From: Candidatus Gastranaerophilales bacterium
GTDB taxonomy: Bacteria > Cyanobacteriota > Vampirovibrionia > Gastranaerophilales > Gastranaerophilaceae
Assembly: GCA_944326475.1 (NCBI GenBank)
Contig: CALVEC010000006.1
Location: 62,001-126,000 of the forward strand
Reading direction: 5' to 3'
Length of the DNA: 64,000 nt
Position 1 is the stretch's first letter. The number at the start of each line of letters is the position of its first letter. The position numbers and the translations under genes are program-made. Below are positions 1 through 64,000 of the stretch, in pieces. Below the pieces are notes generated by a model. That model was not told the DNA's origin, did no database searches, and saw only the letters and a program-made list of their open reading frames with translations.

Positions 1-493
1 ACAGAACCCCGACAAGCGCTATAGATGAACACAATCTCGACACAAAAACCTTCAAATTGTCCAAAAGTCCGGTACAAGCGGTATCCGCATCATTATTAAA
101 TCTGTAGACGATTTCACCGGAATTTCTTTTATCAAAATAAGCAGTCTCGAACGTCAGCATTTTTTTGTAGAGTTCAAATTTCAAATCATTTGTAATCTTT
201 CCGCCAACCCATGTGTTTAAGTACGTTGCAAGATAGTTTAAAGTTCCTTGCAAACTCGTAAAAGCGACTATTCCAAACGGAATGTACCACGGGGATTGAA
301 CACTTTTTTCAACCATGACCAAATCCATATAAGGTTTCAGGGAGAGTGCAATCACGGCATCAAGTCCGCCGATTGGAATACAAATTCCGACGGCAAGGAC
401 AGCTCTGAACCAGTACGGTTTAACATAAGGCCACATTCTGGAATAGTTTACATAAAACTGGGAATTTTTTATTTTTTCAACTAGTTGGTTCAT
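1..493 (-). CDS. ABC exporter, transmembrane N-terminal part (partial)
   Basis: Runs off the left edge of the window, so only about the first 164 residues are visible. The reverse strand is open from an ATG at 493 (MNQLVEKIKNSQFYV) to base 1. It reads as the first membrane helices of a half-size ABC exporter: YVKPYWFRAVLAVGI as helix 1, then TYLNTWVGGKI, YFDKRNSGEIVYRFNND and ADTACTGLLDNLK. The FxxxxSGEIVxRFNNDxD motif is typical of MsbA-like lipid or multidrug exporters. The ATP-binding domain would lie outside the window. The substrate cannot be told from the part seen. Confidence 0.82.
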   Translation of the reverse strand, partial: MNQLVEKIKNSQFYVNYSRMWPYVKPYWFRAVLAVGICIPIGGLDAVIALSLKPYMDLVMVEKSVQSPWYIPFGIVAFTSLQGTLNYLATYLNTWVGGKITNDLKFELYKKMLTFETAYFDKRNSGEIVYRFNNDADTACTGLLDNLKVFVSRLCSSIALVGVL

Positions 494-654
494 AATGAAT
501 TTCTTTGCTTGCCTGCTTTATAAAAATTTTTCTACAAAGGGTATAACATTAATCCATTCTATCAGCAAAAAAAACTCAGGCAATACCCTAACAAAGTAAT
601 TTGTTTTTAGGACTGTTTTTGCACCATTATACCGGCAATATAAGTAACAGGATT

Positions 655-1563
655 TTATTTTATCTGGCGTTTCAAATTATTTTTAACACCTGCAAGCGGT
701 CCGTTGTTCGGCGCACGAAAATTCTGGTAATAATTTTTTATATAAGTGAACGGAAATCGAGGAATCCAACCGAGTTTTACAAAAACCGACACTCCTTCAA
801 CGCCTTGTGAAAACATAAGCTCATCAATTGTATCTTCATAAGCAGGCGAGATGGAGGAGAGTATTTTTAGAACATAATCGGCTGCAGTCACAACTGAATA
901 CCCGGACATAATACCTGTATTTACAACCAAATCAGTAACTTTTACATCCGTATCGTTTATTCTTACTTTTCTTGTACCTTCCGGAAGAACTTCGTCTTTG
1001 TCGGTGATTTTTTCAAGCTCATACCATTTTCCTTCATACTGGATACGCATAATTTTGGGCGTAGGCATGTATATATCATCAAAATCATTTTTTAGAAGGA
1101 CTTCACCGTTTGTATCAGTTATACCGTATTTATAATTTTTACATGTCAAAAACATTTCACCGAACAACGGTTCGATGGATGAATATTCAGGAGGAATAAT
1201 AACATTTCCGGTCTCGTCATATAAGCCATAGTCATTGTCATTGCCGAGCTTTACGTATTTGCCAAACACTCTTTCCACATGCCGGTATCGCGGCTCAATA
1301 ATAAAATTTCCGTCACAATCCATCAGACCGTAACGATTCTTTTTTAAAGCAATCCAAGAGGTATTACCAACCCGGATTAATATTTTGTAATTCGCATCGG
1401 TAATATTTTCACCGTTTTTCAACTTCAAACCGAACTTGCCGTCTTCATTGTAAACCTCGACATCAGACATTTTGTTTGTCGTAACAAACGAGGAATCCGC
1501 AGCAGCAAAAACGCAGCTTTGCAATAATAAAAATAAAACTGTTAAAACAAAAATCTTTTTCAT
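655..1563 (-). CDS. Secreted WG-repeat protein
   Basis: A 302-residue exported protein. It starts with a clear signal peptide (MKK, hydrophobic VLTVLFLLLQSCVFA). The LQSC stretch could act as a lipobox, so it may be a lipoprotein; simple cleavage after VFA or FAA is the alternative. Residues about 75-170 hold three WG-type repeats (YGLMDCDGNFIIEPRY, YGLYDETGNVIIPPEY, YGITDTNGEVLLKNDF), a beta-rich repeat common in surface and periplasmic proteins of unknown function. The remainder has no recognised domain. The gene is divergent from the AsmA-like gene; the 247 bp between them hold an extended -10 promoter and a putative structured RNA reading the other way. Confidence 0.75.
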   Translation of the reverse strand: MKKIFVLTVLFLLLQSCVFAAADSSFVTTNKMSDVEVYNEDGKFGLKLKNGENITDANYKILIRVGNTSWIALKKNRYGLMDCDGNFIIEPRYRHVERVFGKYVKLGNDNDYGLYDETGNVIIPPEYSSIEPLFGEMFLTCKNYKYGITDTNGEVLLKNDFDDIYMPTPKIMRIQYEGKWYELEKITDKDEVLPEGTRKVRINDTDVKVTDLVVNTGIMSGYSVVTAADYVLKILSSISPAYEDTIDELMFSQGVEGVSVFVKLGWIPRFPFTYIKNYYQNFRAPNNGPLAGVKNNLKRQIK

Positions 1564-1578
1564 AATGAAATAATAGCA

Positions 1579-1607
1579 TGATTCTACAAAATTTGTTATG
1601 CTATAAT
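1579..1607 (+). promoter_or_regulatory. Extended -10 promoter for structured RNA / AsmA-like gene
   Basis: TGCTATAAT at 1599-1607 is a perfect extended -10 element. The -35 region 17-18 bp upstream (TGATTC) is poor, as is common with an extended -10. The expected start point, about 1614-1617, falls exactly where sequence shared with the element at 10081-10270 begins, so transcription probably starts at the 5' end of that element. Confidence 0.6.
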
Positions 1608-1613
1608 ATTTTT

Positions 1614-1780
1614 ATCGTCAAATGACCCCGGCTACTTGTTGAATCCGTGCAATATAAAAGCCGGTTGTTTAACAAAAAGTCCGGTACAACCAACAGGTTT
1701 ATGAGGTCACTTGCGTAAATTATCAGACTTGGCATGACTCGCCCACGGTGTATACTCATTCAAGCGAGACCGTCTCAGGC
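1614..1780 (+). ncRNA. Putative structured RNA, copy 1 (unknown class)
   Basis: This segment aligns with the reverse strand of 10081-10270. The first 35 bases match at 27 positions (TCAAnTGACCCCG, ACTTnTTGAA, GTGCAA). Further shared blocks are CCGGTACAA/CCGGCACAA near the middle and a 3' hairpin closed by CTCGC/GCGAG. Within this copy TGACC can pair with GGTCA in the middle, and TTGTTGAA with TTTAACAA. It begins at an extended -10 promoter and ends about 30 bp before the AsmA-like start, so it could be a 5' leader or a free small RNA. It matches no riboswitch, 6S, SRP or tmRNA signature I know. Orientation is inferred from the promoter. Confidence 0.4.
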
Positions 1781-1810
1781 ATTTTATATAATAGGGTTGG
1801 ATGGAGAAAT

Positions 1811-4594
1811 ATGAAAATATCAGGCAAAATTAAAGTTTTAACGGCAATATTAATCTTTGCAGCAATACTCATCAGCATACCTTTCGTCTTGTATTTGAAG
1901 GTTTTGCCTTATGCAGTTTCTAATAAAGATGTGCAAAATTATGTTATAAAAACAGTAAAAGATATAACCGGCGCCGATTTGCAAATTGAAAATCCCGAGC
2001 TTATTACAATTCTTGCACCTTCTTTGAGTTTCAAAACGGACAAAATTGCTCTTACAAAAGAAAAAGAAAAACTCCTTGAAATAGACAAGCTTCATATAAA
2101 TCTTTCGTTTGCAGAAATTTTAAAACACAGAATAGAACTTAAAAAAGTCGGTATGGACTATGTATTTGCAGATATAAACAAGCTTACGGAACTTGTACCG
2201 CAGCAGGAGAAAAAAGAACAGAAAAAGAGCGATTGGACTGTCGGATGGTTCAACTCGCTGTTTTATATTAAAAAATTACAGATTCTCTACAAAGCAGAGC
2301 CGGATATGTTTGTCAAGGTTGACGGAAACAAGCTTATTATCTCTGACAAAAGAGAGCCTAAATATGTCCTTTTCCACTTTGACGTTAATATAAACAAAAA
2401 CAAAGAACATCTGTTTTTCGCACTGGACGACAAAAAAAGCGTTTATATTAAAGACAGAAGACTTAACATTGACAACTGCGTTTTTGATATAAATAATTCC
2501 AGAGTATATATAAACGGAACCGCTGACGAAAAAAACAAACTCAATATGAACGTTTCGTCTCACGATTTTGACCTGAAAAACGGCGTATCTCTTATGGAGT
2601 CAAACCTTGTAGTCGCAAACGGCAGAGAAATGCTTTCTTTCTTCAAGGATATCAAAGGCAAACTTGACTTTCAGATTAATCTTTCAAAAGACGGGCTTAA
2701 CGGAGATGTTTTTGTAAAACAGTCTTCTTTAAAGGTTATACCGGTAAACAATCTCCCTGTCACAGTCACAAAAGGTAAGATTCATTTAACACCAAAAACC
2801 ATATATTTGAGTGATTTTAGCGGTTATTACGGAAAAAACTCCGTGAAAAACAAAGTAACAATGACCGGTACAATAAAAGATTACACAAAATCTGTCGATA
2901 CATACATAGAAGCCTCCGGAAAAGCTACTAACGAACTCACAAAAGACTATATCTCAAAACTTGCAGGCTGCCCGCTTACACTCATCGGTGACGCAGGAAC
3001 AAAGGTTATTGTAAAATCAATTTACAATAAAATGGACATAACCGTTATGTCAAAACTGGCAAAAGGTCAGGATATTCTTGTCGACGGAGCCTCACTGAGT
3101 CCGACCGGATGGGACAGAGCGGTAAAAGCTGATTTTCATTTTGAAAACAACATACTCGATATTAAATCAATAAACTATTATATTGCCTCGGTTCTCGACA
3201 AAAATTCAAAGGGCGTCAAACCGATATTGACAGTAGACGGAGTCGTAGACTGTTCTACACTGATAGTTAAAAGACTCGGATTTAAAATTCCTAATCCGCT
3301 GCCCAGCGAATTTTTGAATGTTTTAATCGGACAAAAACTGTTTAAAGGCGGAAAAATTGCCGGCAATCTTCAAATGATTAACACGGACAAAGTTCCATAT
3401 CTTGACGGAACGCTTTCTATGGACAAAGTCCGTATCCCGAGTCAGCGTTTGTCGTTCAGGGAAGCAAAATTTACCACCTCAAAACACAATATTCACATAA
3501 ACGCCTTCGGACGCTTCAAACGTTCTGAATATAAATTTTCAGGTGATATAAAAAATGAACTTGCATTCCCGATTGTAGTAAAAGACATACATTTGACCGT
3601 TGACAACATAGATGTTGAGCGCGTTATGATGTCAATGAACAAACAAAACACGACAGAAGTCAGCGCTGCACCTACGGAGACAGACGACAAAACACTGGAA
3701 AATGCAGATAATGCAAGTGATGATTCTTATACTTTCAATACAGGACTTTTGATAGTAGAAAGGTGTATTTTTGAACTAGTTAAAGGAAATTACAAAGATA
3801 TAACTTTTGGAAATCTTAAAGCCAACCTCACTCTCGACAAAAACGGAATCTTTGAGATACATTCAAACAGATTCGATTTTGCGGAAGGTATTTCAAGTCT
3901 CAAAGTCAGATGTGACCTGATGAATCACCAATACAGCATAAGACTTGGAGTGAAAGACATAAACTCTGATTTAATCGCAACAACACTGCTTGCCCTGAAA
4001 AAAGAAATAACAGGAAAAGCAATGGGGTTAATCGAGTTGAACACGGATGACTCGTTCAAACTGAACGGAAGAATACAGTTCGATATACGTAACGGTACAA
4101 TACAGAAGGTGGGACTTGTTGAATATGCGCTGAAATTTGCGGCTCTGTTCAGAAATCCTCTGGCAATGATTAGTCCGTCAACGGTTGTGGATTTGGTTAA
4201 CGTACCTGAGGGTGATTTTGACAGAATCCACGGCGATTTGATGATAAAAAACAATGTTGTTGAAAAAATCATGATAAAATCAGCCGCGTCACAGCTCAGC
4301 TCATTTATTATAGGCAGGTTTGACCTGGAGACGAGAGACGCAACCCTTAGAATTTACACAAAATTCAGCAATAACAACAAAGGATTTGCAGGATTTTTGA
4401 GAAACATTTCTTTGAACAGCCTGGCAAACAGAGTTTCGTTAAGAAATGATGCAGAGACAAACTACTATGCGGCTGAAATTGCGCAATTACCTGACATAGA
4501 TGCAGACGAAAAAGACTGTCAGATATTTTTAACAAAGGTAGACGGAGATGTAGAACACTTCAACTTCCTGTCCTCTTTGAAAAAGATAAAATAA
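1811..4594 (+). CDS. AsmA-like inner-membrane-anchored envelope protein
   Basis: A 927-residue protein with one N-terminal membrane helix (KVLTAILIFAAILISIPFVL) followed by a long periplasmic region of alternating beta strands. This is the pattern of the AsmA/TamB/YhdP superfamily, whose members form hydrophobic grooves thought to carry phospholipids between membranes. The C-terminal 200 residues (ITGKAMGLIELNTDDSFKLN, then the KNNVVEKIMIKSAASQ region) resemble the AsmA C-terminal domain. An upstream ATG at 1748 is in frame, but it lies inside the putative RNA element; the ATG at 1811 has GGAG six bases ahead and begins right at the signal anchor, so I choose it. A bidirectional terminator follows. 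Lipid transport is inferred from family. Confidence 0.7.
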   Translation: MKISGKIKVLTAILIFAAILISIPFVLYLKVLPYAVSNKDVQNYVIKTVKDITGADLQIENPELITILAPSLSFKTDKIALTKEKEKLLEIDKLHINLSFAEILKHRIELKKVGMDYVFADINKLTELVPQQEKKEQKKSDWTVGWFNSLFYIKKLQILYKAEPDMFVKVDGNKLIISDKREPKYVLFHFDVNINKNKEHLFFALDDKKSVYIKDRRLNIDNCVFDINNSRVYINGTADEKNKLNMNVSSHDFDLKNGVSLMESNLVVANGREMLSFFKDIKGKLDFQINLSKDGLNGDVFVKQSSLKVIPVNNLPVTVTKGKIHLTPKTIYLSDFSGYYGKNSVKNKVTMTGTIKDYTKSVDTYIEASGKATNELTKDYISKLAGCPLTLIGDAGTKVIVKSIYNKMDITVMSKLAKGQDILVDGASLSPTGWDRAVKADFHFENNILDIKSINYYIASVLDKNSKGVKPILTVDGVVDCSTLIVKRLGFKIPNPLPSEFLNVLIGQKLFKGGKIAGNLQMINTDKVPYLDGTLSMDKVRIPSQRLSFREAKFTTSKHNIHINAFGRFKRSEYKFSGDIKNELAFPIVVKDIHLTVDNIDVERVMMSMNKQNTTEVSAAPTETDDKTLENADNASDDSYTFNTGLLIVERCIFELVKGNYKDITFGNLKANLTLDKNGIFEIHSNRFDFAEGISSLKVRCDLMNHQYSIRLGVKDINSDLIATTLLALKKEITGKAMGLIELNTDDSFKLNGRIQFDIRNGTIQKVGLVEYALKFAALFRNPLAMISPSTVVDLVNVPEGDFDRIHGDLMIKNNVVEKIMIKSAASQLSSFIIGRFDLETRDATLRIYTKFSNNNKGFAGFLRNISLNSLANRVSLRNDAETNYYAAEIAQLPDIDADEKDCQIFLTKVDGDVEHFNFLSSLKKIK

Positions 4595-4610
4595 CAGCAA
4601 TGTTTAAAAC

Positions 4611-4672
4611 AAAAAGACAGAATTTGAGAATAGCAGAAAGGCTGTTCTCTTTTCTGTCTCTTTTCTTATATT
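4611..4672. terminator. Bidirectional terminator between convergent genes
   Basis: AAAAAGACAGAA...GAGAATAGC-AGAAAG-GCTGTTCTC...TTCTGTCTCTTTT forms a long stem with A-rich and T-rich flanks. It sits between the stop of the AsmA-like gene (4594) and the convergent glycosyltransferase-like gene (stop at 4666), so it can serve both. Confidence 0.75.
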
Positions 4673-5805
4673 TTGTAATCTTTATTGTAAAAATTTTTCA
4701 AATTGTTCAAAAATTTTCCGCTTGGATATACCAAGTCATACTTATCTAAAGCGACTTTTACTGCCGCATTATACACTGCGGAATCTTTTAAAAAATATTT
4801 CATATCTTGCGCGATTTTTTCTTCCATTTCTTCGTATGATAAATAAACATTTTTCAAATTTTTCCAGCTTTCATCAGGAAAAAATTCATTGTTATAAACA
4901 GCAAAACTCAGACTTCCGCATTGCCAAGGCTGTGATAAATATGCGTCAAACCCTTCTCCGAATGTAATTGTGAAAAACGACCTTGATATCAAATCAACGT
5001 AGTCTTTGTACTTCAAATTTTCTACGGTTACGAGTTTAAATTCAGGCATATTTTTTTTCAAAGCAGCAACTATATTCTCCCGCATAGGGTGTTTGTCAGG
5101 CGACAAAACTATCGTCTTTTCTTTCTCCGAAAAATCATAATACTTACCCTTGCACTCTATCAACACTGACAGAAAATGCGGTGTTATTGTCCAGTTTTTA
5201 CAGATTTCAGGAGACGCATAACGGTCATGTCCGATTGTTTGGGTTATATTTTTTGTTAATTTATAAAGATTGTCCAGCTTCTTTTGCGGCGGCATAAGCT
5301 CGATATTCTGATTCAGAATATTTATCTGCAAGTCAGGTACAGACTTCAACACAGCCCTCTCGGACGGTTTTAAGGCTTTATAGAATTTACCTCCGAAATA
5401 CTCAGGAATATGCAAAATAACTTTCTTGGCATTTCCCATATTCTGTACAATCTGTTCCCAGCGATAAATTTTTTCATTATTTTCAAAATACGGATTGTAA
5501 GCGTATGTATATTTACCCGGTACAGTACAGATTACAACCTGTGCGTCCGGACATATTTCTCTGGTGTGTTCGCAAATTGAATAAATCGAGAGTATACCGC
5601 CATTTATTGTTTTTTTATTTGGTATAAACAATACAATCAGGGTCTGTGCCGATTGTATTCCATCCAGCGGGTATTCGTCCTGCTTCTTTTTTTCGGATTC
5701 AATCATTTCTGTATTTCTGCAAGAAAGTTTCAACCCCAAAAACTTATACGTCTTATTGTTCTCATCTTTTTTGTAGGAAATCAAATCAGAAAATATATTT
5801 TTCAT
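4666..5805 (-). CDS. Putative glycosyltransferase-like surface polysaccharide protein
   Basis: A 379-residue cytoplasmic protein. The N-terminus has the KTYKFLGLKLSCR leader often found at the start of polysaccharide glycosyltransferases. The middle (LIVLFIPNKKTINGGILSIY, then the GKYTYAYNP region) and the C-terminal half (TIVLSPDKHPMRENIVAAL, FFTITFGEGFDAYLSQPW) suggest two Rossmann-like lobes, as in a GT-B enzyme; FGEGFDAYL is where such enzymes hold an acidic sugar-nucleotide site. It is translationally coupled to the DegT aminotransferase upstream: the stop and start overlap as TAATG, so the two likely act on the same sugar or glycan. Donor and acceptor are unknown, and the family call is moderate. 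Confidence 0.55.
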   Translation of the reverse strand: MKNIFSDLISYKKDENNKTYKFLGLKLSCRNTEMIESEKKKQDEYPLDGIQSAQTLIVLFIPNKKTINGGILSIYSICEHTREICPDAQVVICTVPGKYTYAYNPYFENNEKIYRWEQIVQNMGNAKKVILHIPEYFGGKFYKALKPSERAVLKSVPDLQINILNQNIELMPPQKKLDNLYKLTKNITQTIGHDRYASPEICKNWTITPHFLSVLIECKGKYYDFSEKEKTIVLSPDKHPMRENIVAALKKNMPEFKLVTVENLKYKDYVDLISRSFFTITFGEGFDAYLSQPWQCGSLSFAVYNNEFFPDESWKNLKNVYLSYEEMEEKIAQDMKYFLKDSAVYNAAVKVALDKYDLVYPSGKFLNNLKNFYNKDYKI

Positions 5806-6959
5806 TATTTTAAACTTTCAATTATTAAAGCGCAAATTCTTTCTGCCTCAGACTCTTTCAAATCAACATACAAAGGAAGACAAGCTATTCTTGAAGAAAT
5901 ATCCTCGGATATCGGACAAGCCTCATAATCGTCTAAGTACGGAAGTTTGTTCAAGCTCGGATAAAAATATCTTCTCGGGAAAATATTGTGTTCATTTAAT
6001 GTCTTAAACACCTTAAGAAGCTGGTTTTCATCTTTGAACACAACCGGGTAATATGCGTAGTTATACAAAAGATTTTCCTGCTGTTTTGGTCGTTGCACAT
6101 AACCTGATAAAAGTTTGTCATACAGATTACTCAATATTTTTCTTTTGTCTATTATTTGACTCAAATAAGGGAAATTCGCAAGCCCCATTGCAGCATTGAA
6201 CTCAGACTGTTTCGCATTTATGCCGAGACGTATATGCTCGTCAGCATTATGTCCGAAACGTTTTATGAGATTCAGTTTTTCGGACACAGCCTTGTCTTTT
6301 ATTATACAAGCCCCGCCTTCTATCGTATGATAGAGCTTTGTAGCGTGGAAACTGCAAGTGGAGATATCTCCATAGCTGACCAAAGAACGTCCTTTATAAA
6401 CTGACGCAAAGGCATGAGCCGCGTCATATATAACTTTTAAATTGTATTTGTCGGCAATTTTTTGTATTCCCTCCACGTCACAAGCATATCCAAAAACGTG
6501 TACAGGCATAATTGCTCTGGTTTTCGGGGTTATTTTTTCTTCGATTTTATTGACATCAATTGTAAAATTGTCAGGTTCAATATCAACAAATACAGGTTTG
6601 CAGCGTTCCCAGAGAATGGAACTCGTTGTCGCCACATAAGAAAACGGAGTGGTAATAACTTCTCCATCCTCAATACCGAGTGCTTTTAAAGCGATTTGTA
6701 TTGCAACTGTTCCGTTTGTGACAAACTGAAAGTGCTCAACTCCAAGATATGCGGACAATTTTTTCTCCAGCTCCCCAACCAACGGTCCCTGGTTTGTGAG
6801 TTGACCGTTCTCAAAGATTTTTGCAACGTAGGCATTATATTCTTCTAACGGGGGCAGAAAAGACTTCGTAACAAATATTTTTTCCGTATGTTTTGTTTGT
6901 TCATTTTTTGCCGATAAAACCATTGAATCTGGTTTAGATTGAAGTCCTTGTCCTAACAT
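5805..6959 (-). CDS. DegT/DnrJ/EryC1/StrS sugar aminotransferase
   Basis: A 384-residue PLP-dependent enzyme that aminates keto-sugars attached to nucleotides, usually to make amino-dideoxy sugars for O-antigen, capsule or protein glycosylation. Visible landmarks are NGQLTNQGPLVGELE at the N-terminus, TNGTVAIQIALKALGI (cofactor phosphate binding), VYDAAHAF-type VIYDAAHAFASVYKGR, and the Schiff-base lysine in SFHATKLYHTIEGGA. Length is normal for the family. The start has only a weak ribosome binding site (CAGG 13-14 bases upstream); M13 is a possible alternative. It heads a two-gene operon with the glycosyltransferase-like gene. Given the flagellar genes nearby, flagellin glycosylation is one possible use, but that is inference. 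Confidence 0.9.
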   Translation of the reverse strand: MLGQGLQSKPDSMVLSAKNEQTKHTEKIFVTKSFLPPLEEYNAYVAKIFENGQLTNQGPLVGELEKKLSAYLGVEHFQFVTNGTVAIQIALKALGIEDGEVITTPFSYVATTSSILWERCKPVFVDIEPDNFTIDVNKIEEKITPKTRAIMPVHVFGYACDVEGIQKIADKYNLKVIYDAAHAFASVYKGRSLVSYGDISTCSFHATKLYHTIEGGACIIKDKAVSEKLNLIKRFGHNADEHIRLGINAKQSEFNAAMGLANFPYLSQIIDKRKILSNLYDKLLSGYVQRPKQQENLLYNYAYYPVVFKDENQLLKVFKTLNEHNIFPRRYFYPSLNKLPYLDDYEACPISEDISSRIACLPLYVDLKESEAERICALIIESLK

Positions 6960-7137
6960 ATTTTCTATACCTGATTTTTACTTTTGATTTATTGAAATCA
7001 TAATAGCATAAAGTAAATTTTTTGCCAGCAAATATTATTTTTTCTGAAAAAGTCTTAACACAGCTTAAAACTACCTGAAAAACACGCAATTTTTTATATT
7101 TTTGAAACTTTTATCTACTATAAAGGTGAGGTTAAAT

Positions 7138-10071
7138 ATGCGTGTAGAACAAATTTCTTCAATTCAAAATTCTAATAAATATAAAAAGCAAACTGACAGC
7201 AAAAAAGAAATAACAACAAAAGCGGCACCGGCAGACGCCGACAGACTTCTGCGTTCTAAATTCAACGACCATATGGTTACATTCAAAGCACGAGTAGACA
7301 AGGGGTTAAACAGATTTTACGAAACCAACAAAGACAGAATGCCTGTTACCGTGAAAAGATACGTTGGCTCGCTTGAAGACAAATCGCTTCTGACTCCGCT
7401 TCAAGCCCAGCAAAGAGCATTTTTAAAGCTTAATGATGCAAAAAACGCAAGTGATATAAAAAAATATTTTGAAGGTGAAGAACTTTTTGAAGAATTGATT
7501 GAACCGGAAAATTCTAAAGCAACCCGGGGAATTTTACAGTCCTTTAAAGAAAATGCTGAACTCCTTGCACTGTCGGGGGAAAGCATTTTGAAAGACAATT
7601 CCGATTTTACGGTATATCTTGTAAAAAAAGTTTTTCTGGAAGCAAAAACGATTGATGAAATAAACAAAGACCTTGAAAATGATTTGAATGAAGATTTCAA
7701 AAACGATTTCAAATTCAAAAACCCTGACTCAAAATACGTATACGGTTCAACACTTAAAGCTCTCGGTATAAAAATGCCGCCGTTTGAATACCAGCAGTCG
7801 CTGAGGTATACAAGAGACGGTTATTCAGACATTGTAGGAGAAAATATTTCCCAGGCGCAAAGAAAATTTTGGGACTCGCTCTCTCCGGAGGAAAGAACTG
7901 CCCGTGCAAAAAAATCCGTTGAAAAATTTGAAGCATGGTGGAATTCATTTACAAATAATCAAAAACTCGACCTCATTGCAGACCAGCTTAGCGCCCTTGA
8001 CCTTTTGAAAGATTTTAAAAAGCAGCAGCGCAAAGAAACAAAAAACCAACCTGATGCAATTAACGAAACAGAAAATCCGAAGCCTAAACAACACACTAAA
8101 GTCGGTTCCTCAAAATTAAGCCAGGACGAACTTTTTGTGAGATGGGCAACAAACAATCTGAAACTTTTTGAAGCAAATCTTTCAGAAGCAGAAAAGGATA
8201 CCCTTCATCTGAAACGTATGCAGCGCCTTGTCGACAGATGGACAAGCATGACACCGGCAGAAAAGACGGACTACATTTCTAAAATGAAAGCCGGTTCGGA
8301 ACCTTTGCGCTATACAATGATTGATGCTTGGAATCACAGTTTGGATTTGATAAAAGACCTTTCCTTGTTTTTAAGAGAAAAACATGTCTACAAACCCGCT
8401 GACCTTCTGTATTCAACAGAACAGTTCAGCCAATTTCAGTCAGAAATTATGTCTGAATTTTGGGAAAATCACAGGGATTACTCAATAAAACTGGGAAACA
8501 ATATCCGTGCCTCTCAGGAAAAAATTAATGCGGCAATAACTCGCGGCACTTTTGAAGAACTGAAAAAACAAATTATGCGAGACAAAAACCAGCGTCTTAA
8601 AGAACTTGCAAAACTCCTGCCGCAAAAACAAAACAAGCAAAAACCGGATGTTGCACCTAAAGCGCAAAATGTAGACAAACGACCTGATTATATGAACGAT
8701 TTTATGGCGCTCTACAGCAGCCACGGACGGCTCGGCGTTTCCGACATGCCGGAAGAATACTGGGAAGACTTTTTCGACACAATTCAAGAAGCTCCGGAAG
8801 ATTTTGTACGTATCTGGACAAAACAGTTAAAAGGCGAATATGTCTCACAAAAAGAAGAAGAATTTTCAGCAAAAATCAGAACAACAGAAACACCGAAATC
8901 CGCAAGGATAAGCCGTGCAATAGAAACAGCTATGGCATTTGAGGCATACAACTGTGTGAAAGATCCGACCGTATTTAAACTTTCAACAACAGACCTGAAA
9001 ACTATTTTATACAACATCCAGCACGGCGCAGAGGTTGTAAGAATAAAATCACATCAACTTAACGAATTTTTTGAATTTCCGGTAAAAAGCAGAAAAATAG
9101 ACCCGAAAAATATTGCAAAACGCTACCATATATTCAAAGAAGATGTTGATGAAAGCGTAATGGAAGAAGTTAAGAAAAATTATTTTGACGCCGGAGAAAA
9201 ATCCGATGAACTGGAAGCGTATTTAAACACTTACGGCAAAGCTTTAACAATGCTCTTTTCAGTAAACAACAATTTTTCGATAGGTGTAAAAAAAGCGTTA
9301 TATGAAAAATTCAAAAACCGCATGCCCGAAAACCTTAAAGATGTGCCGTGTTATTTTGATGTTCACGGTATTGAGTACGAAGACAAAATATCGCAGGCAA
9401 AAATAAAATGTGAACAAAAATACGACTACGTTCCGAAACACTTTATAGAAAAATACTTTAATGAAATAGCCGGACAACTGAGAACAAGCGACAATATCAC
9501 AGCAGATGAATTTGCAAACCAGGCTTGCAAAATACGTAAAAACACATCAGAACACATACAGATGGCTGTTTTCCCGAAAACAAATCTGCAAGTACCGGTA
9601 AGACTCTATACCCTCGCAGTGGAGCAGGCTCTTGCCGATATTCTGTACGAAGCAACAGGAAATATTGATGTGTATCAAATGCAGTTTGAAGAACTCTGCA
9701 ACAACATTGAATTGTTCAGGCTTGTTAAAAAATTTCCCTCAGAAAACAGGCACTACGAAAGTTATTCACTCAAAAAAACCGTCGATATCTCTGCAAAAAA
9801 ACGGTTGAACCTCTCAAAAATTAAAGAACTTATTAATGAGTACATCAACAACGTTGGAGAATGGATAAACGAAGAAGGTGCAGTCGGAGACACAAGCCAT
9901 GAAAATGTAGAATCAGCTGACCTTGAAGAACTTCTGTATGCGCTTAACCCTGACGAAAACATGCCGGAAAAAGACAAAGCTGTTATAAAAAGAATACTAA
10001 ACTACGGTCTTAAACTGAAACTTAATCCGCCGGTTGAACCGCATATAGCCGAGGCAGTAGCTGAAGGATAA
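7138..10071 (+). CDS. Large helical protein of unknown function with lineage N-terminal motif
   Basis: A 977-residue protein of no family I recognise. It is strongly charged and predicted almost wholly alpha-helical, with no signal peptide or membrane helix. The N-terminus (MRVEQISSIQNSNKY) is the short peptide type shared by several proteins here. Two related segments stand out: LSPEERTARAKKSVEKFEAW around residue 240 and MTPAEKTDYISKMKAGSE around residue 370, each followed by a Trp-containing helix and (D/L)LIxD. I prefer the ATG at 7138, preceded by AAAGGTGAGG, over an in-frame ATG at 7102 that lacks a binding site. Monocistronic: unrelated sequence lies on both sides. Confidence 0.6.
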   Translation: MRVEQISSIQNSNKYKKQTDSKKEITTKAAPADADRLLRSKFNDHMVTFKARVDKGLNRFYETNKDRMPVTVKRYVGSLEDKSLLTPLQAQQRAFLKLNDAKNASDIKKYFEGEELFEELIEPENSKATRGILQSFKENAELLALSGESILKDNSDFTVYLVKKVFLEAKTIDEINKDLENDLNEDFKNDFKFKNPDSKYVYGSTLKALGIKMPPFEYQQSLRYTRDGYSDIVGENISQAQRKFWDSLSPEERTARAKKSVEKFEAWWNSFTNNQKLDLIADQLSALDLLKDFKKQQRKETKNQPDAINETENPKPKQHTKVGSSKLSQDELFVRWATNNLKLFEANLSEAEKDTLHLKRMQRLVDRWTSMTPAEKTDYISKMKAGSEPLRYTMIDAWNHSLDLIKDLSLFLREKHVYKPADLLYSTEQFSQFQSEIMSEFWENHRDYSIKLGNNIRASQEKINAAITRGTFEELKKQIMRDKNQRLKELAKLLPQKQNKQKPDVAPKAQNVDKRPDYMNDFMALYSSHGRLGVSDMPEEYWEDFFDTIQEAPEDFVRIWTKQLKGEYVSQKEEEFSAKIRTTETPKSARISRAIETAMAFEAYNCVKDPTVFKLSTTDLKTILYNIQHGAEVVRIKSHQLNEFFEFPVKSRKIDPKNIAKRYHIFKEDVDESVMEEVKKNYFDAGEKSDELEAYLNTYGKALTMLFSVNNNFSIGVKKALYEKFKNRMPENLKDVPCYFDVHGIEYEDKISQAKIKCEQKYDYVPKHFIEKYFNEIAGQLRTSDNITADEFANQACKIRKNTSEHIQMAVFPKTNLQVPVRLYTLAVEQALADILYEATGNIDVYQMQFEELCNNIELFRLVKKFPSENRHYESYSLKKTVDISAKKRLNLSKIKELINEYINNVGEWINEEGAVGDTSHENVESADLEELLYALNPDENMPEKDKAVIKRILNYGLKLKLNPPVEPHIAEAVAEG

Positions 10072-10080
10072 TACAAATTG

Positions 10081-10270
10081 TCTGAGAGTGACCTCGCTTT
10101 CAGAAGTGGTACACTGTGTGCGAGCGGCACCGAGTCCGGCATTTTGAACGCTAATTAAGTATTGTTTCTGATAGGTTGCCCCCATGTACTTGTTGCTTGT
10201 GCCGGTATTATAAAAACAAAGGTTGAACTTGTTTTTTGCACAAGTTCAATAAGTTATCGGGGTCAGTTGA
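10081..10270 (-). ncRNA. Putative structured RNA, copy 2 (unknown class)
   Basis: The reverse strand matches copy 1 at 1614-1780. It starts TCAACTGACCCCG; a perfect hairpin follows (TTGAACTTGT/ACAAGTTCAA), then a GGGGGC segment able to pair with the 5' CCCC, and a CTCGC/GCGAG hairpin near the 3' end. The sequence just upstream on the reverse strand is A/T rich with a -10-like TTAAAT/TATATAG. It lies between two forward-strand genes of unknown function, so in this orientation it would be a free transcript; in the other orientation it would be a leader of the gene at 10413. Real similarity between the copies is clear; function and strand are not. Confidence 0.4.
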
Positions 10271-10384
10271 CTATATAAAAATTTAAGTTTGATTAAAAGT
10301 ATATTATCGGATATTGAAAAAATTTTCCGGTTGTTTAACAATGGGTCGTACACCAAAATATTAAATCACCACAGAGGAAAGGAA

Positions 10385-10403
10385 CTTTCATTTTTAATGA
10401 AAG
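10385..10403 (+). promoter_or_regulatory. Hairpin between ribosome binding site and start codon
   Basis: CTTTCATT-TTT-AATGAAAG is a perfect 8-bp stem. It lies between AGAGGAAAGG (10373-10382) and the ATG at 10413. Linear spacing is 30 bases, too long, but folding the hairpin brings it to about 11, so the stem may be needed for initiation. Confidence 0.45.
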
Positions 10404-10412
10404 AAAAATGTA

Positions 10413-11129
10413 ATGACACTAACCGTAAACAACTTTAAACCCGAAATTTTTACAAATATTAACACCGGACAAAAAAGAACAAAAAAAGTATCGACAATAA
10501 CAAAAATAGCCTCCGCAGCCGGAAGCACAATCGGCATAACTGCCGCATTGATACAAATTTCAAAAAAAGCAGACAAAAATGCCGCCGGACATTTAAGAAG
10601 AATTATTAACACAATAAAAAAAGCGGAATTTAACGATAAAAATGTTATATTTATTTCCTCCGCCTCCACTGCAGGCGGATTTGCGGGCGGAGCATTGACC
10701 GATAAGGACAATATAAAACCGAAAGCAAAAGAAGGCTTGGTGCAGCTTATCGGCAACTATATTATCCCGAGTCTCTTTGTCGGCGGCGGGATACATTTGA
10801 ACAAAAAAATATTAGACAACATGACAAATTTCAAAAAATCGCCCAAAATATTAAAACTGCTTCAATTTTCAGCAGGAATAATAAGCCTTGCTGCCGGAGT
10901 TATATGCGGCAATTTACTCTCCGAAAAAATTAATACTTCAATCTTTGGAGAAAAATCACAAAGACCGCTGAACTGGAAGGATTGGGCAGAACAGATTGAC
11001 AATTTGTGTCTTGTTACCTCCATGTCCACTACAGGCTCAAATCTTGCCAAAACAGTTTCAAAAGCAATTCCTGTTGCACATTTTCTGCCGGGTTACCTAA
11101 CGGGAATAAAACAAGAAGAAAACAGTTAA
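10413..11129 (+). CDS. Membrane protein of unknown function
   Basis: A 238-residue protein with several hydrophobic, glycine-rich segments: ASAAGSTIGITAALIQI, the ISSASTAGGFAGGAL stretch, GNYIIPSLFVGGGIHL and LLQFSAGIISLAAGVICG. At least three likely span the membrane. There is no cleavable signal peptide and no catalytic motif. The N-terminus (MTLTVNNFKPEIFTN) is loosely like the lineage peptide seen in neighbours. Start chosen at 10413, where the upstream hairpin restores spacing to AGAGGAAAGG. I do not recognise the family. It is followed by another small membrane protein with the same general pattern. Confidence 0.55.
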   Translation: MTLTVNNFKPEIFTNINTGQKRTKKVSTITKIASAAGSTIGITAALIQISKKADKNAAGHLRRIINTIKKAEFNDKNVIFISSASTAGGFAGGALTDKDNIKPKAKEGLVQLIGNYIIPSLFVGGGIHLNKKILDNMTNFKKSPKILKLLQFSAGIISLAAGVICGNLLSEKINTSIFGEKSQRPLNWKDWAEQIDNLCLVTSMSTTGSNLAKTVSKAIPVAHFLPGYLTGIKQEENS

Positions 11130-11294
11130 AAGGTTACTGCCAGCCCAAAGCCAATAAAAAAAGTTTGCTTTAATTTTGCTTGTGATATGATTAAATATGC
11201 GGTCGGTTTAACATTATACAAAAGTAAAAAAGCCTGTCGCCTTGTAAATACGTTAATAACACAGATAATAATTTAGAATTAAAGCCGAAACATT

Positions 11295-11573
11295 ATGAGA
11301 ATAACATCAGTTAACCACACTAATTCACCTGTAAATTTTCATAACCCGCGAAGAAAAAGCAGCAACCCCGCATTTTCCCAAAGACAAGTGATATCTAAGG
11401 GGTTGGGCACTTTTTGCGGCTGGTTTGGTTTCGGGGTAGTACTGGACGCCCTCACAAGACATATAAAACTCTCTAACTCCCCGATAAAAAATTCCGTAGC
11501 CGTAAACGGACTCATTGCACTTTGCGCCGGAGCAGTAAGCAGCATTGCTCTTTTGTATAAAAAAGAGAAATAG
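11295..11573 (+). CDS. Small two-helix membrane protein with lineage N-terminal motif
   Basis: A 92-residue protein. Residues 1-20 carry the shared N-terminal peptide (MRITSVNHTNSPVNF), followed by a basic stretch (NPRRKSS) and two hydrophobic segments, GLGTFCGWFGFGVVLDAL and VNGLIALCAGAVSSIALLY, ending in KKEK. No family recognised. The ribosome binding site is weak. The preceding 165 bp and following 134 bp show no gene or clear terminator. Confidence 0.5.
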   Translation: MRITSVNHTNSPVNFHNPRRKSSNPAFSQRQVISKGLGTFCGWFGFGVVLDALTRHIKLSNSPIKNSVAVNGLIALCAGAVSSIALLYKKEK

Positions 11574-11707
11574 CTTCCTATCGGCTTTATATGAATATAT
11601 TAAGTAAACTGTTGCAACACACTATACAAAAAACAGGTTTTATTAATTTTATTTTTATATAAAATAGAGATTGTTAACAAGTTTTTACGGAACGCCAGAG
11701 GAAAATT

Positions 11708-13096
11708 ATGATAAATGACATGACAAAGGGAAACCCTTTGAGCCTTATATTTTGGTTTTCAATCCCTTTGTTGATAGGAAATATTTTTCAGCAGCTTTAT
11801 AATATTGCAGACATTGTAATAGTCGGAAGAACGCTTGGAATAAACGCGCTTGCGGCAGTCGGAGCAATTTCTCCCATATTCTTTTTTATAATGTTTGTTG
11901 TAGTAGGATTAACGAACGGGTTTGCAGTAATCACCGGACAGCGTTTTGGCGCGAAAGATTTTGACGGAGTACGCAGGTCTGTCACTATGTCGACGATACT
12001 AAGCACAATCTTCACACTGTTTTTTTCCGTACTGCTGGCAGTGTTTATGGACAAAATACTTGCCCTTATGAATGTACCTCAAGAAATTTACAAAGACGCA
12101 TACTGGTATATTCAAATTGTTATAGCAGGTCTTTGGGTGTGTAATTTTTACAACCTGCTGGCAAATATCGTAAGGGCGCTCGGAGACAGCAAAACACCTC
12201 TTTACTTTTTGATTTTTGCATCGATTTTAAACGTTTTTCTGGCATTACTGTTTATACTTGCGTTTCACTGGGGGGTTCCGGGTTCTGCGGTAGCAGTAGT
12301 CCTGTCACAGGCTGTATCGGTTGTTTTGTGTCTGTGGTATGTAAAAAAACGCTTTCCCATACTTCATTTAAAAAAATCAGACTGGATATTTGACTTTAAG
12401 AACAACCGCGAAAAAGAATTGTCCTTTGCTATGGACCACTTAAACGTAGGAATCCCGATGGCAGTCCAGTTTTCTATTCTCGGATTCGGAATTTTAATTA
12501 TACAGAGCGTCTGTAACTCTTTCGGTCCGGATGTAATTGCCGCATTCACAGCAGCTTTAAGGATAGAACAAATCGCAACATTACCCATGATTTCTTTCGG
12601 TGTAGCACTCGCAGCATACACTGCCCAGAACTACGGTGCAAACAACTTCGCAAGAATCCGTATGGGTGTAAACAAGTGCTCTTTGATTTGTATTTGTTTA
12701 AGCATTGTTATGGCGTTCATTATGCACTACCAAGGCGCACAAATTGTTGCAATATTTCTTGGAAACCCTGAGGGTAAAATCATATCAATTGCGCATGAAT
12801 ATTTATTCTTAAGCTCTCTGTTTTATTTCTTTCTCGGACAAATATTCATATTCAGAAATGCGCTGCAGGGCATGGGACAGGTCGTTATCCCTCTCAGTGC
12901 AAGTATTGCGGAACTTCTTGTTCGTTCGTTTGCCGCCGTGTATCTTGCCGTAAAATTCGGATATATGGGCATTTTTTACGCAGGACCTATTGCCTGGGTC
13001 TCAGCTTCAACAATAGTCGCTGTCGGCTACTTCACAAGCCTCGGCAGAATTGTCAGAAAAGCAAGAATAGCACTCAGGCAATCCAGACAGGCTTAA
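11708..13096 (+). CDS. MATE-family multidrug/toxic compound exporter
   Basis: A 462-residue, twelve-helix inner membrane protein of the multidrug and toxic compound extrusion family, which exports organic cations and drugs in exchange for sodium or protons. Family landmarks: PLLIGNIFQQLYNIADIVIV in helix 1, the GLTNGFAVITGQRFGA loop, NIVRALGDSKTPLYF, and the second-half repeat GIPMAVQFSILGFGI and RNALQGMGQVVIPL. Length is normal. A good ribosome binding site (AGAGGAAAATT) precedes the ATG. It appears to be a single gene, with no regulator alongside. Confidence 0.92.
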   Translation: MINDMTKGNPLSLIFWFSIPLLIGNIFQQLYNIADIVIVGRTLGINALAAVGAISPIFFFIMFVVVGLTNGFAVITGQRFGAKDFDGVRRSVTMSTILSTIFTLFFSVLLAVFMDKILALMNVPQEIYKDAYWYIQIVIAGLWVCNFYNLLANIVRALGDSKTPLYFLIFASILNVFLALLFILAFHWGVPGSAVAVVLSQAVSVVLCLWYVKKRFPILHLKKSDWIFDFKNNREKELSFAMDHLNVGIPMAVQFSILGFGILIIQSVCNSFGPDVIAAFTAALRIEQIATLPMISFGVALAAYTAQNYGANNFARIRMGVNKCSLICICLSIVMAFIMHYQGAQIVAIFLGNPEGKIISIAHEYLFLSSLFYFFLGQIFIFRNALQGMGQVVIPLSASIAELLVRSFAAVYLAVKFGYMGIFYAGPIAWVSASTIVAVGYFTSLGRIVRKARIALRQSRQA

Positions 13097-13197
13097 TACC
13101 TGTAAAATCAAAATATTGTTTACATTTTGTTCAAATTTTAGCAATATTTTTCAAGATTATGTTTTTATAATAATGTAGGAAATAGTGTGAACGTGAC

Positions 13198-15375
13198 ATG
13201 CAGCCAAATATCAATAATATGAATACATATTATAATTCTTCCGTAAAGCCGGCGTCAATGAATTTTAGCGGACCTGTCTCGAATGGTTCTGTCATTGAAA
13301 ACAATCCGCTTGTAAAACAAGCTGAAAAAGTCGATGAAGGCAACAACGGAATCCTTGTCGGAGGCGTTTTAGGCGGTACGGCAGGTCTAATGCTTGCCTC
13401 GGAACTTGCAAACAAATCTCTGCGCAAAGACTATACAGATACTTTTTTTAATAAAATCGAACAAGCCGGCGATAAATTAGGAAAAAAACCTTTCTTTTCC
13501 CGCATAAGCAGCACTATTTCAGATTGGATAGACAGATTTAAAAACAATTCGAGCGTAAAAAACAGCGAAATTTTAAACACGATGAAGAACAAACCGGGTG
13601 TTGCCGGTCCTATGGGGCAGCCCCAAGCTCACAGCGTCAGAGGATATCTCATAGGAAATGCGGTTGACGCATTGAAAAACTTTTCTTCAATGCAGGCTGC
13701 AGATTTGTTGAAAAACTACGCAAAAGACCCGGCAAAATATGCAGCAGAGCTTAATATTGTCAGAAACAGACTCGCCTACTCTCCGGCGCAAATGCAGCTT
13801 TTAGACAGATTTATTGCAAGTCCTACAGCAAATTTAACCTCCGTTCTTGCCGAGTTTAAACTGCCGAAAAATCAGGCTTTATTAAGAGATTATGCAGCAA
13901 ATCCGGCAGCGTTTAAAGACGCTGTTGAAGCACTTAAATACAGCCAGTCTTCTAATCCCTCCGTACTTAGAGCACTCGACGATTTTATAGCAAACCCGAC
14001 AGATGTCAAAAAACTTAAAAAAATCCTTAAAAATACTGAATACTTAACGGTAGACAAAGAGCTTTCAAAAATTATTAAACTTGCTCAAAAAGACAGTTAC
14101 AAGTACAGAAACGAAATTATCAAAAAAATAGAAGAATACGCCCAAAATCCCGCATTAAGGAACAAAATTCTCCACTCAAACGGCGGTTCAATGTTTATGC
14201 CTAAATGGCTCGTTCCTAAATTTTTAAGAGAAAAAGTCACATTCAATGAAATTTTAAATAAAAACAGACTTATCAACAACTATAAAACTCTCAAATCTTC
14301 CCTCGGCTCAAAACTGTCAGGCGGTTTGTTCAGAAGTATTGAAGCAATGACAAACGGTATGGTCGGCGGCAAACTCGGCGTGCTTATGCAGGCGGTATTT
14401 ATCGGTCAATCCTTAAAAGCAGCCGTTGATGCACCCAAAGGCGAAAAAGTTTCAACATTTATGGAACAGCTTGTCTCAATGATGGCTTACACCCTGACTA
14501 TGGGGTTGCAAATGAGAGCACTAAACAGCGTTGCCGGTCTTAAATTCCTCGGTATGGAAGAAAAAGACTACAAAAACTATCACAGAGCCGTTGCACTTGC
14601 TAAAAAAGCCGCAAAATCAGGCGATGCAAAAAATTATTATAAACTTAAAAACATCATAAAATCCTACGAGACAAAAGCCAATGCAAATCTTAAGCCCTGG
14701 CAAAAACCCGTAAAATGGCTCGGACAACTTTTAAGTATCGGCAGAGTCAGAGAAACAGTAAGACCGCTTAAAGTAAAACCCAAAAACGCAGCACAGATAC
14801 CGTTCACAGCGCTTAGAAACACTTTTGCGGCACTGCCTCACAAACTCAAAACCGTCGGCGGTTTTGTCGGAAGAACAGCTCTTATTATGGCGGTTATTTC
14901 ACCGATATTCAGTAACTGGGCTGTTAAAATATCCCACAAAATATTCGGAAAACCGACCAACTCAATTCTTGACCCGGTAAAATCAGAACCCGAACAGACT
15001 CCGCCTGTTCCGCCGGCTCAACAAACACCCGCTGCAACAACTCCGGGCGGAAACCTTGTGGACATACTTAACAACAAGTATAAAAATCAAACAAATCCTA
15101 TACAGCCTCAAAATACACAGTCTCCGGCTCAAAAGCCCTCACCTGCAGGAAATCTGGTCAATCAAGTACCCAAACCGGCAGCCTCGCAAAGCATTGTCCC
15201 AAGCACTGTTAACGGAGAACAACCGATAAAAAGAACCTATATTCCAAACCCTGTTCTTCAGGAGGAAACTGTTATAGATCCGGCGCTGCAGGCTAAATAC
15301 AACGAAATTAACGCAGCCATCTTGCAGGCAGAACAGGCTGAAATGCAAGCTGCAAACTTCTTAAGAAATCTCTGA
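13198..15375 (+). CDS. Large protein of unknown function with lineage N-terminal motif and Pro/Gln-rich tail
   Basis: A 725-residue protein I cannot place. Order of parts: N-terminal shared peptide (MQPNINNMNTYYN...MNFSG); a glycine-rich hydrophobic segment (GILVGGVLGGTAGLMLASEL, about residue 50-68) that may cross the membrane; a helical middle with two similar units (LLKNYAKDPAKYAAELNIVR and LLRDYAANPAAFKDAVEAL, about 50 residues apart), each followed by a (L/I)xxFIAxPT motif; further hydrophobic segments (MMAYTLTMGLQM, TALIMAVISPIFSNWAVKI); and a Pro/Gln/Thr-rich tail from about residue 595 with two AGNLV/GGNLV copies. It lies just upstream of the giant cap gene but with its own spacing, so a flagellar role is not shown. 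Confidence 0.55.
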   Translation: MQPNINNMNTYYNSSVKPASMNFSGPVSNGSVIENNPLVKQAEKVDEGNNGILVGGVLGGTAGLMLASELANKSLRKDYTDTFFNKIEQAGDKLGKKPFFSRISSTISDWIDRFKNNSSVKNSEILNTMKNKPGVAGPMGQPQAHSVRGYLIGNAVDALKNFSSMQAADLLKNYAKDPAKYAAELNIVRNRLAYSPAQMQLLDRFIASPTANLTSVLAEFKLPKNQALLRDYAANPAAFKDAVEALKYSQSSNPSVLRALDDFIANPTDVKKLKKILKNTEYLTVDKELSKIIKLAQKDSYKYRNEIIKKIEEYAQNPALRNKILHSNGGSMFMPKWLVPKFLREKVTFNEILNKNRLINNYKTLKSSLGSKLSGGLFRSIEAMTNGMVGGKLGVLMQAVFIGQSLKAAVDAPKGEKVSTFMEQLVSMMAYTLTMGLQMRALNSVAGLKFLGMEEKDYKNYHRAVALAKKAAKSGDAKNYYKLKNIIKSYETKANANLKPWQKPVKWLGQLLSIGRVRETVRPLKVKPKNAAQIPFTALRNTFAALPHKLKTVGGFVGRTALIMAVISPIFSNWAVKISHKIFGKPTNSILDPVKSEPEQTPPVPPAQQTPAATTPGGNLVDILNNKYKNQTNPIQPQNTQSPAQKPSPAGNLVNQVPKPAASQSIVPSTVNGEQPIKRTYIPNPVLQEETVIDPALQAKYNEINAAILQAEQAEMQAANFLRNL

Positions 15376-15446
15376 TTTTTTTATTTTGGAACAAAATACC
15401 TTTGCCATAAGAAAAAGAGTAAAATTTACAATTATTAAATTTCCTA

Positions 15447-15475
15447 TTGCGAATCTTATATCAATGTGATATACT
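15447..15475 (+). promoter_or_regulatory. Promoter of the giant fliD-like gene
   Basis: TTGCGA (15447-15452), a 17-bp spacer and TATACT (15470-15475) with the extended -10 TGA in front. It fits a housekeeping sigma promoter about 120 bases before the cap gene start. A TAAA...GGATAA pair at about 15490-15518 faintly resembles a sigma-28 site but with wrong spacing. Confidence 0.55.
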
Positions 15476-15521
15476 GTTTATGTCGAGTTGTGTAAATTTA
15501 ATAGAACCCCAAGGATAACGC

Positions 15522-15605
15522 ATGAAAGACTGTGTAATCTTACAATGGCATATTGAAAAATATGACCTCTTACTTGTGGTGAGAGGAGTTTTGCAATGGA
15601 CATAA
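15522..15605 (+). CDS. Possible 27-residue leader ORF overlapping the fliD-like start
   Basis: An ATG preceded by AAGGATAACGC opens a 27-codon frame that ends at a TAA (15603-15605), ten bases inside the cap gene. Its last codons cover the cap gene's ribosome binding site (GAGAGGAG). The arrangement would allow translational coupling or attenuation. The peptide has no recognisable features; the frame could be chance. Confidence 0.3.
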   Translation: MKDCVILQWHIEKYDLLLVVRGVLQWT

Positions 15606-18600
15606 GTATTTACTCAAACGGTCTTTCATCAAGAAATGCTTCCATTTCATCACTTGTTAACAATGTGCTTTACAATAAACAGAAAAGCGCAAACTCCTTA
15701 GGCTCTGCTTCATCACTCGGTTCGGGAGGAGAGGGAAGTGCTTATGCAAACCAGATAAACAGCTCTTATGTAGAGTATTTGGAGAGTTTGCAAAAAACTA
15801 TTGACGATTTAAACAAAAGTTCATCATCAGTGATGAACAAACTCGGCACGCTGTCGACTGTAAAAAGCTCATACAGCAGAACTGTTTCATCACTCGACGA
15901 CTTCATTAACAGCGTAAAAAATTCAAGCGCATCGTCCGTTCTGGACATATTCAACACAAACAGCTCTGCTGTAAACGGTGAGCTGATTAGCAGCAACGTA
16001 AATTCACAGCGTATTGAATATACGGTAAAGCAGGTTGCCACGGCAACACAGGCAATAAGCAGCCAGCTTAAAGGCGTAAACATCGATGCAGAGACAAAGA
16101 TTGTCGACTTATTTGCAGGAAGTTTTGACGGAAAAAGACTCACTTCAACAAGAACAGACCTGACAGGCTCAATGACAATGAGCCGTCTGGGTGTAACAAC
16201 AGGGACCTTTGAACTCGGCGGAAATCTAATATCCGTAAAAGGCTCAGACACAATCGACGATGTCATTGAAAAACTTCGCGTAAACGGTTACAAAGCCGGA
16301 TTTGACGCATACAACCACTTCTACATAGAAGCTGAATCCGGAAATTCAATGAAAATAACGAATCAGAATACGAATTTCGGCGACATAATGGGGCTTACAA
16401 TGTCAGAAGGCTCCTTTTCGATAAACGGTCAGGAATTATACATAAACAAAGACACAACACTGAACAGCCTGCTTTCTACAATAAACTCCGACTCAAAATA
16501 CGGAGTAGGCGCAATGCTGAAAGACAATAAAATCACATTCATTGCAAACAGAACAGGCAACGTGCTGATTGAAATAAAAAAAGGTACCAGCAATTTCACA
16601 AACGCAATCGGATTCACGGAAGGCGGAAGCATGAACACCGGCAGCCTTGTCATAGGCAACGACGGTACAGCCCAAAAACTTTCCGGAAATACAGCAATAA
16701 ATGCAGACTCAACAGGCTACACAACCGGCACCTTTAAAATAACAACAACATACAACGGAACAGAGCAATCCGCAATTATTACAATCGATGAAGACGACAG
16801 CATAAATGATATTATCAATAAGGTCAACAATTCAGGAATCGACGTTTCTGCAACAATCGAAAACGGTGTATTTGAACTTGTTCAAAACAATAAAGGCTCA
16901 GGTTACACCATAACAGTAGAAGCCGGCACAAGCGATTTTACTGAATTTGTAGGAATGACGGAAGGCACACAGTCTACAGGCATACTTTCACCGGGGCTGG
17001 ACGGGGATTATTTTACACATACGACAGGCACAAAAGAGATTACAGACATAACAACAGCAGGAGTAGTGACCGCCGGCTCATTTAAAATTAACGGAAAAAC
17101 CATACAACTAAAAGGCGGCAGTATTGAAGAAGCATTAGCGGAAATAAACCAGTACAGTGAAGAACTGAACATTGTTGCAGAATACAAAGACAATCACATA
17201 ACTATAAGAAACCGTTTAACCGGTGCAACCTCGCTTTATATCGAGGGCGGCACGAGCAACTTTGGAGAAATCACCGGACTGACAACGGAAAGCGTCGCAT
17301 CCTCAAACTTTACGGCAGGCGCAGAAGGTTCCGCATCAACCCTTACCGGAACAGAGGTCATAAGCACGGCGACCGAAGTCGGCGTATCAACCATTAAAAT
17401 CAACGGCATTACAGTAAACATTGCGGAAGGCACGATTGAAAGTGCCCTGAAAAACATAAACGCAGTATCTGACAAAACTTATGTAGAAGCTTCTATTGAC
17501 GACACCGGCAGACTCGTTTTAACTGAAACACGCCATGGTTCACTGCCTATTTCAGTTCAGGACGTAAACGGCAACTTCGGACAAATTACAGGCATAATAG
17601 GCTATCAAGTAGTCGCAGGGGAAGAAGAAAAATACGGCTCGACAAAAACAACTCTCACTACAGCCAACTCCGTGTCATACGGAACACAGATTATGAACAG
17701 CACCGTTGTTGTTAACGGCTTAACAATCGGCGTAGGCACCAACATTTCAGAGGCGCTGAACGCAATCAACGCCCACTCCTCTGCAACCGGCGTTGAAGCT
17801 TTCTTAAACGACGAAGGCAGACTTGTTTTGAGAAACATTGAGGCAGGAACGGGAAATATTTCTTTCCAGATTACCTCAGGGGACCTCGGACGCGTAGTAG
17901 GCGCCGGCACCTACACAACAATAGACGGTTCAAACAGCCATGTAGAAATCCAATACGCCAGTGTAACAGGCGGAGTAACAGGATTGGACGATTATTCGCA
18001 GGTTTTGAAAGGTTCAACCCTGACCATCGGCGGCATAACAATGGATATGGGCGAAACCATAAAGGATTGTATAGACATAATCAACGCCCGTAAAGACGAA
18101 ACAAAAGTTGAGGCAAAACTCACATCAACAGGTCAATTCCAGCTTGTAGCAATCGATGACAGTATCGAAAACATCACCTATACAATAGGTGGTGAAGGCG
18201 ATTTTGGCAGGGCAACAGGACTCGGCACATACGAAATACAGGGCAATGCCCCTGACGGCACGGAACCTCCGGCGCCAAACGCTGTTAAAATGCAGGGTGC
18301 AGCGGACAATCTCACCGGAAATATTCAGGTCATCAACGGTACAATCAAGATTGCAGACGGCGCAGAGATTGACGCAACTGGAAAGACTATTGACGAGATT
18401 ATTGATGAAATCAACAACCTCGGACTTTCCGGAGTTTCCGCGTCACTTGAAGACGGAAAATTCACAATTGTGTCTATGGGAACAGACGTACCCAAAGTTA
18501 CCGTAACAGGAGATCTTGCAAGAGTCACGGGCATGGCGTCATACTCAACCGGCGGCGCAACTGTCACAAACACCCCCGGTGCACCCGGAGGAGCAGACAT

Positions 18601-21600
18601 AACGGTTGTTCACCTGCAAGGTCAAAACGCCTCAATGACCGAGGACACAGAAATTGTAAACGGAAGCATTACCGTAAACGGAAACAAAATAGACACTGCC
18701 GGAAAAACAATCGGTGAAATTATAGACGAGATTAATGACCTTGGACTTACCGGAATTACAGCGTCAATAAAAGACGGAAAATTCACTATATCCGGAGCTG
18801 ACACAGTTCCGAGCGTCGAAGCCTCCGGCGATTTTGCGCGCGTAACAGGCATGGCGGAACACATAGTCGGAACCGGAAGCAGTTCAAACGTTGTAGACGA
18901 AAACACCGAGACATATACAGTTATAAAAGGTTCAACAATACTGCTTACAGAAGACATTATTTCAGTAGGCGGAACGATAAAAGTCGGAGATGGCGCGGAG
19001 ATAGACACGACAGGTAAAACGCTCGGACAGATAGTTGATGAGATAAACGCACAGAATATACCAAACCTCACAGCCTCTCTCACAGACGGACAGTTCACCA
19101 TCAAAGTCAAAGGTGCAAATGCCCCGACAGTCACAGCGACAGGCGATTTTGCCCGGGTAACCGGACTGGCTTCATACGTAATCGACGCCGGCACAAGCTC
19201 TACGACTCCGTCAGTTGTATATACCCAAATGCAAGGCGCAACAACTACTCTTGACGGCTCTGAGGTCTTGCTCAACGGTACGGTCAAGGTCGGAGACGGA
19301 CTGGAAATAAACACGAAAGGTCTGACAATGCAGGAGGTTGTTGACGCAATCAACGACCAGGGACTTGACGGAATAACAGCGTCAATCAAAGACGGCGCCT
19401 TCACAATCATCAGTGAAAACGGCATGGTCGATGTCACGGCAAGCGGTGATTTTGCGAGAGTGTCAGGTCTTGCAGGCTGGGGCACGACAGGAAGCAGCAC
19501 CTCCAGCACTTCTGCACAGGAAAAGCCGCCGACCTATATGACGATAACCACAATGCAAGGTCAGAATGATTCATTGAAAGGAACCGAAAAATTTGTAGGC
19601 GGCAGCATACAGATAGACGGAAATGCTGTAATTGACACGGACGGCAAGACGCTCAATCAGGTTATCTCAGAGATAAACGCCCAGGGTATTTCAGGAGTAA
19701 CAGCTTCCATAAAAGACGGAAGATTCACAGTCACAAGTGAAAGAGGAGAAGTTGCAGTAATAGCCTCCGGCGACTTTGCGAGAGTGACAGGACTTGCAAG
19801 CTACACAATATCGGGCGGAAGCTCTGCGGATGTAGAACGCCCCATTATAACCGTACACACCTACGAGGGAGAAGCGCAGAACCTGACAGGTACTGAAATG
19901 CTGGTAAGCGGCTCTGTCACAATCGGCGATAAAACAGTAAACGCTGCGGGAAAAACCCTCGCAGAGGTGGTTGAAGAACTGAACGCACTGGATATTGAAG
20001 GCGTTCAAACCGCGATAGTCAACGGAAAATTCACCGTCACCAGCACAAACGGCGAACTTCAAATCGACGCGGAAGGCGACCTGTCGAGAGTTTTGGGCAT
20101 AGGCGATTATGTAGTTTCCGGCGGCTCGTCTTATGTCATAATGAAAGGTCAGGAAGACTCGCTCACGGGTTCTGAAAAAATAGTCGGCGGCATATTACAA
20201 ATCGGAATAGACAATATTAACGTTGCCGGCAGAACACTGCAGGAGATAGTCGATGACATCAACAGCCGCGCTGAATATACAAACTTTACAGCAGCTATAA
20301 CCGACGGCAGATTCACCCTGACATTTGAGGGCGAAGCAGTAGAAGTCATAGCCACAGGCGACATTGCAAGGGTAACGGGCTTTGCAACATACAATCCGGA
20401 AGATGCAACGATAGAAAGCACCCCCGGAGTTTTGATAACGACTGTTCAAGGCTCAACATCATCCCTGACAGGCAACGTGACTGTTTTAAACGGTACATTG
20501 CAGATACAGGGCGGCACGGCAATCGATACAAAGGGCAAAACCCTTGACCAGATAGTTAGCGAAATAAATGCTCAGGGCTTAGATGGTATAACTGCTTCCA
20601 TAAAGGATGGAAAGTTTACTATAGAAAGTACAAATGGTGTTCCTTCAATACTTGCGACAGGCGATTTTGCTCGAGTTACAGGCATGGCTGATTATACTGT
20701 TGACAAGGCTGATGTAGATGTTGATGTTCTCACAATAACAAGACATGTTGGTACAAATTCTTCTCTGACCGGTGTTGAGTATATATTGAGCGGAAGTATA
20801 AAAGTTGCTGAGGGTGCTGAGATAAATGCCAAAAACAAGACACTGACTCAGATAGTTGATGAAATTAATAAACTTGGTCTAGAAGGAATAACAGCATCAA
20901 TCACAAATGGTAAGTTCACAATTGATAGCACTAGAGGAGTTGTTTCAATTGTAGCAACGGGAGATTTTGCACGTGCTACTGGTATGGCTGACTATACGAT
21001 AGGTCCGAGTAGTTTGACTACAGTAAATGGAGTAACTACTATTACAGGGTCTGTTGACACAAGAGAGTTCGATGATGCACCTTTTGCCGGCCAAAAAAGT
21101 GGAACTATTACATTTTCTAATGGTCAAACTATCAATGCAATACTGAATTCTCGTTCTCAAATTTTACAAGAGATAAATAGGCTATCTGGCGTTCACGCTG
21201 AAATTGATGAAAATGGGCGCATAGTTATATCCAGTGACAGAAATATTACTATTGTCTCAGACACTACAGGTTTTTGCCAGTTCTATGGTTTGCTAGATGA
21301 GTCTACGACTTATTCTGGTTCGATTGAAACTACAGAAATTACACCATCTTTGCCGGTAAAGGGAGATTTTGTAACTCCTGTATACAGATTGAGTGAAGAA
21401 GAAGCAATTGCTCAGGGTTACACTGTTATTAAGACTGTGCAGGATTTGAATAATATAAGATATAACTTGGATGCAGATGGAAATGTCATAGGAAAATACA
21501 TCCTTATGAATGACATAGATCTTTCTTCTTTTGCAAACTGGGATGCAATAGGCGGAGTATCAGGTTATACGTATGCAGATAGTGTTACTAACGGATTTGC

Positions 21601-24600
21601 AGGTGTGTTTGATGGAAATGGTTATACTATTAGTAATTTGAATATCAACAAAAACGATGAAATAGCAGGTCTGTTTGGTGCAATATATGGTGGGGAGGTA
21701 AAAAATGTTAGTATAGTAGATGCAAATGTTACAGGCAAAGGCGTTGCAGGTATATTGGCTGCTGTAAATGCAGCAGGAACAATTTCGAATGTTTATACAT
21801 CAGGCGAAGTAAACATTATTTCTAATGGTAGTAGTATACTTGATTCTGGTACAGGATATAACGGAGCAGCAGGCGGTATTGTTGGGTATGATGTCAGTGA
21901 AGATTATGGTGTGCATAATATTCAATCTTCAAAATCTTCTGTTAAAATTAGAGGAATTGGAGATGCAATCGCTGGTGGTGGTATAGCTGGATTGCTATTT
22001 GGAGGGGGAATCCTAAATTCTTCGGCTTCTGTTGACATACAAGATGTTAGAACTGTTGGTGGTGTTGTTGGTAGTGGAACACTTGGTCTTATCCAAAAGT
22101 CTTCTGCAACAGGTACTGTAGATGGTGAAGTTGCTGGTGGTTTAGGCGGAAATGGTATTTTAGTTATTCAAGATTGTTTTTCAACAGTTAATGTTAACAG
22201 TTCTGATATTGCCGGTGGTATAGCCGGAAGAGTTGGTGGAGCTATAGTAAATTCTTATGCTTCTGGTTCTGTATCTGGTGTAACAGCTGGTGGTCTTTTT
22301 GGTGATTACATTGGAGCTGGGTGGGATTTTTCGATATCTAATTCCTTCTGGGATATCGAAAAAACAGGGCAGGCAACATTTGGTGATTATTCTACCTCTT
22401 CTATTGACTGTACAGGTCTCACTACCGAAGAAATGTCTGAAAAACAGAACTATATCGATGCAGGCTGGGATGAAACTGTTTGGGATTTGTCAACTACTAC
22501 ACCTACACTTAGAGCACCTAACCCGGGTCCATCTTCATTAGACAAATATTTTAACACGACTATAACAGGTTCAGTCAGTGCAAATGAGTATGCTGACCAT
22601 TCGTTCTGGGGTCAAAAAGACGGAGTCTTGGCATTTTCTGATGGAACGACGGTAAATATTTCAGCTACAGATTCGCGTTCACAAGTTCTCCAAAAAATTA
22701 ATGCAGCAGGTTTAACCGCAGAAATAGATGAAAACGGAAAAATAAAAATATTTAGTTCTGGCAATATATCAATAAGTTATGATACATCTGGATTTGCTGA
22801 ATTTTATGGACTTACTTCTGTTGAAAAAACTTATGAAGGCTCTATGTCCGTTTCTGAAGTTACTACTCCTTCGTCACCTACAACTGGTACAGGGTCAACT
22901 TTAATAGGTACTGTTGATGTGAGAGATTTAACGGGCGAAGCGTTCTTCGGTCAGAATAGCGGCAGGATTGAATTCTCAGACGGAACAGTTGTGGAGATTG
23001 ATGCTGGCGATGATTTGAACACAGTCTTACAGAAAATTAACGATGCCGGACTTACAGCATTTATCGACGAAAACGGTAGAATAAATATCCATTCGGACAA
23101 AACAGAATACCTCAGAATAGATGTTGATAGTACTTCTGGATATCCATCTGATGATATATACATGAGATTTAGTGAGTTCTACGGACTTGCCACGAAACAA
23201 CCGATAAGAATTTTTCAGAGTAATGAATCCACTCTTTCTGGCGATACAGAAATCAAAGACGGCTCTGTAACTATTTATTTTGGCAATGATGAAGATAGTT
23301 ATGTTACCGTTTCAACAGCAGGAAAGACTGTTGAGGAGATAGCAGAAGAATTACAGCAAAAACTTGATTCTCGATATGATTATGAACTTCAAAAAAATAA
23401 AATTTCAGTAGAATTTAAAGACGGACGCTTTTCAGTAACGAGTATAAATGACATAACCAGAGTAGAAGTCACGGGTGATTTTGAAAAGGTTATTGGCGGT
23501 ATTGATGAAGTATACTATGCTCCCGAAGAAAAATCATTGAAAATTGAAGGCTCTGTAAACACACTTACGGGTGATGAAAAAATTATCGGGGGATATATTT
23601 CAATTAGAGGTTATACAGTAACAACATACTCAAAGACCCTTAATGAAATAGTTGACCAGATTAATGCACTGGGAGTTGAAGGTGTCAAAGCGTACATAAA
23701 AGACGGCGTATTTACTGTCCTGACAAATGCAGGTATCAATGTATCCGCATACGGAGATTTCGCCAGAGTGACGGGGATGGGTGAATATAGTGTTGAGGCA
23801 GCAAAAAAAGTTGGCAAATTATCAGAGTCTGAAGCAATTTCCCAGGGATATACTGTCATAAAAACAGCCTCTGACCTTGCTTCTATAAGCAATACAAAAA
23901 ATAAAAAATATATTCTTATGAACGACATAGACCTTTCATCGTATGGAAACTGGTCGGGCATAGATCTCACTAATGCAGTATTTGAGGGTAACGGCTATAT
24001 GATAAAAAATCTGACAGGCTCATCCCTCTTCAATACAGTAACAAAATCACAAATATACAACCTCGGGCTTGAAAACGTCAATGTTACAGGAACATCTAAT
24101 ATCGGTGCACTTGCCAAAACAATGAAAGATACTGATGTCGATACTCTTTACATTTCAGGTTCTGTCACAGCAACACAGTACGGGGCAGCAGGGGTCGTCG
24201 GTACTGTAACAAATTCTAATTTTGACACAACAACTTTATACAATTTATATATAGATGTTGATGTAAATTCTCTGGGACAGGGTGTTTCTTCAGACAGCGA
24301 AGAAGGCAGCGCCGCAATTGCGTATGATTTTGATGGAAATATAGGTTATTCTTACTTTACCGGAACTGTATCGTCTTATAATAAAGCCACGGCTTTTATA
24401 GGCAAAAATACTTCAACAGGCAGTTATGCCAATGCAAATATATATAATAGTGTATATTCTTCTGTTGTTTCCGGTTTTGACAAGGCTACATTATTTGAAT
24501 GTTCAGGAGCCAGAGGTTTAAACGATTTATCACTTGAAGAATTACAAAATCCTGCTAATTATAAAAATTTTGATGAAACAGTATGGGATATTGAACATGG

Positions 24601-27600
24601 GCTGCCAACTCTTAGAATATTCAATTCTTCTGTGCTGTATGGAAGTTTAAATGCAGCGGATCTTTCAGGTGAAGCTTTCTACGGACAAAAAACAGGAGTG
24701 CTCGAATTTTCTGATGGCACAAAAATAAATATAGAGGCAACAGACAGCCTGAATACTATTATGAATAAAATGCAGGCAGCTGGTTTAGAAACTAAAATTT
24801 TGGGTTATAATGCTGGAAAATATGATGGAAATTTATTAATATCTTCCAAAAACACGGACAATCTCTATGTTGTCTCTGATACAACTGGTTTTGCTGATTA
24901 CTACGGATTAGCAGACGGAAAGGTCTATACAACCGGTGAAAGTGTTTCTATAACAGACACGCCTGATGATTTGTACAAACCTTCTGTTTCTGAAGAAACA
25001 TATTTGCAAACGACATATCTGACAGGTACTGTGAGCGTATCCGGAGTTGCAGACGAAGCTTTCTATGGTCAAAAAGACGGAGTCCTTACCTTCTCGAATG
25101 GCGCCACTGTTAACATCTCAGCATCCGATACCCGTTCTGATGTCATCGAAAAAATCAGACTTGCCGGATTTATGGTCAACTATAATGCTGACAATGAAAT
25201 AGAGTTATCCTCAACAACAGAGAAAGTTATTTCAGTGATTTCTGATACATCCGGTTTTGCTGGATTTTATGGTCTGTTATCCACTAACTCAAACTATTCC
25301 GGCAGCATTTCCACATCTCAGGAAACAACGAACACTGTTACAATGCAGGGAGCTGCTGATTCTCTTACAGGAAATGAAAAATTTGTGAGCGGCACTATTG
25401 AAATCTGTGATTCAGTGATAGATGCTGCCGGAAAAACTCTGAATCAGGTTATAGATGAAATAAATGCGCTGAATATTGAAGGCTTGAGTGTATCATTGAA
25501 AGACGGCAGATTCACGATAGAAAGTACAACTGGTATTGTTAATGTTCAGGCGACGGGCGATGCTGCCAGAGTTACGGGAATATCGTCATACATAGTAGAA
25601 AATGTTTCTGCTCCTAACAAAAACTTTGTTAACACCGTTGAAAGCATCTCTGAAGAAGAAGCAATAGCACAGGGTTATACCGTAATTAAAACAGCAGAAG
25701 ACCTTCTGAAAATAAATGACAACCTTTCCGGTAAATATATATTGATGAATGATATAGATATGGTTTCTGTTTCCGATTTTGTTCCGATTGGAGGGACTAA
25801 TGGATTTTCCGGATTATTTGACGGCAATGGCTATGTTATCAAAAACCTTACGATTAATGATACAACATCAGAATCTGTCGGTTTGTTCGGAACGAACCAG
25901 GGTACAATCAAAAATGTCGGATTAGAAAATGTCAATGTAACCGGAAACGGTTCAACCGGCGCACTTGTTGGGGCAAATTTGCTTACCGGAATCATATCGA
26001 ATTCTTATGCTTCTGGTGCCGTTACGTGTACTAATTCAGAAGAAAACGTAACTGGAAGTGCCGGCGGACTGGTCGGGGCTAACGTTTTTGGTGGAACTAT
26101 TTCTGATTCAAAATCGTCCGGTACTGTTATAAGTAAAGGATATGCCGGCGGATTGGTCGGTATGAATGGAGCAGCAACTATTAAAAACTCCTACTCAACA
26201 AGCAGTGTATCCGGTACTACCTCCGGCGGACTGGTTGGATTTTTTATAGGACAAGACGGTGGTAACGGTCTCGGTGCTATATCAAATTCTTATGCAACCG
26301 GTTCTGTTAATGGCACGGAAAACGCTGGTGGTTTAATTGGTGGAATAGAGACTCAGGATGTTACAAATATAATTAACTCCTATGCAACTGGTTCTGTGAC
26401 AGGGAATAATTATACCGGTGGTTTGGTTGGATATGCTGACAACAATACTGTATTTACAAACACCTTCTGGAATTCAAATTCAACCGGACAAGAAAACGCT
26501 GTCGGTTATGACCTGAGCGCAGGCGAAGGAAGAACAGACATATCAGACTTTTCTGATCCGTCAGTATTTATAAACGCCGGCTGGTCAGAAGATATCTGGG
26601 ATTTTTCCGGCGACGCTCCAACAATAAAAGACCAGAATGCAGATGCAGCAGCAAAAGATATCGTCACGATTATTGGCTCTGTGGATACCTCCGGATTCAC
26701 CGGCGAAGCCTTCTACGGTCAGAAGTCCGGCACAATATCCTTCTCTGACGGTACGAACGTAACCATAGGCGCAAACGATGACCTGAATACGGTTATTCAG
26801 AAAATCAACGATGCCGGTCTCACTGCAGAAATAGACGAAAGCGGCAGAATCTTCATTTCAAAAGAGGGTGCAAAAAATTTGAGCGTTGCATCTGACAATA
26901 CCGGTTTTGCTGCAATGTACGGTTTGCACAATACAGATACGGTTTACAGCGGAGGAATCGAAACTACTTTCGAAGAAGCTGATACTGTGCCGGAATCCTC
27001 TACCCTTACCGGATCTGTCTCTGTTTCAGACTTGAACGATGCTGCATTCTGGGGACAGACTACAGGCACAATCACCTTCTCTAACGGCGTTAGTGTTTCC
27101 ATCAGTGCAACCGATTCACGTTCTGATGTCATCGAAAAACTCAACAATGCCGGACTCACAGCATCAATTGATGAAAACGGATATATTACGATAACTGCAA
27201 AAGACACTGCTGACCTGAAAATAACGTCGGATGATACTGGATTTAGCGGCTTTTACGGACTTGCCGAAACTGAAACAAATTACAGCGGTTCTTCTTCTAT
27301 ATCAACTATTCAGGAAGAAATAATTGTTGATGTAAACACTATTATGCAGGGTTCTCAGACATCCTTAACCGGAAGTGAGCTGGTGCTCGGCGGAACATTG
27401 AAGGTCGGAAACGGTACTGTTATTGACGCAACCGGAAAAACAATCCAGCAGATAGTTAATGAGATTAATGCTCAAAAACTTACTGGCATAACCGCATCCA
27501 TCACGGACGGCAGATTTACTATCACAAGCGAAAATGGAGAAGTCGCTGTTGTTGCAACAGGCGATCTTGCAAGGGTAACAGGACTCGATGACTATGTCGT

Positions 27601-30600
27601 CGACAGGGTTACGGCTGACGACGCGGACGTTACATTGATAACCCGCTACACAGGCAGCAGCACTGGACTTACCGGCAACGAAACAATCGTCGGCGGCACG
27701 ATTAAGGTCGGTAACGGCGCAGAAATAAAAACAAAAGGCAAAACTCTTCAGCAGATTGCCGATGAAATAAATGCCCAGAGCATATCCGGCATAACCGCCA
27801 CTATCACTGACGGAAAATTCACAATAGACAGCAAAAACGGTTCTGTTTCGATTGCTGTATCCGGAGACTTTGCTCGTGTTACGGGCATGGGTGATTACAC
27901 TGTCAGCTCTGTTAATTCAAGTACTTCGAACGGACAAACCACCATCACCGGCTCAGTTGATATAACAGGACTATCCGGCGGTGCATTCTACGGACAGAAA
28001 GATGGTATAATAACCTTCTCTGACGGCTCAACTGTAGAAGTTTCTTCAACAAACACACTTTTACAAGTGTTCCTGAAACTTAATGCAAGTCATTTGGATA
28101 GATCTGTATCTGTAATTGATGGAAAAATCACTATTACCGGACGAGAAGGATTGTCAATAGTTTCTGACACCTCGGGATTCTCACAGTACTACGGTTTGAT
28201 GTCAACAGATACAACCTACAGCGGTGAGATGAAGGTTGAAGAAGTTCTGGTCGCTGCATCCGGCTCGAACACCTATCAGGGCGATTTTATTACCCCAATA
28301 AACCGACTGACGGAAGAACAGGCTATAGCACAGGGATATACGGTCATAAAAACAGCAGCTGACCTGAACAATATCAGAAACAACCTCTCCGGCAAATACA
28401 TGCTGATGAATGACATCGACCTGTCCGGCATTGACTGGGATCCGATTGGAGACAGCAACTCTGATGATATTATTTTCTCAGGCGTGCTGGACGGCAACGG
28501 ATACGTCATAAAAAATCTAAAAGTCAACACGACAGACAAAGCCGCCGGTCTTTTCGGCGCTGTTTCAGAGTCCGGCGCAATAAGAAACATCGGCGTCACA
28601 GATGCAGATGTGAGCGGATACGGATATGCCGGTATTATAGCAGGTACTGCATTAGGAGAAATCTCTAATGTCTACACAAGCGGAGATGTAAATGTTATAG
28701 CATGTACAGAAGATAATGACTATTTCATCAATCGTGGTGATATAAAAGGTGCCGCTGGTGGTATTGCAGGTCTAACTGTAAATGTAACAGCTTCTCACTC
28801 TACAGTAAATCTAAGTGGTTCTGGTGACTTAGTATCTGCAGGAGGTATCTCCGGTTGGCAAACGGGTGGTGCTATTTCCAAATCCTATGCAACAGTTGCA
28901 ATAGAAAATGTGTATAGTGGCGGTGGAATAGCCGGATATATTTTCATGTCTTATGTCTCTGAATCATTTGCAGCAGGAAATATTAATAGCACCAACAGAG
29001 CAGGTGGTATTACAGGAATGAATGCTGGATTAATCGCAGACAGCTATTCCTTAACTTCTGTAAGTGCTGGAGAGGCTGCAGGCGGTATTGCTGGTATAGG
29101 TACCGGCATTTCAAATTCATACGCAGCGGGCACTGTTTCTGGATTGAAAACAGCTGGTATAGCAGTTGATCACTCTGCTTTTTCAATTGGAGACATCTCA
29201 AACTCTTTCTGGGACATTGACAAAACAGGACAGACCGAAGGATATCAAGCGGACCAAAATGGTTCTCTGCCTACCGTCACCAACGTCGAAGGCATGACGA
29301 CCTCAGAATTTGCCAACGCCCAGACCTTCATCGACGCCGGCTGGTCTGAGGACATCTGGGACTTCTCAGGCAGTGCCCCGACCCTGAAATTTATGAACAC
29401 AGCCTCCTCCGGCGGCAGCACCGGCGGCGGCAGTGCTGACACCTTCACCTCCTCCCTCACCGGCTCGGTCGACGCGGACTCGCTGGCAGACAGAGCGTTC
29501 TGGGGACAGAAAGACGGCGTATTGACCATCCATGTAGAAGGTCCGACCGGAAACCATGACGTAAACATAAACATCTCCGCCTCTGACACCCGCTCTCAGG
29601 TTCTCCAAAAGCTCAACAACGCCGGACTCACAGCCGAACTCGACGCAGACGGACGCATAAAAATCTCATCGGACAATGCGCTGTCCCTCGAGATAACCTC
29701 TGACACATCAGGTTTTGCGGACTTCTACGGCTTAAGCGAAACGGGAATAACCTACTCCGGCTTCACTACAACGACCGCCGACGACATTCTTACTCCCGCA
29801 ACATCAACCCTTACAGGCGGCGTCGATGTAAGAGACTATCTTGACAGAGCATTCTGGGGTCAAAAAGACGGCGTTCTGAAATTCACAAACGGAATGTCAA
29901 TAAACATCTCCGCAGACGACAACCGCGCCGATGTTTTGAGCAAGCTTAACGCAATCGAAGGCGTTACGGCAATAATAAACACGGACGGAAAAATCCAGAT
30001 TACCGCAGAAAACGCCCAGGACCTTATGGTCGAATCCGACACATCAGGTTTTGCCGACTTCTACGGTCTGTCAACAACAGGCGGCATTTACGACGGCGGC
30101 ATTAATTCAACCGATATCACAGTCGATGAAGGCGAAAGCACTCTGACCGGCTCGGTTAACACATTTGAGCTGTCAGGTGATGCCTTCTGGGGTCAAAACT
30201 CCGGCACAATTACCTTCTCAAACGGTGCCTCAGTAAATATCGATGCAAACGACAACCTTATTACCGTTCTGCAAAAGCTCAACGACGCAGGGTTCAGAGC
30301 ATTAATAAACACTGACGGAAAAATTGAAATCACGGCGCAGGGCGTTTCCGACCTGACTGTAACCGGCGACAGCTCAGGCTTTGCAAACTTCTACGGTCTG
30401 AAAACAGAAAGCACTCTCTACGAAGGAACTCAATCACAAGAAACGCAACTTGCAGACGCAAACGCCGATACATCATCAACACTCACCGGCTCTGTAGACA
30501 CAAGAACATTCTCGGGCGGCGCATTCTACGGTCAGCAGTCAGGAAGTATTACCTTCTCAAACGGCGTATCAGTAAATATTTCAGCAACTGACACGCTCGC

Positions 30601-33600
30601 TCAAGTGCTTCAAAAAATCAACGACGCCGGAATGCAAGCTTCAATTAACTCAAACGGAAGAATTGAAATCACAGCAGACGGCACGCTTAACCTCAAAGTC
30701 ACCTCCGACAACACCGGATTCAGCAATGTCTACGGACTCGGCAGCAGTCTTGTATTTAACCCGGGTTCTATCACCACAGACACGGAAATCATACAGGGCA
30801 CGCAAGGCGGCGCCTCCAGCTCAACAATTACCGGTGCCGTTGACACAAGAGACTTTGCAGACGCTCCGTTCTGGGGTCAAAAAGACGGCACAATAAACTT
30901 CTCCAACGGTATTTCTGTCGCAATTTCAGCAACTGACACAGTTTCTAAAGTACTTGAAAAAATGAATGCTGCAGGTTTACAGGCTTCAATTAATGCTGAC
31001 GGAAAAATTACAATAACCGCACAAAACACTGACAGCCTTAACATCACCTCTGACACATCCGGTTTTGCGGATTTCTACGGCATATCAGTTTACGGCGGCG
31101 CGTACACAGGCTCTATTACAACAACCGGTATTGTCACCCCGACAACCCAGATTAGAACATACAGTGTTCAAGCTGCCGGCGGCACAACATCAAACGGTGA
31201 AAACATCGGTCAGACATTCTCTAAATTGACCGGTACAAACAACGTCACAAACACAACACAGATACTTGAAAGTATTATCACTATTTCATACAAAAACGAT
31301 GCCGGTGTTGACACATCAAAAACCTACACCCTCAAAGCCGGCACCCTCCAGTCTGCTATGGACACAATCAACAACTCGAACTGGTACGTCAAAGCTCAAA
31401 TCACGGAAGACGGAAAATTCGAGCTGATAAGCCGTGCAGTCGGACCGTTTGACATAAAAATAAGCATGGAAAAAGTCGACGGTGTAGCCGGAGACTTCGG
31501 ACGCGTAGTCGGCATGGCTACCCAGACAACACTGAACGGCGACCCATCTCAGGAAAGAAAAGACCCCGCAACTATTACAGGCGGCACGTCAGGTCTTACC
31601 CTTACCGACCAGATTGTCGGCGAAAACTCCATAACTATCTGGATGACAAGAGAACGCCCCGGATTTACCGGTGTTGACACAATGACCGGCACTGGCGACC
31701 TTGCGTCCGTATCCCAAACAATTACCTTCCGCGACTCCAACGGCGACGGAAAAATAACCATCGCGGAAGCTATTGACCAGATTAACGAAAAAGCTTCAAC
31801 CACAAAAGTTAAAGCCTCCTTAATAAACGGACAGTTTGTTCTGACCCAGATTGACGACCAGAATGCGGACGACAAAGCTAAATACAACACCAACGGCGGT
31901 GCAAACACCGCAGGTGAAGGCGACACAATTAAATACACAATTCAGGGCACGGGTGATTTTGAACATATCACAGGTCTCGATGCCTACTCTGTTGCCGCCT
32001 CTACAGCAAACACGGAAAAAGGCGACGACAACGGCTACCACTACCACGCTGTTGTTAGCTCTACCGTTAAAAACGACGGCGGCACAATAAAATCCGGTTC
32101 CGTAAACCTTAACGGAACGATTGTGGATGTTTCGGGATTGACCGTACAGGGCGTTATTGACAAGATTAACAACAACTACTCGAGCGTTGCAACCGCAGGC
32201 TGGGACAACGGAAAACTGGTCATTATGCTTAAATCACAGTCCTCCTCGGCATCTTCCGCAACATCTGCGGCAGCCTCCGTTACTGCAACCGGAGACGCCT
32301 CAAGAGTCCTCGGGCTTGCCGGTTATTCAATATCCTCAGGTGATGTAACCGCCGGTGTTTACAGAAACCACTGGAATTATTCGTATGATGTATGGTCACA
32401 AAAAACTGATGACTGGGATTTGTCTAAAGATTATGCAGGCTCGGATTCTTACAACTACAGTACAAGTCTTGAATACGGTACAACTTATGAGTACAGATAT
32501 CAGGATGAAGTCTGGACATCAAGAACATGGGGTGCAAGCACCACAAAATCAACCTTCTCCGGCGACAGATACCGCAACCAGTCCTATTCAAGCTCCGTTG
32601 AAACAAACAAAACCGTTCATACGACTGGAACAAGTTATGGTACGTCTGTTCAAACAAATACTTCTACAAGGACAACTGGAACTACTTATGGTACATCAGT
32701 TTCGGGAGGAACTACAACATGGGTTACTGTAGCTACGGATACAAAGTCTCATTTGGGTGAACAGGGTTGGGTTCTAGATTCCAACACTGGTATTTGGGCT
32801 AAACTTGAACGAACAACAACTCCAGGCTCTACTGTAACAACATCAACTACTTACCAGACAAGTGTTTCTACCTCATACACTACTCATACTACCTCAACTA
32901 CATATTTGACTTCCAACGAAACGAATTATACTACTTGGTATTCAGGTTCTTATGAAGAACGTACACAAGACTCCGCCTGGTCTACCAGAGACACCGGATA
33001 CGGAAACACCATCTCCGACCCGTCTGACAGGGTAAGAAACCAGCACGTATACTCACGTACATGGTACTACGAAACATACTGGACAAAAGATTATTCCACA
33101 AGTTACAACACCGAAACAAAAGAAGGATACTACAATGCCCCCGGATTCAAATACTCCGTCGGACAAACTTACAGAAACGTATCCTCAACCCACGTAGTTG
33201 ACCAGTACACCAACGGAAAAATAGAAGCGTCGACTTCATACAATTCATCGACTTTCAACACCCACTTCGGCGGTCAGCAGGGCGGAACGATTACCATAAA
33301 CTCCTCTTACTTCGGAAACATTGCATCGTTCTCCTACTCCTCCACAACTTCCATAAACTCCATACTCCAGTCCCTGCGTAACTCGACAGGTATTGAGTCT
33401 GTAAGCTCTGACGGTACGACTATCGTTACAGACGGTTACTACGGAAAAGTCACTATCTCCGATACAGGCAACGCTGCAAAACTCCTCGGTATTGCGACAT
33501 CCGGCACCAACGGTTCCGCCAACAGAACAAACAAATCCGACGACGATTGGAACGGTATTACTAAAAAAACTGATACTCTGACCGGCTCCCGTACAGACCT

Positions 33601-36600
33601 GTACGACGACTTCTCGTTTGCACTGCAAGAAGGCGGCTCCTTCGACCTGTATCTCGGCGACAGGTTACTAAAAACTATCACCTACTCCGCAGGTTCGACC
33701 ATAGACTACATCTTGAATCAAATGCAGGGTACCTATGTCTACGACACAGGAAAATACATTACAGACCCCTTCTCTGACAAGCTGTACGATGAAGAAGAAT
33801 ACGATCTCTACGGCACAGCCTATACGGATTCGTCCGGCAGAATCTACTATACTGCCTCTTACTCGGCTAAACTTGACTCTCAGGGCAGAATAGTTATAAC
33901 CTCCGATGTCTACAATTCAGCTCAGTCTGAAACAATCTCCGTTAAAAATGACACCGGCAACTTTACTCACCTCGCCGGTTTAACCTCAAACGGACATAAC
34001 TATGCAGAAAATAATGACCCCGTCATTGAATCTTACGGCTACGACAGACTCACAGGTTCCGTTAAAAACCTGACAAAAGGACATCTGCTCGGAAACCTTA
34101 AAGCGGAAACCTTCCAAATAACAGGCGGCAACGGAACATTCAATGTTTCCATAGATTCAACTGACACAATTCAGGATATCATTAATGAAATCTTCTCCCA
34201 AACAAACGGCGCCTACAAAGCCGACCTTGATGAAGACGGAAGATTCTACATTGAATCCACAATCCAAACACCTACCGACACGCAGGTTACGGCGACAGAC
34301 CTCACCGAACGTCTCGGGCTTGTAGCTGCCGACCGTTCGACAGGTCCGGCGTCCCAAACCGAAACCGGCGACCAGGGCTACTTTGTCTTTGAAACCGACG
34401 GAGGCGGGGTTTACGGAATGAAGCCAAACTCAATCTTCACAGGACTCAAAGACGGACAATTGACTTTCACACTCCATGCCAGAGAATCGACAGGTGAAAC
34501 CGGCAGTATCACTTACCGTCCTGATATTACATACACAATAGATATTGTATACAACGACACTGTCACATCTGTATTAAACAAGATGAAACAGGCAATACTT
34601 GCGGGTGAAGACGACATCTGGGAACACGACGACGTTACAGATGAAAACCGTGCTGACAGAATAGACTTCCACGTAAACTACGATGAAACAAATAACCTCG
34701 GAAAAATTTATCTGCAGATTATTGGTAACTACGCGTCAGCAATAACATTCGACAACGACACGTCCGGATTCGTTGAAATGGCAGGGCTGTCCAAAGACGT
34801 TACGATATACGATGCCAATTACACATCAGAATCCAGAGGTCCGGGAAAATCACAGCTCACAGGCTCTGTTTCCAACCTTAGCGCAAACCACATCTTTGGT
34901 TCAATGACAGCAGGCTCAATGACTATCTCTGCCGGTTCAACAACCAAAACAATCGACGTTCTCTCCACAGACCGGATTCAGGATGTTATCGATAAAATTA
35001 ATGAAGGCGGTATATTTGAAGCCGGACTTGACAACCTCAACAGGTTCTGGATTAAGACTGTCGGGCAAAATGCAAGCGACATAACCATCTCAGGCACAAC
35101 AGACTTCTACAACCTTGTCGGTTTAAAGGGCAACACCTGGACATACAACACAACTACAGAGCTTGGCTCTCTCGGTTACTCAAAAATAACCGGCTCTGTC
35201 TTCGGACTCACGACAGACAGAACATTCAACAACATGACCTCGGGTTCATTCTCGATTAATGCCGACGGTCACAGAACGCTGAATATAGATGTCGAGCAGG
35301 GTGTAACCTCTGTCGGCGACGTTATTGACTTTATTAACAACAGCGCTGACAGTGACTTTACGGCATCGCTCGATGATTCCGGCAGAATTGTTATTTCTAC
35401 AAAAATTGACAACGGAGCAACTATCTACATTAACGACGGCACTACGGATTATGCAAAAATACTCGGTCTGACAGCCGGTACATTAGGAGGCAACGCAGTA
35501 GGTGTCAACGGCGCCAATGATATTTACGCTACTCTTACCGGTTCAACAACAGGTCTCGACAATTCAATGAGATTCTCGGCGGGCGATTTCATTATCTCCG
35601 TTACAAATCCTGACGGACAAAAGCTCTCGCAAACGTTTACCCTTACAGGAAACGAAACACTCGCAGATATATCAAGCATGATTTCTAACTCAAATCTCGG
35701 AATCTCAGCTGTTATGGATGCATCCACTAACAGTTTGTCTCTGCGCTCGAAAAATGCAGGAAATTATATTATTGAAGTAACTGACGGAACATCTGACTTT
35801 GCGGAAACCGTCGGATTCACAAGAAACGGTGCACAGGCAAATCCGTCACAAATCGGCTCGTTGTCTACGCTTACATCAAATTCAACAGTACATAGTGCCC
35901 AAACACTCGGTTTCAGCGCCGGAGACTTCTTTATAAATCTCGTTAACACAGACGGCTCAATCTCCGACTCGCTGCGTATTGAAATCTCTCAGTACGACAC
36001 AATAGACTCAATTATAAGCAAGATTAACAATTCAGACTTTGGCGTTGCAGCGACCATCAACGCGGACGGAAAAATGGTTCTGACCCGCACGGAAACAACC
36101 ACCGCAGGCGGTATCTCCGTGACCAAAGGCACAAGCGATTTCACAAACAAAATCGGCTTCACCTCCGGCGGAAATCTCGGCACCGGTGCGCAGATAGAAA
36201 ACGGTGTTGACGCCGAAAGAACAGTGATTACAAGCAACGAAATTGCTGTGGCAAATCCGACTGTATCTCTTTCAACAATAGGTATAACCGCCGGTAACTT
36301 TAAAATTAACGGTGCAAATATTAATGTTACCGAAAATGACTCTATTGCTACACTGTTAGGCAAAATTAACGCCGCCTTCTCAACCTCTGACCCGAACGGA
36401 GTTTACGCAGAATTTATAAATGACAGAATCGTACTGACCTCCAACTCTGCGTCGGGAGATGCACGTATTAATATAGAAGCAGGTACGACGAATTTGACGG
36501 ACATGATTGGCTGGACATCAGGTTCCAATATTGTTCAAAACTCACAAACCCTCGGCGACAACGCAATATTTACTCTGAACGGTCAGGAGTTTGAAACACA

Positions 36601-37399
36601 ATCAAACATTGTTTCTCTGGACAAACACGGCAATCTTGTCGACACAGACAGTTCCGCAGAAGCAATAAGACTTACACTTAAAGCAACCGGCTCCGGCACA
36701 ATCGATATCGGCAAAAACTCGGTAACCACAGCATTCAATAAGCTAAACACTTTTGTTAAGCGGTTTAACGAAGCAATGGGACTTTCTCAAAATAAGGTCT
36801 TTGAAGATGATGCTTCATTTGAGGCGCTCATCGTCAACATTAAAAAAGCCCTCACGGACAACGTCGGCACATACAGGCAGATTCAGCGCCAGATGTCTGA
36901 TATCGGCATCAATGTGGCAATCTCGGGCGGAACCTCCTCGTCTGACGGCAGAGTAACTATCTCTCTCAACAAAGACAAGTTTATAAACGCGTTTATGAAT
37001 GACCCCGACAAAGTCAAAGGTATTCTCATAGGCAACGACAGAAAACCGATTAATCACTCGGAGGCAGGCACTTTCACAAGACTCAGAGAAACACTCGACG
37101 AATCTCTGCAAACAAACGGATACTTTGCTTCAACATCAAGACTGCTTGAAGCCACAAACAAATCACTATTGAATGAAATAACATTGAATACAAACGAGCT
37201 TAACAATGTTAAAGCTTCTATGGCATTTGAACAAAATTCACTCGGTGCAAATCAGGCAGAACTTGCTGATTTCCTTGCTCAGCTCGAAGAACAATACGAA
37301 GCGGTTAACAACATGATTGACAAGTTAAAATATCAGTACAATCAATCGCTTACAAGGCTTGTCTTAAACCCCGGCGGAAATACGCTTTTGAACGGTTAA
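15596..37399 (+). CDS. fliD: Giant modular FliD-type flagellar filament cap protein
   Basis: A single open frame of 7,267 codons. The ends are those of FliD (HAP2), which caps the filament and guides flagellin folding: residues 1-340 hold the coiled N-terminus (YVEYLESLQKTIDDLN) and hook-IN repeats (TGTFELGGNLISVKGSDTID), and residues about 6990-7267 the C-terminal domain (KFINAFMNDPDKVKGILI, then a terminal coil). Usual length is 450-700. The insert contains about 14 copies of a ~95-residue module (KTLxxIxxEIN...GDFARVTGxA), about 13 of another (TGSVDxxxxxxAFWGQKDG...SDTSGFAxFYGL), four GLUG-type domains, and a Tyr/Thr/Ser-rich stretch. Repeats look like expanded hook-IN motifs. AGAGGAG precedes the ATG. 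Codon use changes in patches. Confidence 0.85.
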   Translation: MDISIYSNGLSSRNASISSLVNNVLYNKQKSANSLGSASSLGSGGEGSAYANQINSSYVEYLESLQKTIDDLNKSSSSVMNKLGTLSTVKSSYSRTVSSLDDFINSVKNSSASSVLDIFNTNSSAVNGELISSNVNSQRIEYTVKQVATATQAISSQLKGVNIDAETKIVDLFAGSFDGKRLTSTRTDLTGSMTMSRLGVTTGTFELGGNLISVKGSDTIDDVIEKLRVNGYKAGFDAYNHFYIEAESGNSMKITNQNTNFGDIMGLTMSEGSFSINGQELYINKDTTLNSLLSTINSDSKYGVGAMLKDNKITFIANRTGNVLIEIKKGTSNFTNAIGFTEGGSMNTGSLVIGNDGTAQKLSGNTAINADSTGYTTGTFKITTTYNGTEQSAIITIDEDDSINDIINKVNNSGIDVSATIENGVFELVQNNKGSGYTITVEAGTSDFTEFVGMTEGTQSTGILSPGLDGDYFTHTTGTKEITDITTAGVVTAGSFKINGKTIQLKGGSIEEALAEINQYSEELNIVAEYKDNHITIRNRLTGATSLYIEGGTSNFGEITGLTTESVASSNFTAGAEGSASTLTGTEVISTATEVGVSTIKINGITVNIAEGTIESALKNINAVSDKTYVEASIDDTGRLVLTETRHGSLPISVQDVNGNFGQITGIIGYQVVAGEEEKYGSTKTTLTTANSVSYGTQIMNSTVVVNGLTIGVGTNISEALNAINAHSSATGVEAFLNDEGRLVLRNIEAGTGNISFQITSGDLGRVVGAGTYTTIDGSNSHVEIQYASVTGGVTGLDDYSQVLKGSTLTIGGITMDMGETIKDCIDIINARKDETKVEAKLTSTGQFQLVAIDDSIENITYTIGGEGDFGRATGLGTYEIQGNAPDGTEPPAPNAVKMQGAADNLTGNIQVINGTIKIADGAEIDATGKTIDEIIDEINNLGLSGVSASLEDGKFTIVSMGTDVPKVTVTGDLARVTGMASYSTGGATVTNTPGAPGGADITVVHLQGQNASMTEDTEIVNGSITVNGNKIDTAGKTIGEIIDEINDLGLTGITASIKDGKFTISGADTVPSVEASGDFARVTGMAEHIVGTGSSSNVVDENTETYTVIKGSTILLTEDIISVGGTIKVGDGAEIDTTGKTLGQIVDEINAQNIPNLTASLTDGQFTIKVKGANAPTVTATGDFARVTGLASYVIDAGTSSTTPSVVYTQMQGATTTLDGSEVLLNGTVKVGDGLEINTKGLTMQEVVDAINDQGLDGITASIKDGAFTIISENGMVDVTASGDFARVSGLAGWGTTGSSTSSTSAQEKPPTYMTITTMQGQNDSLKGTEKFVGGSIQIDGNAVIDTDGKTLNQVISEINAQGISGVTASIKDGRFTVTSERGEVAVIASGDFARVTGLASYTISGGSSADVERPIITVHTYEGEAQNLTGTEMLVSGSVTIGDKTVNAAGKTLAEVVEELNALDIEGVQTAIVNGKFTVTSTNGELQIDAEGDLSRVLGIGDYVVSGGSSYVIMKGQEDSLTGSEKIVGGILQIGIDNINVAGRTLQEIVDDINSRAEYTNFTAAITDGRFTLTFEGEAVEVIATGDIARVTGFATYNPEDATIESTPGVLITTVQGSTSSLTGNVTVLNGTLQIQGGTAIDTKGKTLDQIVSEINAQGLDGITASIKDGKFTIESTNGVPSILATGDFARVTGMADYTVDKADVDVDVLTITRHVGTNSSLTGVEYILSGSIKVAEGAEINAKNKTLTQIVDEINKLGLEGITASITNGKFTIDSTRGVVSIVATGDFARATGMADYTIGPSSLTTVNGVTTITGSVDTREFDDAPFAGQKSGTITFSNGQTINAILNSRSQILQEINRLSGVHAEIDENGRIVISSDRNITIVSDTTGFCQFYGLLDESTTYSGSIETTEITPSLPVKGDFVTPVYRLSEEEAIAQGYTVIKTVQDLNNIRYNLDADGNVIGKYILMNDIDLSSFANWDAIGGVSGYTYADSVTNGFAGVFDGNGYTISNLNINKNDEIAGLFGAIYGGEVKNVSIVDANVTGKGVAGILAAVNAAGTISNVYTSGEVNIISNGSSILDSGTGYNGAAGGIVGYDVSEDYGVHNIQSSKSSVKIRGIGDAIAGGGIAGLLFGGGILNSSASVDIQDVRTVGGVVGSGTLGLIQKSSATGTVDGEVAGGLGGNGILVIQDCFSTVNVNSSDIAGGIAGRVGGAIVNSYASGSVSGVTAGGLFGDYIGAGWDFSISNSFWDIEKTGQATFGDYSTSSIDCTGLTTEEMSEKQNYIDAGWDETVWDLSTTTPTLRAPNPGPSSLDKYFNTTITGSVSANEYADHSFWGQKDGVLAFSDGTTVNISATDSRSQVLQKINAAGLTAEIDENGKIKIFSSGNISISYDTSGFAEFYGLTSVEKTYEGSMSVSEVTTPSSPTTGTGSTLIGTVDVRDLTGEAFFGQNSGRIEFSDGTVVEIDAGDDLNTVLQKINDAGLTAFIDENGRINIHSDKTEYLRIDVDSTSGYPSDDIYMRFSEFYGLATKQPIRIFQSNESTLSGDTEIKDGSVTIYFGNDEDSYVTVSTAGKTVEEIAEELQQKLDSRYDYELQKNKISVEFKDGRFSVTSINDITRVEVTGDFEKVIGGIDEVYYAPEEKSLKIEGSVNTLTGDEKIIGGYISIRGYTVTTYSKTLNEIVDQINALGVEGVKAYIKDGVFTVLTNAGINVSAYGDFARVTGMGEYSVEAAKKVGKLSESEAISQGYTVIKTASDLASISNTKNKKYILMNDIDLSSYGNWSGIDLTNAVFEGNGYMIKNLTGSSLFNTVTKSQIYNLGLENVNVTGTSNIGALAKTMKDTDVDTLYISGSVTATQYGAAGVVGTVTNSNFDTTTLYNLYIDVDVNSLGQGVSSDSEEGSAAIAYDFDGNIGYSYFTGTVSSYNKATAFIGKNTSTGSYANANIYNSVYSSVVSGFDKATLFECSGARGLNDLSLEELQNPANYKNFDETVWDIEHGLPTLRIFNSSVLYGSLNAADLSGEAFYGQKTGVLEFSDGTKINIEATDSLNTIMNKMQAAGLETKILGYNAGKYDGNLLISSKNTDNLYVVSDTTGFADYYGLADGKVYTTGESVSITDTPDDLYKPSVSEETYLQTTYLTGTVSVSGVADEAFYGQKDGVLTFSNGATVNISASDTRSDVIEKIRLAGFMVNYNADNEIELSSTTEKVISVISDTSGFAGFYGLLSTNSNYSGSISTSQETTNTVTMQGAADSLTGNEKFVSGTIEICDSVIDAAGKTLNQVIDEINALNIEGLSVSLKDGRFTIESTTGIVNVQATGDAARVTGISSYIVENVSAPNKNFVNTVESISEEEAIAQGYTVIKTAEDLLKINDNLSGKYILMNDIDMVSVSDFVPIGGTNGFSGLFDGNGYVIKNLTINDTTSESVGLFGTNQGTIKNVGLENVNVTGNGSTGALVGANLLTGIISNSYASGAVTCTNSEENVTGSAGGLVGANVFGGTISDSKSSGTVISKGYAGGLVGMNGAATIKNSYSTSSVSGTTSGGLVGFFIGQDGGNGLGAISNSYATGSVNGTENAGGLIGGIETQDVTNIINSYATGSVTGNNYTGGLVGYADNNTVFTNTFWNSNSTGQENAVGYDLSAGEGRTDISDFSDPSVFINAGWSEDIWDFSGDAPTIKDQNADAAAKDIVTIIGSVDTSGFTGEAFYGQKSGTISFSDGTNVTIGANDDLNTVIQKINDAGLTAEIDESGRIFISKEGAKNLSVASDNTGFAAMYGLHNTDTVYSGGIETTFEEADTVPESSTLTGSVSVSDLNDAAFWGQTTGTITFSNGVSVSISATDSRSDVIEKLNNAGLTASIDENGYITITAKDTADLKITSDDTGFSGFYGLAETETNYSGSSSISTIQEEIIVDVNTIMQGSQTSLTGSELVLGGTLKVGNGTVIDATGKTIQQIVNEINAQKLTGITASITDGRFTITSENGEVAVVATGDLARVTGLDDYVVDRVTADDADVTLITRYTGSSTGLTGNETIVGGTIKVGNGAEIKTKGKTLQQIADEINAQSISGITATITDGKFTIDSKNGSVSIAVSGDFARVTGMGDYTVSSVNSSTSNGQTTITGSVDITGLSGGAFYGQKDGIITFSDGSTVEVSSTNTLLQVFLKLNASHLDRSVSVIDGKITITGREGLSIVSDTSGFSQYYGLMSTDTTYSGEMKVEEVLVAASGSNTYQGDFITPINRLTEEQAIAQGYTVIKTAADLNNIRNNLSGKYMLMNDIDLSGIDWDPIGDSNSDDIIFSGVLDGNGYVIKNLKVNTTDKAAGLFGAVSESGAIRNIGVTDADVSGYGYAGIIAGTALGEISNVYTSGDVNVIACTEDNDYFINRGDIKGAAGGIAGLTVNVTASHSTVNLSGSGDLVSAGGISGWQTGGAISKSYATVAIENVYSGGGIAGYIFMSYVSESFAAGNINSTNRAGGITGMNAGLIADSYSLTSVSAGEAAGGIAGIGTGISNSYAAGTVSGLKTAGIAVDHSAFSIGDISNSFWDIDKTGQTEGYQADQNGSLPTVTNVEGMTTSEFANAQTFIDAGWSEDIWDFSGSAPTLKFMNTASSGGSTGGGSADTFTSSLTGSVDADSLADRAFWGQKDGVLTIHVEGPTGNHDVNINISASDTRSQVLQKLNNAGLTAELDADGRIKISSDNALSLEITSDTSGFADFYGLSETGITYSGFTTTTADDILTPATSTLTGGVDVRDYLDRAFWGQKDGVLKFTNGMSINISADDNRADVLSKLNAIEGVTAIINTDGKIQITAENAQDLMVESDTSGFADFYGLSTTGGIYDGGINSTDITVDEGESTLTGSVNTFELSGDAFWGQNSGTITFSNGASVNIDANDNLITVLQKLNDAGFRALINTDGKIEITAQGVSDLTVTGDSSGFANFYGLKTESTLYEGTQSQETQLADANADTSSTLTGSVDTRTFSGGAFYGQQSGSITFSNGVSVNISATDTLAQVLQKINDAGMQASINSNGRIEITADGTLNLKVTSDNTGFSNVYGLGSSLVFNPGSITTDTEIIQGTQGGASSSTITGAVDTRDFADAPFWGQKDGTINFSNGISVAISATDTVSKVLEKMNAAGLQASINADGKITITAQNTDSLNITSDTSGFADFYGISVYGGAYTGSITTTGIVTPTTQIRTYSVQAAGGTTSNGENIGQTFSKLTGTNNVTNTTQILESIITISYKNDAGVDTSKTYTLKAGTLQSAMDTINNSNWYVKAQITEDGKFELISRAVGPFDIKISMEKVDGVAGDFGRVVGMATQTTLNGDPSQERKDPATITGGTSGLTLTDQIVGENSITIWMTRERPGFTGVDTMTGTGDLASVSQTITFRDSNGDGKITIAEAIDQINEKASTTKVKASLINGQFVLTQIDDQNADDKAKYNTNGGANTAGEGDTIKYTIQGTGDFEHITGLDAYSVAASTANTEKGDDNGYHYHAVVSSTVKNDGGTIKSGSVNLNGTIVDVSGLTVQGVIDKINNNYSSVATAGWDNGKLVIMLKSQSSSASSATSAAASVTATGDASRVLGLAGYSISSGDVTAGVYRNHWNYSYDVWSQKTDDWDLSKDYAGSDSYNYSTSLEYGTTYEYRYQDEVWTSRTWGASTTKSTFSGDRYRNQSYSSSVETNKTVHTTGTSYGTSVQTNTSTRTTGTTYGTSVSGGTTTWVTVATDTKSHLGEQGWVLDSNTGIWAKLERTTTPGSTVTTSTTYQTSVSTSYTTHTTSTTYLTSNETNYTTWYSGSYEERTQDSAWSTRDTGYGNTISDPSDRVRNQHVYSRTWYYETYWTKDYSTSYNTETKEGYYNAPGFKYSVGQTYRNVSSTHVVDQYTNGKIEASTSYNSSTFNTHFGGQQGGTITINSSYFGNIASFSYSSTTSINSILQSLRNSTGIESVSSDGTTIVTDGYYGKVTISDTGNAAKLLGIATSGTNGSANRTNKSDDDWNGITKKTDTLTGSRTDLYDDFSFALQEGGSFDLYLGDRLLKTITYSAGSTIDYILNQMQGTYVYDTGKYITDPFSDKLYDEEEYDLYGTAYTDSSGRIYYTASYSAKLDSQGRIVITSDVYNSAQSETISVKNDTGNFTHLAGLTSNGHNYAENNDPVIESYGYDRLTGSVKNLTKGHLLGNLKAETFQITGGNGTFNVSIDSTDTIQDIINEIFSQTNGAYKADLDEDGRFYIESTIQTPTDTQVTATDLTERLGLVAADRSTGPASQTETGDQGYFVFETDGGGVYGMKPNSIFTGLKDGQLTFTLHARESTGETGSITYRPDITYTIDIVYNDTVTSVLNKMKQAILAGEDDIWEHDDVTDENRADRIDFHVNYDETNNLGKIYLQIIGNYASAITFDNDTSGFVEMAGLSKDVTIYDANYTSESRGPGKSQLTGSVSNLSANHIFGSMTAGSMTISAGSTTKTIDVLSTDRIQDVIDKINEGGIFEAGLDNLNRFWIKTVGQNASDITISGTTDFYNLVGLKGNTWTYNTTTELGSLGYSKITGSVFGLTTDRTFNNMTSGSFSINADGHRTLNIDVEQGVTSVGDVIDFINNSADSDFTASLDDSGRIVISTKIDNGATIYINDGTTDYAKILGLTAGTLGGNAVGVNGANDIYATLTGSTTGLDNSMRFSAGDFIISVTNPDGQKLSQTFTLTGNETLADISSMISNSNLGISAVMDASTNSLSLRSKNAGNYIIEVTDGTSDFAETVGFTRNGAQANPSQIGSLSTLTSNSTVHSAQTLGFSAGDFFINLVNTDGSISDSLRIEISQYDTIDSIISKINNSDFGVAATINADGKMVLTRTETTTAGGISVTKGTSDFTNKIGFTSGGNLGTGAQIENGVDAERTVITSNEIAVANPTVSLSTIGITAGNFKINGANINVTENDSIATLLGKINAAFSTSDPNGVYAEFINDRIVLTSNSASGDARINIEAGTTNLTDMIGWTSGSNIVQNSQTLGDNAIFTLNGQEFETQSNIVSLDKHGNLVDTDSSAEAIRLTLKATGSGTIDIGKNSVTTAFNKLNTFVKRFNEAMGLSQNKVFEDDASFEALIVNIKKALTDNVGTYRQIQRQMSDIGINVAISGGTSSSDGRVTISLNKDKFINAFMNDPDKVKGILIGNDRKPINHSEAGTFTRLRETLDESLQTNGYFASTSRLLEATNKSLLNEITLNTNELNNVKASMAFEQNSLGANQAELADFLAQLEEQYEAVNNMIDKLKYQYNQSLTRLVLNPGGNTLLNG
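18280..21020 (+). repeat. Nine tandem ~95-residue modules inside the cap protein (type A)
   Basis: Residues about 895-1808. Each unit follows the pattern (M/V)QG...(S/N)LTG(N/S)E...(G/N)GT(I/L)K(V/I)G(N/D)GAEID, then GKTLxQIVDEINAQG(I/L)xGITASIxDGKF, then GDFARVTGMAxY. Five more copies are scattered later (around 23220, 23540, 25340, 27345 and 27640). The pattern resembles the hook-IN motif of FliD repeated and lengthened. Confidence 0.75.
21385..22530 (+). other. GLUG-type domain 1 within the cap protein
   Basis: Residues about 1930-2312. Opens with EEEAIAQGYTVIKTVQDLNN and KYILMNDIDLSS, then many short GLUG-like beta-helix turns (AGLFGAIYGGEVKNVSI, AGGIVGYD, AGGIAGRVGGAIVNSYA) and closes with FWDIEKTGQ and NYIDAGWDETVWDLST. 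This lies in a patch with T-ending codons unlike the preceding modules. Confidence 0.7.
23815..24625 (+). other. GLUG-type domain 2 within the cap protein (reduced)
   Basis: Residues about 2740-3010. Same opening (SEAISQGYTVIKTASDLASI, KYILMNDIDLSSYGNW) and same closing (FDETVWDIEHGLPTLR), but fewer and more degenerate GLUG turns than the other three copies. Confidence 0.65.
25645..26625 (+). other. GLUG-type domain 3 within the cap protein
   Basis: Residues about 3350-3677. Canonical turns such as SVGLFGTNQGTIKNVGL, AGGLVGANVFGGTISDSKS, AGGLVGMNGAATIKNSYS and TGGLVGYADNNTVFTNTFW, closing with FINAGWSEDIWDF. Closest in appearance to the domain in the flagellin at 56180. Confidence 0.72.
28300..29395 (+). 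other. GLUG-type domain 4 within the cap protein
   Basis: Residues about 4235-4600. Opens EEQAIAQGYTVIKTAADLNN and KYMLMNDIDLSGIDWDPIG, nearly the same words as flagellin 2 (DLENIRNNLSGKYILMGDID, NWDPIG). Bases 28620-29230 within it have T-rich synonymous codons, with a sharp return to C/G-ending codons near 29235. Confidence 0.7.
32350..33240 (+). other. Tyr/Thr/Ser-rich low-complexity segment within the cap protein
   Basis: Residues about 5585-5882 are dominated by Y, T, S and W, with runs such as TTGTSYGTSVQTNTSTRTTG and YQTSVSTSYTTHTTSTTYLT, and paired aromatic motifs (YEYRYQDEVWTSRTW, YEERTQDSAWSTRD). It breaks the hook-IN/GLUG module series. Such tracts in surface proteins can be stalks or glycosylation targets; that is inference. 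Confidence 0.6.
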
Positions 37400-37440
37400 A
37401 CCGGACGCCGGAGTGAGGATATTGAATTTTCCTTAATTAT

Positions 37441-37765
37441 TCTCCCTCGCCCTTTAGGGAGCGGATATAACAGCTTGTAAAACTCCTTCCCCGACTTGGG
37501 GAGCGGATTTCCGGACGGACGACACGTCCAAAGGGAGTTAGTCCGGGGAGCCGGATTTTCTGTAGGGCGGAGTCGAGCCCAAAGGGCGAGCGAGCCCGTA
37601 ACATCTCGAGCTCCGTAGTGAGTGACAAAAATCCAAAGGATTTTGTAACGAACGTCAGGAGCGTAGAGAGCAGAATAATCCGTAAATGAACAAGACGGCA
37701 GCAAAGCACAAAAGGCGAAACTCTGTGAGCGTGAAGTAAATCCAAGACAAGGTCGGGAAGGGGAA
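37441..37765. repeat. Palindromic repeat family 2, copy a (between cap gene and flagellin 1)
   Basis: This fills the 389 bp between the two convergent flagellar genes. The outer ends are CTCCTTCCCCGACTTGGGGAG and the complementary AAGGTCGGGAAGGGG. Inside is a GGATTTCCGGACGG...TAAATCCAAGA unit also seen in the copies near 58039 and 58270, with degenerate GAGCG/GCGAG words. No credible coding frame. Confidence 0.65.
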
Positions 37766-37788
37766 CGGCATGATGTGGAAAGGATGCG

Positions 37789-40700
37789 TTACCCTATCAA
37801 CGACAGAACTAATGATGCATGAATGTTTTGAGACTGCGCAAGGAGTGCGGAAGCTGTTTGCTGCAATATCTGATTTTTTGTAAACGCTGCACTTTCTTCC
37901 GCAATATCAGCGTCAATAATTGTTGAACGGGACGAGGTGAGGTTCTCAATGTTTGTTATTTGACTTGTCATTACCGAGTCAAGCCTGTTTAAAACAGCTC
38001 CGATTTCCGCACGCTGCGTATTAATTTGTTCCATCAAAGAATCTATCTTCACGATATTTTCTGCAGCGCTTTCCGCTGTTGAAAAATCCAGCTCAAAATC
38101 ATCAAAACCAACCCCGAGAGTAATAGTAATACTGTCATCGGTATTTGCGCCTATTTGCAGACGGATTTCCGTCGGGTTGTATTTTACGGGAATAACGTTC
38201 TTGTAGATGGTATCAACGCCATTGTCATACAAAAGGTTCCTGTCTCCGGCATTTCCGTCAATATTGTTTAAATTTCCGGACTGTACAACAAATATGTCAT
38301 TTTCATCTCCGCCCTGCGCTATATTCTCATCACCGGTCAATGTAATATTATCAATGCCGGAGCCGCCTGTTACCTCATTGTAACTTCCGTTTATGTCAAA
38401 CTCATTGTTTCCGGAGGTGCTTGCTAAAATATTAGAATTTCCGTTCACATCAAAATTGTCATCTCCGTCACCGGAAGTGACATTGTTTTCAGAACCTGAA
38501 ACGGTAATATGTTCGTTGCCGCTGCCGGTGTCTGCAATATTTTTGTCCCCTTCTATCGTAACGGTATCTTTGTCAGTACCGCCGGTTACAGTATTGCTGT
38601 CGCCTTCAATGTAAAACTCATTTTCGCCGGATACGGAAGACAGTTTGTTTGAGTCTCCGTATATTTCAAAATCATCATCGCCTGTGCCGGAGGATACATT
38701 GTTTTCGGAACCGCTGACAATAATTGTTTCATTACCGGAACCGCCGGTTATTGTATTTTTGTTTCCGGATACAGTGAACGCATTATCTCCGCTTGTCGAG
38801 GTGACATTGTTGCTGTCTCCGACGACGAGCAGTTTATCGTTACCGTTTCCCATATCCGCAGTATTAGAATTGCCGCGTATAGTCAGATTGTCATTGCCGT
38901 CGCCGGTTTTTATATTGGTGTTGTTGCTTGAATTTACATTTATAATATCATCGCCGGCTCCGCCGTCTATTTCATTTGCACCGTTAGCGGCATCGACTGT
39001 TATGGTATCATTTCCGTCATTGCCGAAAAGATGGTTGTTTTCGGTTTTCATATTTATTTCATCATCACCGGAGTTTCCGTAAATGTAGTTGTTTGTACCG
39101 GTTTCAACTGTAATCTTGTCGTCCAGAGAACCGCCCTGTATAACGTTATTATCCCCTCTGAGTTTTATATTGTTTTCAACATCATCCGCGCATTCAAGCG
39201 TTATATCCGAACCTATAATCAAAAGTTCTCCGGTGTTCTGGTTGTAGGAATATGACACCTGATTTGAAGCGGGTGATGTGTTGTCGTGGTTTGTATTTTT
39301 AAACACATACTTTTCACCGGCAATCGTCACTTCTTCAACCTGATTTTTTGTGACAAAAATTATGGTATTCGAGTTCGGGTCTACAGTAACATTCGCAAAA
39401 GTATTGTTGTTGCCGTAGTCTTCAAAATAGTTCATACCCGTGCCGCCGTCAACAAGGTTTTGGTCGCCGGTTACGACATAGTAGTCATCCCCGCCCGAAC
39501 CGCGAACGACGTTGTCATTTCCGTTTACGGAGAACGAGTCGTGACCGGAGCCTGCGGTTATGCTGTTACCCGAACCGTCTATGTTGAAAACGTTGCTGCC
39601 TTCTGTATCTGTGACAATAATACCGCTGCTTGTAATGGTGTATGTATCATCTCCTGCATTACCCTGTACGTTAGATACAGTATTTGCACGGATGATGATT
39701 TCATCGTTTCCGTTGCCGCCGCTTACCAGATAATCATTTCTCTTATTTATTTCTATTCTGTCATTACCGTCTTCACCGTATATTGTGTTTATAAAGGTTC
39801 CGTTATGAACGATTTTATCGTCTCCGCTTCCGGCATGGACGGTATTTCCGTTACCGTTAATAACTATTGTGTCATTCTTAGAGCCTGTATATAGCTGATT
39901 ATTACCGCCTTCAAGAATAATATTGTGAGCTTTTCCGCTCTCTCCGGTTATCTTAAAAAAGTTTCCGGCAAAAGTAACCTCACCGGTTGCGGCATTATAG
40001 CTGTATGTAAGAGTTTTTTCCTGCCCGCTGTAAAAGCTGTCCGTAAGATTTTGGACAGTGTACTTTATGCCGCCGATTGTGAGCGTTTTTGTCTGATTTG
40101 CAGATGTAAACACAACTTCCGTAAGTTTTCCGTTTGAGTTAGACATATCTGTATAAAGGTTGCCCGAAAGATTACCCGTTACTGTATTATTCCCGCTGCC
40201 GCCGGCAATCGTGTAATTTGAACCCTGGAGATTAAATGTGTCATCGCCGTCGCCGCCGTCTATAAATGAACCGACAGAACCCTGAATATAGAACGTATCG
40301 TTACCGGCTCCTCCAACAATGCTCGACCCACCATAGTCAGTGTTCACAGTCAAAATATCATCACCGTCTCCGGCGTCTATACGAGTGTCTGGCGTCCCTG
40401 CGTTAACTGTAATCCTGTCATTACCGCCGCCTGCTTTTACCAGCACACCACCGTTTGCGCAGCCTACTGTTATAGTGTCATTACCGTTTCCTCCGTATAT
40501 GTTAGACACTGTGTTAGCTGTAATAGTATCCCCTGCGTCAGATGCGTAATAACTTATAAGCCATGCCACTAATTCGACATTTCTCGAAACGTTATCAAGT
40601 GCTTTTATTGTAAAACTATTTGATAAAAAACGAATTTTGCCGTTACTGTTTTGACAGAGAAAGTCCTGAGCAGAGCCCGAGTTGTTTGTTATTTCATACC

Positions 40701-42096
40701 TAAGCCCCTCAATCAGTACGGTTTTTGTCTGGTTTGCGGAAAAAGATTCAATTTGGGCATTCGGATTTACAACATTCACTGCAGTGGCTTTGCCCGTATT
40801 GTCAGTATATGTGTTTGTGCCTGTGCCGCCGTTTATAATCGCTCCTGTTCCGTTTTTTATCAGAAATGTATCATCCCCGCCTTCACCAAAAAGACGTTTT
40901 GGATAATTATTATCATTTCTGTCAACCACAAAATAGTCATTCCCCTCGCCTCCGTATACTGTCTGATGGGCAAAACCATAAAGATTAAAAGTATCATTGC
41001 CGTTGCCGCCATAGTATGTTGAGTCCCTGGAATATGAAGTGATAGTGTCGTTTCCGTCCTCCCCGTACACAACTGCATTTTTGCCGTAAGTTGTGATAGT
41101 GTCATCACCCGCACCGCCATAACACTGATTCGATTGTCCGAGCCTGCTTTCTGATGAAAAAAGTATAGTATCGTTCTTATTCCCAGTTCTTATAATATTG
41201 TTTTTTCCGACTATTTCAAGATTGTATTCAACATCCTTGTCTTTTGCTGATATTTCAAAGTCAGAGCAGATAAACGTCGTCACCCCGTTTTCAACCGAGT
41301 AAGAAAGCTGCTGCGCATTTCCGGAACGGTTCTTTGCAGTATAAGTCCTGCCGTCAACAACAATCTCAAGTGTCTGACTACCCGAAAAATCTACGGCTCC
41401 GGAAACCGCCGTACCGGGGTCAGCCAGAGGTGTAACCGTTACCTGCGGATTTGCGGAAGTCGCTGCCGCCGCAGTTTTTACAGAAGATGCCGAGGAATTT
41501 TGCAAAAGCCTGCTCAACGGTTGTGTAGTATCATCACGGGATAGTACATCACTGTCAAATACAGTTTTTGTCAAACTATACGACCTGCCGTTTACGCGAA
41601 AGCCTGATTCTGAAAGGGTATTCCTTGTACCCCCCCCCCCCGAAACGCCGAAAACACCTGCTGCGTCTGCAATTACATTCTCTCCAAGAATTTTTAACCC
41701 GTTAAACTGCGCCCCTTCTTTGAGTTGAAACAACTGAGCCACCAGCGCATCAGCCTCTTGCTGAAAAGCTGTCCTTGATTTTTCATCATAAATCCCGTTT
41801 GCCGCCTGTACAGATAAATCCCTGAGTCTGTTAAGCATATCAACCATATTTGCATAAGTACCATCCGCCGTCTGGAGCAGAGATATACCGTCTTGTGTAT
41901 TTTTTTGCGCCTGCCTCAGCCCCCTGATTTGTGCGGTCATTTTTGATGACACAAACATGCCCGCAGCGTCGTCGGCAGCGCGATTCACCTTATACCCCGT
42001 GCTCATTCTTTCGAGCGCGGTGTTAAGGCTGTTTGTTGCGATATTCAAATTTCTCTGCGTCGTTAAGACCGACGGGTTGAAATTTGTGGTTATCAT
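37789..42096 (-). CDS. Giant flagellin with RTX-like calcium-binding repeats (flagellin 1)
   Basis: A 1,435-residue flagellin, about three to five times usual length. Residues 1-140 are the N-terminal D0/D1 coil (MITTNFNPSVLTTQRNLNIA, NRAADDAAGMFVSSKM) and residues 1310-1435 the matching C-terminal coil (IDADIAEESAAFTKNQILQQ ... LVLSLIG). The middle, about 240-1300, holds four units of a ~70-residue beta module (KTVLIEGLRYEI, KTLTIGGIKYTV and similar), each followed by Gly/Asp nonapeptide-like repeats (GGAGDDTI, GEDGNDTI, GGNGNDTF) as in RTX beta-rolls that bind calcium. A 12-G run sits at codons 152-156. The leader and 5' coding DNA almost match the flagellin at 56180. Confidence 0.9.
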   Translation of the reverse strand: MITTNFNPSVLTTQRNLNIATNSLNTALERMSTGYKVNRAADDAAGMFVSSKMTAQIRGLRQAQKNTQDGISLLQTADGTYANMVDMLNRLRDLSVQAANGIYDEKSRTAFQQEADALVAQLFQLKEGAQFNGLKILGENVIADAAGVFGVSGGGGTRNTLSESGFRVNGRSYSLTKTVFDSDVLSRDDTTQPLSRLLQNSSASSVKTAAAATSANPQVTVTPLADPGTAVSGAVDFSGSQTLEIVVDGRTYTAKNRSGNAQQLSYSVENGVTTFICSDFEISAKDKDVEYNLEIVGKNNIIRTGNKNDTILFSSESRLGQSNQCYGGAGDDTITTYGKNAVVYGEDGNDTITSYSRDSTYYGGNGNDTFNLYGFAHQTVYGGEGNDYFVVDRNDNNYPKRLFGEGGDDTFLIKNGTGAIINGGTGTNTYTDNTGKATAVNVVNPNAQIESFSANQTKTVLIEGLRYEITNNSGSAQDFLCQNSNGKIRFLSNSFTIKALDNVSRNVELVAWLISYYASDAGDTITANTVSNIYGGNGNDTITVGCANGGVLVKAGGGNDRITVNAGTPDTRIDAGDGDDILTVNTDYGGSSIVGGAGNDTFYIQGSVGSFIDGGDGDDTFNLQGSNYTIAGGSGNNTVTGNLSGNLYTDMSNSNGKLTEVVFTSANQTKTLTIGGIKYTVQNLTDSFYSGQEKTLTYSYNAATGEVTFAGNFFKITGESGKAHNIILEGGNNQLYTGSKNDTIVINGNGNTVHAGSGDDKIVHNGTFINTIYGEDGNDRIEINKRNDYLVSGGNGNDEIIIRANTVSNVQGNAGDDTYTITSSGIIVTDTEGSNVFNIDGSGNSITAGSGHDSFSVNGNDNVVRGSGGDDYYVVTGDQNLVDGGTGMNYFEDYGNNNTFANVTVDPNSNTIIFVTKNQVEEVTIAGEKYVFKNTNHDNTSPASNQVSYSYNQNTGELLIIGSDITLECADDVENNIKLRGDNNVIQGGSLDDKITVETGTNNYIYGNSGDDEINMKTENNHLFGNDGNDTITVDAANGANEIDGGAGDDIINVNSSNNTNIKTGDGNDNLTIRGNSNTADMGNGNDKLLVVGDSNNVTSTSGDNAFTVSGNKNTITGGSGNETIIVSGSENNVSSGTGDDDFEIYGDSNKLSSVSGENEFYIEGDSNTVTGGTDKDTVTIEGDKNIADTGSGNEHITVSGSENNVTSGDGDDNFDVNGNSNILASTSGNNEFDINGSYNEVTGGSGIDNITLTGDENIAQGGDENDIFVVQSGNLNNIDGNAGDRNLLYDNGVDTIYKNVIPVKYNPTEIRLQIGANTDDSITITLGVGFDDFELDFSTAESAAENIVKIDSLMEQINTQRAEIGAVLNRLDSVMTSQITNIENLTSSRSTIIDADIAEESAAFTKNQILQQTASALLAQSQNIHASLVLSLIG
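41630..41641 (-). repeat. Homopolymeric G12 tract in flagellin 1 (phase-variation candidate)
   Basis: Twelve consecutive C on the forward strand, that is G12 on the coding strand, encode S-GGGG-T (TCG GGG GGG GGG GGT). The frame is open at this length. Gain or loss of one G would shift frame after about 155 residues and remove the RTX region and C-terminal coil. Confidence 0.8.
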
Positions 42097-42160
42097 TTGT
42101 TTTCCCTTTTAACTTTTATTTTTTTCCTGTTCTTTGCCGGAATCCGGCGGGGTATTGACA
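42097..42160 (-). promoter_or_regulatory. Conserved flagellin leader, copy at flagellin 1
   Basis: Reading toward the gene: CGCCGG-ATT-CCGGC hairpin, AAAGAACAGGAAAAAAATAA, AAGTTAAAAGGGAAAACAAATG. The part after CCGGC is identical to the leader at 56126-56179. AAGGGAA is the ribosome binding site; ACAGGA upstream resembles a CsrA target core. Confidence 0.65.
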
Positions 42161-42192
42161 GTGCGTCAATCGACGCGTCCTGCTCTACTTTG

Positions 42193-42291
42193 CCAACCCC
42201 CATCCCAGCCTTCCCCAAGTCGGGGAAGGAGTAGCTCCAAGCTTGTTTTATTCCCTCCCCTGCTTGGGGAGGGTTAGGGTGGGGAGCAACC
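42193..42291. repeat. Palindromic repeat family 2, copy b (unfilled form)
   Basis: On the reverse strand: GCTCCCCACCCTAACCCTCC, AAGCTTGGAGCTACTCCTTC, CCCGACTTGGGGAAGG, GGGATGGGGG. It matches 58039-58231 except that the GGATTTT...AAATCC filler present there is absent here, so this looks like the empty site. Confidence 0.65.
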
Positions 42292-42369
42292 CTCTGCATT
42301 TGTACAGATACTGAAACAAGTTCAGCATGACATTATATTTTTTGTCGGATTGGTGAATCCAACCTACTA

Positions 42370-42524
42370 CTGTCATGCTGAAGCGCCAGACGTTTGTGTC
42401 AGCTTTAATATTTCCATGTTCAGCATCTTACCGGCGCTGCGTTCAGCACATAATGCGAAGTGTGTAAGATCCTGAACACAGACGATTGTCACTGCGCTCC
42501 TGATTTATCGCTTCAGGATGACAG
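42370..42524. repeat. MITE-like palindromic repeat family 1, copy a
   Basis: Terminal inverted repeats CTGTCATGCTGAAGCG and CGCTTCAGGATGACAG bound 155 bp. The interior (GTTTGTGTCAGCTTTAATAT, TTCAGCATCTTACCGGCGCT, GCGAAGTGTGTAAGATCCTG) matches the reverse strand of 58270-58495. No coding capacity, so non-autonomous if mobile. Confidence 0.7.
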
Positions 42525-42589
42525 AAGTTTTTTGTATTTTAAAATACGTCTTTTGGTTTTCTATTCACTTTTCAATTTGCGATTTTTGC

Positions 42590-42640
42590 CGGTGTCCGGC
42601 GGGGTATTGCCGGTGTGTCATACGACGCACCATGTTATTT
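42590..42640 (-). repeat. Duplicated flagellin leader segment
   Basis: Reverse strand: CAATACCCCGCCGGA, then CACCGGCAAA. It repeats the leader sequence at 42135-42165 (CAATACCCCGCCGGATTCCGGCAAAG). The two copies flank the 42170-42580 block of palindromic repeats, as if the repeats had entered or expanded inside the leader. Confidence 0.55.
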
Positions 42641-42691
42641 TATTTCCATTGTCTTTATAATAACCCCTTTTTCTCTCTTGTTTAATTCTTA

Positions 42692-42723
42692 TTTAGTATG
42701 AAAAAATTGATACTAAAGTTGGA
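42692..42723 (-). promoter_or_regulatory. Inverted repeat in the probable flagellin 1 promoter region
   Basis: TTTAGTAT-N10-ATACTAAA. On the flagellin strand the flank reads ATCCAACTTTAGTATCAATTT, which resembles TCCAAACTTTAGTACAATTT upstream of the flagellin at 56180. It is about 600 bases from the flagellin 1 start because the leader is filled with repeats. Likely an activator or sigma-factor site. Confidence 0.45.
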
Positions 42724-42760
42724 TTTTTGAGGTTTTTTAGAAAAAACGACACTATCCGTT

Positions 42761-43471
42761 TTAATTCGTTTTTTTACCTGCAATTGCTTTTGTGTCCGAA
42801 AGGGTTAGTTTTATAAAGCTTTTAGCCTCATTAATCGGAACAGCAAAGCCTATACCTATATTAGAAACGTTATTGTCGGGGTTATATATAGACTGGCTTA
42901 TGCCAATGACTTCGCCTTTGATATTTACAATCGGACCGCCGGAGTTACCGGGATTTATTGCCGCATCGGTTTGTATTTTGTTTCTTGTATAATCAATCCT
43001 TGAAATAATACCTGTCGTCAAGGTTCCGTTAAACCCGAACGGGTTTCCTATTGCAAGCACTCTCTGCCCGACTTTAACTTTTGCGGAATCACCGAGTTTC
43101 AATGTCGGAAGCTCTCTTTTGGGATTGATTTTTATAAGAGCTAAATCATTGTCTTTACCAAGCACAGATATTGTTTCGCCTTTATAAACCTCTCCCGAAG
43201 AAATCGTAATTTGTATGTCCGAGGCATTTGAAATAACATGCGAACTGGTTAAAATAATACCTTTTGAATCGATTATACATCCCGTTCCGCTGGAAGTCCC
43301 GTCTTTCATCTCCGCATCAACAACCACAATTGCAGGAGTTATACGTTCATAAATGTTTGTGATGGCACTGTCATCATCGCTCTTGTTCAGGTTAATGATT
43401 GCCGCTTCGGCTGTTTGTATTGAATATCCGAATGTAATAACCGTTAAAAATACGCACAAAAACTCTCTCAC
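42761..43471 (-). CDS. HtrA/Deg-like periplasmic serine protease without PDZ domain
   Basis: A 236-residue exported trypsin-like protease. Signal peptide MREFLCVFLTVITFGYSIQT-AEA. The catalytic triad is visible: His in LTSSHVISNA, Asp in GKDNDLALIKI, Ser in NPGNSGGPIVN. The IGNPFGFNGTLTTGIIS loop is typical of S1C (HtrA/DegP/DegQ) proteases. It ends right after the protease domain, so it lacks the PDZ domains that normally control oligomers and substrate delivery. Its role is probably envelope protein quality control. It lies just upstream of the flagellin 1 promoter region on the same strand but is separated from that gene by over 600 bp. Confidence 0.88.
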   Translation of the reverse strand: MREFLCVFLTVITFGYSIQTAEAAIINLNKSDDDSAITNIYERITPAIVVVDAEMKDGTSSGTGCIIDSKGIILTSSHVISNASDIQITISSGEVYKGETISVLGKDNDLALIKINPKRELPTLKLGDSAKVKVGQRVLAIGNPFGFNGTLTTGIISRIDYTRNKIQTDAAINPGNSGGPIVNIKGEVIGISQSIYNPDNNVSNIGIGFAVPINEAKSFIKLTLSDTKAIAGKKTN

Positions 43472-43657
43472 TGCTTGTTCCTCCGTAATCTCTCGCTCGA
43501 TTTCCTACATTATTTTGTTGTTTAAGGTTTTTTGTAATACACTACCGGCTCGCACAAGAGAGGAATAAAATGCACAAAACAATATGAAATATTTTGCAAA
43601 TACATCTTGTTTTTTCGGCATTCTCGGACTATTATTAGAAAGTACCCGGAGATAGTT

Positions 43658-44074
43658 ATGGCGGTTATTAACGAAAAATTTTTGATAAACACCAGGGGTT
43701 TTACGGACATAATCGATATCACCCAGAAGGTAAAATCCGTTGTTTACAACCATAATGTAAAAAACGGAACAATTGTTGTTGCTATCGCAGGCAGCACAGC
43801 CAGCATAACTACTATTGAGTATGAACCCGGGCTTTTAAAAGATTTACCGGCGATTTTAGATGAAATTGCCCCGCAAAATAAAGAATACCACCATGATGAT
43901 ACCTGGCATGACGGAAACGGATATGCGCATGTCAGAGCATCGCTTTTGGGCAGCTCGACCACTGTACCGCTGATTGACGGTGCAATGGTTCTCGGCACCT
44001 GGCAGCAGATTGTACTTATTGATTTTGACAACAAGCCGCGTGCAAGAAATGTTTACGTGCAAATAATAACTTAA
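43658..44074 (+). CDS. yjbQ: YjbQ-family protein (UPF0047)
   Basis: A 138-residue small soluble protein matching the YjbQ/UPF0047 family in length and motifs: GTIVVAIAGSTASITTIEYE, the metal-site run HHDDTWHDGNGYAHVRASL, and PLIDGAMVLGTWQQIVLID near the C-terminus. Some members have weak thiamin phosphate synthase activity; the true cellular role is unsettled. An in-frame ATG lies 51 bases upstream, but the start at 43658 has GGAGATAGTT ahead and matches the family N-terminus. It is followed 10 bases later by a methyltransferase gene, so the two form an operon. Confidence 0.88.
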   Translation: MAVINEKFLINTRGFTDIIDITQKVKSVVYNHNVKNGTIVVAIAGSTASITTIEYEPGLLKDLPAILDEIAPQNKEYHHDDTWHDGNGYAHVRASLLGSSTTVPLIDGAMVLGTWQQIVLIDFDNKPRARNVYVQIIT

Positions 44075-44084
44075 CGGATAGAAT

Positions 44085-45458
44085 ATGAAAGAAACAGCTA
44101 AAGATTATGCATTCAAAAATTTAAAAGGTTTTGTGTATTACAAAGATGGTCAACTCTGCAGAAAAGTCTCTTTGAGACAAAAAGAAGATTATACTGCATT
44201 TTTTGAAAGCGGTTTATACAAAAAACTTTTGGACAAAAAATATATATTGCAGATTGAAGAAACAGATTTTGAGGGTGATAGGAATAATTTTAAACAAATT
44301 GTTCATCAGGCGCCGTTTTATTACTCATATCCCTACGAATGGTCTTTTTCGCAGTTGAAAGACGCGGCTCTCTTGCTTATTGCGGCACAAAGACTGGCGG
44401 TTGAACACGGAATGACAATAAGTTCCGCAAAGTGTGAAAATATACAGTTCTTTGGCGGAAAGCCGCAAATTTTTGACCCGTTTATATTTGTAAAATATGA
44501 TGAAAACATAAACCGCGCGGTATATGAAGAATACTGCAGAATGTTTCTTGCTCCGCTGGCATTGATGAGTTATACGGATGTAAGACTGGGGCAGCTTTTA
44601 AAAACGTATACAAAAGGTATTCCGCTTGACCTTACCTGCCACATTCTGCCGTTGACAGCAAATCTCCACATGGGGCTTGTTACGCATATATTTAAACACG
44701 CGAAGCGTATAAAAGAGAGGGAATTGAAACAGACAAAATCTCAAAATACAAAAAAAGCAAACATAAACCAGATAAAAGAAACTTTGAAATCGCTATCTGA
44801 GTGTGTAAAATCGTTATCCTTCCCCGAGTCTAAAAACGAATGGGGCAATTATTACAAACATACAAGCTACTCGGATAAGGCGTTTTTTGCAAAAAAAGAA
44901 ATTATTACAAACTATCTCGATATTGTAAAGCCGCAGCTTGTTTATGACCTCGGTTCCAACAGAGGTAAGTTTTCAAGGATTGCGTCAAATAAAAAAATCT
45001 GCACTGTCGCATTTGATATTGATGCCGTGGCAGTGGAAAAAAATTATCTCCACGCAAAAAAAGCAAAAGAAACACACATTCTGCCGCTGCTGCAGGATTT
45101 GACAAATCCAAGTCCGGATATGGGTTTTATGAATGCGGAAAAAACAGGATTTCTGAAACGTTCAAGACCTGACTTAACGATGGCGCTGGCGCTGTTGCCG
45201 CATCTCGTGCTTAAAAATTCACTTTTGTTTGAAGATGTGGCTAAATTTTTGCGCACACTGTCTCAGTATCTGATTATTGAATTTATTCCGCACGAGGACA
45301 AAAAAGTCAAAGAGCTTTTAACCCAATGTACAAATGAACACCCTGAATACAACGAAGAACGCTTTCAAAAAGTCTTTGAAAAGTATTATGACGTTTTGGA
45401 ACAACATACCGTCGCTGATACAAAAAGAACGCTATATCTAATGAAGGTTAAAGAATAA
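44085..45458 (+). CDS. SAM-dependent methyltransferase with N-terminal extension
   Basis: A 457-residue protein. The C-terminal half is a class I methyltransferase: motif I at VYDLGSNRGKFSRIAS (about residue 285), the acidic end of strand 2 at VAFDIDAVAVEKNY, then the TMALALLPHLVLKN strand. The N-terminal 200 residues (FVYYKDGQLCRKVSL, QFFGGKPQIFDPF) are a separate domain that I do not recognise in detail but is found with such enzymes. Substrate unknown. It is co-transcribed with yjbQ. Its last 11 bases overlap the convergent gene at 45448. Confidence 0.75.
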   Translation: MKETAKDYAFKNLKGFVYYKDGQLCRKVSLRQKEDYTAFFESGLYKKLLDKKYILQIEETDFEGDRNNFKQIVHQAPFYYSYPYEWSFSQLKDAALLLIAAQRLAVEHGMTISSAKCENIQFFGGKPQIFDPFIFVKYDENINRAVYEEYCRMFLAPLALMSYTDVRLGQLLKTYTKGIPLDLTCHILPLTANLHMGLVTHIFKHAKRIKERELKQTKSQNTKKANINQIKETLKSLSECVKSLSFPESKNEWGNYYKHTSYSDKAFFAKKEIITNYLDIVKPQLVYDLGSNRGKFSRIASNKKICTVAFDIDAVAVEKNYLHAKKAKETHILPLLQDLTNPSPDMGFMNAEKTGFLKRSRPDLTMALALLPHLVLKNSLLFEDVAKFLRTLSQYLIIEFIPHEDKKVKELLTQCTNEHPEYNEERFQKVFEKYYDVLEQHTVADTKRTLYLMKVKE

Positions 45459-46056
45459 GGCTTTTAACTTCATAAAGCTGTTCAAGACGGGCTGAATCTA
45501 TTGCTGATTTTATTTTTTCAAATATAGTTTCAAGGTTTGTTTCATCCAATTCTTTTACAGAATCCGGAAGTTTTATATCTGCAGTAGTTTCTGCTTTTGT
45601 TAAAAATTCATTCATCGTTAGAAATTCTCTGTAAACATTGATGATTTCATCCCATTCCGGTTTTATGTCTTTTGCTTTTCCCATATAGTATTTGCAGTCT
45701 TTTTCAAACTGTTTAAGATATGAAATGATAAAATCAATCTCATGCAGTGCATCTTCCGGTTTTACATTTTTGCCTAAATACGAGTTTCCCTCAATTTTCT
45801 TAGGAGAATCCTTGTATTTTTTTGAAATATATGATGCCCACAAAAGACAGCCGAGATAAAATGCAACCGTGCTGTCTACAAGTCTCAAAAGCTGGGGATA
45901 GAACATTTTGAACTGAAATTTTTTTTGATGAGGCGCAGGAATGCTGTTTAGAATATTATAAGCCGATTCAATGTTCGGGGTAAAAATTACCGCGTGTTCA
46001 GAAAAACCCGGGTCAAAAGGAATCGTATCCATATTTTCTTGCAATTTGACAACCAT
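45448..46056 (-). CDS. Hypothetical helical cytoplasmic protein
   Basis: A 202-residue protein with no family I recognise. It has no signal peptide; one mildly hydrophobic stretch (LRLVDSTVAFYLGCLLWASYI) could be buried or membrane-associated. The rest is charged and helical. The ATG at 46056 with GAGG ten bases upstream is preferred over a TTG two codons earlier. The 3' end overlaps the convergent methyltransferase gene by 11 bp. Confidence 0.55.
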   Translation of the reverse strand: MVVKLQENMDTIPFDPGFSEHAVIFTPNIESAYNILNSIPAPHQKKFQFKMFYPQLLRLVDSTVAFYLGCLLWASYISKKYKDSPKKIEGNSYLGKNVKPEDALHEIDFIISYLKQFEKDCKYYMGKAKDIKPEWDEIINVYREFLTMNEFLTKAETTADIKLPDSVKELDETNLETIFEKIKSAIDSARLEQLYEVKSLIL

Positions 46057-46173
46057 TTGCAAAACCTCACTCTTTCATAAAAATTTACTATATATTTGAT
46101 TATAAAACTTTTTTTATTTAAAATAAAGAAAATTGTTGAGAAATCAAAAAATCTTAGGGTGAGAGAGGTAAAA

Positions 46174-47178
46174 ATGTCACTAAATGTATATCTTGGTATA
46201 GATGTCGGTTCAGTAACCACAAAACTTGCACTGGTTGATGAGTCCGGAAAATATGTGGACAGCTATATGCTCAGAACGGCAGGCAAGCCGGTATTGGCTG
46301 TGCAATCAGGCATGAGAGAACTTCTTAAAAAAGCTATCTGTGAATATAACGTTCAGGGTGTCGGAACTACAGGAAGCGGAAGAAATCTTGCAGGCGCTCT
46401 GGTCGGAGCTGATATGATTAAAAATGAAATCACTGCACACGCTGTTGCAGCAAGCACCTATGTCCCCGGAGTTCAGACTATCCTTGAAATAGGCGGACAG
46501 GACAGTAAAATTATTATTTTAAGAGACGGTATTGTTACGGATTTTGCAATGAATACAGTTTGCGCAGCAGGCACCGGAAGCTTTCTTGACCAGCAGGCAA
46601 ACAGATTAAATGTTCCAATCGAACAATTCGGTGAAACAGCCCTAAAATCAACGAATCCAGCTCGTATAGCAGGAAGATGCGGCGTTTTTGCAGAAAGCGA
46701 CCTTATTCACAAACAGCAGCTTGGTTATCCGGTCGAAGACCTTCTCTACGGGCTTTGTCAGGCACTTGTAAGAAACTATTTGAGCAACCTTGCACTCGGC
46801 AAGGAGCTTCTTCCTACCGTGACTTTCCAGGGAGGTGTTGCAACAAACTCCGGCATGGTTAAGGCATTTGAGGAAGCTCTCGGAACAGAAATAGTTGTTC
46901 CCAAAAACCATCAGACAATGGGTGCCATAGGTGCAGCGCTGCTCGCCATGGAAAATCATCAGTACACGGAAAATACTACAAAATTCAAAGGCTGGGAAGT
47001 CGGAGAAATGCATTTTAACTCTGTAACAAACCAGTGCACAGGCTGCTCAAACAATTGCGAGGTCATAACAATTGTAGAAGGAGACCTTGAAGACCCGCAT
47101 CCGCAAAATATAAAAGACATAAAAGGCAACATCATCGCACGATGGGGCGGAACTTGCGGCAGATGGGATATTTCATAA
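46174..47178 (+). CDS. Acyl-CoA dehydratase activase-type ATPase (BadF/HgdC family)
   Basis: A 334-residue ASKHA-fold ATPase of the 2-hydroxyacyl-CoA dehydratase activator family. It carries LGIDVGSVTTKLALVDE (phosphate 1), GVGTTGSGRNLAG, ILEIGGQDSKIIIL (phosphate 2) and FQGGVATNSGMVKAFE (adenosine). The two cysteines that ligate the dimer-bridging [4Fe-4S] cluster are present in NTVCAAGTGSFLDQQA and AGRCGVFAESDLIH. A C-terminal CTGCSNNCEV motif adds possible metal ligands, as in longer relatives. An in-frame ATG exists at 46096, but GAGAGAGG precedes the one at 46174. No dehydratase subunits lie nearby, so the partner is elsewhere or the protein has another target. Anaerobic lifestyle is implied. 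Confidence 0.85.
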   Translation: MSLNVYLGIDVGSVTTKLALVDESGKYVDSYMLRTAGKPVLAVQSGMRELLKKAICEYNVQGVGTTGSGRNLAGALVGADMIKNEITAHAVAASTYVPGVQTILEIGGQDSKIIILRDGIVTDFAMNTVCAAGTGSFLDQQANRLNVPIEQFGETALKSTNPARIAGRCGVFAESDLIHKQQLGYPVEDLLYGLCQALVRNYLSNLALGKELLPTVTFQGGVATNSGMVKAFEEALGTEIVVPKNHQTMGAIGAALLAMENHQYTENTTKFKGWEVGEMHFNSVTNQCTGCSNNCEVITIVEGDLEDPHPQNIKDIKGNIIARWGGTCGRWDIS

Positions 47179-47191
47179 TTTAACAAATTTC

Positions 47192-47220
47192 AAACAGAGC
47201 TTTTTGCTCTGTTTTTTTTA
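47192..47220 (+). terminator. Rho-independent terminator after the activase gene
   Basis: AAACAGAGC-TTTTT-GCTCTGTTTTTTTT: a 9-bp stem followed by eight T, 13 bases after the stop codon. Confidence 0.9.
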
Positions 47221-47256
47221 GCAAAAAAAAATTATCAGGAGATTTAATTAAACATC

Positions 47257-48606
47257 ATGAAAATTTTACCAATCGCAAATATATCATACAACACAGCCGG
47301 AAACAGAAAGGTTAAAAACGTCGGAGTTTCAGAAAATGTCTCCTACGGAAACAGCAAATCTGCAGGTCTTAGCAATGCATATTATCCGCTAATCAACGGT
47401 ATTTCTTTTAAAAAAGCAAAACAAGCGGATTTTGTTGATAACATAAGAGACGTTCCGGGTATAACCTGTGCGTGCTGCGGGATTGAGGTCTATCCTTATG
47501 AAACAGTGTCCAGAATTGAAGACGAAAAGCTGTTCTTTTTTATGCCGGAAGCAGTAAAAATGCTTATAACAACAGGGCTTTTTGATCCGAAACAGTCTAG
47601 TCGGGCAGAGCAAGAGGCATTCCAATATTTAAAATCCCTGTCTGAAAAATATCCGGACAAGAGCTTTAAAAATGTTATGGATTTAGGTTCTGTGCAGGAA
47701 GAAATCCAGAAAGAGCTTTCTCCGGAAACTCGCGACAAAATCAAATATTACAGCCATTCGCTTAAAAAACTCTGCAGAAATTCCAAAGACATGATTGAAA
47801 TTATGCAGCCTTATGAAAAACATTTTTCCGGTGTGTATAAAGATGTTTTTGAATTATTAAAGAAAAATTCTGCAAAATATCCGTCAAAAGATTTTAATTA
47901 CATACTAAACACTCCGAATGTCTATTTCAGGCATCTTGCAAAACTGCAAAGGCAGCAGAAAAATGTTGTAAATGAGATAGAATATTACACAAAAATAAAC
48001 TACCCGAAGTATAAGAAATTTCTAAAAAGCAAAACAAAACGTGCAAAAGGTATAATTTTTGACGAAGATACAAAAATCCCGCAGAAAAGACAGCGTATTA
48101 TTGACAATTACGAAACCCTAAGCTCTGTGACGTCTCCTGAATATATGGAGGGAATGAGAAAAATCCTTTCAAAACTTCCAAAATCAAAAAATTCATTAAG
48201 TGCCTTTATTGCAAAATATTCATACAGAAGCAGTGAAGAAATTGCCCATCTTATACTTATTTCCGGAGCCTCCAGCGAAGAACACATAAAGCCCCAGAAT
48301 CGGGATAAAAAAGACAAAGGACCGAATATTAATGAAAATAAAATAGTTATGTGTGCGGCATGCAACAGCCAGAGAAGCAAAACAAGCTACAAAGACTGGC
48401 TGCTTATTCATCCTGAAATGGTCGATAACTGTCAAAAATATATTGACAAAATAATCGATGCTATAATTAGCGGCAAACTGGTAAATTACAATGACTACCC
48501 GCAGAAGGTTAAAAAATCACTCTACATTGAATCCGGCGGAAAAATCGACATAAATACAGACAGATATAATTATTATTATGAAAATCAATCTCTCAACGGG
48601 AATTAA
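47257..48606 (+). CDS. HNH-like zinc protein with long helical insertion, paralogue 1
   Basis: A 449-residue protein. Parts in order: shared lineage N-terminal peptide (MKILPIANISYN ... INGISFKKAK); CxxC at residues 71-74 (TCACCGIEV); a charged helical region of about 250 residues; then EEHIKP, a spacer with NENKIVMC and CAACNSQRS at about 343-373. EHxxP + N + CxxCNxxR is the core of HNH/McrA-type nucleases, where the upstream CxxC completes a structural zinc site. Here that CxxC is unusually far away, with the helical part inserted. The next gene is a clear paralogue overlapping by 29 bp. Nuclease activity is not proven: the HNH core is seen but substrate and role are unknown. Confidence 0.6.
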   Translation: MKILPIANISYNTAGNRKVKNVGVSENVSYGNSKSAGLSNAYYPLINGISFKKAKQADFVDNIRDVPGITCACCGIEVYPYETVSRIEDEKLFFFMPEAVKMLITTGLFDPKQSSRAEQEAFQYLKSLSEKYPDKSFKNVMDLGSVQEEIQKELSPETRDKIKYYSHSLKKLCRNSKDMIEIMQPYEKHFSGVYKDVFELLKKNSAKYPSKDFNYILNTPNVYFRHLAKLQRQQKNVVNEIEYYTKINYPKYKKFLKSKTKRAKGIIFDEDTKIPQKRQRIIDNYETLSSVTSPEYMEGMRKILSKLPKSKNSLSAFIAKYSYRSSEEIAHLILISGASSEEHIKPQNRDKKDKGPNINENKIVMCAACNSQRSKTSYKDWLLIHPEMVDNCQKYIDKIIDAIISGKLVNYNDYPQKVKKSLYIESGGKIDINTDRYNYYYENQSLNGN

Positions 48607-49657
48607 TTCCTATTTCCCGCAAATAAAACCGCATAAGCAACAATTGAAATTACAGCCGCTAAACGCTGATACGGTTACTTTTGGCGTGTCAAGAAAAGAA
48701 AAAAATTATGAAACAGCAATGACGAATATTCCTCAATTGCCTTGCGCCTGCTGCGGAAAAATCATGATACCCGAAAATGTTTTTGAACGTCCGATTGTAA
48801 AGAATTACGATATATCGGCTACAGAAATTTTAAAGGTGCTGAAAAAATACGAAACCCGTATGCACAAGGTTGAACGAAACGTGTTCAGACGTCTTGAAAA
48901 ACTCAGTAAAAAAAATCCGGAAATGAATTTGCATGACTTGTTTAACCGAAAAAGATACTATCATCTTGCAAATACAGAAATTAAGCAGCTTAAAATTGTT
49001 AGTGAAATCGAAAAAACCGATTTTAATATAAGCCCGGAATCTCAGGCAAAACTTAACAATGCACTAAAGAATACAAGACAAATAATGTTTGTTGAAGGTA
49101 AAGATGTATTAAAGAAAAGGCAGCGTATTATAAAAGAATTTTCCTCGCTGCTCGAGGATTGCCCGGAAAAGGAGGAGTTTCAAAGGGTTTTGTCAATGAT
49201 TCAAAAACTTCCGAGTTCAAAAAATGATGTGGATTCATTTTTTGTAAAATACTCACCGCTGGATTCAGAATCTTTGGCGTACAAACTTCTTGAAAGCTCA
49301 AAAGCGTCAATTGAACATGTTGTGCCGGCTTCTGAAAACGGCGCAGATAATTCTTCAAACTATATTGTTATGTGCCGTAAATGCAACAACTCCAGAAGTT
49401 CTATGCCTTATGAAGAATTTCTAGTAAAACACCCTGAAATGATTAAAAACAGTCAAAAATATATGGACAGAATTATTAATTATCTAAATAAACAGTATAT
49501 TTTCGGTATGGATAACTACCCTTTCATTATAAAAAAACTTTTGGAAGACGAAACAAACGGACTCATTCATCTTGATGTTTCAAAATACAGAATGCCGTAC
49601 AAATCACCTGATCTCTTTATCCGCAGTAACGGTTTATACAAAATTACAAAAGATTAA
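48578..49657 (+). CDS. HNH-like zinc protein with long helical insertion, paralogue 2
   Basis: A 359-residue paralogue of the preceding gene with the same order: N-terminal peptide (MKINLSTGINSY ... DTVTFGVS), CxxC at residues 56-59 (PCACCGKIM), shorter helical region, shared KxRQRII(D/K) box, then IEHVVP, SNYIVMCRKCNNSRSS and YEEFLVKHPEM. The start lies inside the 3' end of paralogue 1 with no good ribosome binding site, so it is probably coupled to it. A strong terminator follows. The pair looks like an old tandem duplication diverged mainly in the helical insert. Confidence 0.6.
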   Translation: MKINLSTGINSYFPQIKPHKQQLKLQPLNADTVTFGVSRKEKNYETAMTNIPQLPCACCGKIMIPENVFERPIVKNYDISATEILKVLKKYETRMHKVERNVFRRLEKLSKKNPEMNLHDLFNRKRYYHLANTEIKQLKIVSEIEKTDFNISPESQAKLNNALKNTRQIMFVEGKDVLKKRQRIIKEFSSLLEDCPEKEEFQRVLSMIQKLPSSKNDVDSFFVKYSPLDSESLAYKLLESSKASIEHVVPASENGADNSSNYIVMCRKCNNSRSSMPYEEFLVKHPEMIKNSQKYMDRIINYLNKQYIFGMDNYPFIIKKLLEDETNGLIHLDVSKYRMPYKSPDLFIRSNGLYKITKD

Positions 49658-49700
49658 CAATGAAAACAGACTATTTTATTTGAAAATTTTCAAAAGTACA

Positions 49701-49723
49701 AAAACGCCGGAAACCGGCGTTTT
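49701..49723. terminator. Rho-independent terminator after the HNH-like pair
   Basis: AAAACGCCGG-AAA-CCGGCGTTTT: perfect 10-bp stem, symmetrical A/T ends, so usable on both strands; a leftward LysM gene ends at 49809. Confidence 0.88.
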
Positions 49724-49808
49724 GTGTAAAATAAAATCTATATATACGGAAATATCTTAAGCAATACGTCTCCATATGCAGCAATCTTAGTTAAGTACGG
49801 ATACTTAA

Positions 49809-50366
49809 TTAGTCCATCGGAATAATCAGTTTTTGTCCTATAGACAACTGATTCGGATTTGACATATTGTTTACTTCCATAATTTTTGCAACTTTGGAGT
49901 TGTCATATTTTCCGTAGAATCTGATAATAACACCTTCGAGAGTATCGCCTGATTTAATGGTATAAGTTTCAGGTGCAGATGCAGCAGCCGGTTCAGGTTT
50001 ATCTGCCGGAATAATTGCAAGTTTTGCAGCATCCTGATTTTTAACTCTCTTAACCAGTTTGGGCTGGTCTACGGAAGAACTGTTGCTGAGTGAATTTGTG
50101 CTGAAGCTGAGCAATGCAGTCATCAAAAACATGCACAATGCTCCGGCAATAAATCCTGTAGCAAGATAAACTCCCGGTGATTTTTCCGCTTTTTGGTTAA
50201 TCTTAAAATTCTGCCAGAGAACATCAAGTTCTTTTTCCTTAGACGGTCTGACATAAGTTTTAGGTGCCGTATCCTCCGTGATTGTGTTAGATTTAGCTCT
50301 GAGTTCCTCTAACAGAACCATTCTCTCCTTTGATAAATTTGATCTGTGTAATGTTGAGCTTTTCAT
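49809..50366 (-). CDS. Membrane-anchored LysM protein
   Basis: A 185-residue bitopic protein. A cytoplasmic, charged N-terminal 65 residues is followed by one membrane helix (YLATGFIAGALCMFLMTALL), a linker rich in Ser, Ala and Pro, and one C-terminal LysM domain (YTIKSGDTLEGVIIRFYG ... NPNQLSIGQKLIIP). LysM binds the glycan chains of peptidoglycan, so this is likely a cell-wall-binding protein held in the inner membrane. GTGAGGTAGA precedes the ATG. No enzymatic domain. Confidence 0.85.
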   Translation of the reverse strand: MKSSTLHRSNLSKERMVLLEELRAKSNTITEDTAPKTYVRPSKEKELDVLWQNFKINQKAEKSPGVYLATGFIAGALCMFLMTALLSFSTNSLSNSSSVDQPKLVKRVKNQDAAKLAIIPADKPEPAAASAPETYTIKSGDTLEGVIIRFYGKYDNSKVAKIMEVNNMSNPNQLSIGQKLIIPMD

Positions 50367-50550
50367 TCTACCTCACTTTATTCTTCCCTGTTACATAATA
50401 GTCGGCTGATAATTTAAATGTCAAGGATTTGTGTATATATATTACATTACTAAATATAGTTGCATATTAATTATTTATTTACTAAAATTATATAGTTGTT
50501 TTCTGAAAGATACTTATACATCACAGGGCTAGAAAAGGGATCGTAAGAGG

Positions 50551-52689
50551 ATGAGAATTTCTGCAGTTAATACGTTTTCAAACGTAACATTTAAAAGAGC
50601 ACCAAAACCGGAAGAAGAAAAACAGTTTCACCGGGATATAGAGGAAGGAAAAAAATATCTCGGCATAAAAGACCTTGCGTTGATTATGCATGGTTCATCG
50701 TTTCCTGTTTCAGATATAGATTTGTTTATCGGCTCACCAATAAATAAAAAAGCAAAAGAGGTCAATGACTTTTTAAGACTCCACGGCTTTGATTCAATTC
50801 AACTCGGACCGCCGGGGCTTATACAGCGTGATGATTTTTCGCCTTATATTTCTTCAATACACTCGAGAAACTACCTATTTTCCGATATGGAAAAACTCAC
50901 CACCCCTAAATACGGAAAAATTTTGAAACTGTCTGATATTGAAGACTTCACGGATTCCGAGTACATACATAAAACAAAAGAAACGATTTTTGATGAAGCC
51001 TTTACCGTATACGACAGACTTTTTGAAAAAGCCTATGACAACCTGCACTCTCAAGCAGAAGCGGGAGACAATGCAAGTGTTGATTTGTTAATAGATTTTG
51101 CACAGTTTAAAAACGCCGAAAAAAGCTGGCTTGAGACAGATGCTCTTTTTGAAGTTTTAACAAAAGTAAACGGCTCGGATCATTTTGATGAATGGAACGA
51201 TATAGACGACAATTTGATTACATATCTGAAAGACGAAACATCACCGAAGCATGAAAAAGCCCTTGCACGCAAAGCGGAACTTGTTGAAAAATACCAAAGA
51301 GATATTGATTTATACGAATTTAAGCAGTTTATTGTAAAAAAACAAGAAAAAGAGTTTGCGAAAAGTTCCGAAAAATTGAAATACAAATCAGACGCAATAA
51401 TAGGCTTTTCTGCCAGAGATATCTGGGCAAACAAAGAAGCTTTTCTTGAAGACTACAGAATAGGATGTCCATACGGCGGCGAAGGCGAGGCAATACAATA
51501 CACCTCCTGGGGAAACAATCAGCTATGGGATATTGCTTTTGTTGCGCCGGAAAAGTTGTTTAATCCTGACGGTACAATAGGAATCGGAGGAAAACTCATT
51601 CAGGACAAATTCAGAGCACTTCTTGAAAACCATCAGGGTATCAGAATTGACCACGTATTAGGGCTTGTAGACCCCTGGATCTATAACAAAAACCGCGTTG
51701 AAATTATAAAAGACGGTGACAGAATTAAACACACAATTGCTCACGGCGCAAATGTCAGTATGTTCGGAAAGCCCGATGCCTACAAAGTAGAAGGTCACTG
51801 GAGCTGGGAACAGCAAGAAACACAGCGAAAAATAAATGCAGATATTGAAAGCATGCCTGTACTTGACCCGAACGGAAACTACAAACGCCTTATACATGAA
51901 ATACTTCTGCCGGTTATAAAAGAAAAAGGATTAAAAATCACAGATATTGCATGGGAAAATCTTGGCTGCCCGACTGATGTTTTTAATGAGGTCTGCTACG
52001 GACACAATAATACAAGACCTGCGGGAGATACAAGAGAAATAATTCCCGGTATGTCTTCTTTGAAGTCCTATAGAGGTCAAGATGAAGCAAAATCGGTGCC
52101 TGATAATACATTTCTCATCCAAAGCCACGACGATGAACACACCGGACAGCTTTTGAGCAATAATTTCTTTCAGGCTGCAAAAAAAGGAGTAATGGATCCT
52201 TTATACCTGATAGGTACGCTTTATCCTGATTTGCCGGAAAATTCCGACGAGGCAAAAGGCATAAGATGGGAGGATTCAAGAGACTTTCTTATAAATAAAA
52301 TGGCTCATAATACAGACCTGCGTACACGCGTAAAATGGGAAGAACTTTTTAGGTTCGGAAAAAATATCCAGGTTACATTTATGGATTTCTTCGGACTTCC
52401 TGACCGTTACAACTATTCAGGAACAAACGATGCAAGAAATTGGAAACTCAGACTGCCGTTGAACTACAAAGACGAATACTACAAAACTTTACAGCGTGCA
52501 AAACATGACGATAAAAAAGACCCGACATGGTGGCAGCATATTGCAATGAACGTGCCTGAGCTTCTGGAACGCGCAGTAATATCAAAAGCAATGAACGAAG
52601 GAAAGGGTAAAGAATCAGTACAAGACCTTGCGGACAGACTTCACCACTGGGCAGATGTTCTTTATGAACCTGACGATAAAACTGTATAA
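50551..52689 (+). CDS. malQ: 4-alpha-glucanotransferase (GH77, MalQ-like)
   Basis: A 712-residue amylomaltase that transfers alpha-1,4-glucan chains in glycogen and maltodextrin use. Family landmarks: DDFSPYISSIHSRNYL near residue 110, IGCPYGGEGEAIQYTSWGNN, the nucleophile Asp in GIRIDHVLGLVDPW (about residue 368), the acid/base Glu in ITDIAWENLG, and a third Asp in IQSHDDEHTGQ. At 712 residues it is longer than the usual ~500, with extra helical sequence between the N-terminal strands and the barrel. The N-terminus carries the shared lineage peptide (MRISAVNTFSNVTFKRA). AAGAGG sits directly before the ATG. Confidence 0.9.
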   Translation: MRISAVNTFSNVTFKRAPKPEEEKQFHRDIEEGKKYLGIKDLALIMHGSSFPVSDIDLFIGSPINKKAKEVNDFLRLHGFDSIQLGPPGLIQRDDFSPYISSIHSRNYLFSDMEKLTTPKYGKILKLSDIEDFTDSEYIHKTKETIFDEAFTVYDRLFEKAYDNLHSQAEAGDNASVDLLIDFAQFKNAEKSWLETDALFEVLTKVNGSDHFDEWNDIDDNLITYLKDETSPKHEKALARKAELVEKYQRDIDLYEFKQFIVKKQEKEFAKSSEKLKYKSDAIIGFSARDIWANKEAFLEDYRIGCPYGGEGEAIQYTSWGNNQLWDIAFVAPEKLFNPDGTIGIGGKLIQDKFRALLENHQGIRIDHVLGLVDPWIYNKNRVEIIKDGDRIKHTIAHGANVSMFGKPDAYKVEGHWSWEQQETQRKINADIESMPVLDPNGNYKRLIHEILLPVIKEKGLKITDIAWENLGCPTDVFNEVCYGHNNTRPAGDTREIIPGMSSLKSYRGQDEAKSVPDNTFLIQSHDDEHTGQLLSNNFFQAAKKGVMDPLYLIGTLYPDLPENSDEAKGIRWEDSRDFLINKMAHNTDLRTRVKWEELFRFGKNIQVTFMDFFGLPDRYNYSGTNDARNWKLRLPLNYKDEYYKTLQRAKHDDKKDPTWWQHIAMNVPELLERAVISKAMNEGKGKESVQDLADRLHHWADVLYEPDDKTV

Positions 52690-52730
52690 ATACCTGAACT
52701 TTGCTGCAAATATACGAAAAGAGCGAAAGA

Positions 52731-53033
52731 ATGAAGAATATTTTTTATATAATTCTATGCACAGTTGTTTTTTGTAATGTGTCAAATGCTTCGACAATGT
52801 TTGATGCTTCAGGGCGTTATAACAGTACTGTTGAATACGAACGGAACCGATACATGAGAGACTCCGCTGCGTCTGCAGCCGCAAGATACTATAACTTAAG
52901 AAGAACAGATATGAGCGTAACGCCGTACCGATACGATTCTTTGAATTACACAAGAATCAGAAAATTAGAATCCCAGCCTGAATACTACAGTTCTAAATGT
53001 ACGGATATAGGCGATGCAAGTTTTTGTCAATAG
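52731..53033 (+). CDS. Small secreted protein of unknown function
   Basis: A 100-residue protein with a signal peptide (MKNIFYIILCTVVFCNVSNA, cleavage probably before STMF). The mature part is rich in Tyr, Arg and Ser and ends with two cysteines (SSKCTDIGDASFCQ) that could form a disulfide. Start at 52731 preferred: GAGCGAAAGA lies ahead and it begins at the signal peptide; an ATG ten codons earlier is a poor fit. It lies 41 bp after malQ, possibly co-transcribed, and its stop is only 6 bp from the convergent M16 gene stop. Confidence 0.6.
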   Translation: MKNIFYIILCTVVFCNVSNASTMFDASGRYNSTVEYERNRYMRDSAASAAARYYNLRRTDMSVTPYRYDSLNYTRIRKLESQPEYYSSKCTDIGDASFCQ

Positions 53034-53038
53034 CTTTA

Positions 53039-55867
53039 CTATACGACTGCGGCATTAATCCCCGTATGCATATTTTTAAGCGTATTTTCACTCGCAATAA
53101 TTGAAGTCAGCGCATTTCCGCTAAAAACATAATTTGCCGTGTTATATATATCTTGTGGTGTTATTTCATCTATCAGTTTTATCAATTCATTAGTATTGTT
53201 TATTGAATAAATTGAACTCATATCAGAAAGGAGACTTGCCGTTTGACCTGAAGAACTTTCTAAATCATTCAAAAGGCTCGTTTTCAGTCTTAATTTTGCC
53301 GCATTCAGCTCATCTTCCGGAACAGTCTCTGTTTTTAGCAGATTTACATGTTTTTTAAATCCATCAAGTGATTTTTGCACATTGTCGTATCTAACATAAT
53401 TATTTTCCGGATCATCAGTTGTTGTGTTGATGTATAGAGAAATAATCCCCATATCACCATAAGTGTCAAACGTAGAATTAACCTTGTAAGCAAGGAGCTG
53501 CTTTTCTCTGAGATCTGAAAACAGTCTTGATGAAGAACTGCCGCCCAGTATATAGTTTAAAAGCAAAAATGACAGTCTGTCTTTCGGATTTTTGTTCTGT
53601 TTAAATGTAAACATCTGTTCAATTTCAGCCTGTATACGCTTGTCTGACTTTGTTAAAAGCTTGTTTTCTTTGATAGGTGTATAAACCCGAAAAAGTTCAG
53701 TATCACTTTGCTGTTTAAAAACCGGCAAATCTTTTGACAATTCAGTAAGCGTGTTATTTATAAGCAACGGATTTTTTTCAACCGGAGCAGTCATTACAAA
53801 ATCAGCCTTTGCATTTTGAATAATATACTGATAAAGCCCCATAACATCTGAAAGAGTAATACCGTCTATCGCTTCTTCAATTTTTTCGCGACTTGCAAAA
53901 TCACTGATATTCGGGAATAATTCGCTGCTTAACAGATCTCCTGTCGAGGGTGAAATGTTTTTGAGCTTTTCTTTCAGGTTTGCTTTTACATAGTCCAGTC
54001 TTTCTTGCGTAAAACGGGGGTATAAAAGTGTCTCTTTTAAATATTTTAAAGATTTTTCCACACTGTCTGCAGTGGAAATACAATCAACACTAATTTCTCT
54101 TGAATCGGCTTTAAAAGTCAGATATATTCCTTCTTTTTGAGAGTTTTTATAGAACGAATTTGCATTTCTGAAAGCGGAGCCTTCTTTTAACAGAGCAGAA
54201 AGCAGCAATTGCGTTCCGGGTTTAATAACAGGCGGTGCCGAAGTATATAAGGAAAGCGTATAATCTGCGAGTTCTGAGTGGTTTGGATTAAATACTGCAT
54301 TTATATTGTTGCCTAACCTGTATTGTTTAATTTTGCTGACATCCACAGCTTCCTGATTTATCTGACCTTTAAAAGATACAGCAGAAGCATTTTTATGATA
54401 TTTACTAAGTTCTTCCTGGGTTGTATTTTCAGGATGAACAAGACTCAACGATACTTTATTCAGATCTAAATACTTTTTCATGTAATTATTTAAATCGTCT
54501 GTTGTTATTGAATCAAGGATTTGCAGTATATTTTGGGGATAATCGAAATCTCCGTCCATAATACCGCCCCCGATGAAAGAGTTAAGTGAGTACGAACTTT
54601 CTGACATTAAAGAAAGAGACATTTTGTATGCTTTTTTTTCACTGTCCAGCTCGCTTTGAGTAATCGGTTTGGATTTTACTTCCTGAATCGCATTGTAGTA
54701 TGTTTTCAGAACTTCTTCAACTTTGTCAGGAGTTGTTTGTGTCGTAAAAGCCAAAAATGTCGGATCTTCCGGTCTGTTTCCGATTCTTTCCGCAGTCACA
54801 GAAGCAGAGGCGTGAATTTTATCCAATGCATCAGTTATTCTGGAACTATTTACGTCAAAAAGTATATCCAAAAGCAGTGTTTGAACTACTTTATCTTTTG
54901 CCTCATTATTTTTGGGACCGGCAAACCCAAGCATAATAATGGAGTTTTGAGCCTTGGGCATTGTTATATCATGCCTTACCGGAGCGGTAATAGGCGTTAA
55001 TTCCGTGTAAAGTCTGTTCTGCTGAACATTTTTGTCATTAGACTTGTTAAAGTATTTTGCAACAAGTTCTATTGTTTTTTGCGGGTCTACATTGCCTGTT
55101 ATTACTGTAATGCAGTTGTCCGGGGTATACCAGGTCTCGTCATACGCCTTCACTTTTTCGCTTGAAAGATTGCCGACTGTGTTTGCCGAACCTGCAACAA
55201 GATCTTTGACTCCGGTTTTTATACCGAAAAGATTCTTTATACAATTGTTCATTGCAAGATTTTCCGGATGATCCATACACATACTTATTTCAGACAATAC
55301 AGGACCTTTTTCTTTTTCTACCATTTCAGGAGTGTGAGAAGGTGCCTGGAGCATATCAGCGTGGATACGTATTGTAGTTTCAAGATCATTATCTCCAAGC
55401 ATCTGACCGGCAACAAAATAGTCTGTCATGGACAAACCTGTTCCGGCATTCGTAGAAGCACCAATTTTGTTTACGGTATTAAAAAACTCACCGGAATTAA
55501 GGTTTTCAGAACCGTTGAACTTCATGTGTTCAATAAAATGAGAAATCCCCTTTTCTCCTTCCGGCTCATTTAATGCACCTACGTTATAGTATGATTTTAC
55601 AACAGCAGGTCCTTTTTTATGGAGTATTGCAACCTTTTGTCCGTTTGCAAGTTTGTAAAGCTTTGCCGGCTCGGTATAAGGCATCTCAATGTCCCGTATA
55701 AACGTATATGATATAGGTGTTTTTACACTAAGTTGCGATTTTATTGCAGCAGAAGGATCTGCATATACCTCCCGTTTTTCTTCTTCAACCGGCAGAGCTT
55801 CTTTAAAACTCTGTTTTTTAAGCTTATTTGTGTAGATATTGCTTATACCGTTTATTGGACTAATCAT
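53039..55867 (-). CDS. M16-family (pitrilysin/insulinase-like) zinc metallopeptidase
   Basis: A 942-residue two-lobed M16 peptidase. The first lobe has the inverted zinc site HFIEHMKF (HxxEH) near residue 113 and the third ligand Glu in PVLSEISM about 75 residues on. The second lobe (GGSSSSRLFSDLREKQLLAY ... LLSDMSSIY) is the usual catalytically silent half that closes over short unfolded substrates. Instead of a signal peptide it begins with the shared lineage peptide (MISPINGISNIYTN ... QSFKEA). I chose the ATG at 55867 (GGGGTACGGA ahead) over one four codons earlier with no binding site. Location in the cell is uncertain. Confidence 0.88.
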   Translation of the reverse strand: MISPINGISNIYTNKLKKQSFKEALPVEEEKREVYADPSAAIKSQLSVKTPISYTFIRDIEMPYTEPAKLYKLANGQKVAILHKKGPAVVKSYYNVGALNEPEGEKGISHFIEHMKFNGSENLNSGEFFNTVNKIGASTNAGTGLSMTDYFVAGQMLGDNDLETTIRIHADMLQAPSHTPEMVEKEKGPVLSEISMCMDHPENLAMNNCIKNLFGIKTGVKDLVAGSANTVGNLSSEKVKAYDETWYTPDNCITVITGNVDPQKTIELVAKYFNKSNDKNVQQNRLYTELTPITAPVRHDITMPKAQNSIIMLGFAGPKNNEAKDKVVQTLLLDILFDVNSSRITDALDKIHASASVTAERIGNRPEDPTFLAFTTQTTPDKVEEVLKTYYNAIQEVKSKPITQSELDSEKKAYKMSLSLMSESSYSLNSFIGGGIMDGDFDYPQNILQILDSITTDDLNNYMKKYLDLNKVSLSLVHPENTTQEELSKYHKNASAVSFKGQINQEAVDVSKIKQYRLGNNINAVFNPNHSELADYTLSLYTSAPPVIKPGTQLLLSALLKEGSAFRNANSFYKNSQKEGIYLTFKADSREISVDCISTADSVEKSLKYLKETLLYPRFTQERLDYVKANLKEKLKNISPSTGDLLSSELFPNISDFASREKIEEAIDGITLSDVMGLYQYIIQNAKADFVMTAPVEKNPLLINNTLTELSKDLPVFKQQSDTELFRVYTPIKENKLLTKSDKRIQAEIEQMFTFKQNKNPKDRLSFLLLNYILGGSSSSRLFSDLREKQLLAYKVNSTFDTYGDMGIISLYINTTTDDPENNYVRYDNVQKSLDGFKKHVNLLKTETVPEDELNAAKLRLKTSLLNDLESSSGQTASLLSDMSSIYSINNTNELIKLIDEITPQDIYNTANYVFSGNALTSIIASENTLKNMHTGINAAVV

Positions 55868-56017
55868 TCCGTACCCCATTCTTTTTTTGTATAAAGTTGC
55901 TGAATCTTAAAATTTTCCTGTTTTCTATATATATTTTATAAAAATTTACAATATAATCCAATAAAACTTTGTAATACATTGTTACCTGCAATTTAGTGCG
56001 GATTTACAAAAAACCGC

Positions 56018-56057
56018 CTAAAGTATGAGAAAGTCCAAACTTTAGTACAATTTAAAT
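56018..56057 (+). promoter_or_regulatory. Inverted repeat in the flagellin 2 promoter region
   Basis: CTAAAGT-N14-ACTTTAG (56018-56045), followed by TACAATTTAAAT. TCCAAACTTTAGTACAATTT closely resembles the element upstream of flagellin 1 (42692-42723). A TATAAT at 56080-56085 could be the -10. The 312 bp between the M16 gene and flagellin 2 hold this, the leader, and nothing else I can name. Confidence 0.45.
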
Positions 56058-56125
56058 AATTTGTGTAATGTGTATACTGTATAATGTTACGGGCTGGAAT
56101 ACCAGGTCGGTAATAACTACTCACC

Positions 56126-56179
56126 ACGCCGGTATCCGGCAAAGAACAGGAAAAAAATAAAAGTTAAAAGGGAAAACAA
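56126..56179 (+). promoter_or_regulatory. Conserved flagellin leader, copy at flagellin 2
   Basis: ACGCCGG-TAT-CCGGC hairpin, then AAAGAACAGGAAAAAAATAA and AAGTTAAAAGGGAAAACAAATG, identical to the leader at flagellin 1 from CCGGC onward. It contains an ACAGGA core and an AAGGGAA ribosome binding site. Confidence 0.65.
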
Positions 56180-58015
56180 ATGATAACCACAAATTTCAAC
56201 CCGTCGGTTTTAACGACGCAGAGAAATTTGAATATTGCAACCAATAGCCTTAACACCGCGCTTGAACGCATGAGCACGGGGTATAAGGTGAATTGTGCTG
56301 CCGACGACGCTGCGGGCATGTTTGTCGCCTCAAACCTGAATGCCAACATCCGCGGGCTAAAACAAGCCCAAAAGAACGCCCAAGACGGCATATCCCTCCT
56401 AAACACCGCCGAAGGCGCCTTATCTAACATGACAGATATCCTCAACCGCCTGAGAGACCTTGCAGTCCAGGGAGCTAACGGTTTCTACAGCGATTCATCA
56501 AGACAAGCAATGCAAGATGAGTCAGATGCATTAATTGACCAACTCTGGCAGCTCAAAGACAGTACAAAATTCAATGGCAGAGATATTTTTACAGGCAGCC
56601 CTCCCACCCTCAACGGGTCTAGTTCCGCTCAGGGTACGGGTTCTGGCGGTTTTGTAAACCGTATAACCGAAGAAGAAGCGATTCAACAGGGATACACCAT
56701 CCTAAAAACCGCTCAGGACTTAGAAAACATTCGCAATAACCTATCGGGTAAATACATACTGATGGGTGATATTGATATGACCTCTGTTTCCAACTGGGAT
56801 CCGATTGGGGATGATACAACAATGTTCACGGGAGAGTTAAACGGTAACGGATTTGTAATAAGAAACCTGAAAATACACAATAAAACAGACAAATACGTTG
56901 GATTATTTGCTACTTCGCAAGGAACTATTCAAAATTTGGGACTGGTCAATGTAAACGTAACAGGCTACGGCTATGAAAAAGACGCCCAGAATGGCGCAGG
57001 GGGACTTGTTGGAATAAATGGAGGCACAATAACAAACTGTTTTGTTAACGGCAATATTTCGATGAAAGGTATAGAACAGCAGCAGCCAGATTATGATAAT
57101 GATAAAAATAATTGGGGTATTACAGGATACGTTGGCGGACTTGTAGGGATGAATGCCGGCGGCACAATATCCGCCTGTTATGTGAATACCAAAGTAACAG
57201 CAGAAGGTACAAATAAATATCTCGGTGGAATTGCAGGATTAAATGGATTGGGAACAATAGAAAACGTGTACTCAGACGGAAGCGTAAGCAGCAGTTTCAA
57301 CAGTGGAGGTATAGTAGGTTTCAACTACGTAGCAGGTATTCTGGTCGACTCTTATTCTGTTGCAAGGGTCAATGACGGCGGGGGTCTGGCAGGCGTGAAC
57401 AGTGAGGGGCAAATAAACAACTGTTTTTGGGATATACAAAAAACAGGACAAAAAGAAGGTTGTCTAGGTAATGATGCCAGTGCAATAACACAAATAACAG
57501 GACTTTCGACAAACCAGATGAGAAACCCGCAGCATTTTATCAATGCCGGATGGGATGAGAATATATGGGATTTTTCTACAGCACCCCCGACGCTCAAAAA
57601 CATGCCTGAACCGCAAAAACTTGTAAACAGCATAAGACTCCAGATTGGCAGCGATTCTTCTGAAAATTCAGCTATTTTTATTGACACAGCTTTTAGTCTG
57701 GATGAGTTTTTTGTTGACTGTTTTTCACAAGACGCCTGTGCAGAGGCGATAGAAGATATTGACGGTATGCTGGAGCAGATAAACACAAAACGCGCTGAAA
57801 TCGGCGCAATGATAAACCGTATAAACTCAATCCTAGACTCACAAACAACGACCACACAGAACTACACCGCCGCAAAATCGACAATCATGGACGCGGATAT
57901 TGCGAATGAATCAGCTGATTTTGTGAAGAATCAGATTCTTCAGCAAACCTCCTCCGCCCTCCTCGCCCAATCCCAAAACCTCCACGCATCAATAGTTTTG
58001 TCGTTGATAGGGTAG
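56180..58015 (+). CDS. Flagellin with central GLUG-type domain (flagellin 2)
   Basis: A 611-residue flagellin. Residues 1-150 are the N-terminal coil, nearly identical to flagellin 1 for the first 50 residues at both protein and DNA level; residues 480-611 are the C-terminal coil (IMDADIANESADFVKNQILQ ... IVLSLIG). Between them, 161-476, lies one GLUG-type domain: EEEAIQQGYTILKTAQDLEN, KYILMGDIDM, NWDPIGDD, then GLUG turns (AGGLVGINGGTITNCFV, GGLVGMNAGGTISACYV, GGIAGLNGLGTIENVYS) and NAGWDENIWDF. The same domain type occurs four times in the giant cap protein. It has seven cysteines, odd for a flagellin, including C40 where flagellin 1 has Arg. Confidence 0.92.
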   Translation: MITTNFNPSVLTTQRNLNIATNSLNTALERMSTGYKVNCAADDAAGMFVASNLNANIRGLKQAQKNAQDGISLLNTAEGALSNMTDILNRLRDLAVQGANGFYSDSSRQAMQDESDALIDQLWQLKDSTKFNGRDIFTGSPPTLNGSSSAQGTGSGGFVNRITEEEAIQQGYTILKTAQDLENIRNNLSGKYILMGDIDMTSVSNWDPIGDDTTMFTGELNGNGFVIRNLKIHNKTDKYVGLFATSQGTIQNLGLVNVNVTGYGYEKDAQNGAGGLVGINGGTITNCFVNGNISMKGIEQQQPDYDNDKNNWGITGYVGGLVGMNAGGTISACYVNTKVTAEGTNKYLGGIAGLNGLGTIENVYSDGSVSSSFNSGGIVGFNYVAGILVDSYSVARVNDGGGLAGVNSEGQINNCFWDIQKTGQKEGCLGNDASAITQITGLSTNQMRNPQHFINAGWDENIWDFSTAPPTLKNMPEPQKLVNSIRLQIGSDSSENSAIFIDTAFSLDEFFVDCFSQDACAEAIEDIDGMLEQINTKRAEIGAMINRINSILDSQTTTTQNYTAAKSTIMDADIANESADFVKNQILQQTSSALLAQSQNLHASIVLSLIG

Positions 58016-58038
58016 CGCTTCCTTTCCCCGTCATGCCG

Positions 58039-58231
58039 TTCCCCACCCTACCCCTCCCCGAGCTGGGGAGGGAGCTAAATAAGCTTGGCGCAACTCCTTC
58101 CCCGACTTGGGGAGCGAATTTTCGGACGGGTGAAACCCGGGGAGCGAAGCTCGAAGCGAGTACTGGCGAAGCCAAACGAGTGACAGAGCTGAGCGGGAAG
58201 GAAATTCAAGACAAGGTTGGGATGGGGAGTG
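58039..58231. repeat. Palindromic repeat family 2, copy c (filled form)
   Basis: CCCCACCCTACCCCTCCCCG, AAGCTTGGCGCAACTCCTTC, CCCGACTTGGGGAGC, then a filler GAATTTTCGGACGGGTGAAA ... GGAAATTCAAGA, then CAAGGTTGGGATGGGGAG. Comparison with 42193-42291 shows the filler as an insertion. Confidence 0.65.
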
Positions 58232-58269
58232 ATTAAATATCAATAATAGTATTTTTTAGCAAGTAATTT

Positions 58270-58495
58270 CTGTCATCCTGAAGCGGATTTTCGTACGGGT
58301 GAAAACCCGGGGAGCGAGCGCGAAGCAGACGGCAGCGCAGCGTAGTCTGCGACAGCAGCGAGCGAGAAGAAAATCCAAGACGCTTGTATTCAGGATCTTA
58401 CACACTTCGCGTTTTGCGCTGAACGCAGCGCCGGTAAGATGCTGAACATGGAAATATTGCAGCTGACACAAACGCCGGTCGCTTCAGCATGACAG
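58270..58495. repeat. MITE-like palindromic repeat family 1, copy b (with filler)
   Basis: Terminal inverted repeats CTGTCATCCTGAAGCG and CGCTTCAGCATGACAG bound 226 bp. The right part matches the reverse strand of 42370-42524. The left part carries about 95 bp of GGATTTTCGTACGGGTGAAA ... GAAAATCCAAGA, the same filler type found in family 2 copies a and c. No gene; the rest of 58016-58661 also shows none. Confidence 0.7.
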
Positions 58496-58661
58496 ATAGT
58501 TTCGTAGGTTTCGTTGGGCAAGTATGCCCAACATTCGTTACTCCGCATTGCAGGGTTGACCCCATGCCTGTAAAAAACACAATTGCTAGCATTTAATTTT
58601 GCGAATGTATATGAAAAAAACAAAAAATCGTATACAATAACAATAAAGGTCAGGATGAATT

Positions 58662-59090
58662 ATGGAAAAATTGACAGAAAGTCAGGAAGATTATTTAGAA
58701 GAAATATACTTGCAGGTATTGAGAAACGGATGTGCAAAAGTAACTGATATTTCTAAAAATCTGAATGTAAAAAAAGCATCTGTAAGCGGCGCTTTGAACA
58801 CACTCCAAAAGCGCGGTCTTATAAATTATGCACCGTATGCTCCCATTACATTGACTCTTTCCGGCGAGCATCAAGCGCAGAAAATCTTGCTCAGACACAA
58901 TACCATGACGAAGTTTTTTGTTGAAGTTTTAGGACTTTCTCAGGAAGAATCTGTTGAAAATGCTTGCAGAATAGAGCATGCAATGTCAGAAAAGCTTTTT
59001 GATAAAGCAATAAAGCTATATAATATAATAAAAGATTATGCACAAAAAGATGAAAGCTTTAAAAATGCCCTGGATAGCTTAAAAAAATGA
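58662..59090 (+). CDS. DtxR/MntR-family metal-dependent regulator
   Basis: A 142-residue regulator. The N-terminal winged helix reads LTESQEDYLEEIYLQV, then VTDISKNLNVKKASVSGALN (recognition helix), RGLINYAPYAPITLTLSGEH (wing). The dimerisation and metal-binding part includes LLRHNTMTKFFVEVLGL and ENACRIEHAMSEKLF, with the Cys, Glu and His found at family metal sites. Such proteins repress iron or manganese uptake genes when the metal is bound. It is short, without the C-terminal SH3-like domain, hence MntR-like. AGGATGA precedes the ATG and a strong terminator follows, so it is monocistronic. The exact metal cannot be assigned. Confidence 0.87.
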   Translation: MEKLTESQEDYLEEIYLQVLRNGCAKVTDISKNLNVKKASVSGALNTLQKRGLINYAPYAPITLTLSGEHQAQKILLRHNTMTKFFVEVLGLSQEESVENACRIEHAMSEKLFDKAIKLYNIIKDYAQKDESFKNALDSLKK

Positions 59091-59094
59091 TACT

Positions 59095-59120
59095 AAAAAA
59101 GGAGCACGAGGCTCCTTTTT
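59095..59120. terminator. Terminator after the DtxR-family gene
   Basis: AAAAAAGGAGC-ACGAG-GCTCCTTTTT, 5 bases past the stop codon; symmetrical enough to also end the leftward SIMPL gene (stop at 59136). Confidence 0.88.
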
Positions 59121-59135
59121 ATCTCTTTATAGCGT

Positions 59136-59885
59136 TTATTTTACGCTGAATGTTGCATTTACAACCGCAATTACTTTTTTCTCAATGGATTGCGTGTCAT
59201 TTATTCCGTAGTCGGAAACGTCAGTTGAATTTATAGGAACAATTTGAAATACGCCCATTTTTGCGGAATTCATAAATCCAATGTGTCCGTTTGTGCTTTT
59301 TACCATGCTCTGCGCTCTGTCTTTAGCGTTTTTCGTCGCATCTGCAAGCACCTCAACCTTTAGTTCGTCCAGATTTGAAACAAAATACTGGGTAGAATTT
59401 GAAGTGATTTCAACATTCTTTTCAACCAGTTCCGAAACTTTTTTTGAAATATCCGTAATTTTGTTAATATCATCAGACGATACCTCTACGTTTTGTGAAA
59501 GTCTGTAGCCTTCAACTTTGTTGGTTTCATACCCTGCAGGAGTTCTCTGATAGATAGCATAGGAATTTACCGGCGAGAAGGTAATATTTTCTTCTTTAAT
59601 TCCGTTTGCAATTAAAAATTCTTTAACCGTATTTGAATTTTGTGTCATAGTTGCGTATGCGGATTTTAAATTCGCATCTCTTGTTTCATAATATGCCTTC
59701 CACATACCTCTGTCGGAGGTAACATTTCTGCTTGCAGAGCCTGTTACTGTGAGAGTCTGTGTATTCAATTTTTGAAACGCAATAACTGCGTTTGAAATAA
59801 TGAAAGTTGAGAAAATAAGACCGATTGCCAGTATTAATCCCAAAAGTCCTATCTGATAATCTTTTAATTCTTGTAGTTTGTTCAT
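59136..59885 (-). CDS. SIMPL-domain (DUF541) membrane-anchored protein
   Basis: A 249-residue protein with one N-terminal membrane helix (IGLLGLILAIGLIFSTFIIS) and an extracytoplasmic SIMPL domain: LTVTGSASRNVTSDRGMWKA, NGIKEENITFSPVNSYAIYQ, VEGYRLSQNVEVSSDD, then a helix with LADATKNAKDRAQSM. Related periplasmic proteins such as E. coli YggE are linked to oxidative stress tolerance; the molecular function is not known. A strong ribosome binding site (AAAGGAGGCTGA) precedes the ATG. Confidence 0.85.
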   Translation of the reverse strand: MNKLQELKDYQIGLLGLILAIGLIFSTFIISNAVIAFQKLNTQTLTVTGSASRNVTSDRGMWKAYYETRDANLKSAYATMTQNSNTVKEFLIANGIKEENITFSPVNSYAIYQRTPAGYETNKVEGYRLSQNVEVSSDDINKITDISKKVSELVEKNVEITSNSTQYFVSNLDELKVEVLADATKNAKDRAQSMVKSTNGHIGFMNSAKMGVFQIVPINSTDVSDYGINDTQSIEKKVIAVVNATFSVK

Positions 59886-59965
59886 TCAGCCTCCTTTTTT
59901 ATAAGTATTAGTATAGAGGTTTATTTATATATTGTAAATACTGCTTTTTGTAATATTATTTAGGT

Positions 59966-60307
59966 ATGTTGAGACAATTTGCACCAATAATATTACTTAC
60001 AATATCAAATGTGTTTATGACATTCGCATGGTATGGTCATTTGAAATATAAAAATGCGGCTTTGTGGATGGTAATACTCATAAGCTGGGGGATTGCCTTT
60101 TTTGAGTATTGTTTTCAGGTTCCGGCTAACAGAATCGGGCATGAATATTATGACGCCGCGCATTTAAAAACGATACAGGAGGTTATTACTCTTGTCGTTT
60201 TTTGCTTTTTCTCTGTCTTTTATTTAAAAGAAAATTTGAAATGGAATTATATTGTCGGCTTTTTGTTTATAATACTTGCCGTATTTTTTATATTTAAAAA
60301 GTGGTAA
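59966..60307 (+). CDS. DMT-superfamily small membrane protein (DUF486)
   Basis: A 113-residue, four-helix inner membrane protein of the DUF486 family. Landmarks: ISNVFMTFAWYGHLKY at the N-terminus, SWGIAFFEYCFQVPANRIGH, LKTIQEVITLVVFCFFSVFY and NYIVGFLFIILAVFFIFK at the C-terminus. Length is typical. Members resemble half-size drug/metabolite transporters but have no known substrate. The ribosome binding site is weak (TTTAGGT right at the ATG). Confidence 0.85.
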   Translation: MLRQFAPIILLTISNVFMTFAWYGHLKYKNAALWMVILISWGIAFFEYCFQVPANRIGHEYYDAAHLKTIQEVITLVVFCFFSVFYLKENLKWNYIVGFLFIILAVFFIFKKW

Positions 60308-60329
60308 TAAAAGTTTCAGATATGAAAAA

Positions 60330-60351
60330 CGGCAATTCATATGAACTGCCG
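60330..60351 (-). terminator. Terminator for the Cys-rich LTXXQ gene
   Basis: On the reverse strand, CGGCAGTTCAT-ATGAATTGCCG forms an 11-bp stem followed by TTTTT. It lies 12 bases beyond the LTXXQ gene stop and may also slow the convergent DUF486 transcript. Confidence 0.75.
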
Positions 60352-60362
60352 CAATAGTTTAA

Positions 60363-60995
60363 CTATTTTTCAGGAGCTTCTGCCGGTGCCGGATTTGGAG
60401 CAGGTTCCATCGGAGCGGGTCCCATCGGGTGGTGAGGTCCGTGCATTCCGGGTCCTCTGTGACCTCTCGGTCCTCTTGGTCCGCCGGGTGCACCAAAATC
60501 ATTTTTCATTTTTTCCTGAATTTCAGCTTTCATTTTTTCAAGTTCAGCCTTTTGTTCAGCAGTAAGCAGAGCTTCAAATTTGTCCATGCTTGATTTTCTT
60601 ATTTCAGCTTCTGACTGAATAAGTTCTCTCATTTCTTCATGTTTCTTTTTCATTTTATTTCTTATCGGCTCAAGTTTTTTCTGTTCTTCAGCCTTAATAG
60701 TGTCCAGTTTAGCTTTTTGTTCAGCTGTAAGATTTAATCTCTTTTGAAATTCAGCACGTCTTTCTTCCGGGGTCATTCTTTTAAATTCTTCCGGTTTTTG
60801 GCATCCGCATTTGCAGTCAGGTCCGCAGGGTTTGCCGGGATGTTCTTTCTGGCAATCGCAATCGGGACCGCATGTTTTACCTTGGATTGCCGTATCCGGT
60901 TCTGCGGGCTGCGGGTTTGCAATAACAGATGCTGCACAGATTGACAGTGCAAATACGCTTGCCAATGCTGCATTCAAAATAGTTCTCTTTTTCAT
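60363..60995 (-). CDS. Periplasmic LTXXQ (Spy/CpxP-like) protein with Cys-rich metal-binding motif
   Basis: A 210-residue exported protein. Signal peptide MKKRTILNAALASVFALSIC ... VIA. Residues about 40-66 form two CGPDC(D/K)C units (seven or eight Cys in under 30 residues), like a small metallothionein. The helical core carries two LTxEQK motifs (NLTAEQKAKLD, LLTAEQKAELE) characteristic of Spy/CpxP, periplasmic chaperones and stress sensors, some of them metal-responsive. The tail is rich in Gly, Pro, His and Arg (GPRGHRGPGMHGPHHPMGP) and could also bind metal. AAAGGAG precedes the ATG and a near-perfect operator lies just upstream. A metal-buffering role is inferred, not shown. Confidence 0.8.
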   Translation of the reverse strand: MKKRTILNAALASVFALSICAASVIANPQPAEPDTAIQGKTCGPDCDCQKEHPGKPCGPDCKCGCQKPEEFKRMTPEERRAEFQKRLNLTAEQKAKLDTIKAEEQKKLEPIRNKMKKKHEEMRELIQSEAEIRKSSMDKFEALLTAEQKAELEKMKAEIQEKMKNDFGAPGGPRGPRGHRGPGMHGPHHPMGPAPMEPAPNPAPAEAPEK

Positions 60996-61010
60996 ACAAA
61001 TCTCCTTTCT

Positions 61011-61028
61011 TATACTCTATCGAGTATA
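61011..61028 (-). promoter_or_regulatory. Inverted-repeat operator upstream of the Cys-rich LTXXQ gene
   Basis: TATACTC-TATC-GAGTATA, perfect 7-bp arms with a 4-bp spacer, 16 bases before the start codon and just ahead of AAAGGAG. On the coding strand it is preceded by a T/A-rich run. It fits a dimeric repressor site (metal- or stress-responsive) or a short 5' hairpin. Confidence 0.55.
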
Positions 61029-61132
61029 GCTTTTTTTATATGCGTGTCAATCATCCGCATAGTTTATGGGCAAGTCGGAAAAATTGAGTCAAGAAAATTC
61101 TATGTAACTATTTAAGATTATAAACTATTAAT

Positions 61133-61497
61133 GCGACCGTCAGGAGCAACATTTGCGTTTGAATCGCGGCATTTTTTAGGGAAAAAGAAAAATGCGTCAC
61201 CCGGCTTCTCCTGAGTCGTAGGCGAGAGACACGAGCCGTACGAATCAGGATACTCGGAGAGTAGAACGCGTAATGTTGCGACCGTCAGGAGCAACATTTG
61301 CGTTTGAATCGCGGCATTTTTTAGGGAAAAAGAAAAATGCGTCACCCGGCTTCTCCTGAGTCGTAGGCGAGAGACACGAGCCGTACGAATCAGGATACTC
61401 GGAGAGTAGAACGCGTAATGTTGCGACCGTCAGGAGCAACATTTGCGTTTGAATCGCGGCATTTTTTAGGGAAAAAGAAAAATGCGTCACCCGCGAT
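61133..61497. repeat. 145-bp tandem repeat, 2.5 units, ending in tRNA-Lys
   Basis: GCGACCGTCAGGAGCAACAT recurs at 61133, 61278 and 61423, spacing exactly 145 bp, with near-identical units. Each contains AAAAATGCGTCACCCG, the first bases of which equal the 3' end of the tRNA-Lys (61483-61490 region). Units are separated by an AATGTTGC/GCAACATT hairpin. The third unit runs into the tRNA. No credible gene from 60996 to 61482. Confidence 0.85.
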
Positions 61498-61555
61498 TCG
61501 AACGCGGGACCTATCCCTTAAAAGGGGAGTGCTCTACCTACTGAGCTAGTGACGC
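61483..61555 (-). tRNA. tRNA-Lys (anticodon UUU)
   Basis: A 73-base cloverleaf on the reverse strand: acceptor GCGTCAC/GTGACGC with discriminator A, D-arm GCTCAGTAGGTAGAGC, anticodon loop CTTTTAA giving UUU, and T-arm CCCGCG-TTCGAAT-CGCGGG. The first anticodon-stem pair is a C-U mismatch. CCA is not encoded. Its 3' end adjoins the 145-bp tandem repeat. The 196 bp on its other side (61556-61751) show nothing I can name. Confidence 0.95.
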
Positions 61556-61751
61556 ATTTTAAAATTCTATTTAATTTTCAACTATTTTAACCATTCCAAA
61601 CATGTTAGTTCGTTCCGGCTGTATATTTAAAATAACAAGAACAAAATTCCACGTCAAATACTTTTTTCTAAAAAGTGAAACAAATTGTTAAATTTGTGTG
61701 ATAAGAAGCTGCATTGAGTAAAAGAAACTGTATTGCCAATACACAAAAATC

Positions 61752-64000
61752 CTAAAACAGACTTAGCTGTTGCGATTTATCTTTTTCCTGTTGTTTTTTG
61801 TCATATTCAGAAAGTTTTAATAATTCATCATTTATTTTTACAAGAAACGGTGAAGTCGGAAGGTTTTTGAAACCTCCTCTCCATTTTCGTTTTATTGCGT
61901 GAGACAGAAAGAGAAAATCCTGCGCTCTTGTCATGCCCACATACAAAAGTCTTTTTTCTTCCTCAATTTCTTCTTGCGTTTTCGCAGTATAAAAAGGCAA
62001 TATTTCATCTTCCAACCCTGCAATAAAAACGCACTTAAATTCCAATCCTTTTTACGCGTGCAAAGTCATAATGGAAATCCGGTCTCCTTGCGAATCCAGA
62101 GTATCACTTTCTGACATGAGAGAAACTTCATGTATAAACTGTTCTTTCGTTGTAGTATTTTGGGCAATTTGAACCAGAGATTCCAGAATATTATCATCAA
62201 TCTTTCCCTTAAATTCCTTTATCTGTTCATTTAGAGGTGCAATGTCATCAAGTGATTTTAAAATATTACGTACTGATTTATTTTCACAGAGCATGTTGTT
62301 TGAAAATTTTGAAAACGGCATGCCTGAGCGTTCAAACGCTTCAATTAGCGGCGGAATCTGTGCAGAAGCTCTGTAGTTTTTTAGATTAATTAACATTGCA
62401 TTGGGATAATCAATTTTAAAGTTGTTAAAAAACTTTGCATCACCGCCCCTGAATCCGTATATTGATTGATTGGGGTCACCTATTACACAAATACAGGAAT
62501 CTGACGGGGCTAGCATTCTGATTAACTTGTACTGGTCTTCATCAATATCTTGGTACTCATCAACAGATATGTTGAAAAACTTATGCCTGTAGGCTGAAAG
62601 AATATCTTCATTTTCTGAAAACAGTTTTAGCGTAAGCTTTATTAAATCGTCAAAATCCGGCATTTCTTCTGTTTTCTCTTTGTCAAGAAATTCTCTTTCA
62701 TTTTTGGTTATAATGCGAAAATTTTCACAAAGACCTGCTTTTTTATAATTTTCTTTCAAAATCCCAAAACAGAGTGAATGGAAAGTGTGGATGTTTATTT
62801 TTTCGGCGGTGTTGCCGAGAATTTTTGCCAGTCTGTCTTTCATCTCGTGTGCTGCTTTTCTTGTGAAAGTGACAGCTAAACAGTTTTCCGGAGCAACGCT
62901 GCCTGTTTCAACCAGATGAGCAATTCTTTTTGTTAGCACGGTCGTTTTACCGGAACCGGGTCCTGCTGATATTATAAGCTGAGAGCTATTGTTGTTTACT
63001 GCTGCAGATTGATATTCGTCAAGCTCAACTTTTTTTATTTCCCGTAGTTTTGGCTGGTTTTTAAAAATCTGTTTTGTTTTTAAAAGCGCCTGTTCTTTAA
63101 ATGTATTGACAGATATATCCTTACTGTTTGGGATTTCTATATCAAGCTTTAGATTTGTAACGTTTTTTTTAATTCATCTTCGTTAAATAGCCTGATAACT
63201 CCGTATTCACCGTCATATCCGGCGTGTTTTATAACCTGCCCTTTTCTGAGACGCTCAATTGCCTTAGCAAGCAGCGGGGAATGCGCTTTAGAAATTTCAT
63301 CAACGGGTGCTGCCTGTAATATGGATAATTCCGACCCCAGTTTTTCAATAAGGGTTTCATATTCCCAAACGACCTTCTTGCTTTGCACACCAACGTTGTT
63401 AATTTCGGCAAGTATCTCTTGTAATGGCACAAGACTGTATACTTTACCGGCTGTCTCGGGTTTAAATTCGCCGATTTTTCTGTCCGCGAGTTCGTTTACT
63501 CTGTTTAAAACACCAATGGTTAAAGGTTTATTGCAAACCGGGCAAATACCTCCATATTTTTGGGTTTCTGCCGGTGTCAGACATACACCGCATTTTCTGT
63601 GTCCGTCTTCGTGGTATTTACCTTCCTCCGGGAAAAATTCAACTGTTCCGACATATCCTGAACCTGTTTTTAAGGCGTTCATTATTCCGTAGTAATCAGG
63701 AGTTGTGTCAAAAACAGTTGCTTCTCTGGCAAGTTTTGAGGGAGAATGGGCGTCTGAATTAGATACAAGCCTGTATTTGTCAAGTGATGAAACTGTCCAG
63801 TTCATTTCCGGGTCGGAAGAAAGACCTGTTTCTACCGCAAAGATGTGTTCAGACAAGTCTCCGTAACACTCGTCTATTGAATCAAATCCGGATTTTGACC
63901 CGAGCACCGAAAACCACGGAGTCCAGATGTATGCCGGAATTAAAAACGTATCCTTTCCAGATTCGAGCGCAATCTCAAGTAAATCTCGGGAATCCAAACC
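61752..64000 (-). pseudogene. EndoQ (PHP)-UvrD helicase fusion, broken by a frameshift and a nonsense codon; 5' end outside window
   Basis: Three pieces on the reverse strand belong together. 64000-63149: C-terminal part of an EndoQ-type PHP domain (SNSDAHSPSKL, zinc site CGVC ... CPVCNKPLTIGVLNRVNELA). 63164-62052: UvrD-type helicase part with Walker A (ISAGPGSGKTTVLTKR), SVDEYQDIDEDQ and GDPNQSIYGFRGGD. 62051-61752: remainder (KGLEFKCVFIAGLEDEILPF, YVGMTRAQDFLFLSHA). The first junction is an A8 run (63163-63170): adding one A or slipping -1 gives DELKKNVTNLK and joins the frames. The second is an in-frame TAA (62052-62054) inside the motif TLHA*KGLEF, where Ser or Ala is expected. EndoQ cuts at deaminated bases; the fusion would couple nicking and unwinding. 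As written it is inactive. Confidence 0.7.

Follow-up and report, generated by a model that had tools for sequence, protein, structure and literature searches.

Giant accessory relatives of the flagellar cap protein FliD in some flagellated gut Gastranaerophilales

Some flagellated gut Gastranaerophilales carry one or more giant relatives of the flagellar cap protein FliD, up to ~11,000 amino acids (aa) long, beside a normal cap protein. FliD is a small cap protein, usually of 450–700 residues, of which 4–6 subunits sit at the tip of the flagellar filament after export by the flagellar apparatus. The giant described here is encoded in a window of 64,000 nucleotides (the whole stretch of DNA that was analysed) from a genome of 2.14 Mb in 35 contigs with an estimated completeness of 98.65% (G000). 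Its gene occupies positions 15596–37399 of the + strand of the window and forms an open reading frame of 7,267 codons with an ATG start and zero internal stops. The interpretation that we favour, with a probability of roughly 60%, sees in the protein an accessory paralogue of FliD that probably leaves the cell through the flagellum and whose D2 head, through expansion, serves as a long fibre or adhesin where the filament ends. The FliD relationship is read from the sequence; the location, export route, fibre shape and adhesion are what we infer from it.

Tandem Repeats Finder detects no DNA-level tandem repeats in the giant gene, and the longest exact internal repeat measures 22 bp. The modules described below thus repeat at the protein level in diverged form, short reads are able to resolve them, and a collapse or misjoining of repeats is unlikely. 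Intact relatives of 3,012–11,051 aa in independent genomes also speak for a sound assembly.

The C-terminus of the protein is of the FliD type, and the N-terminus probably so. The C-terminal domain (36554–37327) matches Pfam FliD_C (PF07195) with 35.2 bits at a cut-off of 25.4, and the C-terminal profile of the giants aligns with the canonical FliD of the same bacteria over 221 columns (hhalign, probability 99.2%, E = 3.5e-19). The FliD_C score of the giant is low compared to that of normal FliD (35 vs 123 bits), and a search of PDB sequences with the C-terminal profile of the giants gave no FliD match. For the N-terminal region (residues 1–200, 15596–16195) Pfam returns no FliD_N match in the 7,267-aa protein itself; the 5,922-aa relative encoded in genome G008 scores 28.4 bits, above the cut-off of 24.8, and the relative in G175 scores 18.6 bits, below it. 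When the N-termini of this clade are compared with those of normal FliDs, residues ~65–156 align (hhalign, probability 92.6%, E = 4.6e-7), and the first ~60 residues of the giant show no alignment to normal FliD. Judged from these alignments, the N-terminus of the giant is probably a diverged FliD_N with an insertion of ~40 aa near its start. The assignment of the two ends to FliD rests on the Pfam match to FliD_C, on hhalign at both ends, and on the FliD_N match above the cut-off in G008.

The region between the two ends consists of 46 hook-IN modules interrupted by four GLUG domains, so that the beta-rich D2-type head found between the helical ends of FliD is present here in 46 copies. Modules 1–7 (16202–18238) are of a FliD-like type C, and their order is kept in 4/4 same-genus orthologues. 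They are followed by a tandem array of type A modules (8–16, 18338–21001), which belongs to the variable middle of the protein, and by a single type B module (17, 21101–21292). The first GLUG domain, recognized by Pfam and by HMM, covers residues 1931–2309 (21386–22522). Modules 18–21 (types B, B, A, A; 22622–23797) separate it from the second (residues 2741–3009, 23816–24622), modules 22–24 (B, B, A; 24695–25600) lead to the third (residues 3351–3681, 25646–26638), and modules 25–29 (B, B, A, A, B; 26729–28204) to the fourth (residues 4237–4601, 28304–29398), all these assignments being made with HMMs. The variable middle ends with the type B modules 30–34 (29561–31093). Modules 35–37 (31316–32332) open a conserved C-side block, which continues past a tract rich in Tyr, Thr and Ser (residues ~5580–5896, 32333–33283) with modules 38–46 (33284–36520). 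The whole protein contains 8 cysteines in 7,267 residues.

This layout agrees closely with the original prediction, which had described a single unbroken frame with FliD-type ends, four GLUG domains, a Tyr/Thr/Ser-rich tract, and about 14 type A and 13 type B modules in addition to separate late hook-IN units. Sorting by eye again yields ~14 type A and ~13 type B modules. All three kinds of unit are present, but iterated HMMs started from type A, type B and late seeds converge on one superfamily of 46 copies, and the division into kinds dissolves to that extent. The modules belong to Flagellin_IN (PF07196), which Pfam places above its cut-off in 4/4 parts of the giant; the normal FliDs of these bacteria have one or two such modules.

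Structure prediction supports the same relationship. The last hook-IN module, taken from a predicted model, can be superposed on the D2 domain of FliD from E. coli with Z = 11.2 and 1.9 Å over 96 residues. An AlphaFold model of three type A modules from the array 8–16 (pLDDT 73 overall, ~75–95 within modules and low in the linkers) consists of three separate beads, and single type A beads superpose on FliD D2 with Z = 8.4 and 2.7 Å over 95 residues; outer domains of flagellins match them as well. The model of the last 607 residues has a modest pLDDT of 66. Its ten best fold matches in the PDB are all flagellar cap or filament-tip entries; the TM-scores are low, since the beads have no fixed mutual arrangement. 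The combination of FliD-type ends with modules that superpose on D2 indicates a FliD with a multiplied D2 domain, and the proposal that a native hook-IN motif was expanded and GLUG domains inserted into the series is supported. Other architectures find no support in the sequence. Pfam detects neither Flagellin_N nor Flagellin_C in the giant, with a whole-genome Flagellin_N search giving other loci only, and no repeats or anchors of type I, autotransporter or LPXTG adhesins; inspection by eye shows no Sec-like hydrophobic stretch at the N-terminus.

The giant is not the only cap-type protein of this organism, and its earlier reading as the cap itself is not supported. G000 encodes elsewhere a separate normal FliD of 473 aa with both FliD_N and FliD_C above their cut-offs, together with FlgK, FlgL and an FlhA above its equivalog cut-off, and a normal FliD is present in every giant-bearing genome that was searched for FliD_C. 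Another contig of G000 carries a second giant, 3,980 aa in length. Of a third, only a C-terminal remnant of 358 aa is left (L043, C11:63652-64728), flanked by the same neighbours as an intact 6,203-aa copy in the same-genus genome G002.

Named relatives mark the organism as a Candidatus Gastranaerophilales bacterium. Among 383 genomes of its family, strong matches to the N-terminus of the giants are confined to two genera. Three other genomes of the same genus contain orthologues of 11,051, 8,903 and 3,012 aa. The second giant, which lacks GLUG domains, has a constant length of 3,980–3,981 aa in 4/4 same-genus genomes and stands head to head with the first giant in three. Complete giants of the sister genus range from 3,827 to 6,553 aa; in five of its genomes (G008, G244, G294, G302 and G313) the giant gene immediately precedes normal fliD and shares its strand, and in G175 another gene lies between the two. 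All candidate family members shorter than 1,200 aa are cut by contig ends. A phylum-wide search for FliD_C added giants of 1,300–6,600 aa from three more genera, whose genomes likewise encode a normal FliD of ~580–640 aa, and the N-termini of 5/5 of these giants that were tested are textbook FliD_N. In a tree of FliD_C sequences the giants of the window's kind (g1/g6) form one clade (support 100/100) placed among FliDs of the same bacterial family on a long stem branch of 1.54, and the other giants form one clade of their own (99/98). That gigantism arose twice is not established, since the tree test does not reject a topology that unites all giants (p-AU = 0.099).

Comparisons among the same-genus orthologues divide the protein into a conserved core and a variable middle. 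Modules 1–7 and 35–46 pair one to one with modules of the orthologues at 85–100% identity in G002 and G003 and 61–91% in G001. The 3,012-aa orthologue consists of those 19 modules alone, joined where the others hold the middle of A, B and GLUG units; modules 35–37 of the window's giant are 90–100% identical to its modules 8–10. Most of the Tyr/Thr/Ser-rich tract falls in a segment that is 91.7% identical to the orthologue in G003. As these alignments define it, the core comprises both ends and ~19 modules, and the module and GLUG middle varies among orthologues and is missing in one. For the ends, dN/dS among orthologues is 0.02–0.06, a ratio of which only the direction is safe given that dS is at or near saturation there; by this measure strong purifying selection acts on the two ends. 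Several modules in the group 25–29 are 92–99% identical to G002, and modules 24, 25, 27 and 28 have dS values of 0.10–0.26 in that comparison, compared to 1.3–1.5 at the ends. The low dS in the middle suggests recent module exchange. The GC content at third codon positions, ~0.45 in the giant, falls to 0.21–0.26 over residues 2001–3000, which span parts of the first and second GLUG domains.

The same modules are used by flagellins of G000. GLUG inserts occur in eleven flagellin genes or gene parts; the insert of a 611-aa flagellin within the window (56180–58015, + strand) is a GLUG domain of the giant's kind, and a flagellin on contig C12, cut by the contig end, has an insert with the order A-A-A-A-B-GLUG-B. 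The modules being common to both, the giant and the flagellins draw from a single pool of surface modules. The C12 gene (L112, C12:1-3374) may be one half of a very long flagellin, the other half of which would be the C-terminal flagellin part that lies near the end of C11 and has type B modules (L043, C11:73821-74867).

The flagellins are diverse in their own right. The 2.1 Mb of G000 contain 23 Flagellin_N matches, divided into a plain kind of ~270–316 aa and an insert-bearing kind of up to 1,435 aa. The longest, the neighbour of the giant gene at 37789–42096 (– strand), carries an insert with DUF3060 repeats and nine GGxGxD motifs, compared to 0.3 expected from shuffled sequences, and this RTX-like insert is possibly calcium binding. 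About ten flagellins have a poly-G/C run of 8–12 where the N-terminal D1 part meets the insert; they include the 1,435-aa protein, with a 12-bp tract from position 41630 (read on the + strand), and genes on contigs C2, C4, C14, C16 and C21 (L103, L104, L108-L111, L113 and L114). Among genes that are otherwise alike, those with 11 keep an open frame (665–667 aa) and those with 12 have a broken one (165–173 aa), which looks like slipped-strand phase variation of the flagellin inserts. The giant gene in G000 contains no G/C run as long as 7, on which ground homopolymer phase variation was rejected for it.

Upstream of the giant gene lies a promoter-like element, TCAATGTGATATACT (15461–15475, + strand), found in exact form only upstream of giant genes. 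In the conserved stretch around RTRTCAATRTGATATACT that precedes the giants a dyad, ATATCA-ATG-TGATAT, overlaps an extended –10 sequence, TGATATACT, and at the window's giant a TTGCGA is located 17 bp upstream of TATACT. All 15 of 15 exact sites of the 15-mer TCAATRTGATATACT are upstream of giant genes (11 genomes, two genera); the exact 15-mer has zero occurrences in 11 other genomes and is absent upstream of flagellins and of normal fliD. Since those genes lack the element, the giants are not simply co-regulated with them. A search for sigma-28-like promoters upstream of giants and flagellins gave none above the level of shuffled sequences. In the giants of another genus (g25; L133, L134, L137 and L140) the shared upstream stretch is not this one but TATGCTATAMTA with TATATAAA after it.

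A promoter-like element of the giants' own, absent from flagellins, together with the divergence of their FliD ends, would fit a FliD-derived surface or matrix protein that is secreted, by the flagellum or by a different apparatus, and ends up free or on the cell surface and not on the flagellum. A candidate apparatus exists. A second FlhA-like protein (~700–730 bits) occurs in 50 of 52 genomes tested, one of the matches being partial, in flagellated and non-flagellated genomes alike and even in those lacking FliD, and its neighbours are FliF-like and FliI-sized proteins. The 52 genomes are Gastranaerophilales-related, and nearly all of them also encode a separate ~490-aa protein that matches the cytoplasmic part of FlhA; the G000 loci for the apparatus and this protein are L100 (C20:10607-17705) and L101 (C1:106386-107858). 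The distribution of the giants points in the other direction. Of the 22 giant-bearing genomes 21 encode flagellar FlhA (~815–880 bits), the remaining one being 85% complete; of the 6 genomes without FliD none does. Giants occur only where normal FliD and, apart from that incomplete genome, flagellar FlhA are present, genomes with the second apparatus alone have no giants, and in G104 and G291, which carry giants, the second FlhA gave no match. Strong purifying selection at both ends and the adjacency of giant and fliD genes in the sister genus also argue against a protein that has left the flagellum. We therefore regard a shed or cell-attached surface protein as unlikely, though the best placed of the alternatives. 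A narrower idea would make the giant the cap belonging to the second FlhA-type system; it is disfavoured by the absence of giants where only that system occurs. On the distribution of the two FlhA proteins, export of the giant by the flagellar route is favoured over the second apparatus.

Altered FliD-type ends could compete with normal FliD, and a dedicated promoter would permit separate timing. The giant might then be a terminator, a late variant that takes the place of the normal cap, ends elongation of the filament and anchors the cell, or else it might sit elsewhere along the axis, for instance at the hook–filament junction. This scenario leaves the extreme and variable middle unexplained, and we give it a rather small chance. 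It is still less probable that the gene is a silent store of surface modules, drawn on by recombination to renew the inserts of flagellins: the A, B and GLUG modules common to giant and flagellins and the contrast in dS between middle modules and ends from different species, a sign of exchange, fit such a role, but frames of 7,000–11,000 aa are kept open in several species, the ends are under purifying selection, the promoter-like element is conserved, and the 3,980-aa paralogue keeps a constant length and has no GLUG domains. That the giant is an assembly artefact or a decaying gene can be practically dismissed, for although the related genomes are metagenome-assembled and one giant locus of G000 is a mere remnant, exact repeats do not exceed 22 bp, many independent genomes have intact giants, and dN/dS is far below 1.

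We return to the interpretation of the giant as an accessory FliD paralogue with a fibre-like head. In its favour count the matches of the ends and modules to FliD, the flagellar genes of giant-bearing genomes, the adjacency to fliD in the sister genus, the selection on the ends, the module pool common with flagellins, and the published work on P. aeruginosa and H. pylori cited below. Against it count the missing FliD_N match and the unaligned first ~60 residues, the low FliD_C score, the long stem branch, the modest pLDDT of the models (66 and 73), the lack of a sigma-28-like promoter, the promoter-like element that flagellins and normal fliD do not have, and the second FlhA-type apparatus, which could be the exporter. 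The conserved N- and C-terminal parts would be kept for export and docking. The chain would leave the cell unfolded via the flagellar type III apparatus, and its FliD-type ends would dock it at the filament end, either by itself, in a mixture with normal FliD, or following normal FliD. The D2 head, in the form of 46 bead-like copies interrupted by four beta-helix-like GLUG domains, would serve as a spacer and binding chain, with the GLUG domains as additional binding elements. A bead of the FliD D2 type measures ~3–4 nm, which for this number of beads gives a rough length of ~150–200 nm. The displayed middle could accordingly be a flexible chain of perhaps that length, binding host or food surfaces or glycans, and its A, B and GLUG portion could be a rapidly exchanged binding cassette supplied from the pool of flagellin inserts. 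In its broadest form, which we put forward tentatively and hold to be somewhat short of an even chance, the giants would be a novel kind of fibre at the flagellar tip, in which chains of thousands of residues, up to ~11,000, are threaded unfolded through the channel and a FliD-type base displays a long, rapidly reshuffled modular adhesin; with the same cassettes on phase-variable flagellins, the whole flagellum would be a reconfigurable binding organelle.

Several known systems resemble parts of this arrangement. Compared to FliD/HAP2 (FliD_N PF02465, FliD_C PF07195), the giant has a homologous C-terminus, a probably homologous N-terminus and modules of the D2 fold but is 10 to 20 times longer, with 46 D2-like modules plus GLUG domains and the N-terminal insertion, and it is additional to the normal FliD. 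In Pseudomonas aeruginosa the head of FliD is replaceable and the terminal parts are needed (PMC8533109), and FliD of strain PAK acts as an adhesin (PMC8306008). The FliD of Helicobacter pylori has extra domains D4 and D5 similar to D2 and D3, a likewise enlarged head, although with two extra domains compared to ~45 in the giant (PMC8306008). Giant flagellins, filament subunits of at least 1,000 aa with Flagellin_N/C ends, are a further parallel in that a flagellar protein has its exposed central part enlarged by internal domain duplication and inserts; the present protein differs by its FliD ends and is several times longer (PMC6248924). It also resembles the huge bacterial surface proteins, a class above 5,000 aa with repeats and a presumed role in attachment, the survey of which does not mention flagella or FliD in its main text (PMC11573180). 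We found no description of giant FliD paralogues in the open-access literature searched.

The accessory giants are a new size extreme within the known FliD family. Accessory FliD paralogues of 3,000–11,000 residues would stretch the presumed export limit of the flagellar channel, and such a family would turn the filament tip into a long-range binding device. The family also makes the exchange of modules between cap-like proteins and flagellins testable.
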